Shown: piece after piece, positions 1 through 39,237 of the stretch
How the letters are laid out: each line of letters begins with the position of its first letter
Numbering within the stretch: position 1 is the first letter of the stretch
Source of the DNA: a virus
Direction: 5' to 3' (one strand)
Length of the DNA: 39,237 nt
Virus record (IMG/VR): IMGVR_UViG_3300013131_002471
Span: 1 to 39,237 of that record
Notes under the pieces: model-generated
What the model was told of the DNA's origin: nothing
The model's database searches: none
Seen by the model: the letters and a program-made list of their open reading frames with translations, nothing else
Program-made: the position numbers and the translations under genes

Positions 1-717
1 CATCAATATTCTCATTGGTATGAACAAGTTAAAGACTTTGACTTTGGCGGATGGTGTGTAGGTGGTCCTCAAAAATTAGTCGACTTCTTCTATGCCTTGG
101 CAGTTTTATTACAAAACAGAGAGTTTGAAAAGAAACGTAATGGATACATTCACTTGTTAGGCATTTCTAAAATTAGTGATTTCTATTTATTAAGTATACT
201 TCAAAAGAATTTCAATAAGCATTTTGACGGTAGAATACAAGTATCAACAGATAGTTCATCGCCAGGTCAGTATCCAGTATATGGTACGTATTTGCATTCA
301 CCTCAATTAAGTAAGATGACGTTCAGTCATTTATATTTTCCTAAAGGTGATAATCTTCCATATAATCCGGAAGATAAAGTGCCTAATCCATTTGGTCACC
401 CGATTGCAATGACATTTGGCGATGTAGCTAAATATGACGGCGATTGTACTTTGAAAATGGTTTTGAATAATGTATTTGCATTTAACAAGACTATTGATAT
501 GGTAAATGAGTTATGTGATGCTCATATGGAATTGTTAGAGACTATTGTACCTAGCGACCTTTATCAAATTCTTAAAAGTATGAATGAGATGTTTGAAGAT
601 CCGGACAATGCCATTCATACCTATGAGAAGTATCGTCATCATTATATGCAGTTTGGTGGAACGCATATTGTATCAACTAATGAAAACACTTTTAATCAAT
701 TCTTCGAAACAAAATAA
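1..717 (+). CDS. TGT/DpdA-like transglycosylase, 5'-truncated
   Basis: The reading frame is open from base 1, so the gene begins before the window and about 238 residues remain. The visible part resembles the barrel of tRNA-guanine transglycosylases and their phage DNA-modifying relatives (DpdA). A GGWCVGG stretch followed by a leucine-rich helix fits the family's GGL-VGE segment, IHLLGIS fits its R-LMGVG strand, and STDSSSPGQY fits its FD-PTR region. In phages such enzymes insert 7-deazaguanines into DNA; in bacteria they act on tRNA. The gene sits 5 bp upstream of the clamp gene, so it is probably co-transcribed with replication genes. A QueD-like protein is encoded at 33364. The missing N-terminus hides part of the active site, so the assignment is by pattern only. 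Confidence 0.5.
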   Translation, partial: HQYSHWYEQVKDFDFGGWCVGGPQKLVDFFYALAVLLQNREFEKKRNGYIHLLGISKISDFYLLSILQKNFNKHFDGRIQVSTDSSSPGQYPVYGTYLHSPQLSKMTFSHLYFPKGDNLPYNPEDKVPNPFGHPIAMTFGDVAKYDGDCTLKMVLNNVFAFNKTIDMVNELCDAHMELLETIVPSDLYQILKSMNEMFEDPDNAIHTYEKYRHHYMQFGGTHIVSTNENTFNQFFETK

Positions 718-722
718 ATAAT

Positions 723-1442
723 ATGAAAAAGACAGAACTTTTAAATTTTATCGGTCGTTATCATTTGGCCGGAGCAACTACATCAGTTAAATGGGTTGCA
801 GAAAATGGATCAATTCAGACATCATTCATTACAGATGATCAGAATGTTATCGGTAGTGTAACTGCCAATTTAGATTTAGGTACTAATGAATTAGGTGTTT
901 ATGCTACTCCGCAATTAGTAAAAATGCTTTCAGCAGTTAACGAAGACTTAGATGTATCGGTTAACAAGATTGCTGAAAAGTCTGTAAGCTTAGCAGTATC
1001 AGATAAGGATGTTAACATGACATTTATGTTAGCCGATCTATCAGTTATTCGTCAGGTGCCTGAGTTAAAGCAATTACCAGATTGGAGTGTAAAGGTTACA
1101 ATGGATAAAGACTATGTAAACCGCTTTATCAAAGCAAAAAATGCATTACCTGAATCAGAAAATTTTGGTATTGCATGTAAGAATGGTAAGGTAGAATTCA
1201 TTATGAATTATTCATCTATCAATACCAATCGTATTAAGTTTGAAGTTGATTGTAAAAACGAAACTTGCCAAGACATGTCAGTAGTATGTTTTTCAAGTAA
1301 CTTGTTTAAAGAAGTACTTCAAGCAAATAAAGATGCAGAGACTGCAGTATTAGAAGTATCAGCGGCAGGTTTGGCTCGTGCAATCTTTACCGGTAAAACA
1401 TATACATCAACTTATTATCTAGTACAGTTACAAACAACGTAA
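723..1442 (+). CDS. 45: DNA polymerase sliding clamp (T4 gp45-like)
   Basis: A 239-residue protein, close to the 228 residues of T4 gp45. It has alternating beta strands and a C-terminal stretch (VLEVSAAGLARAIF, then STYYLV) typical of the last domain of phage and PCNA-type clamps. The clamp would form a trimeric ring tethering the DNA polymerase, and in T4 it also activates late transcription. The clamp-loader ATPase follows two genes later and a gp62-like subunit three genes after that, which supports the call. The start follows the preceding stop by 5 bp and has no clear Shine-Dalgarno sequence, as is common in Bacteroidetes. Sequence identity to any clamp is low, as usual for this family. 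Confidence 0.75.
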   Translation: MKKTELLNFIGRYHLAGATTSVKWVAENGSIQTSFITDDQNVIGSVTANLDLGTNELGVYATPQLVKMLSAVNEDLDVSVNKIAEKSVSLAVSDKDVNMTFMLADLSVIRQVPELKQLPDWSVKVTMDKDYVNRFIKAKNALPESENFGIACKNGKVEFIMNYSSINTNRIKFEVDCKNETCQDMSVVCFSSNLFKEVLQANKDAETAVLEVSAAGLARAIFTGKTYTSTYYLVQLQTT

Positions 1443-1443
1443 T

Positions 1444-1881
1444 ATGAAAGTAAGATTTAAGAAATTAACACCTAAGGCAGTAACTCCTAGCTATGCAAAG
1501 CCGGGAGATGCTGGCCTTGATATGACTGCGATAGCATCGACTATTGACAATCATTACGGCTTTATTGAATATAATACTGGTATAGCTGTTGAGATACCAG
1601 AAGGATATGTTGGATTATTATTTCCGCGATCGTCAGTATCAAAAACAGATTTAATCCTAACAAATTGTGTTGGTGTAGTTGATTCTGGTTATCGAGGTGA
1701 AATTAAATTTAGATATAAGATGCCACCTAAAGCGTACTTCGCAGGACTAAAAAGATTCCAAGAAGGAGATCGTATTGGCCAGTTAGTTGTGATGCCATAT
1801 CCTACAATTGAAATGGAAGAGGTAAATGAACTATCTGAAACAGAGCGTGGTGATGGCGGGTATGGTTCAACGGGTAATTAA
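1444..1881 (+). CDS. dut: dUTPase, trimeric type
   Basis: All five motifs of the trimeric dUTP diphosphatase family are present in order: PGDAGLDMTA (20-29), PRSSVSK (61-67), GVVDSGYRGEI (77-87) with the catalytic Asp at 80, GDRIGQLVV (108-116) and the C-terminal RGDGGYGSTG (135-144), whose aromatic residue closes over the base. At 145 residues it is a full-length subunit. It hydrolyses dUTP to dUMP and diphosphate, keeping uracil out of phage DNA and feeding dTMP synthesis. The start lies 1 bp after the clamp stop codon, so the two are likely translated as a coupled pair. Confidence 0.96.
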   Translation: MKVRFKKLTPKAVTPSYAKPGDAGLDMTAIASTIDNHYGFIEYNTGIAVEIPEGYVGLLFPRSSVSKTDLILTNCVGVVDSGYRGEIKFRYKMPPKAYFAGLKRFQEGDRIGQLVVMPYPTIEMEEVNELSETERGDGGYGSTGN

Positions 1882-1899
1882 TATTTATAACAAAGAGTT

Positions 1900-2829
1900 A
1901 TGTTTGGAAATCAAGAAAATAGTTTGTGGGTGGAACGTTTTAGGCCTGGTACGTTAGAAGGGTACGTAGGCAATGAGCATATCATTGATAAAGTTAAGCT
2001 GTATTTAGAAAGCGGCGACGTACCGCATTTGTTATTTTACGGACAAGCAGGTACCGGTAAAACAACTTTGGCAAAGATTATCGCTAACAATGTAGATGCG
2101 GATGTGATGTATATCAATGCATCGGACGAAAACAATGTTGATACAGTTAGGACAAAGATTAAAAACTTTGCAAGTACAATTGGATTTCGTAAATGGAAGA
2201 TTGTAATATTAGATGAGGCAGATTATATGACTGCTAACGGTCAAGCTGCATTACGTAATTTAATGGAAACATTTTCTAATACGACTCGATTTATTCTTAC
2301 ATGTAACTATGTTGAAAAGATCATAGATCCTATTCAAAGTAGATGTCAAGCATTTGCAATTATACCGCCAAGTAAAGCCGATGTAGCAAAACGAGTTGTA
2401 GGTATACTAGAAGAGCAAAGTATAAAATATGATAAGAAAGATTTAGTTACAATTATCAATGCAGGATATCCAGATATCCGTCGTGTATTAAATGCATGTC
2501 AACGTCAAGTTATTAACGGCGAATTACGTGTAGATAATGATAGTATCATTCAAGCAAATTACATGACCAAGTTGTTAGATATCCTTAAAGGAGATCTTAA
2601 CAAGAAAGATGCCTTTAAAGAAATTAGACAACTTATCGCAGATAGCAAAGTTAAAGACTTTACCAATCTTCATAAATTTCTATTTGATGAAATAGATGAG
2701 TATGCTAAAGGACATATTGCTGCTGTTATATTAATATTGGCAGAATCTCAATATCAAGATTCATTTGTAGTTGATAAAGAATTACATATGATGTCGACAA
2801 TTGTAAAATTACTTAACGAATTAAAATAA
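1900..2829 (+). CDS. 44: Clamp-loader ATPase subunit (T4 gp44 / RFC small subunit-like)
   Basis: A 309-residue AAA+ protein. Walker [10 protein letters not shown] lies at 48-56, Walker B with DEAD at 105-108, and the RFC-box SRC arginine-finger motif at 147-149 (IQSRCQ). The C-terminal third is helical, as expected for the loader collar. It would hydrolyse ATP to open the gp45-like ring and place it on primed DNA together with the gp62-like protein encoded at 4697. The length matches T4 gp44 (319 residues). It starts 18 bp after the dUTPase stop, and the gap contains the sequence TATTTATA, seen in several other gaps of the window. Confidence 0.93.
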
Positions 2830-2839
2830 GGAACAAGTT

Positions 2840-4453
2840 ATGGCAAAGAAAGTGTTTATGAATGCTGACAGTCGCAATGGTTTAAAGATTGGAATCGATA
2901 CATTAGCGAATGCAGTAAAAAGTACATTGGGGCCGAAAGGTCGTAATGTTGTGATTGAGAAACCAGGACTAAGTCCGGTAATCACAAAGGATGGTGTATC
3001 TGTAGCAAAGGAAATTGTATTGGAAGATCCAATTGCAAATGCGGGAGCACAGATGTTAAAGGAAGTTGCTAGCAAGACTGCTAATCTAGCAGGTGATGGT
3101 ACAACTACAGCAACTGTATTAGCTCAGGCTATTGTAACTGCAGGATTAAAAAATGTTACAGCAGGAGCCAATCCAATTGATTTGAAACGTGGTATTGATA
3201 CTGCAGTTGCTACAATTGTAGATTCATTAGATGAAATTGCAGTTAAGATTGAAGGCGACTCTGATCAAATTAAGCAAATTGCAACTATATCAGCAAACAA
3301 TGATGAGGCTATTGGATCGTTGATTGCAGAGGCTATGGCGGCGGTAGGTACCGAAGGTGTTATTACTGTTGAAGAAGCAAAAGGAATGCAAACAGAATTG
3401 ACTACAGTTGAAGGTATGCAAATCGATCGTGGTTACATATCTCCATATTTTGTAACTGATACTACTAAAATGGAAACGGTTTATGAAAAACCTTACATCT
3501 TAGTCTACGATAAAAAGATTTCAAATATGAAATCGTTCTTACCTATCCTAGAAAAAGTAGTACAGACGGGACAGCCTTTGATTATTGTAGCTGAAGATGT
3601 TGAAGGTGAAGTATTGAGTACATTGGTAATGAATAGAGTTCGTGGTGGATTAAAAGTAGTAGCAGTTAAAGCTCCAGGGTTTGGAGATAAAAGAAAAGCA
3701 ATGTTAGAAGATATTGCAATCTTAACCGGCGGTAATTTAGTATCAGAAGAGTTAGGGCATAAATTAGAAAATGTAAGTTTAGATGATCTAGGTATTGCTT
3801 CTAAAGTAGTTGTTACTAAAGACGATACTACCTTTGTTAACGGCGCAGGTGCGACAGAAGATATTAACAATCGTATAGAAAGTATCAAAGGTCAAATCGA
3901 ATCTTCAACTTCTGACTATGAACGTGAAAAATTACAAGAACGTCTAGCAAAATTAGCAGGAGGTGTTGCAATTCTATCAATTGGAGCCGCATCTGAAATT
4001 GAAATGAAAGAAAAGAAGGATCGTGTGGATGATGCATTAAGTGCTACTAGAGCTGCCATTGCAGAAGGTATTGTACCCGGAGGCGGAATTGCTTTGATTA
4101 GAGCAGCAGAACGTTCAGCATTTATAGGTAAGAATGAAGATGAAACTATTGGTATTAATATTGTATTACGTGCTATTGAAGAGCCACTTCGTCAAATATG
4201 TGCAAATGCAGGAGCCGATGGATCGGTTGTAATTAGAGATATCAAACAAAATGAAAACATTGCATACGGATACAATGCTCATACAGAACAGTATGAAGAT
4301 TTATATGTATCAGGAATCATCGATCCTAAAAAAGTAGAACGTGTTGCATTACAGAATGCTGCTTCGGTTGCTTCAATGATCCTAATGACGGAATGTGCAT
4401 TGATTGAAATTCCAGAACAAAAGTCAGATAAAAATATTAATTACGACTTATAA
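2840..4453 (+). CDS. groEL: Chaperonin GroEL (phage-encoded)
   Basis: A 537-residue group I chaperonin, nearly the full bacterial length (about 545). The nucleotide-binding motif GDGTT is at 85-89, the N-terminal TLGPKGRNV segment is intact, and [14 protein letters not shown] is in the second equatorial half. It lacks the C-terminal GGM repeats of most bacterial GroELs and ends in a polar tail. It would form the folding chamber for phage proteins. No GroES is visible in the window, so it would use the host GroES or a phage co-chaperonin elsewhere. It lies 10 bp after the gp44-like gene with a modest AAGGAACA ribosome site. Overall similarity to Bacteroidetes GroEL suggests capture from such a host, which is an inference. 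Confidence 0.97.
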
Positions 4454-4472
4454 TCTATATATTAAGGATAAT

Positions 4473-4700
4473 ATGGCAAAGAAAGAAAACATGGAACCTA
4501 CAGAAGGCCCAAGACTCAGAGTAGAAGATCTTACAGATATTGTATGCGAGAACTGCGGCGGTAGATTTTTTAAAGAGGTGAATGCATTTAAACGTGTACC
4601 TGCTTTAATATCACCTACCGGTAAAGAACAAATTATTCCAGTACCAACATTTCGTTGTGATGATTGCGGTCATATCAATGAAGAATTTATGCCTAAATGA
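4473..4700 (+). CDS. Small zinc-ribbon protein, unknown function
   Basis: A 75-residue protein with two CxxC pairs (Cys25/28 and Cys62/65) about 33 residues apart, the pattern of a zinc ribbon. The start at 4473 is preferred over an upstream in-frame ATG at 4404 because AAGGATAAT precedes it and the longer form would overlap groEL by 50 bp. Its stop overlaps the next start as ATGA, so it is coupled to the gp62-like gene. A role in DNA or RNA metabolism is likely from position only; I do not recognise the family. Confidence 0.75.
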   Translation: MAKKENMEPTEGPRLRVEDLTDIVCENCGGRFFKEVNAFKRVPALISPTGKEQIIPVPTFRCDDCGHINEEFMPK

Positions 4701-5143
4701 GTACTAAAGTAGCAACAATATTTGACCATTTATCAAACATAACGGAGAAAAAGACTCCCTGGGAAAAGCTATCAGAAGCAGATCAGAAGTCTTTTTCTCC
4801 TTATATCATCAACCGATGGCTAAGCATGAGTTACGATCTAATAGAGTTCGTTGATATGTTTCAACAATATACAATTGGACCATTAGATCGTAAACATGTT
4901 TATCAATTGTATTTAGACATCTTACCTAAAAAGAAGATATTTGCTAAATACATTAAAGGTAAAAAGTCTGATAAGTATGAAAATGAATTAGTAACGTTTG
5001 TTGCAGAACATTTTCAAGTATCAGAACGTGATGCTGAAGAGTATATCAATATTTGGTTTGAATTAGATAATGGTAAAGAATTGGAATCTGTATTGAAATT
5101 ATACGGTAAGACAGATTCTGAAATAAAAAAATTAATGAAATGA
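4697..5143 (+). CDS. 62: Clamp-loader small subunit (T4 gp62-like)
   Basis: A 148-residue, mostly helical protein. The pattern of an N-terminal FDHLSNIT segment, a YIINRWLSM stretch and a central LPKKKIFAKYIKGKK resembles the phage clamp-loader A subunit family, which is shorter than T4 gp62 (187 residues) in many marine T4-like phages. It would complete the loader with four copies of the gp44-like ATPase. Its place three genes after gp44 supports this. It is coupled on both sides by ATGA overlaps. The assignment rests on motif pattern and context, since this family is poorly conserved. Confidence 0.65.
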   Translation: MSTKVATIFDHLSNITEKKTPWEKLSEADQKSFSPYIINRWLSMSYDLIEFVDMFQQYTIGPLDRKHVYQLYLDILPKKKIFAKYIKGKKSDKYENELVTFVAEHFQVSERDAEEYINIWFELDNGKELESVLKLYGKTDSEIKKLMK

Positions 5144-5355
5144 AAGAAGCAGTGAATCATCCTACCCATTATGGTGGCAAAGATAACGTATATGAGGCTA
5201 TCAAAGTTGTCGAAGCCTGGGAGTTAGGCTTTTGCCTAGGCAACGTTATAAAGTATATATCACGGGCAGGAAAGAAAGATTCTGCAAAAGAATTGGAAGA
5301 TCTTAAAAAGGCTTCATGGTATCTAAACAGACGAATTGAACAATTATCAAAATAA
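5140..5355 (+). CDS. DUF3310 family protein
   Basis: A 71-residue protein with the full signature of the phage DUF3310 family: NHPTHY near the N-terminus, a YEAIKVVEAW segment, LGNVIKYISRAGKK, and a closing LKKASWYLNRR. The family is common in phage nucleotide-metabolism regions, and its function is not firmly established. It is coupled to the preceding gene by an ATGA overlap and is the last gene before a promoter-like site, so it probably ends this transcription unit's coding part. No terminator hairpin is visible after it. Confidence 0.85.
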   Translation: MKEAVNHPTHYGGKDNVYEAIKVVEAWELGFCLGNVIKYISRAGKKDSAKELEDLKKASWYLNRRIEQLSK

Positions 5356-5356
5356 A

Positions 5357-5388
5357 TTTGTCTAATTGCATAAATGTTATTATATTTA
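5357..5388 (+). promoter_or_regulatory. Bacteroidetes-type promoter P1
   Basis: TTTG at 5357-5360, a 20-bp spacer, then TATATTTA at 5381-5388. This is close to the Bacteroidetes -33/-7 promoter (TTTG / TAnnTTTG). The next start codon begins only 4 nt after the -7 box, so the transcript should be leaderless or nearly so. Confidence 0.75.
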
Positions 5389-5392
5389 GATT

Positions 5393-6328
5393 ATGCAAAA
5401 ATTTATAGAGTTTAGTAAGCGAGAACCTAAAGAGGGCGATCGTAAAGTATCATATTCACAATTTACTATGTATTCTAATTGCCCCAAGCAATGGGAGTTA
5501 GCATATATACAAAATTTACGTACCTTTTCGCAAAGTATACATACATTGTTTGGTACGGCTATGCATGAAACATTACAGAACTATGTAACAACTATATTCA
5601 CTAAGTCAGCAAAAGCTGCAGATGAAATGGATTTAGAAAGTATGTTACGTGAAAGAATGTCTACTTTATATAAAGAAGCAGTGACACAGACAGAAGAACA
5701 TTTTTCTAACAAAGAAGAAATGGCAGAGTTTTTCCGTGACGGTATTGCAATTATCAATTACATGAAACGTAATAGGTCAGTATATTTCTCTAATAAGAAT
5801 CAAGAGTTAGTAGGAATTGAAGTACCTATATGTCATCCAGTATTAAATGGACGTGATAATATATTGATGATATCTTATTTAGACGTTGTATTAAGAGATA
5901 AACGTACGGATGAAATTATTATCTTAGACTTTAAGACAAGTACATCTGGATGGAACAAATATCAAAAGGCAGATAAGACCAAGACAGCACAATTGGTAAT
6001 TTATAAAGATTACTATTCTCAGCAGTATGGCCATGATGTTGAAAAGATTAAAGTAGAGTATATCATTCTTAAGCGTAAGTTAGTAGAAGATGCAATGTTC
6101 CCTCAAAAGAGAATTCAATCATTTGTTCCAGCGAGCGGTAAGCCTACTCGTAACAAGGTAAAGCGTGAGATTGAGGATTGGATTGAACAATGTTTTAATG
6201 AAGATGGTAGTTATAATACTGCACGTGAATATATAGCTATAGCAGGGAAGAATAATAAAAATTGCAAGTATTGCGATTTTGCAAATAACGAAAATTTATG
6301 TCCAAAGGCAAAACGAGTAAAAGTATGA
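5393..6328 (+). CDS. PD-(D/E)XK exonuclease with Fe-S cysteines (Cas4/RecB-like)
   Basis: A 311-residue nuclease of the Cas4/AddB/RecB type. Cys30 (in SNCPKQWEL) and three C-terminal cysteines at 291, 294 and 303 match the four-cysteine iron-sulphur cluster of this group. GTAMHE (54-59) supplies the family's early His/Glu, and D164 with D179-F-K181 forms the nuclease core. It would trim DNA ends, most likely in phage recombination or host DNA breakdown. No cas1, cas2 or CRISPR array is in the window, so a role in spacer capture is not supported. The start is taken as the ATG 4 nt after promoter P1. The stop overlaps the next start as ATGA. Confidence 0.85.
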   Translation: MQKFIEFSKREPKEGDRKVSYSQFTMYSNCPKQWELAYIQNLRTFSQSIHTLFGTAMHETLQNYVTTIFTKSAKAADEMDLESMLRERMSTLYKEAVTQTEEHFSNKEEMAEFFRDGIAIINYMKRNRSVYFSNKNQELVGIEVPICHPVLNGRDNILMISYLDVVLRDKRTDEIIILDFKTSTSGWNKYQKADKTKTAQLVIYKDYYSQQYGHDVEKIKVEYIILKRKLVEDAMFPQKRIQSFVPASGKPTRNKVKREIEDWIEQCFNEDGSYNTAREYIAIAGKNNKNCKYCDFANNENLCPKAKRVKV

Positions 6329-6726
6329 AAGTAGCAATAGTCGGGAGTCGAGAATATGAAAATGTTCGTAAGATTAAAGACTTACTATTTGATCTTAAAC
6401 GAAAATTTGGAGATGAATTAATCATAATCTCTGGAGGAGCTAAAGAAGGAGCTGATAAGTATGCTAAAAAGTATGCATTAGAGTTTGGAATTAACTATAA
6501 AGAATTTAATCCGGCACATACTCCAAGAAACTTATACAGTGCAATGTCAGATGATTACTATAACAAACAATACCATGTAAGCCAGTTTCATCATAGGAAC
6601 ATGCTAATTGCAAAGACATGCGATGTTATGGTTGCTTTGATACCTGAAGGATCTAAAGCAGATGGTACAAAAAGTGCAATAAATTCAGCAAAACGATTTA
6701 ACAAAAAGGTTGTTATACTATCGTAA
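6325..6726 (+). CDS. SLOG/YspA-like nucleotide-binding protein (DUF2493 type)
   Basis: A 133-residue Rossmann-like protein beginning MKVAIVGSRE, with IISGGAKEGADKYA after the second strand and a C-terminal SAINSAKRFNKKVVIL. These are hallmarks of the SLOG superfamily (YspA, DprA and LOG relatives), which bind nucleotide-derived ligands. The start at 6325 is chosen over one at 6298 because it overlaps the previous stop as ATGA, the usual junction here. SLOG proteins occur both in nucleotide metabolism and as sensors in defence systems; nothing in the sequence decides between these. Confidence 0.75.
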   Translation: MKVAIVGSREYENVRKIKDLLFDLKRKFGDELIIISGGAKEGADKYAKKYALEFGINYKEFNPAHTPRNLYSAMSDDYYNKQYHVSQFHHRNMLIAKTCDVMVALIPEGSKADGTKSAINSAKRFNKKVVILS

Positions 6727-6774
6727 AGCATATTTATAATAAACAAAAAGAACGGTTACACAAGGAAAAGAGTA

Positions 6775-8226
6775 ATGAATTTGAATTTACCTAAGTTACG
6801 AAAAGTAGATCCTAACAAGCCTAAGAAAAAGAAAATTTTATTATTGTCTGATGACATGCGCATGCATAGTGGTATTGCTACTATGTCACGTGAAATTGTC
6901 TTGAACACAGTAAGAGAATTTGATTGGGTTCAATTAGGAGCTGCAATTAAACATCCAGACCAAGGAAAGATTTTTGATCTAAGTGAAGAATCTAAAAAAG
7001 AAGCTGGAGTTGAAGATGCATATGTTAAGCTATATCCGTATAGTGGATACGGAGATCCTAACATCTTAATGCAGTTAATAGAAATAGAAAAGCCAGATGC
7101 GATACTGCATTTTACGGATCCTAGATTTTGGGGATGGCTGTATCAAATGGAACATTCAGTGCGTCAGCATATTCCTATCATGTATTACAATATTTGGGAC
7201 GATTTACCATATCCGCATTGGAATGAATCGTTTTACGAATCATGTGATTTACTAATGAATATCTCAAGACAAACACAGAATATTGTTCTAAATGTTTTAA
7301 AGAAATATCCAAAAGAAGAATGGGCAGTACAATGGGTACCGCATGGTATTAATGAAAAACACATACAGCCTATTACAGAGGAACATCCGTTATATAATGA
7401 ATTCAATGAATTTAAAACTAATTTTAAAACGACTAATAATATTGACTTTGTAATCTTTTGGAATAATAGAAACATTCGTCGTAAACAACCTGGAGATTTA
7501 ATATTAGCATATAACGAGTTTTGTAAATCTTTACCTAAAGAAAAAGCAGAACGATGTGTGTTATTAATGCATACACAACCGGTTGATGATAACGGTACTG
7601 ATCTATACGCTGTTAAAAATGCCGTATGCCCCGATTATAAGATCATTTTCAGTGATCAGCCAATAGACAATAAAATGATGAACTTCTTTTATAATCTAGC
7701 AGATGTAACTGTTAATATAGCTTCTAATGAAGGCTTTGGTTTATCGGGAGCAGAATCTTTAATGGCAGGTACACCTATCATTAATAACGTAACTGGCGGA
7801 TTACAAGATCATTGTCGATTTGAAGATGAGGAAGGTAAATGGATAGAGTTTACTACAGAGTTTCCTACCAATCATGCCGGCCAATATAAGAAACATGGAA
7901 TATGGTCTAAGCCAGTATTCCCAACTAATAGATCATTGCAAGGATCACCTCAGACCCCATATATCTTTGATGACCGAGTTGATTTTAAAGATGTAGCAAA
8001 TGCTATAATGTATTGGTATGAAATGCCAGAGAAGACGCGTGTAGAGTATGGACTTAAAGGACATAAATGGGTTTGTGGTAATGAATCTAATATGTCAGCA
8101 CGTAGAATGGGAGATCGTTTCATTGAATGTATTAATACATGTTTAGAAAAATGGTCACCGAGAAGAAAATTTACTTTATATAAAGTAGAGCAGTCAAACA
8201 AAATAGAAAAGGTAGGAGTGTTATGA
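6775..8226 (+). CDS. GT-B glycosyltransferase (GT4-like)
   Basis: A 483-residue GT-B glycosyltransferase. After an N-terminal tail (LNLPKLRKV, then a lysine-rich stretch) comes ILLLSDDMRMHSGIATMSRE, typical of the N-terminal Rossmann domain. NEGFGLSGAESLMAGTP near residue 318 is the donor-binding E-x7-E region of the GT4 clan. It would transfer a nucleotide-activated sugar to an unknown acceptor. It opens the glycan block, follows an AAGGAAAAG ribosome site, and overlaps the next GT by ATGA. The LPxLxKV-type tail recurs at the C-terminus of the next protein, suggesting a shared docking peptide. Confidence 0.87.
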   Translation: MNLNLPKLRKVDPNKPKKKKILLLSDDMRMHSGIATMSREIVLNTVREFDWVQLGAAIKHPDQGKIFDLSEESKKEAGVEDAYVKLYPYSGYGDPNILMQLIEIEKPDAILHFTDPRFWGWLYQMEHSVRQHIPIMYYNIWDDLPYPHWNESFYESCDLLMNISRQTQNIVLNVLKKYPKEEWAVQWVPHGINEKHIQPITEEHPLYNEFNEFKTNFKTTNNIDFVIFWNNRNIRRKQPGDLILAYNEFCKSLPKEKAERCVLLMHTQPVDDNGTDLYAVKNAVCPDYKIIFSDQPIDNKMMNFFYNLADVTVNIASNEGFGLSGAESLMAGTPIINNVTGGLQDHCRFEDEEGKWIEFTTEFPTNHAGQYKKHGIWSKPVFPTNRSLQGSPQTPYIFDDRVDFKDVANAIMYWYEMPEKTRVEYGLKGHKWVCGNESNMSARRMGDRFIECINTCLEKWSPRRKFTLYKVEQSNKIEKVGVL

Positions 8227-9554
8227 AACCATTTATAGTTATACAAGGACCTGTAGCTACTCGATCGGGCTATGGAAACCATACAAGAGATTTAGTGCTT
8301 AGTCTAATTAAAGCCGATAAGTATGATATACAAGTTATATCTCTACCATGGGGCAATACTCCTATGGATGCATTAAAATCTAATAATCCAGACCATATGG
8401 CTATTTCCAATGTAATAGCCCGACAGCCTATTAATAAACAACCAGATGTATTTATACAAGTGTCAGTACCAAACGAGTTTCAAGCTCCTGGTAAATTTAA
8501 CATAGGAATTACTGCTGGAATAGAAACTAATGCAGTCTCGCCCGAATGGATTGAAGGATGTAATCGCATGAACATGGTTATTACAACATCGGAACATTCT
8601 AAACAAGGTTTTATTAAACCAGTCTATGACGTATTAGATAAAAATACAAATCAAAAAGTAAAAGAACTTCGCTTGGAAAAACCTATCAAAGTTCTATTTG
8701 AAGGGCTTGACACTAACGTGTATAAACAGACTAAAGATATACATGAAACCGTTTTAAACGAACTGTCTGCCATCAAAGATACGTTCTGCTACTTGTTTGT
8801 CGGACATTGGTTAAAAGGAGATTTTGGAGCCGATCGTAAAGACGTTGCCATGACAATAAAAACATTTTGCGAGGCATTTAAAAATAAGTCGCCGCAAAAT
8901 CGTCCGGCATTGATTCTTAAGACTAGTCATGCTACTTTTAGTATAATGGATCGAGATGAAGTTATGAAAAAGATACAAGCTATCATTGCTCCTTATGGTA
9001 AAAATATACCTAACATATATGTACTGCATGGGGACTTGACAGATGAAGAAATGAATAGTTTGTATAATCATCCTAAGGTTAAAGCCATGATATCATTTAC
9101 ACATGGAGAAGGATATGGTAGGCCATTATTAGAATTTTCAGTGACAGGTAAACCTGTTATTGCTCCAAATTGGTCTGGTCATATTGATTTTCTTAAACAT
9201 GCAACATTGTTACCAGGCCAACTAACTAAGATACATCCATCAGCAGCAGATCAGTTTTTGTTAAAAGATACAGAATGGTTTACGGTAGATTATGGTTATG
9301 CTGCAATGGTATTACGTGATTGCGTAGATAACTATAAAACATATTTAGAAAAGGGGAAGCGTCAAGCTTATGTAGCACGTGAAGCCTTCAATTTAGATTT
9401 AATGGCTGATGAGTTTGTGGGTATTATAGATTCCGCATTGTCTTCAGTACCAACACAAGTACAACTTAATCTACCAAAATTAAATAAAGTAGGAGCACTT
9501 AATTCAGAGCCTCCAAAAATAACATTACCAACATTAAAAAAAGTAACAGTATGA
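8223..9554 (+). CDS. GT-B glycosyltransferase (GT4-like)
   Basis: A 443-residue GT-B protein. The N-terminus has a GPVATRSGYGNHTRDL segment like a glycogen-synthase-type nucleotide loop, and HGEGYGRPLLEFSVTGKPVI near residue 293 is the donor-binding motif of GT4 enzymes. The last 32 residues are a flexible tail carrying two copies of an LPxLxKV motif (LNLPKLNKV and ITLPTLKKV), the same motif that begins the preceding protein. The two genes overlap by ATGA and probably act as a pair. Donor and acceptor sugars cannot be deduced. Confidence 0.87.
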   Translation: MKPFIVIQGPVATRSGYGNHTRDLVLSLIKADKYDIQVISLPWGNTPMDALKSNNPDHMAISNVIARQPINKQPDVFIQVSVPNEFQAPGKFNIGITAGIETNAVSPEWIEGCNRMNMVITTSEHSKQGFIKPVYDVLDKNTNQKVKELRLEKPIKVLFEGLDTNVYKQTKDIHETVLNELSAIKDTFCYLFVGHWLKGDFGADRKDVAMTIKTFCEAFKNKSPQNRPALILKTSHATFSIMDRDEVMKKIQAIIAPYGKNIPNIYVLHGDLTDEEMNSLYNHPKVKAMISFTHGEGYGRPLLEFSVTGKPVIAPNWSGHIDFLKHATLLPGQLTKIHPSAADQFLLKDTEWFTVDYGYAAMVLRDCVDNYKTYLEKGKRQAYVAREAFNLDLMADEFVGIIDSALSSVPTQVQLNLPKLNKVGALNSEPPKITLPTLKKVTV

Positions 9555-10063
9555 CAGAAGAATTAAAAGCAGATTATGATGAAATTTCGCCAATTACAGG
9601 TAATCAATGTGTTATTATCGAAGTAGATGAATCATCAAATACTACTAGTTATGTATGCATGGAGTCAGGATACGTATCTAATTCAATGTTTGAAATAGGA
9701 TCAGCAGCGCAATTACAATACCACGAAACAATATCACAACTAATGCGCGATTTATCTAAAGAGGATAATGAACGTAAACTAATGTGGTATCCAGCATTTA
9801 TGCAAACACCTGCGGGAATGTTATATGTAGCTGGTGATACAATGGAGGATGCACATTGGGAAGTAGCTCCAGTAGTGTCAATATCTGAAGAAGATAAAGA
9901 AAAGTACCCAGTACTGGGTAAAGAAGGACGTTTTTACCAATCACGTGCAGCGACAGAATTGGCAGATAAATTTGATAGCCAAGACTTTGAAGCGGCCATG
10001 GGTAAATTGTTTGACTTAACAAATGCATTATATGACGATAAGTTACGCAATAACAGTTTGTAA
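9551..10063 (+). CDS. Conserved phage protein of unknown function
   Basis: A 170-residue acidic protein with no transmembrane segment. It carries CVIIEVDESSNTTSYVC and CMESGYVSN, a pattern I associate with a family of marine-phage hypothetical proteins, then WYPAFMQTPAGMLYVAGD. It lies between two glycosyltransferases, coupled to the first by ATGA, and its 3' end overlaps the next gene by 32 bp. Cysteines at the front might bind metal, but there is no clear ribbon motif. No function is proposed. Confidence 0.7.
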   Translation: MTEELKADYDEISPITGNQCVIIEVDESSNTTSYVCMESGYVSNSMFEIGSAAQLQYHETISQLMRDLSKEDNERKLMWYPAFMQTPAGMLYVAGDTMEDAHWEVAPVVSISEEDKEKYPVLGKEGRFYQSRAATELADKFDSQDFEAAMGKLFDLTNALYDDKLRNNSL

Positions 10064-10661
10064 TGAATTAGAGGAGATTAGGCGATTGCTTGATCTCCTT
10101 CTTTCTTCTAAACGACTGATAGATGAAATTGTTGTGTTAATGGATACGACAAAAGCTAGTGATGAATTAGTATCAACGTTACGACATTATGAAATGCATA
10201 ACATGGATCATCTAACGGTATGGGCGGCAGAGTTTCAAGGACATTTTGCTGATTGGAAAAACAAACTAACATCGTATTGTACGGGTGATTATATTTTTCA
10301 AATTGATGCCGATGAAATGCCATGTACTCCTATAATCGAATCATTACCATTTATTTTAGAATCTAATCCTGAATTAGATGTATTACTAGTCCCTAGAGTA
10401 AATACTGTTGAAGGATTAACACAGGAACATATACAAAAATGGGGATGGGCTGTTAACTCAGAAGGATGGGTAAATTGGCCGGATTGGCAATGGAGAATCT
10501 ATAAAAACTCTCCTGATATTAAATGGATAAACAAAGTACATGAACGGTTAGATGGTTTTAAAACTTATACTAACTTACCAATGGAAGAAGATTATTCTTT
10601 ATATCATCCAAAGACAATAGAAAGACAGGAACGTCAGAACAATTACTATAGTACATTATGA
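10032..10661 (+). CDS. GT2-family glycosyltransferase
   Basis: A 209-residue GT-A fold enzyme. It starts MTISYAITVCNELEEIRRLL, the classical first strand and helix of GT2 enzymes, and has FQIDADEMP with the metal-binding DxD. WINKVHERLDG toward the C-terminus is typical of GT2 proteins whose acceptor site is made of aromatic residues. The start at 10032 is preferred to one 9 bp upstream because it fits the family N-terminus. The gene overlaps the preceding one by 32 bp and the next by ATGA. Confidence 0.85.
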   Translation: MTISYAITVCNELEEIRRLLDLLLSSKRLIDEIVVLMDTTKASDELVSTLRHYEMHNMDHLTVWAAEFQGHFADWKNKLTSYCTGDYIFQIDADEMPCTPIIESLPFILESNPELDVLLVPRVNTVEGLTQEHIQKWGWAVNSEGWVNWPDWQWRIYKNSPDIKWINKVHERLDGFKTYTNLPMEEDYSLYHPKTIERQERQNNYYSTL

Positions 10662-11539
10662 TCAAAATCAAATTATACGAGTTAGATAAACATCGTAACG
10701 AATGTACATTCCGTCCATTTTTATATGCACAAAACAGTTTACGTGAAATTGGAATTGAATTTACAACAGGCGATTCATACGATTTTGCATGGATAGCACA
10801 GGCCAGCTTTCTTAATAAAAAAGTTTCATTAGACCAATCAGTAAACGACGGCTTAGAGTTTCTTTCAAGGATAACTGGCGATTATATGCTAATCGATGGT
10901 CAGGATTCTACTTCGTTAATAGGGTCATATGAAGTATTCAAGCAGTCTAAAGCATTGTTAATGTTAAAAAGTAGCTTGCTTAAAGATCGTAATTTATACA
11001 AACAAGGATGGCAGTTAGGAAGATATTATTGGGGGCCAGGTAATTATAAACTAGATGACTTTGATAGCTATTCCGATCGTATAGTATTGTCAGGTACCAA
11101 TTGGTTAATGACACATTGGGCCGGTATTCAACCGCAATGGCATAATATAACAAATAAATACAATGACGTATCTGCAATGTTTCAATATCCTACAAAGGAT
11201 ATGGTATATGAACATGGATATGAACAAAGTACACATTATGACTGTAATCGTAAAAACGTTATAGATATTATACAAGGCTTGCCATTTAATGTAGCTAAAC
11301 TAAATAATGGCGAGCGAGTACCTATTGAAGAATATTATAGAAGAACTACAGATTCTAAAATAATTTTAGCTCCATATGGTTACGGAGAAATGGCTCCTAG
11401 AGATATTGAAGCTGCTATGTTCGGTTCTATTTTAATTAAGCCTGATATGAGTTACATAGATACGGCGCCAAATATATTTGTACCAGATGAAACATATATT
11501 ACATGTAAGCACGATTTTAGTGATTTACGAGAAAAATAG
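10658..11539 (+). CDS. Glycosyltransferase-like protein, 3' end frameshifted
   Basis: A 293-residue product as read. Near residue 232, SKIILAPYGYGEMAPRDIEAA and FGSILIKPDMS resemble the C-terminal donor site of GT1/exostosin-like glycosyltransferases, where a SKI-APFG-GE--RD-EA pattern precedes IKPDMS. The frame stops at TAG 11537-11539 after GAA AAA. If reading steps back one base in the A5 run (11532-11536), it continues for 47 codons to a TGA at 11677-11679 that overlaps the next start as ATGA, as at many junctions here. The intact protein would have 340 residues. This could be a recent mutation, a sequence error or programmed slippage. Confidence 0.8.
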   Translation: MIKIKLYELDKHRNECTFRPFLYAQNSLREIGIEFTTGDSYDFAWIAQASFLNKKVSLDQSVNDGLEFLSRITGDYMLIDGQDSTSLIGSYEVFKQSKALLMLKSSLLKDRNLYKQGWQLGRYYWGPGNYKLDDFDSYSDRIVLSGTNWLMTHWAGIQPQWHNITNKYNDVSAMFQYPTKDMVYEHGYEQSTHYDCNRKNVIDIIQGLPFNVAKLNNGERVPIEEYYRRTTDSKIILAPYGYGEMAPRDIEAAMFGSILIKPDMSYIDTAPNIFVPDETYITCKHDFSDLREK

Positions 11540-11679
11540 AACTAGTATTAGGAAATTATCAAAATTATCAATATATTATTGACAATGCTAGAAGAAAGAT
11601 TGAAGACGTTATGAATCCTACTAATGTAGCAATTCACTTATATGAAGTTTTTAAAAATTTACAACAAGTTACAGTATGA
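11536..11679 (+). other. Frame -1 continuation of the preceding glycosyltransferase
   Basis: An open stretch of 47 codons in the -1 frame, joined to the upstream gene at the A5 run. It reads IELVLGNYQNYQYIIDNARR, then a helical end that finishes NLQQVTV. The first residues are the natural sequel to DFSDLREK of the upstream frame, since related transferases end with a helix after this point. It has no ribosome site or convincing start codon of its own. Confidence 0.75.
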
Positions 11680-12347
11680 CAAATATCGATAAAATATTTT
11701 GTATTAATTTAGATTCTAGACCAGATCGATGGGACGAGAGTTTAAAAGAGTTTAAAAAGATAGGTATTGAAAATAAAGTAGAGCGTTTTTCAGCTATTAA
11801 TATTCAACCAGGTATTATTGGATGTACTAAATCTCATTATGAATGTATTAAACTAGCAAAAGAATGTGGTTACAATCAAATTCTAATTTTAGAAGATGAT
11901 GTATCTTTTAAAGATGATGCATTAATTATCTTAGATAATACTTTAAAACAACTAAATAAACATGGTATTAAATTTGAATTATTATATTTAGGGGCAAATT
12001 TATATCCTAAAAATAACGTATTGATAGATAGTAACTTAGCTTTATTAAAAGCTGCAAAAACTACACATGCATATGTAATCGACTCTAGTATATTTGATAT
12101 AATTATAGATTATTATAGTACGTGCAATTGGGACGATGGATATGAATGGAACTCTCAAAATCCTGATCGAAAAAATATCGATATTTATTACTTACATTAT
12201 ATACAATCGCGCGGACGTAGTTACGGAGTATATCCTAGTATTGCCGAACAACGTATTAGTTATAGCGATTTGATACATACTACTAACTATTATAATTTAC
12301 ATAATTCATATAATAATATTTTAGAAAATTCAAATGAAAAAAATTAA
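11676..12347 (+). CDS. GT25-family glycosyltransferase
   Basis: A 223-residue protein with the marks of family GT25 (lipooligosaccharide galactosyltransferase type): FCINLDSRPDRW at the N-terminus, GCTKSHYECIKLAKECGY, and ILILEDDVSF holding the acidic metal-binding residues. Members usually transfer galactose or glucose in LPS cores. The start overlaps the preceding frame's stop as ATGA. The gene is richer in A and T than the two GT-B genes at the start of the block. Its 3' end overlaps the next gene by 14 bp. Confidence 0.88.
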   Translation: MTNIDKIFCINLDSRPDRWDESLKEFKKIGIENKVERFSAINIQPGIIGCTKSHYECIKLAKECGYNQILILEDDVSFKDDALIILDNTLKQLNKHGIKFELLYLGANLYPKNNVLIDSNLALLKAAKTTHAYVIDSSIFDIIIDYYSTCNWDDGYEWNSQNPDRKNIDIYYLHYIQSRGRSYGVYPSIAEQRISYSDLIHTTNYYNLHNSYNNILENSNEKN

Positions 12348-13224
12348 ACTTAAATTAAAAGATACCGCACTTACAACTTGTTTTTATAGCGGTAATACGT
12401 CAATGTATCGTACGATTCCGCCTGGCCATACATTTCCTCCCATAATAACCGAATCAAAAATTATGGAATGGGACTGGAACGTGTCTAATAACGAAGAATT
12501 AGTATTTTATACAGACTCGTATATTCCATATCCAGAAGCCGGTCATAAAAAACGTGTAGCATGGTTAATTGAGCCATATTGTAAACAACCTCATCATTAT
12601 GATTGGATTTCTAAAAATAATCATCTATATGATTATGTATTAACATTTGAAAAGTTTTTGTTAGATCGTGGCGAAAATTTTATATACTATCCGTATGGTG
12701 GATGTTGGATAGAACATGAAAATAGGACAATTAATCATGATAAAACAAATTTAGTTTCTATCATAGCGTCTGGTAAACGTAAAGTAGCAGATCATTTTAA
12801 ACGTCATGAGATAATTGCAAAACATTCAAATATCATCGATGTAATGGGTATGGGATACAAGCCAATTGGAGCTATTAGCGAAGGACTAACAAATTATATG
12901 TTTCACATTGCAATGGAAAATCAACGACAAGATTTTTATTTTACAGAAAAATTAATTAATCCATTAATGACAGGCACTGTACCAATATATTACGGAATGC
13001 CTAGTATAGGCGAATATTTTGACACTCGCGGTATGATTATTTTTAATGATATAAATGAAATAGGTAATATATTAAATAGTTTAAATATTGAATTGTATAA
13101 ATCTATGTTACCATACATAGAAGAAAATTTTAAACGAGCGCATCAGTATGTTTTAGCTGAGGATAATTTCTTTGAAAAAATTATGAAACTATTAAATATG
13201 GATAATGTACATGGATCGATTTAA
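12334..13224 (+). CDS. GT10-like fucosyltransferase
   Basis: A 296-residue protein whose C-terminal half carries the alpha-1,3-fucosyltransferase motif: FHIAMEN, then YFTEKLINPLMTGTVPIYYG, then a P-x-I-x-x-YF segment. This is the GDP-binding region of family GT10 (Helicobacter FutA and animal Lewis enzymes). The N-terminal half is less typical, so the acceptor may be unusual. It would move L-fucose or a related 6-deoxy sugar from a GDP donor. No GDP-fucose synthesis genes (gmd, fcl) are seen in the window, so the donor would come from the host or elsewhere in the phage. It overlaps both neighbours. Confidence 0.85.
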   Translation: MKKIKLKLKDTALTTCFYSGNTSMYRTIPPGHTFPPIITESKIMEWDWNVSNNEELVFYTDSYIPYPEAGHKKRVAWLIEPYCKQPHHYDWISKNNHLYDYVLTFEKFLLDRGENFIYYPYGGCWIEHENRTINHDKTNLVSIIASGKRKVADHFKRHEIIAKHSNIIDVMGMGYKPIGAISEGLTNYMFHIAMENQRQDFYFTEKLINPLMTGTVPIYYGMPSIGEYFDTRGMIIFNDINEIGNILNSLNIELYKSMLPYIEENFKRAHQYVLAEDNFFEKIMKLLNMDNVHGSI

Positions 13225-14032
13225 GGAAGATTCACTTAGATTTGGTTATGTAGACGATAATTTAAATTTAGTCGTAACTCATGATTCAGGATTTTTTAGT
13301 TGTTGTACTGTACGATTACGTAAAATTATTTTTTATTATAATAAATACGGTAAAATACCTATAGTGAATTCATCGGCCCAGTGGTCGAAATATAAAGATC
13401 GTGATGAGGATATAACACATATTTTATTTGATACGGCTGATATAGATTTTAAAAATATACATAAAATTAAATTTAGTTTAGATACAAGAGAAGATCAGTT
13501 TAGCGATTACTCAAAAATAAATTTTAATGACATATCATTTTTTATAAAAAAATACTTTAAAGTATCTAATTATATCGATGATATTGAAAAACAAATTCTT
13601 AATAAATACAAAATTGATGTTAATAAAACTATTGCTATATGTTATCGTGGGAGTGATAAACGTACAGAAACTGAAGTGCCTAGCTATGATGAAATGATCG
13701 ATCGTATACATTACATAAAGCGACAGAATCCAGACCATTCTATTTTGCTACAAACAGATGAAATTGAATTTTTAAATACGATACGATCTCATATACCTGA
13801 TATTATATTAATCGATGAAACCTTTAAGGTTACATGTAATAGCAGAGCAGTACAGTTTTATATACCTGCAGGGCAACGACTTACAAATGCTATGATATTT
13901 TTAGCTGTTATGCAAATTTTAAGTAAATGTAATCATGTTATACTTAATAGTGGTAATGTCGGATTGTGGATTTGTTTATTCAGAAATAGTACGTACAATA
14001 TATCACAGTATCTAAATAATACTTGGTTATAA
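13205..14032 (+). CDS. Fucosyltransferase-like protein (NodZ/FUT8 type fold, tentative)
   Basis: A 275-residue protein. IAICYRGSDKRTETEVPSYD near residue 140 recalls the conserved arginine loop (H-R-xD-K) of alpha-1,2/alpha-1,6 and O-fucosyltransferases. It is followed by SILLQTDEIEF, like their FL-TDD strand, and later HVILNSGNVGLWICLFR, like the S--S-FS-lA end of these enzymes. It directly follows the GT10-like gene with a 20-bp overlap. An ATG at 13211 is an alternative start. The fold assignment is by motif pattern and could be wrong; a glycosyltransferase of some kind is likely from context. Confidence 0.55.
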   Translation: MYMDRFKEDSLRFGYVDDNLNLVVTHDSGFFSCCTVRLRKIIFYYNKYGKIPIVNSSAQWSKYKDRDEDITHILFDTADIDFKNIHKIKFSLDTREDQFSDYSKINFNDISFFIKKYFKVSNYIDDIEKQILNKYKIDVNKTIAICYRGSDKRTETEVPSYDEMIDRIHYIKRQNPDHSILLQTDEIEFLNTIRSHIPDIILIDETFKVTCNSRAVQFYIPAGQRLTNAMIFLAVMQILSKCNHVILNSGNVGLWICLFRNSTYNISQYLNNTWL

Positions 14033-14053
14033 TAAAAAAAAGGATAAAAGAAT

Positions 14054-14635
14054 ATGAAAATGAAAATAATTTATAATGATGTTAACAAAACAGATTTATC
14101 ATCGTTAGTTTCTTTAATTACGCGGGAAATTCATAAATCACAAATTATTGGTAATGCAGGTAAAGAACATTATAAACTATTAGGATATATGAGTTTACAA
14201 TGTAACAATGCTAAAATTGTAGAATTAGGTACACATAATGGTACTAGTAGTACTGCCATGTCTATCAACGCAACTAATCATATACGTACATATGATGTAG
14301 TTGATATATATTCTATTAAAAAACAGCCTGACAATGTTACACGTATAATTGGTAATATTTTTAATATAAACGAACAGCATCATTTATTAGAAGCTGATTT
14401 TATATTTTTAGATACCGCACATTTAGGAGATTTTGAAATGCAGGTATATAAATATTTGCTAGATAATCAATATAAAGGATTTATTATATATGATGATATT
14501 CATTTTAACAGTCCGATGAAAAAGTTCTGGCAATCAGTATCTGATAATTTAAAAATTGATATATCATCCATCGGACATGAGACGGGTACTGGCATAATAG
14601 ATTTTGATAATAATATTGAGATTATAAATGAATAA
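14054..14635 (+). CDS. Class I SAM-dependent methyltransferase (TylF/Methyltransf_24-like)
   Basis: A 193-residue Rossmann methyltransferase. KIVELGTHNGTSSTAM (about 54-69) is the SAM-binding motif I, and ADFIFLDTAHLGDFEMQVYK with FIIYDDIH fits the metal-binding acidic strands of O-methyltransferases such as TylF that act on sugars. It starts after AAAAGGATAAAAGAAT, one of the clearer ribosome sites in the block, and a 21-bp gap separates it from the gene before. It would cap or decorate a sugar. Its 3' end overlaps the next gene by 8 bp. Confidence 0.78.
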   Translation: MKMKIIYNDVNKTDLSSLVSLITREIHKSQIIGNAGKEHYKLLGYMSLQCNNAKIVELGTHNGTSSTAMSINATNHIRTYDVVDIYSIKKQPDNVTRIIGNIFNINEQHHLLEADFIFLDTAHLGDFEMQVYKYLLDNQYKGFIIYDDIHFNSPMKKFWQSVSDNLKIDISSIGHETGTGIIDFDNNIEIINE

Positions 14636-15416
14636 CTTTTCATATAATGAATATAGTTGTATATTAAACCGAATACAAGAACATATACCGATCAAAACGT
14701 TTGATGAAATAAACAAAGAGTCTATACGATACTGTGTTATACGGCACGATGTAGAATATTCTATAGAGCGTGCACATGCTTTAGCAAAAGTAGAATCAGA
14801 ATTAAATGTCAAATCTACATATGTTTTTCAAATTTGTAATAATAACTATAATCCGTTTTCTCATAAAAATCGTAAGTTGATACATGAAATTTATAAATTA
14901 GGTCATGATATCGGAGTACATGTACATTTAGGAAATTTCGATGAACTAAACGATAATGTCGAAAATTATATAATTAAACAAGCACAAATATTATCATTAG
15001 CATTAGATTATCCTGTAAATAAATTTTCTATACATAGGCCATTAAAGAGGCATATTGAACATGCGATACATATTCCAGGTTATATTAACATGAGTGATGT
15101 TAACTTTTTTACATATACAGACCAATTTAACATATATAATTTACCAGTAACATATCTAGCAGATTCAAATCATACATGGAAATATGGCCATCCGATGGAG
15201 ATTGATTTTTCTAAAATATCTAAACTTCAACTAAACTGTCATCCATTTAGTTGGACAGAAAAAGGTTTGGATAATTGGAATAATTTTAATATATTGACAA
15301 TAGAAAAACAGATAGAAGCATTAGATTCTATTAACGAAGAAATAAAAACATATCCTAAGGAATTATATAATGAATTTAAACGAAATTTATCAACTAATCG
15401 ATCAGATACCGAATAA
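14628..15416 (+). CDS. Polysaccharide deacetylase-like (NodB/CE4 fold)
   Basis: A 262-residue protein with the NodB-type pattern. VIRHDVEYSIERA (38-50) matches motif 1, RHDVDxSxxxA, with the second Asp changed to Glu43. LGHDIGVHVH (91-100) holds the metal-ligand histidines of motif 2. SIHRP (134-138) matches motif 3, and LNCHPFSW matches the late histidine motif. The family removes N- or O-acetyl groups from glycans with a divalent metal. The D-to-E change may alter activity or substrate. It lies between two methyltransferases and overlaps both. Confidence 0.75.
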   Translation: MNNFSYNEYSCILNRIQEHIPIKTFDEINKESIRYCVIRHDVEYSIERAHALAKVESELNVKSTYVFQICNNNYNPFSHKNRKLIHEIYKLGHDIGVHVHLGNFDELNDNVENYIIKQAQILSLALDYPVNKFSIHRPLKRHIEHAIHIPGYINMSDVNFFTYTDQFNIYNLPVTYLADSNHTWKYGHPMEIDFSKISKLQLNCHPFSWTEKGLDNWNNFNILTIEKQIEALDSINEEIKTYPKELYNEFKRNLSTNRSDTE

Positions 15417-15945
15417 AGATGTTGCTAAATATACAACATCAAAGAAGTTTAAGCAAGATCTTGCGAAATATTTTTTAAAAAATAAATACGCTTCGGTTAT
15501 CGAGTTTGGAAGTTGCCAGGGTAATTCTTCAATTGTATTTTCATATCTATTTGATCAAGTACTTGGATTAGAATATGATATGAAAAATATTGATATATCA
15601 ACATCTAGATGTAGTGCCCGTGATAATGTAAAGTTTTTATATTTTGACGTATATTCAGATTGGAAAATTTTACCGTCTGCCGATGTATTAAATTTGGATG
15701 CTATGCATGATACTAATGGAGTGTTATATATGATTAAAAATGCTGTACAATATTATCCAGATGCTATAATCATTATGGACGATTACGGCCATGAAGATAA
15801 TGTAATTAAACCTATAATCGATGCTTATATCGATAATCAATCAATTGAAGTTATACAATGGATAGGAGAAGATAAAGGTTTTATAGCATCAAATGGTAAA
15901 ACTTTTATCGATAAAGAAGGTCTTATTTTTAAATTCAAATTATGA
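15370..15945 (+). CDS. Class I SAM-dependent methyltransferase
   Basis: A 191-residue protein with VIEFGSCQGNSSIVFSYLF (43-61) as SAM motif I, an acidic second strand (LGLEYDM), ADVLNLDAMHD at motif IV and AIIIMDDYGHE later. The pattern is close to the methyltransferase at 14054, and the two may be distant paralogues. The 47-bp overlap with the preceding gene is longer than usual here, but the start is the only ATG that leaves the N-terminal helix complete. The substrate is unknown and is presumably a sugar hydroxyl or amino group. Confidence 0.72.
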   Translation: MNLNEIYQLIDQIPNKDVAKYTTSKKFKQDLAKYFLKNKYASVIEFGSCQGNSSIVFSYLFDQVLGLEYDMKNIDISTSRCSARDNVKFLYFDVYSDWKILPSADVLNLDAMHDTNGVLYMIKNAVQYYPDAIIIMDDYGHEDNVIKPIIDAYIDNQSIEVIQWIGEDKGFIASNGKTFIDKEGLIFKFKL

Positions 15946-15979
15946 AAAAAACTATTAATTATTTTGATACGGCTAATAT

Positions 15980-16771
15980 ATGAAAGTTGCTTATTTAATG
16001 AATGGATTAATAGGTGGATTATCTGGCAGAAATCATGAACAACGTGATTTAAATGTGCGATCTGAGATTATTAGATATTGCGCAGCTACACATGATAAGT
16101 TAAAACATGACGATGTTGATATAGATTATTTTATCTTCTCATGGGAGCCAGAGCTGTTAAATACATATGTGCAGTGTTATCAACCAAAACGTATTGAATG
16201 TGTACCACAAGTTAATTTTAACATGCCCGATCATTATACTCAGCATGCCTCAAATGCTAGAATACAAGCACATTATTCTAGATGGTATGGAGCTAAAAAA
16301 GTAATGCAACTATTAATAGATTATATTGGGTCTACTAATACAGTATATGATTTGATAATTAATGCTAGATTAGATTTATGTTATCAAAATCAAATTAATT
16401 TAACAACATTTGATTTACGTAAGTTTCATATAAGTTGCCCCGTTAATGCACCAAACTATAATTGGCCAAAAAATATCGAAATGATTGATCATTTTTTTGC
16501 ATCGTCAATTGATATTATGAAACCATTTTTATTTTTATTCGATGAGTTAAATGAATATACAAAGCCAGATCAGTGCCCGCGGTGGAATTTAATTTCTAAT
16601 CACTTTCTATCAGTCTGGCATCTAAGAAAAATAAATTTATTATATGAAAATGTTATTAAAGAATCTATAAATACTAACGATAGTGTATATGATAGTACTA
16701 CTGATTATCATATATTCAGATATAAAAAATTAACATTGGAACAATTAATAGAAATCAATAAAAAAATATAA
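15980..16771 (+). CDS. Putative glycosyltransferase-like protein
   Basis: A 263-residue protein beginning MKVAYLMNGLIGGL. In the middle, VYDLIINARLDLCY resembles the Y-x-x-(I/V)-x-x-R-x-D segment of a group of poorly described transferases in capsule and phage glycan clusters. HFFASSIDIM follows, as the acceptor-side strand does in that group. There is no DxD of the GT2 type. The gene begins after a 34-bp gap, longer than most in the block, and ends 3 bp before the fusion gene. Function is inferred mainly from neighbours. Confidence 0.55.
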   Translation: MKVAYLMNGLIGGLSGRNHEQRDLNVRSEIIRYCAATHDKLKHDDVDIDYFIFSWEPELLNTYVQCYQPKRIECVPQVNFNMPDHYTQHASNARIQAHYSRWYGAKKVMQLLIDYIGSTNTVYDLIINARLDLCYQNQINLTTFDLRKFHISCPVNAPNYNWPKNIEMIDHFFASSIDIMKPFLFLFDELNEYTKPDQCPRWNLISNHFLSVWHLRKINLLYENVIKESINTNDSVYDSTTDYHIFRYKKLTLEQLIEINKKI

Positions 16772-16774
16772 TAT

Positions 16775-18688
16775 ATGAACAAAACAGTACATAAACCATG
16801 GGGTAGAGAAGAGTGGTTAGCATTGAACGATTTTTATTGTTATAAACGAATTTATATCAACGCTGGATATAAAACTAGTTACCAATACCATCAGTTCAAA
16901 CACGAAACTAATTATATTATCTCAGGTACAGCTGAAGTATGGTTAGAAAACGATGAAGGAGTTGTTGAGAAAAAAATTATGACAGCAGGTGATTTCTTCG
17001 ATGTTACGCCGCCTAAGAAACATCGTGTTATAGCTATAACAGATATTATACTACAAGAAGTATCGACTCCGCACGTAGATGATGTTATACGTATAAACGA
17101 CGAATTTCATCGTACTGATGGTAAAATTGATGCGGAACATAACACCCCGGCAGTGCTAATATTAGCGGCGGGCATAGGCAGTCGTTTAAAAAACTTAACT
17201 AAAAATATTAATAAAGCATTATTACCGATTAATAATAAAGCGATAATATCTTACATTATTGAAAAATTTCCGAAAGAGTATGAATTTGTTATAGCATTAG
17301 GATATAAAGGGGAGTCTTTAAGGGAATATTGTGAATTGGCATATCCATTACATAAGTTTACATTTGTTAACATTGATAATATAGATAACGAAGGATCTGG
17401 GCCAGGATATTCTGCATTACAATGTAAGTCTTATTTACAACGTCCATTTTATTTTATCGTAGCTGATTGTATTATAGATTCAAAAATACCACACTTGGAT
17501 GGCAATTGGTTAGGAGTATACCCAACTAGTTATCCAGAAAAATATTCTACTGCTGAGATTGATTCTAATGATAATATTTTAAACTTTGTTAATAAAGACG
17601 TATGTGGCCATGATAATGCGTTTGTAGGATTGGCTAGTATATGGGACTATGACATCTTTTGGAAAGAGTTAGCCTCTAACATAGAGAATGGTGAAATAGT
17701 TTCTGCATTTAAAAATATAAACAAATATCCTGGATTTAAAGCTAAACATCTAAAATGGCTAGATACTGGCAATTTAGACGATTTGAATAAAACTAAAGAA
17801 TATTTAGGCGACGATCCATTATCTTTGTATAAAACTACTGACGAAATCACGTATAAAGAAAATAAATTTATTAAATTCAATCCAGATGCTGAGTTTATTG
17901 AAAATAAAACAAAACGTGCACATATATTAAAAAATATTATTCCTATAAACTTTTCAAGTAGTAAACATTTTATTAGTTATGACTGGGAAAATGGTAATAC
18001 ATTATATTATTATGATAAGTTAGAGTATTATCTTAAATTCTTAGATTTTTATACATCGATCATTAGTCAATCTAATTTCATACAGGGCCAAGTCAACGAC
18101 TTTAAATTGTTCTATGAAAATAAAACAATGCAACGTAAAAATAAATTTACAGATATATACGGTGACCGGTATGCAGAACAACAGTATACCATTAATGGTA
18201 TTGCATATGAATCTTTAAATACTATATTAAAAAACATATCGTTTGATTACTCTTCGATTGAGATATATTCATTATTCCATGGTGATTTGCAATTTGATAA
18301 CATTTTATTTGATCATACGACTAATAAATTTACATATATCGATTGGCGCGAATCATTTGCAGGTAACACATCAGGTGGAGATTTATATTACGATTTAGCA
18401 AAACTATACGGAGGTTGTATTATACCATATGATAAAGTTAAAGACGTTTCGTACATAATGTTAAACGAAGGACTATCGACAGTTGATTATTCATATTCAA
18501 TATCAGACCAATTGACTCGTTTCAAGCATGAATATGAACAATGGATATTGAAGCAAGGATTTGACTTAAATAAAGTTAAGTTTATTACGGGACTTATTTT
18601 CTTGAATATGTCGCCATTGCATGACGATAAATTTTCAAAAATGCTCTGGTTTAAATCTATAGAGTTACTTAGCAATGCTAATAAATAA
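16775..18688 (+). CDS. Three-domain fusion: cupin, sugar nucleotidyltransferase, APH-like kinase
   Basis: A 637-residue protein with three parts. Residues 5-115 form a cupin like the C-terminal domain of type II phosphomannose isomerases (HKPWGREEW, YQYHQFKHE). Residues 126-345 form a nucleotidyltransferase with LAAGIGSRL (130-138), Lys147 and VADC (229-232). Residues 360-637 form an aminoglycoside/choline-kinase-like domain with HGDLQFDN (502-509) and YIDWRE (521-526). A kinase fused to a nucleotidyltransferase could turn a free sugar or alcohol into its NMP- or NDP-activated form, as LicA and LicC do together for choline. The cupin may isomerise or bind the substrate. Neighbouring genes suggest the substrate is unusual. 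Boundaries are estimates. Confidence 0.82.
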   Translation: MNKTVHKPWGREEWLALNDFYCYKRIYINAGYKTSYQYHQFKHETNYIISGTAEVWLENDEGVVEKKIMTAGDFFDVTPPKKHRVIAITDIILQEVSTPHVDDVIRINDEFHRTDGKIDAEHNTPAVLILAAGIGSRLKNLTKNINKALLPINNKAIISYIIEKFPKEYEFVIALGYKGESLREYCELAYPLHKFTFVNIDNIDNEGSGPGYSALQCKSYLQRPFYFIVADCIIDSKIPHLDGNWLGVYPTSYPEKYSTAEIDSNDNILNFVNKDVCGHDNAFVGLASIWDYDIFWKELASNIENGEIVSAFKNINKYPGFKAKHLKWLDTGNLDDLNKTKEYLGDDPLSLYKTTDEITYKENKFIKFNPDAEFIENKTKRAHILKNIIPINFSSSKHFISYDWENGNTLYYYDKLEYYLKFLDFYTSIISQSNFIQGQVNDFKLFYENKTMQRKNKFTDIYGDRYAEQQYTINGIAYESLNTILKNISFDYSSIEIYSLFHGDLQFDNILFDHTTNKFTYIDWRESFAGNTSGGDLYYDLAKLYGGCIIPYDKVKDVSYIMLNEGLSTVDYSYSISDQLTRFKHEYEQWILKQGFDLNKVKFITGLIFLNMSPLHDDKFSKMLWFKSIELLSNANK

Positions 18689-19286
18689 AGATACAAAAAT
18701 ATTTTGTTCGTTTTCTTCGAATCCTGGGAATAACGGCTGTACATTCTTTAATTCAAAGTTTGAGGAGAATAATGTTAACGCGATATACAAATCATTTTAC
18801 TCGGATAACATAGTTAAGTCTATTGAAGCTGTTAAAACATTAAATATATCTGGATTTGCTGTTAGCATGCCGTTTAAAACTGCTATCCTCGATCATGTAG
18901 ATGAGATGGATGATGCAAGTAAATGTATTCAAGCAGCTAATACTATTATTAACATTGACGGGTATTTGAAAGCATATAACACGGACTGGTTAGGAGTTTC
19001 TAAATATATTTTGGAGAGTATTGATTTTTTAACTATATTAGGTAATGGCGGATTTAGTAAGGCAGTGCAGTATACATGTAATCAAAAAAATATACCATAT
19101 CAAATTATTACGCGTAAGGATTGGCATAAGGTTTATGATCTATCTGGATATGTTTTTAATGCTACTCCTGTTGATGTAGTTACTAAAGGAAATTTAATAG
19201 ATGCAAGGCCGCATACCGAACAAGGAAAGATAATTGCGCAGTTACAGGCAGAAGAACAATATAAATTATATCTTAATCATATATGA
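18675..19286 (+). CDS. AroE-like shikimate dehydrogenase family protein, short
   Basis: A 203-residue relative of shikimate/quinate dehydrogenase, shorter than the usual 270 or so. It keeps the substrate-side pattern (SMPFK with the catalytic Lys, AANTI, YNTDW with the catalytic Asp), a dinucleotide loop LGNGGFSKA, and FNATPVDV matching the family's NATPxG. The normal S-x-S--HN start is altered to SFSSNPGNNGCTFFN. A phage has little reason to make shikimate, so a carbasugar, polyol or keto-sugar may be the true substrate; this is an inference from the flanking aldolase-like and activating genes. It overlaps both neighbours. Confidence 0.75.
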   Translation: MLINKDTKIFCSFSSNPGNNGCTFFNSKFEENNVNAIYKSFYSDNIVKSIEAVKTLNISGFAVSMPFKTAILDHVDEMDDASKCIQAANTIINIDGYLKAYNTDWLGVSKYILESIDFLTILGNGGFSKAVQYTCNQKNIPYQIITRKDWHKVYDLSGYVFNATPVDVVTKGNLIDARPHTEQGKIIAQLQAEEQYKLYLNHI

Positions 19287-20260
19287 CAAACATACAATAT
19301 TTTATAGGACCTATGACAAAAAACGTAGTCGATGTAGCTATCGAATATGCTAATAATACGGGTCATAAATTAGCATTAATACCATCACGTAGACAAATTG
19401 AGTTCAATGGCGGATATGTTAACAATTGGACGACAAGTGAATTTGCTCATTATGTACGAAGTAAAACTAATAACATTTTACTAGTACGAGATCATGCCGG
19501 CCCGGGTCAGGGTCAAATAGATGACGATGGTTATGTATCTTTAGCAGAGGATTGTAATCATTTAGATGTTATTCATATCGATCCATGGAAAAAATATCCA
19601 ACATTTGAATTAGGATTATATGAAACAATTCGTATGATACAATATTGTTATGAGATAAATCCTAATATAGAATATGAAATAGGCACTGAACAGTCTATTA
19701 GAAAATTTGAATCATACGAATTAGATGAATTAGTATGCCAACTTAAGTCTAAACTACCAGCTGTAATATTTAATCAAATAAAATATTTAGTAATTCAATC
19801 TGGCACTTCATTAAATGGTAATCTGCAGACTGGACAATTTGATCCTATTCGATTACAAAACATGTTATCTGTATGTAAAAAGCATAATCTTATATCTAAA
19901 GAGCATAACGGAGATTATATACCAGTTGATATAATTAAACAAAAATTTGATTTAGGTTTACATAGTATTAACATTGCTCCTGAGTTTGGACTTATCGAAA
20001 CTCAAACGTATTTAGATCGTATTAATACTGATAATATGTTAGAAGAATTATGGAATATATGTTATCAGTCAGGCAAATGGAAAAAATGGGTAACTGCTGA
20101 ATTTGACCCGTTAAAAAATAAAACAGAACTTATACAAATTTGCGGTCATTATGTAGTATCAGTCGATAAATTCTTAGGAATCAAAAATAATTTTCCTTAT
20201 ATTGATTCTGAAATACAAAAACGTATATACTTAAAACTTAAAGAGTTAAATGGAAATTAG
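19283..20260 (+). CDS. KbaZ/GatZ-like aldolase family protein
   Basis: A 325-residue TIM-barrel-like protein resembling the class II tagatose-bisphosphate aldolase accessory family (GatZ/KbaZ). Markers are IPSRRQIEFNGGYVNNW, LLVRDHAGPGQGQ, VIHIDPWKKYP, YEIGTEQSIR, LQTGQFDP and SKEHNGDYIP with INIAPEFG. In enteric bacteria GatZ and KbaZ are needed for full aldolase activity and were long called non-catalytic. Here no GatY/KbaY partner is visible, so this protein probably acts alone in building or cleaving a sugar skeleton. It is coupled by ATGA to the AroE-like gene before and overlaps the phosphatase after by 11 bp. Confidence 0.7.
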   Translation: MTNIQYFIGPMTKNVVDVAIEYANNTGHKLALIPSRRQIEFNGGYVNNWTTSEFAHYVRSKTNNILLVRDHAGPGQGQIDDDGYVSLAEDCNHLDVIHIDPWKKYPTFELGLYETIRMIQYCYEINPNIEYEIGTEQSIRKFESYELDELVCQLKSKLPAVIFNQIKYLVIQSGTSLNGNLQTGQFDPIRLQNMLSVCKKHNLISKEHNGDYIPVDIIKQKFDLGLHSINIAPEFGLIETQTYLDRINTDNMLEELWNICYQSGKWKKWVTAEFDPLKNKTELIQICGHYVVSVDKFLGIKNNFPYIDSEIQKRIYLKLKELNGN

Positions 20261-20609
20261 ACCAAAGACAATAATTTGTGATATCGATGGTACATTAGTA
20301 CAACATGTTGATCCATCTAAAGCATCAAATCCTGCACATAAAATGCAATTACTCGACGGTACTATAAGTAAATTATTAGAATGGGAACGTAAAGGGTATC
20401 GTATATTATTATTAACTGGTCGTAAAGAATCATTACGTGATGTTACAATTCAGCAATTAAAAGATGTCGGTATATTTTATGACCAGCTCATCATGGGAGT
20501 TGGCGGAGGCGTGCGATATCTGATCAATGATTGTAAAGATAACGGAGAAAAAAGTTCATTTGCTATTAATGTAGATCGTAATAAAGGTATAAAGTATATT
20601 GACATATGA
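20250..20609 (+). CDS. HAD-superfamily phosphatase
   Basis: A 119-residue single-domain HAD protein. ICDIDGTLV near residue 9 carries the nucleophile and acid Asp pair, LLLTGRKES holds the motif II region, and YLINDCKDNG replaces the usual motif IV. A C0-type, cap-less form fits the short length. It would remove phosphate from a sugar phosphate intermediate; in this cluster a step after the aldolase-like protein is likely. It overlaps the next gene by ATGA. Confidence 0.8.
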   Translation: MEIRPKTIICDIDGTLVQHVDPSKASNPAHKMQLLDGTISKLLEWERKGYRILLLTGRKESLRDVTIQQLKDVGIFYDQLIMGVGGGVRYLINDCKDNGEKSSFAINVDRNKGIKYIDI

Positions 20610-21370
20610 AGAAAAATATAGTATTTATTTTAGATATTGACCTTAAGGGCGATGGTAGATGGGCATCGTCTAGACGAGCTCCTTACCAGTATTCTATTAA
20701 TAGTTGGAAACATTGGTGTGATAAACACAATGTAGAAATGTTTATTTTATCTGATACATTAGTCGATTATAAAGAAATGGGTATCTGTTGGCAACGATAC
20801 TATTTATTTGATATTTTAGATTCTAATGGAATTGAATATGATCAAATAGCAATGATAGATGCAGATACAATCGTACATCCAGATTGTCCTAACTTTTTTG
20901 AAATGACGGACCGAAAATTAGTAGGTGTGCATAATGACGGAAGTTATGACTGGGTATTACGTAGTATAGAAAATTATAGTCATTATTTATTTAATGGATA
21001 TCAATCTAAATTTTGGAATTATATTGACTGCGGTTTTATTATTGTTAATGAACAGCATAAGAAGTTTTTCAAAACTATAACAGACTTTTACTGGAACAAT
21101 AAAGATATATTAAAACAACTTGAGACCATGCATGTGGGCACAGATCAAACGCCATTTAATATTTTAGTCGAGCATGAGCGGGTTGAACTAAAGTTATTGC
21201 CATATGAGTATAACATGATTGATCTAATACGTAAGGAAATATTGACAGAAGATATGTTATTTACAAAGTTAGGATGGATATATCAATACAATTGTCTGCC
21301 TGATAATACAGATAATAAAGTTGCATATTATTGGATGAAAAAAACATACGAGTATTTATATGGAAAATAA
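20606..21370 (+). CDS. GT-A glycosyltransferase (first of a tandem pair)
   Basis: A 254-residue GT-A type protein. QIAMIDADTIVHPDCPNFF contains the metal-binding DxD (Asp85 and Asp87), as in GT8-like enzymes. An upstream CWQRYYLFDIL helix and the later IDCGFIIVNEQHKKFF, HVGTDQTPFNIL and LLPYEYNM recur in the following gene at matching positions, so the two are tandem paralogues. It starts by ATGA overlap with the phosphatase gene and ends in an 11-bp overlap with its paralogue. Donor sugar unknown. Confidence 0.8.
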   Translation: MKKNIVFILDIDLKGDGRWASSRRAPYQYSINSWKHWCDKHNVEMFILSDTLVDYKEMGICWQRYYLFDILDSNGIEYDQIAMIDADTIVHPDCPNFFEMTDRKLVGVHNDGSYDWVLRSIENYSHYLFNGYQSKFWNYIDCGFIIVNEQHKKFFKTITDFYWNNKDILKQLETMHVGTDQTPFNILVEHERVELKLLPYEYNMIDLIRKEILTEDMLFTKLGWIYQYNCLPDNTDNKVAYYWMKKTYEYLYGK

Positions 21371-22172
21371 AAATGTAGTGTTTTGGGTCGGAGTAAAAAG
21401 TAACGATCCAGCTGTTATTGAAAAGCATCAGTACGGCGATTATAACTGGATGGAATATTCACGTAAAACTTGGGAATATTGGGCTAAAAAAAATAATTGT
21501 TATTTCATTGCATATGAAAATACTAAGGAACAAGATTTATTAAAATACAAAGTTAATTGGCAACGTTGGTTTGATGTGTTTGAATACATTGAAAATAGTG
21601 GAATTAATAATTATGATCAAATATTATTAACGGATGCTAGTATTATGGCTAAATGGGATATGCCTAATATATTTAATGATACGGAATATAAGTTTTGTGC
21701 ATTACGCGGAAATGAAAATTTAAAGTGGACATATCAAAGTGTTAATGGATATGCAGATATGTTTCCGGATATATCATTTAGATATAATGATTATTTTGCA
21801 TCTGGCTTTTGCATTTTCAATAAAAAACATAGACAAATATTTGAAGAATTAAAAGATTTTTATTATATTAATCATGATAAGATTTTAAATAAAGAGGATA
21901 TATCAATTAAACGAGGCCGCGACCAACCAGTACTAAATTATTATTTACGTATGAAACACGTTGATATAAAACTATTGCCGATTGTATATGGAGTTAATCA
22001 TTTATATCGACGTGAAGTATTAGTACATAACTGGCAACTTAATAACGATAATACACCATTTTTCATTAAATACTTTTATACATGGATTTTTTCCGGATGG
22101 CCTGATCGCGGCGCAACCAGGAATAATTTAATGAGACAAACATGGGAATTAGTAAAACACAAATACATATGA
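21360..22172 (+). CDS. GT-A glycosyltransferase paralogue with altered DxD
   Basis: A 270-residue paralogue of the preceding protein: NWQRWFDVFEYI, FASGFCIFNKKHRQIF, GRDQPVLNYYL and LLPIVYGVNHL align with its counterpart. The DxD site reads LLTDASIM (Asp92, Ser94), so the second metal-binding Asp is lost. It may be metal-independent, use Asp100 instead, or serve as a non-catalytic partner of its neighbour. The stop overlaps the following start as ATGA. Confidence 0.75.
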   Translation: MENKNVVFWVGVKSNDPAVIEKHQYGDYNWMEYSRKTWEYWAKKNNCYFIAYENTKEQDLLKYKVNWQRWFDVFEYIENSGINNYDQILLTDASIMAKWDMPNIFNDTEYKFCALRGNENLKWTYQSVNGYADMFPDISFRYNDYFASGFCIFNKKHRQIFEELKDFYYINHDKILNKEDISIKRGRDQPVLNYYLRMKHVDIKLLPIVYGVNHLYRREVLVHNWQLNNDNTPFFIKYFYTWIFSGWPDRGATRNNLMRQTWELVKHKYI

Positions 22173-23173
22173 AATTAAAAAACAAATATATTGTAGGCGT
22201 ACATGTAATGTTTTATGAAATAGAAATGTTACCTGAATATATAGATTCATGTATAGGAATGATACAAGGAATTGACAATCCAGAGAATGTTACGTATCAT
22301 TTTACATGGAACATATCCGAACACTTTGAAAGTATTGATACATCTGCTATTTCATTAAGTGAATTAAATAGTCGTTTCTATCAATGTGTCGAACGTATAG
22401 AACGTATAGGATGTAAGTTAATAGTAGATGTAAAAGATAATACATCTAACCCTTATAATATTGCAGATTATCGTCGAGATCTTAATTACAATTATTGTAC
22501 TACATATGATTTTGTATTATGGGGCGAGACTGATAGTTTATGGCCTAAAGAATCTTTACAGATCATTGAAGGTGTGGATCATCAATCTAAGAGCCAAGGA
22601 ATTTTTAAGTATGTTTTATATTTTAGTGATCGTAAGATGTGGGATGCTTCATGGGAAGTTATCGAACATAACGATTTTACAAATGTAAAATTTATTGATG
22701 ACGATGTATGGCCTTTAGAAAATGAAGCTTCAAGTAAATCGTATATGTCATTAGACCGTATGTATGAAATTAATGATAAAGTAGATGACGTAGATATTAG
22801 AATACTACAAACACCTAAGTTCGATGGATCATGTTTAGTAATTAAATCAGACCTTATTAAGTCGGGAGTTAACATACCGCAATCATTGTTATGTTCCGGT
22901 GAAGATACTAGTTTTGCTGATATGGCTAAATTAGTATTAGGCGATCAATTTGTACAGTTTGTAATAAAAAATATACTACATGTACATAACAGAAGGCATC
23001 CTAACAAAAGATTATATATATTAAACGAAAATAATCCACGTGGATTTTGCGGGACAGAAAAAGGAGATTGGTGGCAAGTGTTACAGTCAATGTCAAAACA
23101 AAATTTAATGACATTACGTCATCAATCATCTACATTTACTATGCAAGATGTTATAAATAAAATAAAGGAATAA
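22169..23173 (+). CDS. Putative GT-A glycosyltransferase
   Basis: A 334-residue protein that begins YIVGVHVMFYEIEMLPEYID, a first strand and helix like those of GT2-type enzymes. It has FVLWGETDSLWPKE where those enzymes have their DxD region (E-T-D here). CSGEDTSFADM near residue 250 fits the ED acceptor-side motif, and a histidine-rich NILHVHNRRHPNKR follows. The start at 22169 is preferred over one at 22142 because it makes an ATGA overlap. Function is assigned from these patterns and context. Confidence 0.6.
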   Translation: MKLKNKYIVGVHVMFYEIEMLPEYIDSCIGMIQGIDNPENVTYHFTWNISEHFESIDTSAISLSELNSRFYQCVERIERIGCKLIVDVKDNTSNPYNIADYRRDLNYNYCTTYDFVLWGETDSLWPKESLQIIEGVDHQSKSQGIFKYVLYFSDRKMWDASWEVIEHNDFTNVKFIDDDVWPLENEASSKSYMSLDRMYEINDKVDDVDIRILQTPKFDGSCLVIKSDLIKSGVNIPQSLLCSGEDTSFADMAKLVLGDQFVQFVIKNILHVHNRRHPNKRLYILNENNPRGFCGTEKGDWWQVLQSMSKQNLMTLRHQSSTFTMQDVINKIKE

Positions 23174-23175
23174 TT

Positions 23176-23526
23176 ATGAAAATGCCAATTAGTGAGATTG
23201 CAGATCGTTATTCGATTGCGTTACTTAAAAGAGAACGTGCAGATGCGGATAATCAGTTAGAGATTGATACATTACATGAAGAATTGATTAAATATAAAGG
23301 TACATTAGAATTTGTACTTAATCTTAAAGATGTTAATGGTAGAATATGGGACTTAGAATCTGATATTAGAAAAGGAAAAGAAGCTGAATTAGGATTAGAA
23401 GAGGTAGGTCGTCGTGCAATTGCCATACGCGAATTAAATAAAATACGTGTAGGTTATAAAAACGAAATGGTTAAGATTTACGGCGAAGGGTTTGAAGATA
23501 TTAAAATGAATCATGCAAGTGCATAA
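23176..23526 (+). CDS. Small helical protein, DUF6165-like
   Basis: A 116-residue, charged helical protein. ISEIADRYSIALLKRERA, then LKDVNGRIWDLESDIRKGKE and a late REL-NKIR segment, resemble the DUF6165 family found in capsule and LPS clusters (DR-TIL-IK, L-VN--LW-iED-iR--E). The role of that family is unknown. It starts 2 bp after the preceding gene with AAAGGAATAATT as ribosome site. A regulatory or scaffolding role for glycosyltransferases is possible but unproven. Confidence 0.6.
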   Translation: MKMPISEIADRYSIALLKRERADADNQLEIDTLHEELIKYKGTLEFVLNLKDVNGRIWDLESDIRKGKEAELGLEEVGRRAIAIRELNKIRVGYKNEMVKIYGEGFEDIKMNHASA

Positions 23527-23527
23527 T

Positions 23528-24478
23528 ATGAAAAAAATAGCATGGTTTTCTGAAATGGCGTTTGATGGAAAGACGCCACGTACTCATGATAATATGCGTA
23601 CTGAATTTGCATGGTTTGTAGCACAAGATGCAATACATCATAATATTTTAAAATTACAGTCGTTGCCAGATAATTCATATGATTTAGGAATTCTAATAAT
23701 TCCAAAACATGTTACAAATTTCATGCAGGTTGATATTGTATCACATATTAAACGAGTATGTAAACGATATGCATTTATGCAAGAAGGGCCGTCATGGTAT
23801 TTTCAAGATTTACCTTTAGATCAATCATTATGGTTCTATAATATAATGATACAGTCTGATTTTGTTTTAGCACATAACGATGTAGATAAAAAGTATTATG
23901 AAGGACTACTAGAAAAACCATGTTATATCAATCCAACATTAATGATCGAGGATAATATATCAATTACAGATAGTGTTGAACGTGATGGCATCATTATAGG
24001 CGGTAATTTAGTTAGGTGGTACGGAGGATTTAATTCATTGATAGTAGCACAGATATCAGGTGAGAGAGTATATGCCCCAAGAATGGGACGAATGTCAGAA
24101 TTAGAATTATCTATGGATGACATAACACATTTACCGTATATGAATTGGACAGAATGGATTCATACATTAAATAACTTTAAGTATGCTGTACATCTCAATC
24201 CTAATTCAATTGGAGGTACTTTTAGTTTAAATTGCGCGTATTTAGGAATTCCGTGTATAGGTAATATTAATAGTAACACTCAAAGAATATGTTTTCCGGA
24301 CTTATCAATTGACCCGGATGATATAAAAACAGCAAAACAGTTAATGAAATTACTTTGCAACGATAAAGATTTTTATAATCATTGTAGTAGCAACTCAAAA
24401 CAATTATACAATGAAAATTTTTCAGAATCTAAGTATAAATTAATATGGCAATCAATAATAACAGAATTAAATATATAA
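23528..24478 (+). CDS. GT-B glycosyltransferase-like protein
   Basis: A 316-residue protein. It starts MKKIAWFSEMAFDGKTPRTH, and its C-terminal half has RDGIIIGGNLVRWYGGF and FKYAVHLNPNSIGGTFSLNC, followed by AYLGIPCIGN. This is the arrangement of a GT-B C-terminal domain with a G-GT-S-N-A--G-P-I donor loop. The start at 23528 is chosen over one 15 bp upstream because it follows the preceding stop directly and gives the typical first strand. Donor and acceptor are unknown. Confidence 0.68.
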   Translation: MKKIAWFSEMAFDGKTPRTHDNMRTEFAWFVAQDAIHHNILKLQSLPDNSYDLGILIIPKHVTNFMQVDIVSHIKRVCKRYAFMQEGPSWYFQDLPLDQSLWFYNIMIQSDFVLAHNDVDKKYYEGLLEKPCYINPTLMIEDNISITDSVERDGIIIGGNLVRWYGGFNSLIVAQISGERVYAPRMGRMSELELSMDDITHLPYMNWTEWIHTLNNFKYAVHLNPNSIGGTFSLNCAYLGIPCIGNINSNTQRICFPDLSIDPDDIKTAKQLMKLLCNDKDFYNHCSSNSKQLYNENFSESKYKLIWQSIITELNI

Positions 24479-24482
24479 AACT

Positions 24483-25445
24483 ATGAAAATACTAGTAACA
24501 GGCGGAGCTGGATTTATCGGATCTCATATATGTCATAAACTAATAGAATTAGGATTTTCGGTGAATTGTGTAGATAATCTATCTACTGGTAAAATTGATA
24601 ACATTAAAGATTTAATGTCGACTCCATCATTCAAATTTTATCATGAAGATGTATTGGAGTTAAATGAATATCATGAAGCATGTGACGTGTCTATGATATG
24701 TCATCAGGCAGCGATGGGATCGGTACCAAGATCAGTTGCTCAGCCAGATATCTATCAAAAAAATAATGTAGAAGCATTTTTTCATTTATTAGAAATTGCA
24801 CGTATAAAAAACATAAAAAGATTTGTGTACGCATCGTCATCTTCAGTATACGGTAATAATGAATTTTTACCTAAACAAGAAAATCGTATAGGCGATGCAT
24901 TATCTCCATATGCTGCTACTAAACGTATTAATGAAATATATGCAAAAGTTTATAATCGATGTTACGGAATAGAAACAATTGGATTACGATACTTTAATGT
25001 ATTTGGGCCTAAACAAAATCCATATGGTGATTATGCAGCTGTAATACCTAAGTTTATCACAGCAGTTGGTAATGGACAAGCTCCTATCATTAACGGCGAT
25101 GGCTCATATGGCAGAGACTTTACATATGTGGATAATGCAGTACAAGCTAATATTTTAGCACTAACTACTACTAACCCAGAATGTTTTGGTGAGGAATTTA
25201 ATATCGGCGCCGGTGGTATGACTACTATAAAGCAATTATTTAATTCAATACGTAGTATAATGAAGTCTAAAGTAAAAGTTATATACGGGCCTGTTCGTAT
25301 AGGTGATATACCGATGTCGATAGCTAGCGTAGATAAAGCTAGGAAGTTATTAAAGTATACTCCCGATGTGGATGTAAAAAATGGACTAGAAAAGACAATT
25401 AAGTATTTTCATGAAAATATTAATAACATGACTAACAAGAAATAA
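24483..25445 (+). CDS. NAD-dependent sugar epimerase (GalE/WbpP-like)
   Basis: A 320-residue extended SDR enzyme. KILVTGGAGFIGSHICHKL (2-20) is the GxxGxxG NAD site, YASSSSVYG holds the catalytic Ser region, and SPYAATK holds the Tyr-x-x-x-Lys pair. RYFNVFGPKQNPYGDYAAVIP and GDGSYGRDFTYVDN are typical of UDP-glucose/UDP-GlcNAc 4-epimerases such as WbpP. It would interconvert UDP-hexoses or UDP-HexNAcs to supply the transferases around it. The length is normal for the family. Confidence 0.9.
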   Translation: MKILVTGGAGFIGSHICHKLIELGFSVNCVDNLSTGKIDNIKDLMSTPSFKFYHEDVLELNEYHEACDVSMICHQAAMGSVPRSVAQPDIYQKNNVEAFFHLLEIARIKNIKRFVYASSSSVYGNNEFLPKQENRIGDALSPYAATKRINEIYAKVYNRCYGIETIGLRYFNVFGPKQNPYGDYAAVIPKFITAVGNGQAPIINGDGSYGRDFTYVDNAVQANILALTTTNPECFGEEFNIGAGGMTTIKQLFNSIRSIMKSKVKVIYGPVRIGDIPMSIASVDKARKLLKYTPDVDVKNGLEKTIKYFHENINNMTNKK

Positions 25446-25459
25446 ACTAAAATACTTAT

Positions 25460-26392
25460 ATGAAAAATCAAAAAATTTTTATTACGGGCGGTGCTGGATT
25501 TCTCGGTCGTAGTCTAATTAGACGTTATTATGCCGATAATGAAATTACTATATATAGTCGAGATGAGGCTAAACATTATTATCTTAAAAAAGAATTTCCT
25601 AATATTAATTGTGTAATAGGGGATGTACGAGATTTTGATTTAATGAAACGAGCATCTAAGGGACATGATATAGGCATCTTTGCTGCTTCATTAAAACAGA
25701 TAGAAGCAGTTGATCAAAACATAGAAGAAAGTATACAAACTATCATTAATGGGGCTGTTAATTCGAGACGTGTCGCAGAGGAAAATAATTTTTCAGCTGC
25801 ATGTTTTGTATCGACAGATAAATCTAGAGCGGCTACTACATTGTATGGGGCTATGAAGTTTGTAGCCGGCGAGTCGTTTATTGTCAATGCAGAAAAATCC
25901 AATGTATTATTATCATCAGCTATATATGGTAATGTATTAAATTCTACCGGTAGTGTAATTCCATTAATATGGGATGCTATACGTAAAAAATATAAGTTGA
26001 AATTATATTCTCCGGAGATGACTAGGTTTATGATAACCGCAGACCAAGCTGTCGATTTAATAGAACATGCATTGACATTGACAGGACATAATGTAATACC
26101 AAATGTAAAAGCTTTTAGAATTATAGATTTGTTTGAAATCTATCATGAACAATTCGGATTAGAGTATGAAGTAGGAACTCCTAGAATTTCAGAAAAGATT
26201 CATGAATCTATGTTTTCGTACGAAGAGTCTACAAGAGTAAAAACAGATAATGGTTATTATATTATGCACTATAAAGATGTGTATAATGAAGCATTACCAT
26301 TCACAGATTTTTCTAGTGACAAGGTAGTTGTTAGTAAAGATGAATTAAAAAATATTTTAAATAGTTATGAATATTTTAATCCTAGGTCATAA
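25460..26392 (+). CDS. UDP-sugar dehydratase/epimerase (CapE/PseB-like SDR)
   Basis: A 310-residue SDR protein. IFITGGAGFLGRSLIRRYY is the nucleotide site, FAASLKQIEAVDQNI corresponds to the HAA-LKQVP-x-E--P segment of UDP-GlcNAc 4,6-dehydratases (CapE/WbjB, PseB), and STDKSRAATTLYGAMK contains the Tyr-x-x-x-Lys pair. TRFMITADQAV is also typical. CapE makes the first intermediate on the way to UDP-L-FucNAc. The following RmlD/CapF-like gene fits the second step of that route. It overlaps the next gene by 26 bp. Confidence 0.82.
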   Translation: MKNQKIFITGGAGFLGRSLIRRYYADNEITIYSRDEAKHYYLKKEFPNINCVIGDVRDFDLMKRASKGHDIGIFAASLKQIEAVDQNIEESIQTIINGAVNSRRVAEENNFSAACFVSTDKSRAATTLYGAMKFVAGESFIVNAEKSNVLLSSAIYGNVLNSTGSVIPLIWDAIRKKYKLKLYSPEMTRFMITADQAVDLIEHALTLTGHNVIPNVKAFRIIDLFEIYHEQFGLEYEVGTPRISEKIHESMFSYEESTRVKTDNGYYIMHYKDVYNEALPFTDFSSDKVVVSKDELKNILNSYEYFNPRS

Positions 26393-27086
26393 TGGAATGT
26401 TAGGCCATATGCTAGTAAAATATTTTACTGGTAATGGCTATAATGTTTCTACAATTAACGATAGATTTCCTTCGAAGGAATTTATGTCAGCTATAGAGAA
26501 TTTTTCAGGCGATTTTATTATCAATGCCATAGGAGCAATACCACAAAAGACATCCGACTTCAATGTTAATACAACATTACCAGGCTGGTTAGATAAAAAC
26601 TCAAATGTTAAAATTATTCATCCCGGTACTGATTGTGAAATGGATGATGATGACTATGGATTATCTAAAAAAGCGTCCCGAGATTATATACTACTTCATG
26701 GTAAACGTACAAAAATTATAAAAAGTTCGATAATCGGGCCGGAATTGCGAGATAAAAAAAGTTTACTTGAATGGTTTCTAAATTTAAATAGCTCATCATG
26801 TGATGGATATACACAAGCAATGTGGAATGGCATTACTACTTATGAATGGGCTAAGCAAAGTGAGTTATTAATGAATAACTGGGAGTCATATGATACAGAA
26901 ACTATTATATCAAGTAATTGTATATCTAAATATTTGTTATTACAAACTATTTCCTATATATTTAATAAACATGTTAACATCGTTCCAATAGATAAAGGAA
27001 TTGATAAATGTTTAATGTCAGATATTAAAACGCTTGATATACAAGATCAACTCAAACAATTGAAACAATATTATTATGATAATTGA
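26367..27086 (+). CDS. RmlD/CapF-like sugar reductase (SDR)
   Basis: A 239-residue SDR enzyme, shorter than RmlD (about 290). NILILGHNGMLGHMLVKYF is the RmlD/WbjC-type nucleotide site, and DFIINAIGAI is its fourth strand. The Y-x-x-x-K pair reads YGLSKKASRDY. The pairing with the CapE-like gene just upstream, which it overlaps by 26 bp, suggests successive steps on a UDP-4-keto-6-deoxy sugar, as in UDP-FucNAc synthesis. A third enzyme of that route (CapG-like epimerase) is not evident unless the GalE-like gene serves. Confidence 0.75.
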   Translation: MNILILGHNGMLGHMLVKYFTGNGYNVSTINDRFPSKEFMSAIENFSGDFIINAIGAIPQKTSDFNVNTTLPGWLDKNSNVKIIHPGTDCEMDDDDYGLSKKASRDYILLHGKRTKIIKSSIIGPELRDKKSLLEWFLNLNSSSCDGYTQAMWNGITTYEWAKQSELLMNNWESYDTETIISSNCISKYLLLQTISYIFNKHVNIVPIDKGIDKCLMSDIKTLDIQDQLKQLKQYYYDN

Positions 27087-28011
27087 TGTGTGCCCCGAAT
27101 TTGGATATGAGTTAGCATGTTCAATTCCATATGCCAATTGGTTGCAACAACAAGGGTTATTAGAAAAGGTAGTTACATGTACAGGTATGAAACCTTTTTA
27201 CTATTTCACGGATAATGTTGAAGAACGTTATTCCAATCGTAGTATAGATAACAATACTAACGGCGTACAGAATCTACCAAATTCATGGATACATCATAAT
27301 GCATTAGCATTAACAGGTAGAGATTATTCTGAATTATCGGAATCTGAAAAGTATGAAGTTAACGGATGCTTAGATTATTCAAAATGGATAGCACCTGATT
27401 ATAAAACTAAGTACTATGATGCATCGTTAGAGTTGCCAGATAATTTTGTTGTGATATCAAATCGATATAATTTAGAACACGGTGTTACCCCGGTAGGATA
27501 TTTTGATATAGAATCTTTGTATAACATTATTACATATCTAACCGAAAAAGGATATTCTGTTATATATAAACGGCCGAAAAATACCGAGTTCGCAACTGAT
27601 CCTAATGAATTAGTTAACTTAAATATTACAGCGAATGTCGACGGTGTTGGCGTAATTACCGATTATCAATTAATTGAGATGTTAGATAACGCTTATCTAT
27701 TTGACGATATTATAGAAAGTATACCGGGCACGTACAACGAAGCCCAGTTGAAATTATATTCTAGATCTAACGGATTTATATCAATGGGCGGTGGATCTAG
27801 TATTTTATGTAGTTATTTTAGTATGCCCGTTGTAATTTATGTTAATACATCTGGAGATATACGTCCGGGATATTTTGACGGTGATTCATACTTTAAAAAA
27901 TTATCCAATGCTCCAATACATCCGATCATCGATAAAAAGGATGATATATTAGCACGAGGACATCGAGATTACAGTAAATTATATGAAACAATACACAACG
28001 TATTTAAATAA
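27076..28011 (+). CDS. Putative GT-B-like glycosyltransferase
   Basis: A 311-residue protein. It begins MIIDVCPEFGYELACSIPYANW, which resembles the substrate loop of a GT-B N-domain. In the C-terminal third, SNGFISMGGGSSILCSYFSMPVVIY resembles the donor loop of heptosyltransferase-like proteins that choose nucleotide sugars with a glycine-rich turn. There is no standard E-x7-E motif. It overlaps its predecessor by 11 bp and ends 6 bp before the next transferase. The assignment is tentative. Confidence 0.5.
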   Translation: MIIDVCPEFGYELACSIPYANWLQQQGLLEKVVTCTGMKPFYYFTDNVEERYSNRSIDNNTNGVQNLPNSWIHHNALALTGRDYSELSESEKYEVNGCLDYSKWIAPDYKTKYYDASLELPDNFVVISNRYNLEHGVTPVGYFDIESLYNIITYLTEKGYSVIYKRPKNTEFATDPNELVNLNITANVDGVGVITDYQLIEMLDNAYLFDDIIESIPGTYNEAQLKLYSRSNGFISMGGGSSILCSYFSMPVVIYVNTSGDIRPGYFDGDSYFKKLSNAPIHPIIDKKDDILARGHRDYSKLYETIHNVFK

Positions 28012-28017
28012 ACAAAT

Positions 28018-29241
28018 ATGAAGATATCAATAATACAACCGACAAGAAATAACTTGAAATACCTTAAATGGGCGTATCAAGCAATTAGAGATAATCAAGG
28101 TGACCATATCGTGGAGATATGCGTAGCTGATGATTTTAGTGATGATGGTACATGGGAATGGTGCCAACAAGTACTTGAAGGAGGAGATACTAACTTTAAA
28201 TGTATACGCAATGAAGGACCGGAACGATTAGGACATACTATTTTATATGATAGACTGATCAACGAAGTAGCTAGCTACGATAAATGTATGATCTATCATG
28301 CAGATATGTATCTATGCCCAGGCGCATTAGATGAAATTGAAAAGTACATTCAGCCAAAGACAATTGTATCATTAACAAGAATTGAGCCGCCATTACATCC
28401 GGATGGTCCGGAGAAGGTATTAGCAGATTGGGGAGTTGAGCCTGAAGACTTTAATGAAGGAGAATTTTTGAAATGGTTTTCATTAGCTGATGGATTTAAA
28501 GGAAATACTACAACTGAAGGTATATTTGCTCCATGGGCTTTCATGAAAGCAGATTTTCAAGAGATTGGAGGTCATGATCCATTATATGCTCCGCAAAGTA
28601 AAGAAGATAGTGATATCTTTAATAGATTTCAGTTGAACGGTGTTAAGTTTATACAAACATGGAAAGGATGTGTATATCATATGACCTGCCGTGGTAGTAG
28701 ATTTAATCCTACATTAACTACACCGGGTAAGAATAGTTCCGAATGGGAAGCTCAGAATGTACGCAGTAGTAGAAACTTTATTCGTAAGTGGGGACATTTT
28801 GTACAACATGATGCATTACTCAAACCTATCATACCGCCTAAGTATAATGTAGCATTTATAATGAATAACGGCAATCTTAGTTTATTACAAGCCCTAGAGC
28901 CATGGTGTGATAGAATATATACAGAGGAAGTATTTAGTATAGGTAGGTTGCATGATTATATTGAAATGGAACAGTCTAATACTAAGTTTGATTTACGTAC
29001 ACGAGTACTTATTAAAAAAGAAAACGATCCATATGCAGAAAATGATATAGTAGTTGAATTCGATGCTAATAGATTTACTCAAGGCTCATTTGATATCATA
29101 CAAAATTTATCACATGTGATAGCACAGACAATTAAAGATGTAGATCCGACCGAAGTATGCGGCGAATACAATATTGATTGTTTCAAAATTACAATTCTAC
29201 ATGTAGACACCTATGAACACGAATTAGTAAAATTAAAATAA
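28018..29241 (+). CDS. GT2-family glycosyltransferase
   Basis: A 407-residue protein whose first 230 residues are a GT2 domain: ISIIQPTRNNLKYLKWAYQAI, then CVADDFSDDGTWEW with the nucleotide-binding DDxS-D, and CMIYHADMYLCPGAL as the DxD-type strand. PWAFMKADFQEIGGHDP and SKEDSDIFNRF fit the acceptor strand with the catalytic ED-D. The last 150 residues are a second, unrecognised domain. This is the last gene of the glycan block. Confidence 0.85.
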   Translation: MKISIIQPTRNNLKYLKWAYQAIRDNQGDHIVEICVADDFSDDGTWEWCQQVLEGGDTNFKCIRNEGPERLGHTILYDRLINEVASYDKCMIYHADMYLCPGALDEIEKYIQPKTIVSLTRIEPPLHPDGPEKVLADWGVEPEDFNEGEFLKWFSLADGFKGNTTTEGIFAPWAFMKADFQEIGGHDPLYAPQSKEDSDIFNRFQLNGVKFIQTWKGCVYHMTCRGSRFNPTLTTPGKNSSEWEAQNVRSSRNFIRKWGHFVQHDALLKPIIPPKYNVAFIMNNGNLSLLQALEPWCDRIYTEEVFSIGRLHDYIEMEQSNTKFDLRTRVLIKKENDPYAENDIVVEFDANRFTQGSFDIIQNLSHVIAQTIKDVDPTEVCGEYNIDCFKITILHVDTYEHELVKLK

Positions 29242-29250
29242 TTATAACAA

Positions 29251-29499
29251 ATGAGATATTTTATTTTATTTCCAGATGATACAATGGAAGATGTTATTAA
29301 AGATGATAGGCAGTTAGGAGAAGATAATGGCTTCGGAGTATTTTGGGCCGCTAGCGGATTCAAAGTACTTAAAAAAATTATCGATACTGAACATGATATC
29401 ATTAATCATATTGACATTGTATCAGATCGCGGTAAGCATTTAACCGCAGAAGAGTTTTTAGATGCTATTTCAAAACTTAAAGTTAGAATTCCAAATTAA
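29251..29499 (+). CDS. Small conserved phage protein
   Basis: An 82-residue soluble, acidic protein with an FGVFWAASGFKVLKKII core, no transmembrane helix and no metal motif. It lies 9 bp after the last GT gene and 1 bp before the next small gene. It resembles the many small hypothetical proteins of T4-like phages, and I cannot assign a function. Confidence 0.7.
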   Translation: MRYFILFPDDTMEDVIKDDRQLGEDNGFGVFWAASGFKVLKKIIDTEHDIINHIDIVSDRGKHLTAEEFLDAISKLKVRIPN

Positions 29500-29500
29500 C

Positions 29501-29638
29501 ATGGCAAAGATCCATCCTAATCAGATTGATAGTTACGACGATGAAGAGCCTATCAAAAAGCAGAAGATGAAGAAACGTATACGTACGGAGCATGATGAAC
29601 TACCTAAACAAAAACCTCGTAGTAACAAACATAAGTAA
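29501..29638 (+). CDS. Short basic protein (45 aa)
   Basis: A 45-codon ORF starting 1 bp after the preceding stop. The first half is acidic (SYDDEEP), the second half is lysine- and arginine-rich with a KHK end. Its position in a tight gene series and clean start/stop support it as a real gene; its length is too short to judge by codon use. Nucleic-acid binding through the basic half is possible. Confidence 0.55.
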   Translation: MAKIHPNQIDSYDDEEPIKKQKMKKRIRTEHDELPKQKPRSNKHK

Positions 29639-29650
29639 TATTTATATTTG

Positions 29651-30217
29651 ATGGTAAAATTAGGCGACATACTCAACGAGATAGTGATATCAGAAAATTT
29701 AAGATATCATATCAATAATAAAATATCAATACATGACAATGTATTTCGATATGGATCTTCTGCATATTGCATGTTAATGATTGAAGCTAAACGATTATTA
29801 CGTGAAGGTAAGTTGCTGGCAGATGTTTATGATCAAGAAGTATTGAATACTGATATCGGAGAATTTGCATTATATGAAAATGTAATGGTACCATTAGACT
29901 TACCTATGATTGAAAACATAAGTGAAGCTGAATACCAAGGCAAGGATGTTGATCTTAATAAACCTAAACGAGGTGGTAGCCGTAAATATTACGTATACGT
30001 AAAAAATCCTAAGACGGGTAATGTTAAAAAGATATCATTCGGTGATACTACCGGTTTAAGTGCAAAGATACGTAACCCAGAAGCCAGAAAGGCGTTTGCT
30101 GCACGTCATCAATGTGATAAAAAGAAGGATCGTACAAAGGCGGGCTACTGGGCTTGCAATCTTCCGAGATACTCTAAAGGTCTTGGTATGGGGCCGAATA
30201 TGAATACTTATTGGTAA
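29651..30217 (+). CDS. Conserved phage protein with capsid-targeting-like N-terminus
   Basis: A 188-residue protein. The C-terminal half, with KYYVYVKNPKTGNVKKISFG, then SAKIRNPEARKAFAARHQCD and KAGYWACNLPRYSK, is a module I recall from several T4-like marine phages, where it sits near head genes. The N-terminus MVKLGDILNEI has the hydrophobic spacing and x-x-E end of T4 capsid-targeting peptides, which the prohead protease cleaves. The start at 29651 is used rather than a TTG one codon earlier. A virion role is likely but not shown. Confidence 0.7.
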   Translation: MVKLGDILNEIVISENLRYHINNKISIHDNVFRYGSSAYCMLMIEAKRLLREGKLLADVYDQEVLNTDIGEFALYENVMVPLDLPMIENISEAEYQGKDVDLNKPKRGGSRKYYVYVKNPKTGNVKKISFGDTTGLSAKIRNPEARKAFAARHQCDKKKDRTKAGYWACNLPRYSKGLGMGPNMNTYW

Positions 30218-30475
30218 ATGAAACCTTACAAAGAAGTTACACTAGAAAATTTATCTTATCGTTTATTCGAATCGACTACAGATGAAATGGATCTTATATG
30301 GCACATGGATGCCGAGGATCGTACAATTGAAGCACTACATCTAACAGATTGGCAATTTCAATTCGATAATGAATTGCCTATTAGTTTTGATAAACCTATT
30401 TTCATTCAGAAAGAGAGAATACATCGTGTAATTAAAGGTACGGGCGATTTAAAACTTTTAATTATTAAATCATGA
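30218..30475 (+). CDS. Small cupin-like phage protein
   Basis: An 85-residue protein. WHMDAEDRTIEAL, then W-FQFDNELPISFDKPIFIQ and HRVIKGTGDLKLLI form the beta pattern of a small cupin-like domain with conserved histidines, a type I have seen in T4-like phages. It follows the preceding stop without a gap and overlaps the next start as ATGA. Function unknown. Confidence 0.65.
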   Translation: MKPYKEVTLENLSYRLFESTTDEMDLIWHMDAEDRTIEALHLTDWQFQFDNELPISFDKPIFIQKERIHRVIKGTGDLKLLIIKS

Positions 30476-30807
30476 ACTACGTTATTGGATTTATATATGG
30501 CTTAGTAGCCCAAATACTAACCTTTATTCAAATACAAGGTTACGTTAAATATCAAACCTTCAGAGATCACACTTGGCTCGTTTTATTAGGCGGAATTCCA
30601 TTGGCATGGTTATACATGCAATCTACCAAGTATCTAGTATTAGCTAGTGAAGGAGAACTGTGGCCGAGTCGATTAATAGGTTTTGCTGTCGGTATAATAG
30701 TATTTACAACGATGTCAATGATATTATTTAATGAGCCATTAACAATGAAAACATTTATATGCATACTACTGGCAGTGGTAATTGTTTGTATACAAGTCTT
30801 TATGTAA
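30472..30807 (+). CDS. Small integral membrane protein, four helices
   Basis: A 111-residue, strongly hydrophobic protein with about four transmembrane segments (near residues 3-23, 35-52, 66-86, 92-110). The last pair has the shape of DMT/SMR-type small transporters (FNEPLTMKTFICILLAVVIV), but the active-site Glu of SMR pumps is not evident. It is coupled to the preceding gene by ATGA. It may be a phage membrane protein of the holin or transporter kind; the sequence does not decide. Confidence 0.7.
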   Translation: MNYVIGFIYGLVAQILTFIQIQGYVKYQTFRDHTWLVLLGGIPLAWLYMQSTKYLVLASEGELWPSRLIGFAVGIIVFTTMSMILFNEPLTMKTFICILLAVVIVCIQVFM

Positions 30808-30837
30808 TGATAGATATTTATATTAAATTGGAAACTT

Positions 30838-31884
30838 ATGGCAGAAACACCTGAATATTTTGATAACATTACTATAGGTCAATTCGTTTTGACTGGCATG
30901 CCTGTAAAAGTGTATGTCGATGGTGGATATTTGACTATTACTAATACTGACGATGTAGAAGATAATGATATTGGATTTGGTATGAACAGTGACGGCGAAA
31001 TGGAATCGTTTGATTATAGACTGATCGATCATCTGTTAGTCGGCAATCAACACATTGATTTAGAAACATTTAAGAAAGCTTCGGAAGATGAAGTGCCGGG
31101 AGCGGAAAAGGAAGCAGAGAAAACTAAAGACGAGGAAGGTGAAGAGGATAAAAAAGAAGATAAAAAAAATCCATTTGAAGGAAAACAGAATATGAAACTT
31201 AAATCATTAGTAGAAAAAGCTTTATCACAGCAACAACAAAAATTCTTTGGTACTGCTTTAAGTGTTAAGCGTGGTGATACTGCAAAGTCAGATGTTAACA
31301 AAGCTATTGTTAAAGTAGCCGATGATATGTCAGAAAAAGAATTGGAAAAATTTGCGGGCACTAAACATAAAGATCTTCCTAAAAAAGTTGAAGAAGATTT
31401 AAGTGTATCCGATGTATCAGAACCATATACAATTCAAGTAGGTGACATGATCCAGAATGTCAATCCAAATTGCATACATTACGGATCAATGGGTATTGTA
31501 CAAAAGATAATGGATTTACCGGGAGATGTTGGTAAGATTGTTAAATATTCGGTTACTAATAGCGGCGATACATATTCACCTGGAGATTCTTTAATAAAGA
31601 CTATGGATCAATTGGCTCCAATGGATGATGAAGAGTATAGTGATGATATGGATGATTTTGATGTAGTTGATATGGATGATGATGATGATTTTTATCTAGG
31701 TAAGACTGATCCAAATTGGAATGATGAAGATTTGGATGATGACGATGAATTGACTGAAGCATCTAAAGAGGAACAAAAAGCTGCGATAGAAGCTGCAAAA
31801 GCTAAAATGGAACAGGGTAAGGCTATGATAGATGCGGCTAAAGAAGATATGAAAACAGCTAAAGACATGAAAGTAGAAAAATAA
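30838..31884 (+). CDS. Acidic multi-domain phage protein with DUF3008-like segment
   Basis: A 348-residue protein. Residues about 1-80 are an unknown N-domain, 80-115 a highly charged linker, and 119-185 resemble the DUF3008 phage family (LSQQQQKFFGTALSVKRGD, then KFAGTKHKDLPKKV). Residues about 195-260 form a beta domain (VGDMIQNVNPNCIHYG, then SVTNSGDTYSPGD) like a module seen in marine T4-like phages. An Asp-rich tract and a long Lys/Ala/Glu helix end the protein. The composition suggests a scaffold or prohead-core role, which is an inference. Confidence 0.7.
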   Translation: MAETPEYFDNITIGQFVLTGMPVKVYVDGGYLTITNTDDVEDNDIGFGMNSDGEMESFDYRLIDHLLVGNQHIDLETFKKASEDEVPGAEKEAEKTKDEEGEEDKKEDKKNPFEGKQNMKLKSLVEKALSQQQQKFFGTALSVKRGDTAKSDVNKAIVKVADDMSEKELEKFAGTKHKDLPKKVEEDLSVSDVSEPYTIQVGDMIQNVNPNCIHYGSMGIVQKIMDLPGDVGKIVKYSVTNSGDTYSPGDSLIKTMDQLAPMDDEEYSDDMDDFDVVDMDDDDDFYLGKTDPNWNDEDLDDDDELTEASKEEQKAAIEAAKAKMEQGKAMIDAAKEDMKTAKDMKVEK

Positions 31885-31887
31885 ATC

Positions 31888-32559
31888 ATGATATCATTAA
31901 AATCATTATTACGTGAAGTAGAGCAGTTTGAACTAACACCAGTAAAGTTAGCATTCAAATACAATGAGTATTCTCCATTTGATGAAGAAACTATGAAGAC
32001 TCATTACAGTAAACATTATATGGGATACATAGAAAAGGCTAACGAAGCTATAAAAAAAGAAGCTATTCCAGTAACATACGGCGATGATGTTGAACGTGTC
32101 TTATTATCTAAGGTAGGATCATATAGTGATACATTTCGAAACAATATGGGTGGATATTTCAACCATACAATATTTTTTAATGGACTCAATCCAGAACGTA
32201 AAGGTAAGATTGAAGAAGGTCTTTTATTGACAATGATCAATGAACAGTTCGGATCAATTGATAAATTCAAAGAAGCTTTTATCGAAGCTGCATCAAAACA
32301 TTTTGGATCTGGATGGTGTTGGTTAATGCATCATAACGGACAGTTATATTTTGCAACTACACCTAATCAAGACAATCCATATATGAACATAGTAGATATT
32401 CCAGGTGATATTCTTATCGGATTGGATCTATGGGAACATTCTTATTACTTGAAGTATAAAAATGATCGTGCAAAGTATGTCAACGATTTCTTTAAGTTAG
32501 TCTGTTTTGAATCAGCTCAGTCACGTTTACAACAAGCAGTTGGAACCATATCTTATTAA
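31888..32559 (+). CDS. sod: Superoxide dismutase, Fe/Mn family
   Basis: A 223-residue Fe/Mn superoxide dismutase. All four metal ligands are present: His39 (MKTHYSKHY), His93 (MGGYFNHTIFF), Asp180 and His184 (GLDLWEHSYYLKY). Gln161 in TPNQDNP and the Gly-Gly before His93 are features of Mn-type enzymes, so manganese or cambialistic use is likely. It converts superoxide to oxygen and hydrogen peroxide. The first residues MISLKSLLRE resemble a T4 capsid-targeting peptide rather than an export signal, so the enzyme may be packaged in the head. It is the last gene before promoter P2. Confidence 0.93.
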   Translation: MISLKSLLREVEQFELTPVKLAFKYNEYSPFDEETMKTHYSKHYMGYIEKANEAIKKEAIPVTYGDDVERVLLSKVGSYSDTFRNNMGGYFNHTIFFNGLNPERKGKIEEGLLLTMINEQFGSIDKFKEAFIEAASKHFGSGWCWLMHHNGQLYFATTPNQDNPYMNIVDIPGDILIGLDLWEHSYYLKYKNDRAKYVNDFFKLVCFESAQSRLQQAVGTISY

Positions 32560-32591
32560 TTTGTTTCTTTGAAATAATGTTATTATATTAA
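32560..32591 (+). promoter_or_regulatory. Bacteroidetes-type promoter P2
   Basis: TTTG at 32560-32563, 20-bp spacer, TATATTAA at 32584-32591. The ATG of the next gene lies 4 nt further on, so its message would be leaderless or nearly so. The same geometry is seen at P1. Confidence 0.7.
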
Positions 32592-32595
32592 CGGT

Positions 32596-32829
32596 ATGAG
32601 TGATAATTATTTAGAACTAACCGTTGAAGAAGTATATAGTATAATAATCGGAGCAGGTGTTTGGCCAGACTATTTCGATAAAGAAAAGAAAAAGTTTTTA
32701 TTGTCACAGATGTTAGATTATTATGCAAACCGTGATGAATTTGAAAAGTGTACGTTAATACAAAAGGCAATAGATGAATTGGAAAATACTAAGCCAGGTC
32801 GTAGATCAATGCGAAATAGCCCCAACTGA
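32596..32829 (+). CDS. Small protein with a UVR-like helical motif
   Basis: A 77-residue protein. The segment YYANRDEFEKCTLIQKAIDELE resembles the UVR helical hairpin of UvrB, UvrC, ClpC and McsA. A similar one is found in the protein at 39019. It may mediate a protein contact. The start is fixed by promoter P2, whose -7 box ends 4 nt upstream. Its 3' end overlaps the next gene by 56 bp. Confidence 0.6.
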   Translation: MSDNYLELTVEEVYSIIIGAGVWPDYFDKEKKKFLLSQMLDYYANRDEFEKCTLIQKAIDELENTKPGRRSMRNSPN

Positions 32830-32986
32830 TACTCAAAACGTATACGAAGTATATATTATTGATGACTACAGAGATGTAATCGAAGCAGTTACAGCATATG
32901 GCCATGAAGATAGGACAAGAGCAACAAGATATTTAATAGCAAAGTATGGAGACAAGGTCGTTAAAATTGAGCACTTCGAAAGGTAA
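32774..32986 (+). CDS. Small hypothetical protein (70 aa)
   Basis: A 70-residue soluble protein with a YEVYIIDDYRDVIEAVTAYG strand-helix unit. It lies between the UVR-like and ClpS-like genes and overlaps both (56 and 41 bp), which is more than usual in this genome. The start used is the first ATG in frame, and the true start could be inside the overlap. Tight packing supports it as a gene; function unknown. Confidence 0.5.
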   Translation: MNWKILSQVVDQCEIAPTDTQNVYEVYIIDDYRDVIEAVTAYGHEDRTRATRYLIAKYGDKVVKIEHFER

Positions 32987-33239
32987 AGGACGTAAGAGAC
33001 GTAAGCGTTGTGTATTGATAGTACATAATGATAGTGTTAATTCATTTGAACATGTGATCAAAACATTTACAACGTCATTACCTATGTGTAATACTTTACG
33101 GGCTGTACAATTAGCTAATCTAGTACATGAAAATGGATCGGTATCTGTATACCACGGAGATCAAACTGCAGCCCTTATGATTTATTCCATGTTGTCAAAG
33201 TCTGGATTAACGGTATCTGTAGAAGTTGTTAAGAAATAA
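32946..33239 (+). CDS. clpS: ClpS-like protease adaptor
   Basis: A 97-residue protein with a basic N-terminal tail followed by a ClpS-type fold: CVLIVHNDSVNSFEHVIKTF, LRAVQLANLVHENGSV, YHGDQTAAL and a GLTVSVE end. In ClpS the N-D-D loop and a helix-2 histidine bind N-terminal degrons. Here Asn28 and Asp29 are kept, the second Asp is Ser30, and His61 is kept. The spacing matches Bacteroidetes ClpS, whose N-DDVNTF-HVI core is close. It would bind the host ClpA/ClpC unfoldase and change which proteins are degraded. It ends at promoter P3. Confidence 0.72.
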   Translation: METRSLKLSTSKGKGRKRRKRCVLIVHNDSVNSFEHVIKTFTTSLPMCNTLRAVQLANLVHENGSVSVYHGDQTAALMIYSMLSKSGLTVSVEVVKK

Positions 33240-33271
33240 TTTGGATTTCTATAAATTAGTTATTATATTTA
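33240..33271 (+). promoter_or_regulatory. Bacteroidetes-type promoter P3
   Basis: TTTG at 33240-33243, overlapping the ClpS stop codon, 20-bp spacer, TATATTTA at 33264-33271. A start codon for a 29-residue ORF lies 3 nt downstream, and the QueD-like gene begins 92 nt further on. Confidence 0.75.
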
Positions 33272-33274
33272 ATC

Positions 33275-33364
33275 ATGATTAATTGGTTACGAAATAAATG
33301 GACGGTATTTGTTAAGAAGTATATCATAGACGAATGTCCAGAACACTTAAATGATTTATTCTAA
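33275..33364 (+). CDS. Very short ORF after promoter P3 (29 aa)
   Basis: A 29-codon ORF whose ATG begins 3 nt after the -7 box of P3 and whose stop overlaps the next start as TAATG. The peptide is amphipathic (WLRNKWTVFVKKYI, then DECPEHL). The close stop-start join suggests it may be a leader peptide that couples translation into the next gene. The ATG may lie at or just before the transcription start, so expression needs 5'-end data. Confidence 0.4.
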   Translation: MINWLRNKWTVFVKKYIIDECPEHLNDLF

Positions 33365-33720
33365 TGAAAACAAATGTTATAGTTAAATTACAAGTAGATG
33401 GGTTACATTGTTGGCCCGCTGCAAAAGATCTTTTTCCAGAAGTAGCATTCTTATCAGATTTACATAGGCACATGTTTCATGTAACGCTTAAGAAAGCAGT
33501 GTACTACGACGACCGCGATATTGAATTCATTATGTTTAAACGTGATGTAATAGAATATCTACATGATAAGTATTATAATACATCAGATCGTAGTCATGTA
33601 TTCGGAGCAATGAGTTGTGAAATGATTGCACGTGAGTTATTGGAACACTTTGAATGTACATATGTATCAGTGTTTGAAGACGATGAGAACGGCGCAGAGA
33701 TTGAAGTAGAACATTTATAA
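33364..33720 (+). CDS. QueD/6-pyruvoyl-tetrahydropterin synthase-like protein
   Basis: A 118-residue protein. His15 (VDGLHCW), then His34 and His36 (LHRHMFHV) match the three zinc ligands of the QueD/PTPS family. DIEFIMFKRDV, MSCEMIARELL and VSVFEDDENGAEIE match its later strands and helix (DF--lK, PT-E-lA, V-v-E). The catalytic Cys before the HxH in QueD is absent, so activity may differ. QueD makes 6-carboxytetrahydropterin on the way to preQ0. It might pair with the transglycosylase-like gene at position 1 in making 7-deazaguanine DNA. Confidence 0.5.
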   Translation: MKTNVIVKLQVDGLHCWPAAKDLFPEVAFLSDLHRHMFHVTLKKAVYYDDRDIEFIMFKRDVIEYLHDKYYNTSDRSHVFGAMSCEMIARELLEHFECTYVSVFEDDENGAEIEVEHL

Positions 33721-33727
33721 TTAAGCT

Positions 33728-34255
33728 ATGCCATTTGCAAAAGGACAAGGAAGACAGCCTTACAACTTAACAGAGACAGAGATCCGTTATGCAATGGAAA
33801 ACTCTAAGTCATGTAAAGGTGCTGCAAGATTCCTTAAGGTATCATATGATGTATACAAGAAGTATGCAAAAATGTATATCGATTCTGCATCTGGAAAGAC
33901 CCTATTTGATCTACATAAGAATCCATATGGTAAAGGTATTCCAAAACCAATGCCAGTTAAATTGACCGGACCGTATAGTATCAAGGCTATTCTGGAAGGT
34001 AAACATTATGGATATAATCGATACAAGCTTAAAGAACGCTTGTTAAGATCGGGAGAGTTCGAAGAGAAGTGTGATTGTTGCGGTTTTGAAGAAAGACGTA
34101 TAACTGATTATACAGTTCCATTGTTATTGGATCACTTGAATGGGGATCGTAATGATCATGTACGGGAGAATTTACGGATGCTTTGCTTTAATTGTTATTA
34201 CTTGCAAGTGGGTAATCCGTTTGGTGCTAAAGGGCGTCATCATATAAACTTTTGA
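33728..34255 (+). CDS. HNH endonuclease-like protein
   Basis: A 175-residue protein. The N-terminal 50 residues look like a helix-turn-helix (GAARFLKVSYDVYKKYAK). The C-terminal half is a zinc-finger HNH domain: CDCC (115-118), LLDHLNGDRND with Asp135-His136 and Asn138, and ENLRMLCFNC with the second cysteine pair (153, 156). Such proteins nick or cut DNA and are often free-standing homing enzymes in T4-like phages, but some act in packaging or recombination. It is the last protein before the RNA-rich region. Confidence 0.8.
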   Translation: MPFAKGQGRQPYNLTETEIRYAMENSKSCKGAARFLKVSYDVYKKYAKMYIDSASGKTLFDLHKNPYGKGIPKPMPVKLTGPYSIKAILEGKHYGYNRYKLKERLLRSGEFEEKCDCCGFEERRITDYTVPLLLDHLNGDRNDHVRENLRMLCFNCYYLQVGNPFGAKGRHHINF

Positions 34256-34299
34256 TTATCAATGAGTTACAACTTTTTTGAAAAAAAGTTACAAAAAGC

Positions 34300-34331
34300 T
34301 TTGCCTATTTGAAAAAATGTACTTATATTTA
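34300..34331 (+). promoter_or_regulatory. Bacteroidetes-type promoter P4 with A/T-rich upstream tract
   Basis: TTTG at 34300-34303, 20-bp spacer, TATATTTA at 34324-34331. Immediately upstream lies an A/T tract (ACTTTTTTGAAAAAAAG) shared in style with P5-P7, like the upstream elements of strong rRNA promoters. It reads into a 38-residue ORF and then tRNA-Leu. Confidence 0.72.
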
Positions 34332-34351
34332 TGATTGTTAATAAGAGATAT

Positions 34352-34468
34352 ATGAAAAAAGATCCAGTAGATGTATTTACAATGATAGCCGCGATATTTG
34401 GGGTAGGTGTTATTACCATATGGGCAGTTATCAATGTGTTTAAGTTTGTAGCATGGTTATTTAGTTAA
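34352..34468 (+). CDS. Single-pass membrane microprotein (38 aa)
   Basis: A 38-residue protein with a short acidic-basic head (MKKDPVDV) and one hydrophobic helix covering most of the rest (MIAAIFGVGVITIWAVINVF). It follows promoter P4 with AAGAGATAT as a weak ribosome site and ends 4 bp before tRNA-Leu. An in-frame ATG at 34331 overlaps the promoter and is less likely. Possible roles include holin-like or membrane regulator; none is shown. Confidence 0.5.
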   Translation: MKKDPVDVFTMIAAIFGVGVITIWAVINVFKFVAWLFS

Positions 34469-34472
34469 CAAT

Positions 34473-34558
34473 GGCCGGGTGATGGAATTGGTAGTCATGT
34501 CAGACTTAAAATCTGATGAGCTGTAACGCTCGTGTAGGTTCGAGTCCGGCCCTGACTA
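34473..34558 (+). tRNA. tRNA-Leu (UAA), acceptor and T arms imperfect
   Basis: The anticodon arm is perfect (TCAGA, loop CTTAAAA, TCTGA; anticodon TAA) and a long variable arm (GAGC...GCTC) is as expected for Leu. The T stem pairs GTAGG with CCGGC with one A-G mismatch, and the acceptor pairs GGCCGGG with CCTGACT with a C-A mismatch and two G-U pairs. CCA is not encoded. It may be a partly degenerate or repaired tRNA. Confidence 0.8.
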
Positions 34559-34561
34559 CAA

Positions 34562-34575
34562 TTGTTATATAACAA
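34562..34575. repeat. 14-bp perfect palindrome
   Basis: TTGTTATATAACAA reads the same on both strands. It lies 4 bp after tRNA-Leu. It could be a protein binding site or a short hairpin; AT-rich sequence makes a chance match possible. Confidence 0.5.
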
Positions 34576-34619
34576 ATAACATAAATGAGGACGTAAAACC
34601 AATAAGTGTATTGTAGCAG

Positions 34620-34703
34620 TATACGCGCTACGTTAAGCTAAATAGGAGTCCGAATTCTACCCACCCACCCTAACCATGGAAAACAAGGGTGGGCGGTAGA
34701 ATT
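34620..34703 (+). ncRNA. Compact structured RNA with a large GC-rich hairpin
   Basis: Between tRNA-Leu and promoter P5 there is no ORF. AATTCTACC (34653-34661) pairs with GGTAGAATT (34695-34703), and CCCACCC with GGGTGGG after a small bulge, giving a helix of 16 pairs around a 16-nt loop. Just before it GTAGC and GCTAC form a second hairpin. An A7 run follows, not a U tract, so this is not a classical terminator on the + strand. It may be a processed small RNA or a stability element. Confidence 0.55.
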
Positions 34704-34722
34704 AAAAAAAGTTGAAAAAAGA

Positions 34723-34754
34723 TTTGCCTAAATGAGAAATTGAATATATATTTA
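34723..34754 (+). promoter_or_regulatory. Bacteroidetes-type promoter P5
   Basis: TTTG at 34723-34726, 20-bp spacer, TATATTTA at 34747-34754, with an A-rich tract directly upstream. Together with P6, about 90 bp downstream, it forms a tandem pair in front of the large non-coding RNA. Confidence 0.72.
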
Positions 34755-34813
34755 GTGCAGAGATTAAGGGAAAGAGGTGAAAGAAAGATTTTTGAAAAAA
34801 AGTTTCAAAAAGA

Positions 34814-34845
34814 TTAGGAAAATTGAAATATCGTACTTATATTTA
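34814..34845 (+). promoter_or_regulatory. Bacteroidetes-type promoter P6
   Basis: TTAG at 34814-34817 (one change from TTTG), 20-bp spacer, TATATTTA at 34838-34845. The upstream tract TTTTTGAAAAAAAGTTTC resembles that of P4. Expected transcription start near 34850. No start codon is nearby, consistent with a non-coding product. Confidence 0.68.
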
Positions 34846-34867
34846 GGTATAAGTTAAAAGATAAAAA

Positions 34868-34880
34868 GTTCTTTGAAAAT
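34868..34880 (+). promoter_or_regulatory. boxA-like antitermination element
   Basis: GTTCTTTGAAAAT closely matches the rRNA boxA of Bacillus subtilis (TGTTCTTTGAAAAC). It lies about 20 nt into the P6 transcript. boxA recruits NusB/NusE so that polymerase reads through untranslated, structured RNA, which is what follows here. Confidence 0.6.
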
Positions 34881-34898
34881 ATTATTATCCATTCAGTA

Positions 34899-34932
34899 GT
34901 TGATTATGAGACCTTCGGGTTGATTATGAGAC
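34899..34932 (+). repeat. Direct repeat around a UUCG hairpin
   Basis: GTTGATTATGAGAC occurs at 34899-34912 and again at 34919-34932, separated by CTTCGG. ACC and GGT pair around the UUCG loop at the join. The repeat is in the 5' part of the non-coding RNA. Confidence 0.7.
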
Positions 34933-35783
34933 ATTTAATCTGATAAATGATAGTCGGCCGCTTATGGTCGTTAAATAAACTGGGAAACCAGGATAAAGTG
35001 AATCATCTTAGTTAAAATGGTTTGCGGTTTGTAATAGCTTCGGTTGTTGCGAGCTTGAGTAGGCAAGTAGGATATCATTGGTCCTTTGTACCTGAGGGTA
35101 ACACTGTAGGGGAAGTGGATCAGTGACTAGGTGATGCAGGTCATTTAGTTGAGTTCGGAAGAACAACAAGAATAACCTATAGGAATTATGTAAGAAGTAT
35201 GCTTATCCAAGTATACAATTGCGAGTTCCAATACAAGAGGGATCTTAAAGCCGAAAGGCAATGTCAGTGTACAAGTGGTGTTGTTACTGCACCATAGACT
35301 TACCCACCAAGGTAGGTTTATGTAGAATTCTTGAAGTATGGAGATGGGGACATTTCAGAGAGTAGTTGAGTATTGATTCGCTCAAAAGGTGAGTTAGCTT
35401 AATGGTAAGCCACTACTTTCACGATCTGCAACTAAAACTTTGCAATATTATCAGCAAACCTAATAATTAAACAAAGCCTAAGTGCTTACCAGCTACGGAC
35501 GAAAGATGCCTACATAGTAATGGGTTGTCCATTGCCATCGAAGGTCGCAAGCCTAAGGTGATTCGTTTGAAAAGTTTGTAGTCCCGCAAGGATGAATCAG
35601 CTCGGCAGGGTTGAACAGATAGAGTACGACGAGAGTAGTCCAAAACAAGTAGCTCAAAGAGTGGTTCACTTAAATAACCGGCATTGCTAGGATACCAACC
35701 AAAAGTTGGTGGACAAGAAGGGAATAAATAATCCGACAAAAGACCTAGTACATATGCTGTAGTCTCAGGCATTTTTATATTGT

Positions 35784-35861
35784 GGCGGGATGGACTGGAG
35801 ATGGTTCCAGCTGGGTCTCATAAGCCCAATGACGGTGGTTCGAGTCCACCTCCCGCAACCA
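35784..35861 (+). tRNA. tRNA-Met (CAU), initiator-like, CCA encoded
   Basis: Acceptor GGCGGGA pairs with TCCCGCA except the first pair, which is a G-A mismatch at position 1-72. A weak 1-72 pair is a mark of bacterial initiator tRNA. Anticodon arm TGGGT, loop CTCATAA, GCCCA; anticodon CAT. T stem GGTGG/CCACC is perfect. The gene ends in an encoded ACCA. The three G-C pairs of the anticodon stem are shifted by one position relative to E. coli fMet, so the initiator call is likely but not certain. Confidence 0.88.
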
Positions 35862-35878
35862 AAGTTTAATAATTAGTT

Positions 35879-36124
35879 ATGGAAGCCAAAACAAAGTTTA
35901 CGCGTACGTATACAACCGATATCGGAACTAGTATATGGTACTATGATCTTTCAAAATTTAAGAACGGCCCGATCAAGACAGAGATTGAATATGCTCCAGG
36001 TGTATTAGAATCCATGACAACCAAGAAACTTAGAAAAGAAAAGAAACCTAAAACGGTTAAACAGAAAGCTGTTAAAAAGACTGTAAAGAAAAAGGTGAAT
36101 ACAAATCTTGGTCGGTTCATCTAA
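35879..36124 (+). CDS. Small protein with lysine-rich tail, overlapping tRNA-Glu
   Basis: An 81-residue protein. The first 50 residues may form a small beta domain (FTRTYTTDIGTSIWYYDLSK); residues 50-74 are a lysine-rich tail (KKLRKEKKPKTVKQKAVKK). It could bind nucleic acid. Its last 15 bases, including the TAA stop, are the first bases of tRNA-Glu, so the two must share a transcript that is either translated or processed into tRNA. Function unknown. Confidence 0.62.
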   Translation: MEAKTKFTRTYTTDIGTSIWYYDLSKFKNGPIKTEIEYAPGVLESMTTKKLRKEKKPKTVKQKAVKKTVKKKVNTNLGRFI

Positions 36125-36181
36125 GGGTTAGGATACAAGATTTTCATTCTTGTCATAGGGGTTCGAATCCCCTACCGACTA
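36110..36181 (+). tRNA. tRNA-Glu (UUC)
   Basis: Acceptor GGTCGGT pairs with ACCGACT (one G-U), anticodon stem CAAGA/TCTTG around TTTTCAT with anticodon TTC, T stem AGGGG/CCCCT around TTCGAAT. The 5' end overlaps the preceding protein gene by 15 bp. CCA is not fully encoded (ACC follows the acceptor stem). Confidence 0.93.
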
Positions 36182-36186
36182 CCTAA

Positions 36187-36260
36187 GCGCCTTTAGCTCA
36201 TTAGGTTAGAGCAACTGACTCATAATCAGTAGGCGCCTGGTTCGATCCCAGGAAGGCGCA
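36187..36260 (+). tRNA. tRNA-Met or tRNA-Ile2 (CAU)
   Basis: Acceptor GCGCCTT/AAGGCGC is perfect, anticodon arm ACTGA, loop CTCATAA, TCAGT, T stem CCTGG/CCAGG. The anticodon CAT suits elongator Met or the lysidine-modified Ile that reads AUA; the sequence alone does not separate them. It is 5 bp after tRNA-Glu. CCA not encoded. Confidence 0.92.
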
Positions 36261-36270
36261 CAATGTAGAC

Positions 36271-36283
36271 GTTCTTTGAAATA
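36271..36283 (+). promoter_or_regulatory. Second boxA-like element
   Basis: GTTCTTTGAAATA is nearly the same as the element at 34868-34880 and lies just after the tRNA pair, upstream of the next gene. It overlaps the left arm of the inverted repeat by five bases. Confidence 0.4.
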
Positions 36284-36299
36284 TAATAGGAGATAAATT

Positions 36300-36680
36300 A
36301 TGGAAACAATGTATTTTGTTTTAGGTATGCTCTCGATCCTTGGAGCTAGCATTATAGCAACAATTGTTTGGGGTATAGTTAAGATTACCAGATTGTTAAG
36401 AGCAATTAAGCAAATAGAAGAGTGGATATCAAATAACGATCGTAACATGTACGAAAACATTCGTCATTTACGTGAAGATTTAGACCGTAGGATGGAAAAC
36501 ATGGAACGTAATAACCATGAATGCGTAACTGATTTGCAGCGAGAAACGGAATTAAAAACTAATAGCCAGATCACTGATGCAGTTACACAAAGCGCTTCAT
36601 ACACGGATAAGCGTATTGATAAATTAGTTGATACATATCTATCAGACAAGAAGTCAAAGAAAGAATTAATTAACGGATAA
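36300..36680 (+). CDS. Membrane-anchored coiled-coil protein
   Basis: A 126-residue protein. Residues 5-27 form one transmembrane helix (FVLGMLSILGASIIATIVWG), and residues 30-110 are a charged, likely coiled-coil region (HLREDLDRRMENMERNNHE). It is preceded by TAGGAGATAAATT, one of the best ribosome sites in the window. A terminator follows at 36705. Spanin- or envelope-linked roles are possible from architecture; no family is recognised. Confidence 0.7.
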   Translation: METMYFVLGMLSILGASIIATIVWGIVKITRLLRAIKQIEEWISNNDRNMYENIRHLREDLDRRMENMERNNHECVTDLQRETELKTNSQITDAVTQSASYTDKRIDKLVDTYLSDKKSKKELING

Positions 36681-36704
36681 CATTTAACCAGAACGTCTAC
36701 AGAG

Positions 36705-36729
36705 AAAGGGGTGTCAAAGCCCCTTTTTT
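36705..36729 (+). terminator. Rho-independent terminator
   Basis: AAAGGGG (36705-36711) pairs with CCCCTTT (36720-36726) around an 8-nt loop and is followed by more T. It ends the transcription unit that begins at P5/P6 and contains the non-coding RNA, three tRNAs and two small genes. Confidence 0.85.
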
Positions 36730-36777
36730 ACGTTAATCCATTGATTTTCAATAACTTACAACTTTTTTAACATTTTC

Positions 36778-36809
36778 TTAGGATTTTTGAAAAATTGTAC
36801 TTATCTTTA
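36778..36809 (+). promoter_or_regulatory. Bacteroidetes-type promoter P7
   Basis: TTAG at 36778-36781, 20-bp spacer, TATCTTTA at 36802-36809. It is preceded by a T/A-rich tract and by the terminator at 36705, so it starts a new unit led by the lytic transglycosylase gene. Confidence 0.68.
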
Positions 36810-36830
36810 TGAAAATTATAATTAAAGCCT

Positions 36831-37346
36831 ATGAAGAAAGTTATGTACTTTATTGCAGTATGCCTGCTAATTTCAATGTCATTTGTAGTATTTGCTAAGT
36901 ATAATGAAGATCCAGAGCCAATACCACCGGCTCCATTAACCAATGCAGAGAGAATGTATAATGCCATAGTGTTATATGCAGATTCCTTTGATATACCGTT
37001 ACATGTTGCCTTCAATATTGCCTATTTAGAAACAACATATCGAGGCCCTAATGATAGCTTGTACGATCATAAAAAGACTTCAAGATGCGGTGCCCTCGGG
37101 CCTATGCAAATCATGCCACAATATGCATCTCACTATGCTGGTTTCAAAGTTAGTAAGCAGGCATTACGTGATAGTATAGAATTGAATGTATACATTTCCA
37201 TGAAGATAATGTCTGAAAATTATAAAAAGACTAAATGTTGGAAGAAGGCGGCAGGGAAGTATCATACCGGCAAGGCATGTATTGATAACTATGCTAAAAA
37301 GGCAGTACTTCCTAATTATGAATGCCGTTGGGTGGAACAAGGATAA
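36831..37346 (+). CDS. Secreted lytic transglycosylase (SLT domain)
   Basis: A 171-residue protein. Residues 1-22 are a signal sequence (KK, then a hydrophobic stretch ending VVFA). The SLT fold follows: FNIAYLETTYRG with the catalytic Glu67, CGALGPMQIMPQYA (86-99), and AAGKYHTGKACIDNY toward the end, like the family's A-YN-G. It would cleave peptidoglycan between MurNAc and GlcNAc, either in lysis or in remodelling of the wall. It is the first gene after promoter P7, with a small lipoprotein gene close behind. Confidence 0.86.
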   Translation: MKKVMYFIAVCLLISMSFVVFAKYNEDPEPIPPAPLTNAERMYNAIVLYADSFDIPLHVAFNIAYLETTYRGPNDSLYDHKKTSRCGALGPMQIMPQYASHYAGFKVSKQALRDSIELNVYISMKIMSENYKKTKCWKKAAGKYHTGKACIDNYAKKAVLPNYECRWVEQG

Positions 37347-37354
37347 TTATAAGT

Positions 37355-37513
37355 ATGAAAGTAAGAGTTAGATTCCCAAATGATGAGACATGGCACGAAG
37401 TTGATTTCGATTGGTCACAATGGCGTACGGAGCGTACATACTTGAGAGAAGTGTGTGGTTACTACCGTGGACATTATTTAATAGTAAACAGAGATGATTA
37501 TGAAGACAGATGA
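37355..37513 (+). CDS. Small hypothetical protein (52 aa)
   Basis: A 52-residue protein rich in Trp, Tyr and Arg (WHEVDFDWSQWRTER). The start at 37355 is chosen over upstream codons because it follows AAGGATAATTATAAGT and lies just after the transglycosylase gene. It overlaps the next gene by 14 bp. Function unknown. Confidence 0.6.
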   Translation: MKVRVRFPNDETWHEVDFDWSQWRTERTYLREVCGYYRGHYLIVNRDDYEDR

Positions 37514-37640
37514 TGAACAATTGATTAACGGACTGCGTCCAAGGCATGTAGCTCAAATCATACGTAGAAAAATGATTCAGAAAGTTAAACCTAGCGGTAA
37601 ACAATATAAACGCGAAAAATATAAATACAACGAAGAATGA
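37500..37640 (+). CDS. Short basic protein (46 aa)
   Basis: A 46-residue, strongly basic protein (RPRHVAQIIRRKMIQKVK). It overlaps the gene before by 14 bp and the lipoprotein gene after as ATGA, the common junction here, which supports it. Helical and possibly nucleic-acid binding. Function unknown. Confidence 0.55.
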   Translation: MKTDDEQLINGLRPRHVAQIIRRKMIQKVKPSGKQYKREKYKYNEE

Positions 37641-37825
37641 AAAAATTAATTTACTTCTTGATTGCATCTGTGATATTGGTATCATGTGCATCACAACAGC
37701 ATGGTTATAATTATAACAAGCATCGCAAGACGGGTAATCAAATGCATAGATCAACCCAGCGTGTTAACAAACATAATCATAATCAATTGCAACATAAGTG
37801 TTCACCTAAAAAGAAACGTAGATGA
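37637..37825 (+). CDS. Small lipoprotein
   Basis: A 62-residue protein with a lipoprotein signal: MKKLIYFLIASVILVSC, where VSC-A is a lipobox and Cys17 the expected lipid anchor. The mature part is short, with many His, Asn and Lys residues. After a lytic transglycosylase this could be a spanin-type outer-membrane partner (Rz1-like), or a surface-exclusion protein. Both are inferences. It is coupled on both sides by ATGA overlaps. Confidence 0.75.
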   Translation: MKKLIYFLIASVILVSCASQQHGYNYNKHRKTGNQMHRSTQRVNKHNHNQLQHKCSPKKKRR

Positions 37826-38376
37826 GATACAAGTTACAACGTTATTGGACGGTGTTAAGATATGACCTTCCTAACTTTTTCAGATCACTTTGGATATTCC
37901 GTAAAGCATTATGGAACTATAAATGGTATAGCGGTCACCATGGCGTATTTGACTTTATGTCTACTGCTATAAAAGATATGCATACTAACATAGAAGAACG
38001 GGGTATTGAAGAATGGGTATCTAAAGGAAAGAAAGTAGCAGCCATGAAACGATTAGTATATCTACTTGACATGTTCAATGAAGAAACGTTTGTTGAAGAG
38101 GCAGAAAAAGAACTAGGTATGCAATTTATCTATAAAGACTTTAAATTCGAGCCAAAAGATGGAGATGGTGCGAATGGATATTACATGATACCTACTACGA
38201 CAGACGAAGAAGATGCTCATAACGATGTGATCCTTAAAAAGGCACGTGAAATACAAAAAGCAGGATGGAAAGAACTTATCCATTTAATTAACGGACAAGA
38301 CTATTCAAAGCTTAGTAAAAAGAAAGAATGGTTAGACTTCTTTGATGGATCGGGTATACGTGGATGGTGGGACTAA
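37822..38376 (+). CDS. Conserved phage protein of unknown function
   Basis: A 184-residue protein, starting RYKLQRYWTVLRYDLPNFFRSLWIFRKALW (shown here only as a pattern of YDLPNFFR-x-x-WxFRK-LW). I have seen this opening in hypothetical proteins of T4-like marine phages. The middle is helical and the end aromatic (IRGWWD). There is no signal or membrane helix. Its role is unknown. It overlaps the lipoprotein gene as ATGA. Confidence 0.65.
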   Translation: MRYKLQRYWTVLRYDLPNFFRSLWIFRKALWNYKWYSGHHGVFDFMSTAIKDMHTNIEERGIEEWVSKGKKVAAMKRLVYLLDMFNEETFVEEAEKELGMQFIYKDFKFEPKDGDGANGYYMIPTTTDEEDAHNDVILKKAREIQKAGWKELIHLINGQDYSKLSKKKEWLDFFDGSGIRGWWD

Positions 38377-38396
38377 ATAAATAAAATAAAACAAAC

Positions 38397-38780
38397 ATGA
38401 AAAAGTTATTTCTAACGTTAGCCGTCGGGCTATCAGTATTACTCGGTTATACACAGAGTGAATTTGCAAAAGCAACAGTAGTTACCGTAGGCTACAAAAA
38501 TGAACATTCCGGACAATTTGATTGGGCCGAACCTCAATATGTCGATGAAGTTCTAGTCAAGATAGATAAAGTAGCTGTTACCATTTATTCAAAAGTAACA
38601 CAACAATACTTCGTTTATACAAATGGCGAGGAAATTACTAACGGAATGTTTTGGTATGCATATGATGTTGATGGCCAAAGATGTCGTGTATATCTCATGA
38701 CGAACGATGTAGGCGATCCGTATATATTAATTGAATATGCTAGTATAGCATGGATGTATAATCTAATAGACATAGAATAA
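38397..38780 (+). CDS. Secreted protein of unknown function
   Basis: A 127-residue protein with an N-terminal signal sequence (MKKLFLTLAVGLSVLLGYTQ; cleavage near 20) of the style common in Flavobacteriia. The mature part is predicted mostly beta (VDEVLVKIDKVAVTIYSKV, and VYLMTNDVGDPYILIEYA). It may act in the periplasm, for example at lysis or in exclusion, but no family is recognised. The stop overlaps the next start (TAATGG). Confidence 0.68.
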   Translation: MKKLFLTLAVGLSVLLGYTQSEFAKATVVTVGYKNEHSGQFDWAEPQYVDEVLVKIDKVAVTIYSKVTQQYFVYTNGEEITNGMFWYAYDVDGQRCRVYLMTNDVGDPYILIEYASIAWMYNLIDIE

Positions 38781-39019
38781 TGGCAAAAATAATAATTGAA
38801 TTTGCAGAAGACGAAGTAAATGATGCTCGTGTTGCAATAGATGGACATAAGTATAAACAACTCATTTGGGAACTAGATCAAAAACTCCGTAGTGTCCATA
38901 AGTATGGAGCTGCGTTAGAAGGTAATGGAGAAGCGACTGAAGCCGAGATGGATGTATGTTATAGATTGAGAGACGTTATTAGAGAGATGCTACAAGAAGA
39001 TAATTTAACAATTGAGTGA
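38780..39019 (+). CDS. Small conserved phage protein
   Basis: A 79-residue acidic protein. The central DGHKYKQLIWELDQKLRSV segment resembles a small family in T4-like and other phages (DG-K-K-v-WDLDQ-LR). Function unknown. It is joined to the preceding gene by a one-base overlap and to the next by TGATG. Confidence 0.7.
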   Translation: MAKIIIEFAEDEVNDARVAIDGHKYKQLIWELDQKLRSVHKYGAALEGNGEATEAEMDVCYRLRDVIREMLQEDNLTIE

Positions 39020-39234
39020 TGACACAACAAACATACATAGAAGTAATGCGAGACCGGTTAAATTGGTGTGTAGAAAAAGAACGATACGAAATGGCAGCTC
39101 GTCTTAGAGATTTAATTGAATATGAATCAACAGACGATGAAACTGTTAAAAACAAATACTACTTGCAATTAGCAAAAAAGTATGCTCCTGATTTTCATGA
39201 AGCGATTAAACATAAGTACGAATCCAACAATTAA
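39019..39234 (+). CDS. Small protein with UVR-like motif
   Basis: A 71-residue protein. RLNWCVEKERYEMAARLRDL fits the UVR helical motif (E-A---RD-I) of UvrB/UvrC and Clp adaptors. The start is the ATG at 39019, which forms a TGATG join with the previous stop. A similar motif occurs in the protein at 32596. A role in protein contact is likely, with the partner unknown. Confidence 0.65.
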   Translation: MTQQTYIEVMRDRLNWCVEKERYEMAARLRDLIEYESTDDETVKNKYYLQLAKKYAPDFHEAIKHKYESNN

Positions 39235-39237
39235 AGC

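Follow-up and report, generated by a model that had tools for sequence, protein, structure and literature searches.

The 22-kb locus at positions 6775-29241 raises the question of what a phage assembles with a long run of sugar-enzyme genes, and on which acceptor. The window, meaning the whole 39,237-nucleotide stretch of DNA analysed, comes from an uncultured bacterial virus, large and T4-like, whose group occurs in lakes and in the sea and whose host is presumed to belong to the Bacteroidota. The clamp and clamp-loader genes and those around them resemble T4 genes and keep their order in phage contigs, which led us to reject a simple bacterial contig; no near-identical DNA was found in named phages. 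A chimeric assembly was also rejected, given that the flanks and the precursor module described below occur together again in other contigs (for example, L036), and the flanks in the relative G001.

Extent and content of the island

The ORF count of the window places 26 genes in the block, all on the + strand, with overlaps at 17 of the 25 junctions and 99.0% of the sequence coding, confirming the sugar-enzyme block of some 25 genes proposed in the first-pass annotation. Catalytic motifs, as read in the translations, are intact. Dozens of other contigs show this arrangement at the corresponding site, so it is neither a product of chance nor a chimera. Family calls follow Pfam curated cut-offs, together with PHROG families (phrog_), NCBIfam/TIGR equivalog cut-offs, AF2 models and structure Z-scores; fractions in the list give occurrence among seven islands.

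6775..8226, +, constant GT4/GT-B glycosyltransferase 1 (phrog_2170 'glycosyltransferase', E 2.8e-15; 7/7)
8223..9554, +, constant GT4-like glycosyltransferase 2 (phrog_2170, E 2.6e-18; 7/7)
9551..10063, +, 170-aa protein, no family match (4/7)
10023..10661, +, constant GT2 glycosyltransferase (PF00535, E 4e-7; 7/7)
10658..11539, +, putative glycosyltransferase, frameshifted (51% identical homologue in G001)
11676..12347, +, GT25-family glycosyltransferase, variable cassette (PF01755, E 4.7e-12)
12334..13224, +, GT10, fucosyltransferase-like (PF00852, E 3.1e-9; 2NZW alpha-1,3-fucosyltransferase, E 6e-7)
13205..14032, +, putative transferase, no family match
14054..14635, +, putative methyltransferase (PF13578, Methyltransf_24, E 0.025, below cut-off)
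14628..15416, +, deacetylase-like protein (RHDVE and HVH motifs only; without Pfam support)
15370..15945, +, putative methyltransferase (PF13578, Methyltransf_24, E 0.0018, below cut-off)
15980..16771, +, phage protein, often adjoining the precursor module (phrog_13607, E 5e-9, a PHROG of unknown function)
16775..18688, +, cupin (PMI type), nucleotidyltransferase and APH-type kinase fusion, 637 aa
18675..19286, +, shikimate-dehydrogenase-like reductase, HI0607 type, AroE-like, with shortened C-terminus
19283..20260, +, GatZ/KbaZ-superfamily protein, predicted zinc-dependent ketose C4-epimerase or aldolase
20250..20609, +, HAD phosphatase, 119 aa (HAD-IIIA TIGR01662, E 6e-6, below cut-off; DIDGT and TGR motifs)
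20606..21370, +, putative glycosyltransferase, no family match (with paralogue 21360 in 6/7)
21360..22172, +, putative glycosyltransferase, paralogue of 20606, no family match
22142..23173, +, putative transferase, no family match (5/7)
23176..23526, +, 116-aa protein of unknown function
23513..24478, +, putative glycosyltransferase, no family match (5/7)
24483..25445, +, UDP-GlcNAc 4-epimerase-like SDR, WbpP/WbgU relative (1SB8, E 6.8e-77; PF01370, E 1.2e-53)
25460..26392, +, UDP-HexNAc 4,6-dehydratase-like SDR, right end (3/7; G001 counterpart 92% identical)
26367..27086, +, RmlD-like reductase, SDR (PF01370/PF04321 weak, below cut-off; GHNGMLG and YGLSK motifs)
27076..28011, +, putative glycosyltransferase (TIGR04372, E 0.06, far below cut-off; G001 counterpart 88% identical)
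28018..29241, +, constant right-end GT2 glycosyltransferase (PF00535, E 2.5e-8; 7/7)

About a dozen transferases had been claimed. The GT2 enzymes at 10023 and 28018 and the GT25 and GT10 enzymes stand above Pfam cut-offs, and the GT4-like pair, under the Pfam cut-off, is assigned through phrog_2170; eight others (10658, 13205, 15980, 20606, 21360, 22142, 23513 and 27076) have no Pfam match above cut-off and had been counted by resemblance. The first of the GT4-like pair has the fold of a complete GT-B/GT4 enzyme (AF2 pLDDT 90.7; Z 32.9 to 3OY2, tied with other GT4 enzymes) and an N-terminal LPKLRKV peptide, and the second bears two C-terminal LPxLxKV peptides. The GT25 protein weakly resembles procollagen galactosyltransferase 1 in sequence. 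The gene at 10658 is truncated by a frameshift relative to its 338-aa homologue in G001, with the remainder lying in another frame at 11540-11675.

The two methyltransferases of the earlier list stay below threshold, and its deacetylase-like protein is recognised from motifs. Its three SDR sugar enzymes hold up, as GxxGxxG and YxxxK are kept in all of them: 24483 is WbpP/WbgU-like, 26367 is weakly RmlD-like, and 25460 is a 4,6-dehydratase relative that matches the PseB model at E 1e-49, below the equivalog cut-off, and is related to 4TQG, 2GN4 and CapE. The proposed activating fusion enzyme exists but has three parts, and the list is extended by the AroE-like (18675), GatZ-like (19283) and HAD (20250) genes. 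The idea of a block that makes glycans and carries precursor enzymes of its own is supported, as is the statement that its content goes far beyond what T4 DNA glucosylation or serotype conversion of the Gtr type involves.

Constant ends and an exchanged centre

The clamp loader, chaperonin and exonuclease of G001 are 97-99% identical to those of the window. The two sequences share 88% nucleotide identity up to 10938 and 84.5% from 25458; between these points nothing aligns except 176 bp, and an unrelated 10.7-kb cassette replaces the window's 14.5-kb centre while both island ends are kept. The seven islands together hold 71 gene families, four of which occur in 7/7 and 49 in one phage only. 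GC content of the centre is 0.295 versus 0.34-0.35, making it AT-richer. The island therefore occupies a fixed site and is hypervariable, with cassettes exchanged between near-identical backbones, and its constant ends and exchanged centre support genetics like those of a surface-antigen locus.

With many transferases and sugar-nucleotide enzymes in a T4-like genome, the locus qualifies as a phage LPS-type glycan cluster. Such clusters are already known: P-SSM2 carries 24 LPS genes, and pelagimyophages have many glycosyltransferases in hypervariable islands (PMC2984593, PMC7029224, PMC7824862), so 'far more than known phages' would be an overstatement. The cyanophage LPS clusters of P-SSM2 and S-SSM7 are likewise T4-like, with many transferases and with epimerase, cupin and nucleotidyltransferase genes (PMC2984593, PMC3037559, PMC7824862). 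As described, they have PfkB-type kinases and HIGH-type nucleotidyltransferases (PMC7824862), whereas the fusion in the window joins a cupin to a sugar-phosphate-type nucleotidyltransferase (PF00483) and a kinase of APH type, and GatZ-like and HI0607-type enzymes accompany it. The cyanophage cluster also lies near hli03, phoH and tRNAs, unlike the window island, for which exchange between near-identical backbones can be seen directly. The pelagimyophage host-recognition cluster is another hypervariable glycosyltransferase island of T4-like aquatic phages (PMC7029224), but it sits among virion genes with tail fibres; the window island has genes for the clamp, the clamp loader and an exonuclease as neighbours, and no tail-fibre gene was recognised inside it. 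In bacteria, O-antigen and capsule loci share constant flanks, an exchanged transferase and sugar-nucleotide centre, low GC and the same precursor module, yet no initiating phosphoglycosyltransferase or flippase family was found in nine contigs related to the window. If the locus makes glycans as supposed, widespread uncultured T4-like aquatic phages would, like bacteria, swap cassettes to alter their sugar chemistry, and the pairing of near-identical replication backbones with different glycans would imply that selection acts on the glycan itself.

The precursor module

Four adjacent genes of the centre (16775 to 20250), judged by their predicted activities, should together make one unusual NDP-activated sugar, and we know of no established route to which this sugar can be assigned. 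The fusion protein matches PF01050 (E 2e-7), PF00483 (E 9e-9) and, below cut-off, PF01636 (E 0.003); its translation contains the NTP signature GIGSRLKNLTKNINKA and the kinase loop HGDLQFDN. Its cupin part matches cyanophage LPS-cluster loci at 30-41%. A phosphocholine- or phosphonate-type pathway was considered and set aside: the nucleotidyltransferase domain does match 1JYK (LicC) at E 8e-6 and 6PD1, a phosphonate enzyme, at E 6e-5, but both matches are weak and cover part of it. The adjoining reductase is closest to 1NPY (profile match, best of 38, E 1.4e-38), with MPFK, NTD and GNGG motifs and with the catalytic K68 and D104 invariant in five homologues; against NF009202 (shikimate 5-dehydrogenase) it scores 131 bits, short of the equivalog cut-off of 306.

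The GatZ-like protein is placed in the GatZ/KbaZ superfamily by both fold and profile. Its AF2 model (pLDDT 94.4) superposes on 2FIQ with Z 30.7 (rmsd 2.6 over 318 residues) and on 3TXV with Z 29.6, and its family profile matches 2FIQ at E 3.3e-13. In GatZ, zinc is bound by His88, Glu171 and His257, and Asp87 is catalytic (PMC11907403); D70, H71, E136 and H208 align to D87, H88, E171 and H257, with the H and D residues invariant in 16 proteins and E136 nearly so. The protein shares fold, zinc-binding and catalytic residues with the E. coli GatZ/KbaZ C4-epimerases, but at 14% identity it is about 100 residues shorter, and Lys279, which in the GatZ family replaces an aldolase residue, is not kept, the position being taken by Asn230, invariant in its family. 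PF08013 (GatZ_KbaZ-like) gave no match even at E 0.1, so the protein is filed as a GatZ relative rather than a PF08013 member; distant relatives at about 30% identity do exceed that cut-off (L187, E 2e-15; L172, E 1e-6). Protein searches with it got no further than a marine virus without annotation (44%) and records labelled as Listeria phage (27%).

Among 57 viral loci with the GatZ-like gene, the fusion or its split form is present in 56, the HAD gene in 50 and the AroE-like gene in 21. In one flavobacterial contig all four genes lie in a polysaccharide locus; a UDP-glucose-dehydrogenase-like gene adjoins them, and a few genes ahead of them come two multi-membrane-span proteins, placed where such a locus has its initiator and exporter. 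The fusion is not a common flavobacterial gene: among 299 genomes of that family, the seed genome alone carries it. The GDP/ADP-heptose pathway uses an isomerase, a kinase, a phosphatase and a nucleotidyltransferase, and we predict activities of these four kinds for the module as well. The module differs in having a cupin or GatZ-like protein for GmhA, an APH-type for a GHMP-type kinase, and three activities fused; the HddC model reaches 38.6 bits against a cut-off of 300. Our literature search found no paper on a fusion/HI0607-like/GatZ-like/HAD module. Kept together in many phages and one flavobacterial genome, the four genes make a testable pathway, one that hints at what HI0607-type reductases and short GatZ-like proteins, two orphan-like families, may do.

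Site of assembly and acceptor

Hydrophobic 19-aa windows are absent from 140 of 143 block ORFs and never exceed one per ORF, and the block proteins are accordingly predicted to be soluble. Neither a flippase (PF01943) nor a WbaP-type initiator (PF02397) was detected in nine related contigs, although controls matched in 13/14 and 9/14 genomes, respectively. The locus thus lacks the polytopic transferase and GtrA flippase of Gtr-type serotype conversion, and in those nine contigs the hallmarks of a Wzx/Wzy O-antigen or capsule locus. Together, predicted solubility and the missing families point to cytosolic assembly, and the absence of membrane proteins for Gtr-type conversion or de novo O-antigen export favours a cytosolic acceptor. 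LPS-core transferases are also soluble, which weakens solubility as an argument, and the balance tips modestly towards a virion protein rather than host LPS.

We tentatively prefer, at a probability of roughly 0.45, a fixed-site hypervariable island that assembles glycans in the cytosol, most likely on a phage protein, so that virions would leave with a variable sugar coat. We infer the order of the enzymes, the activated product and the acceptor as follows. The four constant transferases (two GT4-type and a GT2 at left, a GT2 at right) would build a core glycan, joined where kept by the right-end genes 25460-27076, and the exchangeable centre would add phage-specific sugars, methyl groups and caps. 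The SDR set could supply UDP-HexNAc epimers and 6-deoxy-HexNAc as rare donors. In the module, the GatZ-like enzyme may change a ketose phosphate at C4, or make one by aldol addition; the cupin and the HI0607-type reductase may adjust oxidation or isomeric state, the HAD protein would take off a phosphate, and activation of the sugar to an NDP-sugar would fall to the fusion's kinase and nucleotidyltransferase domains. The chlorovirus capsid protein, with its conserved core glycan and virus-specific decorations, follows the same logic (PMC5408694). Chloroviruses too encode soluble transferases, one of which, B736L (3OY2), is the tied best fold match of 6775; its own acceptor is unknown (PMC9614988), which weakens the likeness as a clue. 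They are, moreover, eukaryotic viruses with scattered transferase genes and a major capsid protein proven as acceptor (PMC5408694), whereas the acceptor proposed for the window island is a prediction. Also counting against a virion-protein acceptor, gp18, gp20 and gp23 lie tens of kb from the island in G008, G003 and G011. A bolder version, in which the island is the phage equivalent of an O-serotype locus, coats the virion with a phage-specific glycan that soluble enzymes assemble on a phage protein, and includes the four-gene module as a phage-enriched, undescribed NDP-sugar pathway, seems doubtful.

Remodelling of the host surface deserves serious weight, if somewhat less than the virion coat: soluble transferases would extend the host's lipid A-core or a lipid-linked oligosaccharide at the cytosolic side of the membrane, a host flippase would export it, and other phages or grazers could not attach while infection lasts. 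The same proposal already stands for LPS clusters of cyanophages and pelagimyophages (PMC2984593, PMC7029224, PMC7824862); cassette exchange fits phage-phage competition, and the module's homologue in a flavobacterial polysaccharide locus suits host-surface modification equally. The scheme has to contend with the absence of initiator and flippase families from the nine contigs, and would make a host-lipid-borne structure wholly reliant on host export within one lytic cycle. T4-type DNA modification is unlikely as the island's purpose. T-even phages glucosylate hydroxymethylcytosine, and sugars on modified bases could evade restriction, but a dozen transferases with SDRs and a precursor module far exceed known DNA glycosylation; a thymidylate-synthase-family gene (PF00303, possibly thymidylate synthase itself rather than a dCMP hydroxymethylase) occurs in 6 of 18 contigs and is absent from 12, including the island-bearing 153-kb relative G003, the window itself being a fragment. 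A TET/JBP search was silent, as was its control, and so carries no weight either way.

Still less probable is a soluble secondary metabolite or decorated small molecule, as proposed for second clusters of jumbo cyanophages (PMC7824862): methyltransferases, a reductase and sugar enzymes do stand side by side, but glycosyltransferases dominate, and family searches recognised no carbamoyltransferase, halogenase or peptide-forming enzyme in the block. We give least credence to mostly non-functional or decaying 'stuffer' DNA from hosts, an idea raised for cyanophage LPS genes (PMC3037559), which the frameshift in 10658 and the AT-richer centre might recall; the dense coding and intact catalytic motifs speak against it, and the constant genes and the linked multi-gene module are kept across dozens of divergent phages.

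A contiguous glycan-synthesis block beside replication genes

The 39,237-base window is a fragment of a T4-like phage (an IMG/VR virus record), and the genes at its left end were assigned from sequence and synteny.

Genes at the left end of the window
723: sliding-clamp-like gene
1444: dUTPase-like gene
1900: clamp loader
2840-4453: GroEL, complete
5393: exonuclease-like gene

The first-pass annotation had described a tightly overlapping block of some 25 genes to the right of these, and this is borne out by 26 genes on a single strand from 6775 to 29241, with 99.0% coding sequence and overlaps at 17 of the 25 junctions. Its estimate of about a dozen transferases holds in part. GT2 (twice), GT25 and GT10 score above the Pfam cut-off, as do Epimerase, Polysacc_synt_2, NTP_transferase, MannoseP_isomer and Shikimate_dh_N; both GT4-like proteins (genes starting at 6775 and 8223) are backed by PHROGs, and a confident AlphaFold2 model of 6775 matches complete GT4 enzymes. 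Several more transferase-looking proteins gave no match in family searches and are listed as putative.

The frame of one of these, 10658, ends early relative to its homologue in the related genome G001, the remainder running on in another frame (window 10658-11675), through either an assembly error or a natural mutation. A short peptide, xLPKLxKV, occurs at the N-terminus of 6775 (window 6775-6810), where 25 of 48 distinct homologues have it, and close to the C-terminal end of 8223 (window 9460-9554), where 42 of 44 homologues carry one copy or more and 36 carry two. ORF scans of the related genomes G001, G003, G008 and G011 found it nowhere else except as chance-like variants, shuffled sequences giving 0.05-0.25 per genome. 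It may be a docking peptide or a relic of duplication.

Constant ends and an exchanged centre

The order exonuclease, 6298, 6775, 8223, (9551), 10023 is kept in dozens of related contigs, beyond which gene content differs. The clearest case of cassette exchange is G001, which is 97-99% identical to the window in clamp loader, GroEL and exonuclease, identity then declining over the following genes as the island is entered (92, 83, 88, 80 and 51%). Window positions 10938-25458 (14.5 kb) have no counterpart in the G001 alignment save one 176-bp stretch; in their place is a different 10.7-kb cassette encoding a radical SAM protein, methyltransferases (a TylF type among them), an epimerase and a protein with weak resemblance to GT2. 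The alignment restarts at 25458 (84.5%) and runs across the dehydratase, the reductase, 27076 and the right-end GT2. When measured from 6775 to 28018, seven islands, one of them cut off at a contig end, span 12.5-22.5 kb and hold 143 genes in 71 families, four of which are common to all seven and 49 confined to one. The island centre is also more AT-rich (GC 0.295, minimum 0.274) than the flanks (0.34-0.35). Bacterial O-antigen loci show this pattern of constant ends around an exchanged, AT-rich centre.

Clusters of "LPS" genes are already known from phages: P-SSM2 has 24 such genes and S-SSM7 has large clusters (PMC2984593, PMC3037559). Sugar-production clusters are likewise known in jumbo cyanophages (PMC7824862), and hypervariable islands with transferases in pelagimyophages (PMC7029224). 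The present island is a variant of the same kind; what appears to be new is its location beside replication genes, the clean exchange of cassettes between near-identical backbones, and the precursor module described below. Contig L160 (G023:C22) also has many homologues of island genes; it was binned in an alphaproteobacterial MAG and is probably from a phage.

A precursor module with a GatZ-like protein

Genes of the precursor module, window 16775-20609 (+)
16775, first gene: cupin-nucleotidyltransferase-APH-kinase fusion
18675: HI0607-type shikimate-dehydrogenase-like protein (1NPY, E 1.4e-38)
19283: GatZ-like protein
20250: HAD phosphatase

The wider family of the HI0607-type protein takes in the 5-ketofructose reductase 7COK. 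The GatZ-like gene was found at 57 viral loci, on contigs of up to 336 kb, where it adjoins the fusion or its split form (56 of 57), the HAD gene (50) and an HI0607-like gene (21). A second form of the module, as at the related locus L103, lacks the HI0607-like gene and comprises a free-standing cupin, a nucleotidyltransferase-kinase of 515 aa, a methyltransferase and a thiamine-diphosphate enzyme pair; the phage-borne enzyme halves adjoining it (L103:6978-8117) are E1 alpha-like and transketolase pyrimidine-domain-like. One Flavobacteriaceae genome has the four-gene form too, within an apparent surface-polysaccharide locus, and remoter bacterial versions (cupin, nucleotidyltransferase-kinase, methyltransferase, HAD) are found in Pelagibacteraceae, Actinomycetota and Bacteriovoracaceae. 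The full fusion turned up in one of 299 genomes sampled from the flavobacterial family, which makes it rarer there than among the phages of this analysis. Two marine Bacteroidetes genomes (L147, L150) carry a lone GatZ-like gene without module partners, amid unrelated chromosomal genes. A literature search for the module found no paper, though one may exist.

For the model of 19283 (pLDDT 94.4), the best structural matches are E. coli GatZ 2FIQ (Z 30.7) and 3TXV (29.6); next come tagatose 4-epimerase (26.0) and UxaE, a fructuronate-tagaturonate epimerase (25.4). Both E. coli enzymes, GatZ and KbaZ, turn fructose-6-phosphate into tagatose-6-phosphate, with His88, Glu171 and His257 of GatZ as proposed zinc ligands and Asp87 as base (PMC11907403). 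In a profile of phage and distant bacterial proteins, H71, E136, H208 and D70 align to these four residues, 2FIQ numbers being counted along the printed alignment; 19283 differs from GatZ in having Asn at the position of Lys279. Given the fold match and the aligned zinc and base residues, the best prediction is that 19283 catalyzes C4-epimerization via retro-aldol/aldol chemistry, or a plain aldol reaction.

Assembly, acceptor and source phage

Heptose activation employs an isomerase, a kinase, a phosphatase and a nucleotidyltransferase; by analogy, the precursor module is expected to yield an NDP-sugar from a sugar phosphate. The three SDRs, judged from their WbpP/WbgU and 4,6-dehydratase relatives, should supply UDP-GalNAc-type and 6-deoxy-HexNAc donors, from which the transferases would assemble an oligosaccharide in the cytosol. 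On a simple 19-residue scale rather than a dedicated predictor, a hydrophobic window shows up in three of the 143 island proteins, once in each, and in none of the other 140. Flippase and WbaP families were not found in nine related contigs, with positive search controls, absences that are provisional because the contigs may be incomplete. As far as the searches reach, both observations speak against conversion of the Gtr type and against Wzx-dependent export of a glycan made de novo.

The acceptors that this leaves are a phage protein, DNA, and host lipid A-core or a lipid-linked glycan. That the island sugars serve DNA modification of the T4 type is unlikely, since PF00303 is missing from 12 of 18 contigs, among them the 153-kb G003, which has the island. 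A phage protein is modestly favored because chloroviruses provide a working example, their enzymes building a conserved core with virus-specific decorations on capsid protein (PMC5408694). The structural resemblance between 6775 and chlorovirus B736L is only suggestive as a pointer to the acceptor, because other GT4 enzymes lie within about 1 Z unit and B736L is itself without a known acceptor (PMC9614988).

The nearest named relatives of the clamp loader, at about 39-47% identity, are in a 484-kb uncultured phage, Pelagibacter phage HTVC008M and cyanophages, and far nearer ones (up to 97%) are in dozens of uncultured contigs. The nearest bacterial homologues of 19283 come from marine Bacteroidetes genomes (53-61%), which suggests Bacteroidota as the host. 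The window further encodes an Fe/Mn superoxide dismutase (31888-32559; PF02777 E 1.4e-31) and, within a tRNA cluster, a full-length match to the GOLLD RNA model (RF02032; 35358-35771, +; 264.9 bits, E 1.5e-74), an RNA that forms nanocages (PMC12286853). G001 also has a GOLLD match (L228:5887-6301, 263.9 bits), and tmRNA matches are present in two other relatives, permuted in G003 (L246:7801-7967) and standard in G008 (L238:7488-7861).

Follow-up and report, generated by a model that had tools for sequence, protein, structure and literature searches.

The D-glycero-D-manno-heptose pathway runs through an isomerase (GmhA), a kinase (HddA), a HAD phosphatase (GmhB) and a nucleotidyltransferase (HddC), and pairings of a kinase with a nucleotidyltransferase are also represented by AmgK-MurU, in which the kinase is anomeric, and by LicA-LicC. 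GatZ and KbaZ are C4 epimerases of fructose-6-phosphate and tagatose-6-phosphate; for E. coli GatZ, a catalytic Asp87 and the ligands His88, Glu171 and His257 have been proposed from a model rather than from a crystal structure (PMC11907403). Sugar reduction by a protein of the AroE family has a precedent in 5-ketofructose reductase (7cok; PMC7954740), and in E. coli ST648 the sdhL gene adjoins the L-sorbose operon (PMC12817954).

The sequence analysed here (the window) is a whole virus record of 39,237 bases, possibly a fragment, from a marine phage. T4-like replication genes are present (clamp loader subunits), and the clamp loader has its nearest relatives in Pelagibacter phage HTVC008M, cyanophages and an uncultured large phage. 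The closest GroEL proteins are those of Bacteroides phages (about 60%), and our guess is that the host belongs to the Bacteroidota. Genes for glycosyltransferases, methyltransferase-like proteins and epimerases follow one another in a long series at 6775-29238, forming a glycan region in the middle of which lie four genes, all on the + strand and overlapping successively by 14, 4 and 11 nt:

16775-18688, + strand: cupin/nucleotidyltransferase (NT)/APH-fold kinase fusion, 637 aa (Pfam, NCBIfam and PHROGs profiles, invariant residues, tree)
18675-19286, + strand: compact AroE-like dehydrogenase of the SdhL/HI0607 type, 203 aa (Shikimate_dh_N domain, PDB match, model, alignment)
19283-20260, + strand: GatZ-like protein with a class II aldolase fold, 325 aa (AlphaFold model, residue mapping to E. 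coli GatZ)
20250-20609, + strand: small HAD phosphatase, 119 aa (HAD_PNKP, PNKP domain match, alignment)

The first-pass annotation had named these domain types in four overlapping genes, and the open reading frames, the domain matches, the GatZ fold match and the conserved catalytic residues all bear this out. We consider it probable, with some reserve, that the four genes are a dedicated cassette whose single product, a nucleotide-activated sugar or polyol, serves the glycan region; our literature searches found no described cassette of this make-up.

The fusion protein consists of a type-II PMI-like cupin (about residues 1-115), an NTP_transferase domain (about 126-345) and an APH-fold kinase (about 350-637). 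The cupin gave a MannoseP_isomer-type match at residues 2-70 (E = 2.4e-7), and the NT matched NTP_transferase from residue 128 (E = 8.7e-9) and, weakly, the MurU profile of NCBIfam. The APH match (residues 500-545, E = 0.0027) lies under the curated Pfam cut-off; despite this weak score, the catalytic signature H502-D504-N509-D523 is present. Its four residues are invariant across 48 relatives, as are G133, G135, R137, K147, D231 and D330 of the NT, and the fusion carries both of the active-site signatures by which we recognised members of a nucleotide-sugar activation cassette. At the other end of the gene set, the 119-aa protein matched HAD_PNKP, a HAD/PNKP-phosphatase-like profile (6e-7), and the PNKP phosphatase domain 4xrp (2e-11), with nucleophile D11, acid D13 and N93/D94 located in an alignment of 26 proteins.

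The 203-aa protein contains a Shikimate_dh_N domain (5e-14), and its best sequence match in the PDB is HI0607 (1npy, 7e-41); within the shikimate dehydrogenase family, sequence comparison places it on the HI0607/SdhL branch. Its model (pLDDT 95.7) aligned with AroE 2hk9 over 201 residues (Z 23.8), and HI0607 and 5-ketofructose reductase share the fold (Z 22.4-22.5). The catalytic residues K68 and D104 are invariant among 28 relatives. In the alignment the Rossmann domain is shortened, leaving about 70 residues fewer than in most cellular cassette homologues, and with a Rossmann domain that is not full-length the protein scored 131 bits against PRK12550, for which the NCBIfam equivalog cut-off is 306.

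The resemblance of the third gene product to GatZ was not seen by Pfam, NCBIfam or PHROGs profile searches of the window, and nothing in the window matched PF08013 or TIGR02810 at E<=1; a member of one cellular cassette (L082) scored 25.5 bits against the GatZ/KbaZ profile, whose cut-off is 26.7. The AlphaFold model (pLDDT 94.5) aligned with E. coli GatZ (2fiq) at Z 30.7 (318 residues aligned, 2.6 A) with 19% sequence identity, and the next fold matches were a Sinorhizobium homologue (Z 29.2), tagatose 4-epimerases (24-26) and UxaE (24-25). The label "KbaZ/GatZ-like" is correct at the level of fold. Residue mapping placed D87, H88, E171 and H257 of GatZ at D70, H71, E136 and H208 of the window protein, all four of which are invariant in an alignment of 50 viral-type proteins; some cellular cassettes have Asp at the E136 position. 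The substrate-contact residues E44 and K279 of GatZ are replaced by I33 and N230 in every cassette member compared, and none of the family-specific residues C20, E44 and K279 (PMC11907403) is kept, C20 being G9 in the window protein. Because the catalytic and metal residues match and Glu44 and Lys279 are replaced, the cassette members probably retain the chemistry of GatZ and probably act on a different substrate, and may not catalyse the GatZ reaction as such. GatZ proper was rejected as the identity of the third gene, which neither reaches the curated profile nor retains the substrate residues. Stand-alone GatZ-like genes (53-61% identity) were found in marine Flavobacteriaceae; their neighbours, among them succinate dehydrogenase, nitrilase-like and beta-lactamase-like genes, gave no hint of function.

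One scan of viral contigs placed the GatZ-like protein at 57 loci, and 52 non-redundant viral loci pair an NT-APH protein with an adjacent GatZ-like gene. The automatic count gave a GatZ-like ORF at 51 of the 52; the remaining locus (L042) has one too, its centre having been set on a weaker NT hit. A HAD phosphatase was present at all but one of these loci (51/52), the exception being a truncated contig (L024); at L046, L053, L054 and L056 the phosphatase slot after GatZ is occupied by a second small HAD family, counted here as HAD. Hits in the phage collection labelled "Listeria phage" and "Salmonella" were left out of the phage evidence; they appear to be bacterial contigs whose records are unverified or mis-filed. 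CPR bacteria, Woese-/Pacearchaeota and Pelagibacteraceae have equivalent cassettes, composed of a KdsC-like HAD, full-length AroE, NT-APH, GatZ-like protein and cupin. The cellular phosphatase slot holds a KdsC-like HAD, a member of the inositol-monophosphatase family or a GmhB-like HAD, and the reductase slot holds a full-length AroE or an unrelated SDR; because unrelated enzymes occupy the same slot, the slots would correspond to functional steps, namely dephosphorylation and redox. Two loci assigned to cells, one in Flavobacteriaceae (L072) and one in Alphaproteobacteria (L074), carry a phage-type fused cassette and were left out of the cellular case; in both, a phage contig may have been binned into a MAG. 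These genes adjoin one another in over 50 viral contigs as well as in cellular genomes, so the grouping is not a chance cluster. The condition under which the first-pass annotation would have been refuted, a gene set that never recurs elsewhere, did not refute it.

A tree of the NT-APH proteins separated two clades (support 100/98), with the window protein in clade A. Clade A (n=32) comprises 26 members with AroE, five with an SDR (including L097) and L110, whose placement in the tree is unstable; the SDR partners are found in CPR bacteria and archaea. Clade B (n=38) comprises 37 members without a reductase and L021, which has an SDR within 4 kb. Among phages, the cupin is fused in every full-length clade A protein and is a separate gene in clade B. 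A Fisher test of the association between clade and reductase gave p of about 1e-17, a value that ignores shared ancestry and is not readable as a probability. Seven cassettes fetched later from CPR and DPANN genomes all fitted the prediction, one (L171) being clade A with an SDR and the other six clade B without AroE or SDR. In phages, a linkage inherited once could account for the association of the reductase with clade A; only the CPR and archaeal cases are more independent. At some cellular clade B loci, KdsC and NT-APH occur with no GatZ nearby, so clade B does not always require GatZ.

The A and B labels are interleaved in the GatZ tree, with 16-17 changes, at least 12 of which are forced by well-supported branches. 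Two related phage loci, L004 (clade A) and L006 (clade B), share 83-84% nucleotide identity over 18.4 kb flanking both sides and differ by a clean replacement of the block from the upstream gene to the start of GatZ; the pattern recurs, with lower identity, in the pairs L018/L020, L020/L022 and L028/L037. Co-occurrence, the two clades, the reductase association, module swapping and active-site conservation are direct observations. Given the intermixed A and B labels on the GatZ tree and the pair of related phages set apart by precisely this block, GatZ and HAD probably form a constant front half that makes a common intermediate for either of two interchangeable activation modules, and exchanging the back half as a block probably alters the product of the cassette.

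In the pathway that we infer, with its reactions, substrate, order of steps and nucleotide used, a ketose phosphate would be epimerised by the GatZ-like enzyme through metal-dependent retro-aldol/aldol chemistry, by analogy from fructose-6-phosphate to tagatose-6-phosphate. The HAD phosphatase would then remove the phosphate, and the free sugar, a ketose, would be reduced by the AroE/SdhL-like enzyme at the expense of NAD(P)H, the probable product being a polyol, although this enzyme may oxidise instead. Phosphorylation by the APH-fold kinase and activation by the fused NT would complete the route, and the fused cupin may isomerise or epimerise an intermediate. Module A, the cupin-NT-APH fusion with AroE as in the window, would give a reduced product, and module B, a separate cupin with a different NT-APH and no reductase, an unreduced one; the added reductase and the different NT-APH of A are most simply explained if A activates, in reduced form as a polyol, the compound that B activates. 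The earlier proposal of an activated sugar or polyol set holds in that the unit recurs and its parts fit dephosphorylation, reduction, phosphorylation and activation; AroE, in contrast, is not obligatory and belongs to only one of the two modules.

The first-pass annotation had also envisaged that the gene set builds a carbon skeleton, as it would if the GatZ-like protein were a true aldolase assembling a new ketose-phosphate from two small carbon units, to be dephosphorylated by the HAD and activated by the NT-APH. The class II aldolase fold, catalytic Asp and metal site are kept, the protein gave a profile match to the sulfofructose-phosphate aldolase 8q57 (1.5e-6), and in cyanophage P-TIM68 a transketolase/E1-like protein, a C-C bond enzyme, lies near a cupin and a small HAD. 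However, the nearest folds are all C4 epimerases (Z 24-31), as GatZ and KbaZ themselves are, with aldolases behind them (Z about 20-22), and the three-histidine metal site of class II fructose-bisphosphate aldolase is absent, the middle ligand being E136 as in the H/E/H site of GatZ (PMC11907403). Because the fold is closest to GatZ and the C4 epimerases, and the metal and catalytic residues are kept while the substrate residues are not, an epimerase is likelier than a skeleton-building aldolase, and we regard the aldolase as unlikely.

Two further readings concern the other end of the pathway and the reductase. The best solved-structure match of the NT is LicC, a CTP:phosphocholine cytidylyltransferase (3e-11), and the APH fold includes choline kinases, which would suit activation of a choline- or aminoalcohol-type alcohol by LicC-LicA logic, with GatZ, AroE and HAD supplying an unusual small alcohol. 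Sugar-1-phosphate transferases score nearly as well (5e-10), so that the matches leave both nucleotide and substrate undecided, and the GatZ fold, the KdsC/GmhB-type phosphatases, the PMI-type cupin and the nearby glycosyltransferases indicate sugars; we find the aminoalcohol even less likely than the aldolase. An AroE serving aromatic synthesis as a shikimate-pathway auxiliary metabolic gene, beside the sugar genes by accident, would agree with the shikimate dehydrogenase fold and the conserved catalytic Lys and Asp. Against it, AroE is linked with clade A NT-APH across phages, CPR bacteria and archaea, SDRs replace it there, and the best sequence match is HI0607/SdhL. Chorismate synthase was not found in five of the seven genomes with a cassette AroE, which is weak evidence against a shikimate role since these MAGs or single-cell assemblies may be incomplete; the two genomes that have it also carry a second AroE. 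On the NT-APH association, the SDR replacement and the missing chorismate synthase we rejected the shikimate reading, which is very improbable.

Returning to the epimerase-based sugar or polyol cassette, we hold it evenly balanced whether an undescribed nucleotide-sugar/polyol pathway is common to marine T4-like phages, CPR bacteria, Woese-/Pacearchaeota and Pelagibacteraceae, with an SdhL-type AroE as sugar reductase and with phages swapping activation modules under a constant epimerase/phosphatase pair to switch between a reduced and an unreduced surface or virion sugar. The cassette suggests an activated sugar not described so far and offers a testable function for three orphan groups, namely GatZ-like proteins beyond the reach of Pfam, SdhL/HI0607-type AroE proteins and cupin-NT-APH fusions. 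The blockwise swapping of sugar-activation modules by phages is comparable to serotype gene swaps in bacteria, and the cellular cassettes open a way into the surface glycans of CPR and DPANN organisms, for which direct study is difficult.

When compared with known systems, the window protein shares with GatZ/KbaZ (PF08013) the fold, the catalytic Asp and the metal site, and differs in its low identity, below Pfam detection, and in the replaced E44, K279 and C20. The GatZ-like cassette proteins have SRRQ and KEHNGDY motifs, unlike GatZ/KbaZ, and their genes lie in biosynthetic operons, whereas GatZ/KbaZ are catabolic. An enterobacterial relative of 417 aa, linked to PTS and transaldolase, has these motifs in part. 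SdhL/HI0607 and 5-ketofructose reductase have their fold in common with the phage AroE-like protein, which differs in its 203-aa length, its shortened Rossmann domain and its place in an activation cassette. As in AmgK-MurU and LicA-LicC, an APH-fold kinase is partnered with an NT, but in the cassette the two are fused, often together with a cupin, and tied to GatZ, HAD and AroE. The step logic is the same as that of the heptose pathway, and the Pelagibacter cassette is adjoined by a GmhB-like HAD as in that pathway; in contrast to it, the cassette has a GatZ-like protein and an APH kinase instead of GmhA and HddA, a fused NT-APH and an optional AroE or SDR.

Glycan machinery occupies about 22 kb of the 39-kb phage record (window 6775-29238), comprising small methyltransferase-like genes and the following:

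10023 and 28018, GT2 genes
11676, GT25-like gene
12334, GT10 fucosyltransferase-like gene
24483 and 25460, NAD-dependent epimerase genes

The phage also encodes a GroEL (2840-4453), whose nearest relatives are Bacteroides phage GroELs (about 60%).

GatZ-like genes were also found outside the cassette. In marine Flavobacteriaceae/Bacteroidetes (loci L061-L071, L073 and L075) they stand alone, their products sharing 53-61% identity with the phage protein, and the majority adjoin succinate dehydrogenase genes, without the cassette. At L093 (3761-10219), as at comparable loci in enterobacteria, a PTS operon encodes a 417-aa GatZ-like protein with the motifs S-R-x-Q and KEHNGDY alongside a multiphosphoryl transfer protein, IIB and a transaldolase, likely a catabolic pathway for some PTS sugar.

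Among other phages, Enterococcus phage 9183 (L144, 2610-4585) carries a HAD and NT-APH pair (E 1.6e-47 with the NT-APH profile), with GatZ absent nearby. Cupin and small HAD pairs were present in Prochlorococcus phage P-TIM68 (L143, 835-5677), where the pair adjoins a Zn-alcohol dehydrogenase and a transketolase/E1-like protein, and in locus L142 (4682-5339). The annotations of these HADs as 'phosphoheptose isomerase' and of one cupin as 'cysteine dioxygenase' are apparently wrong; the pairs may represent an alternative form of the cassette that uses different carbon chemistry.
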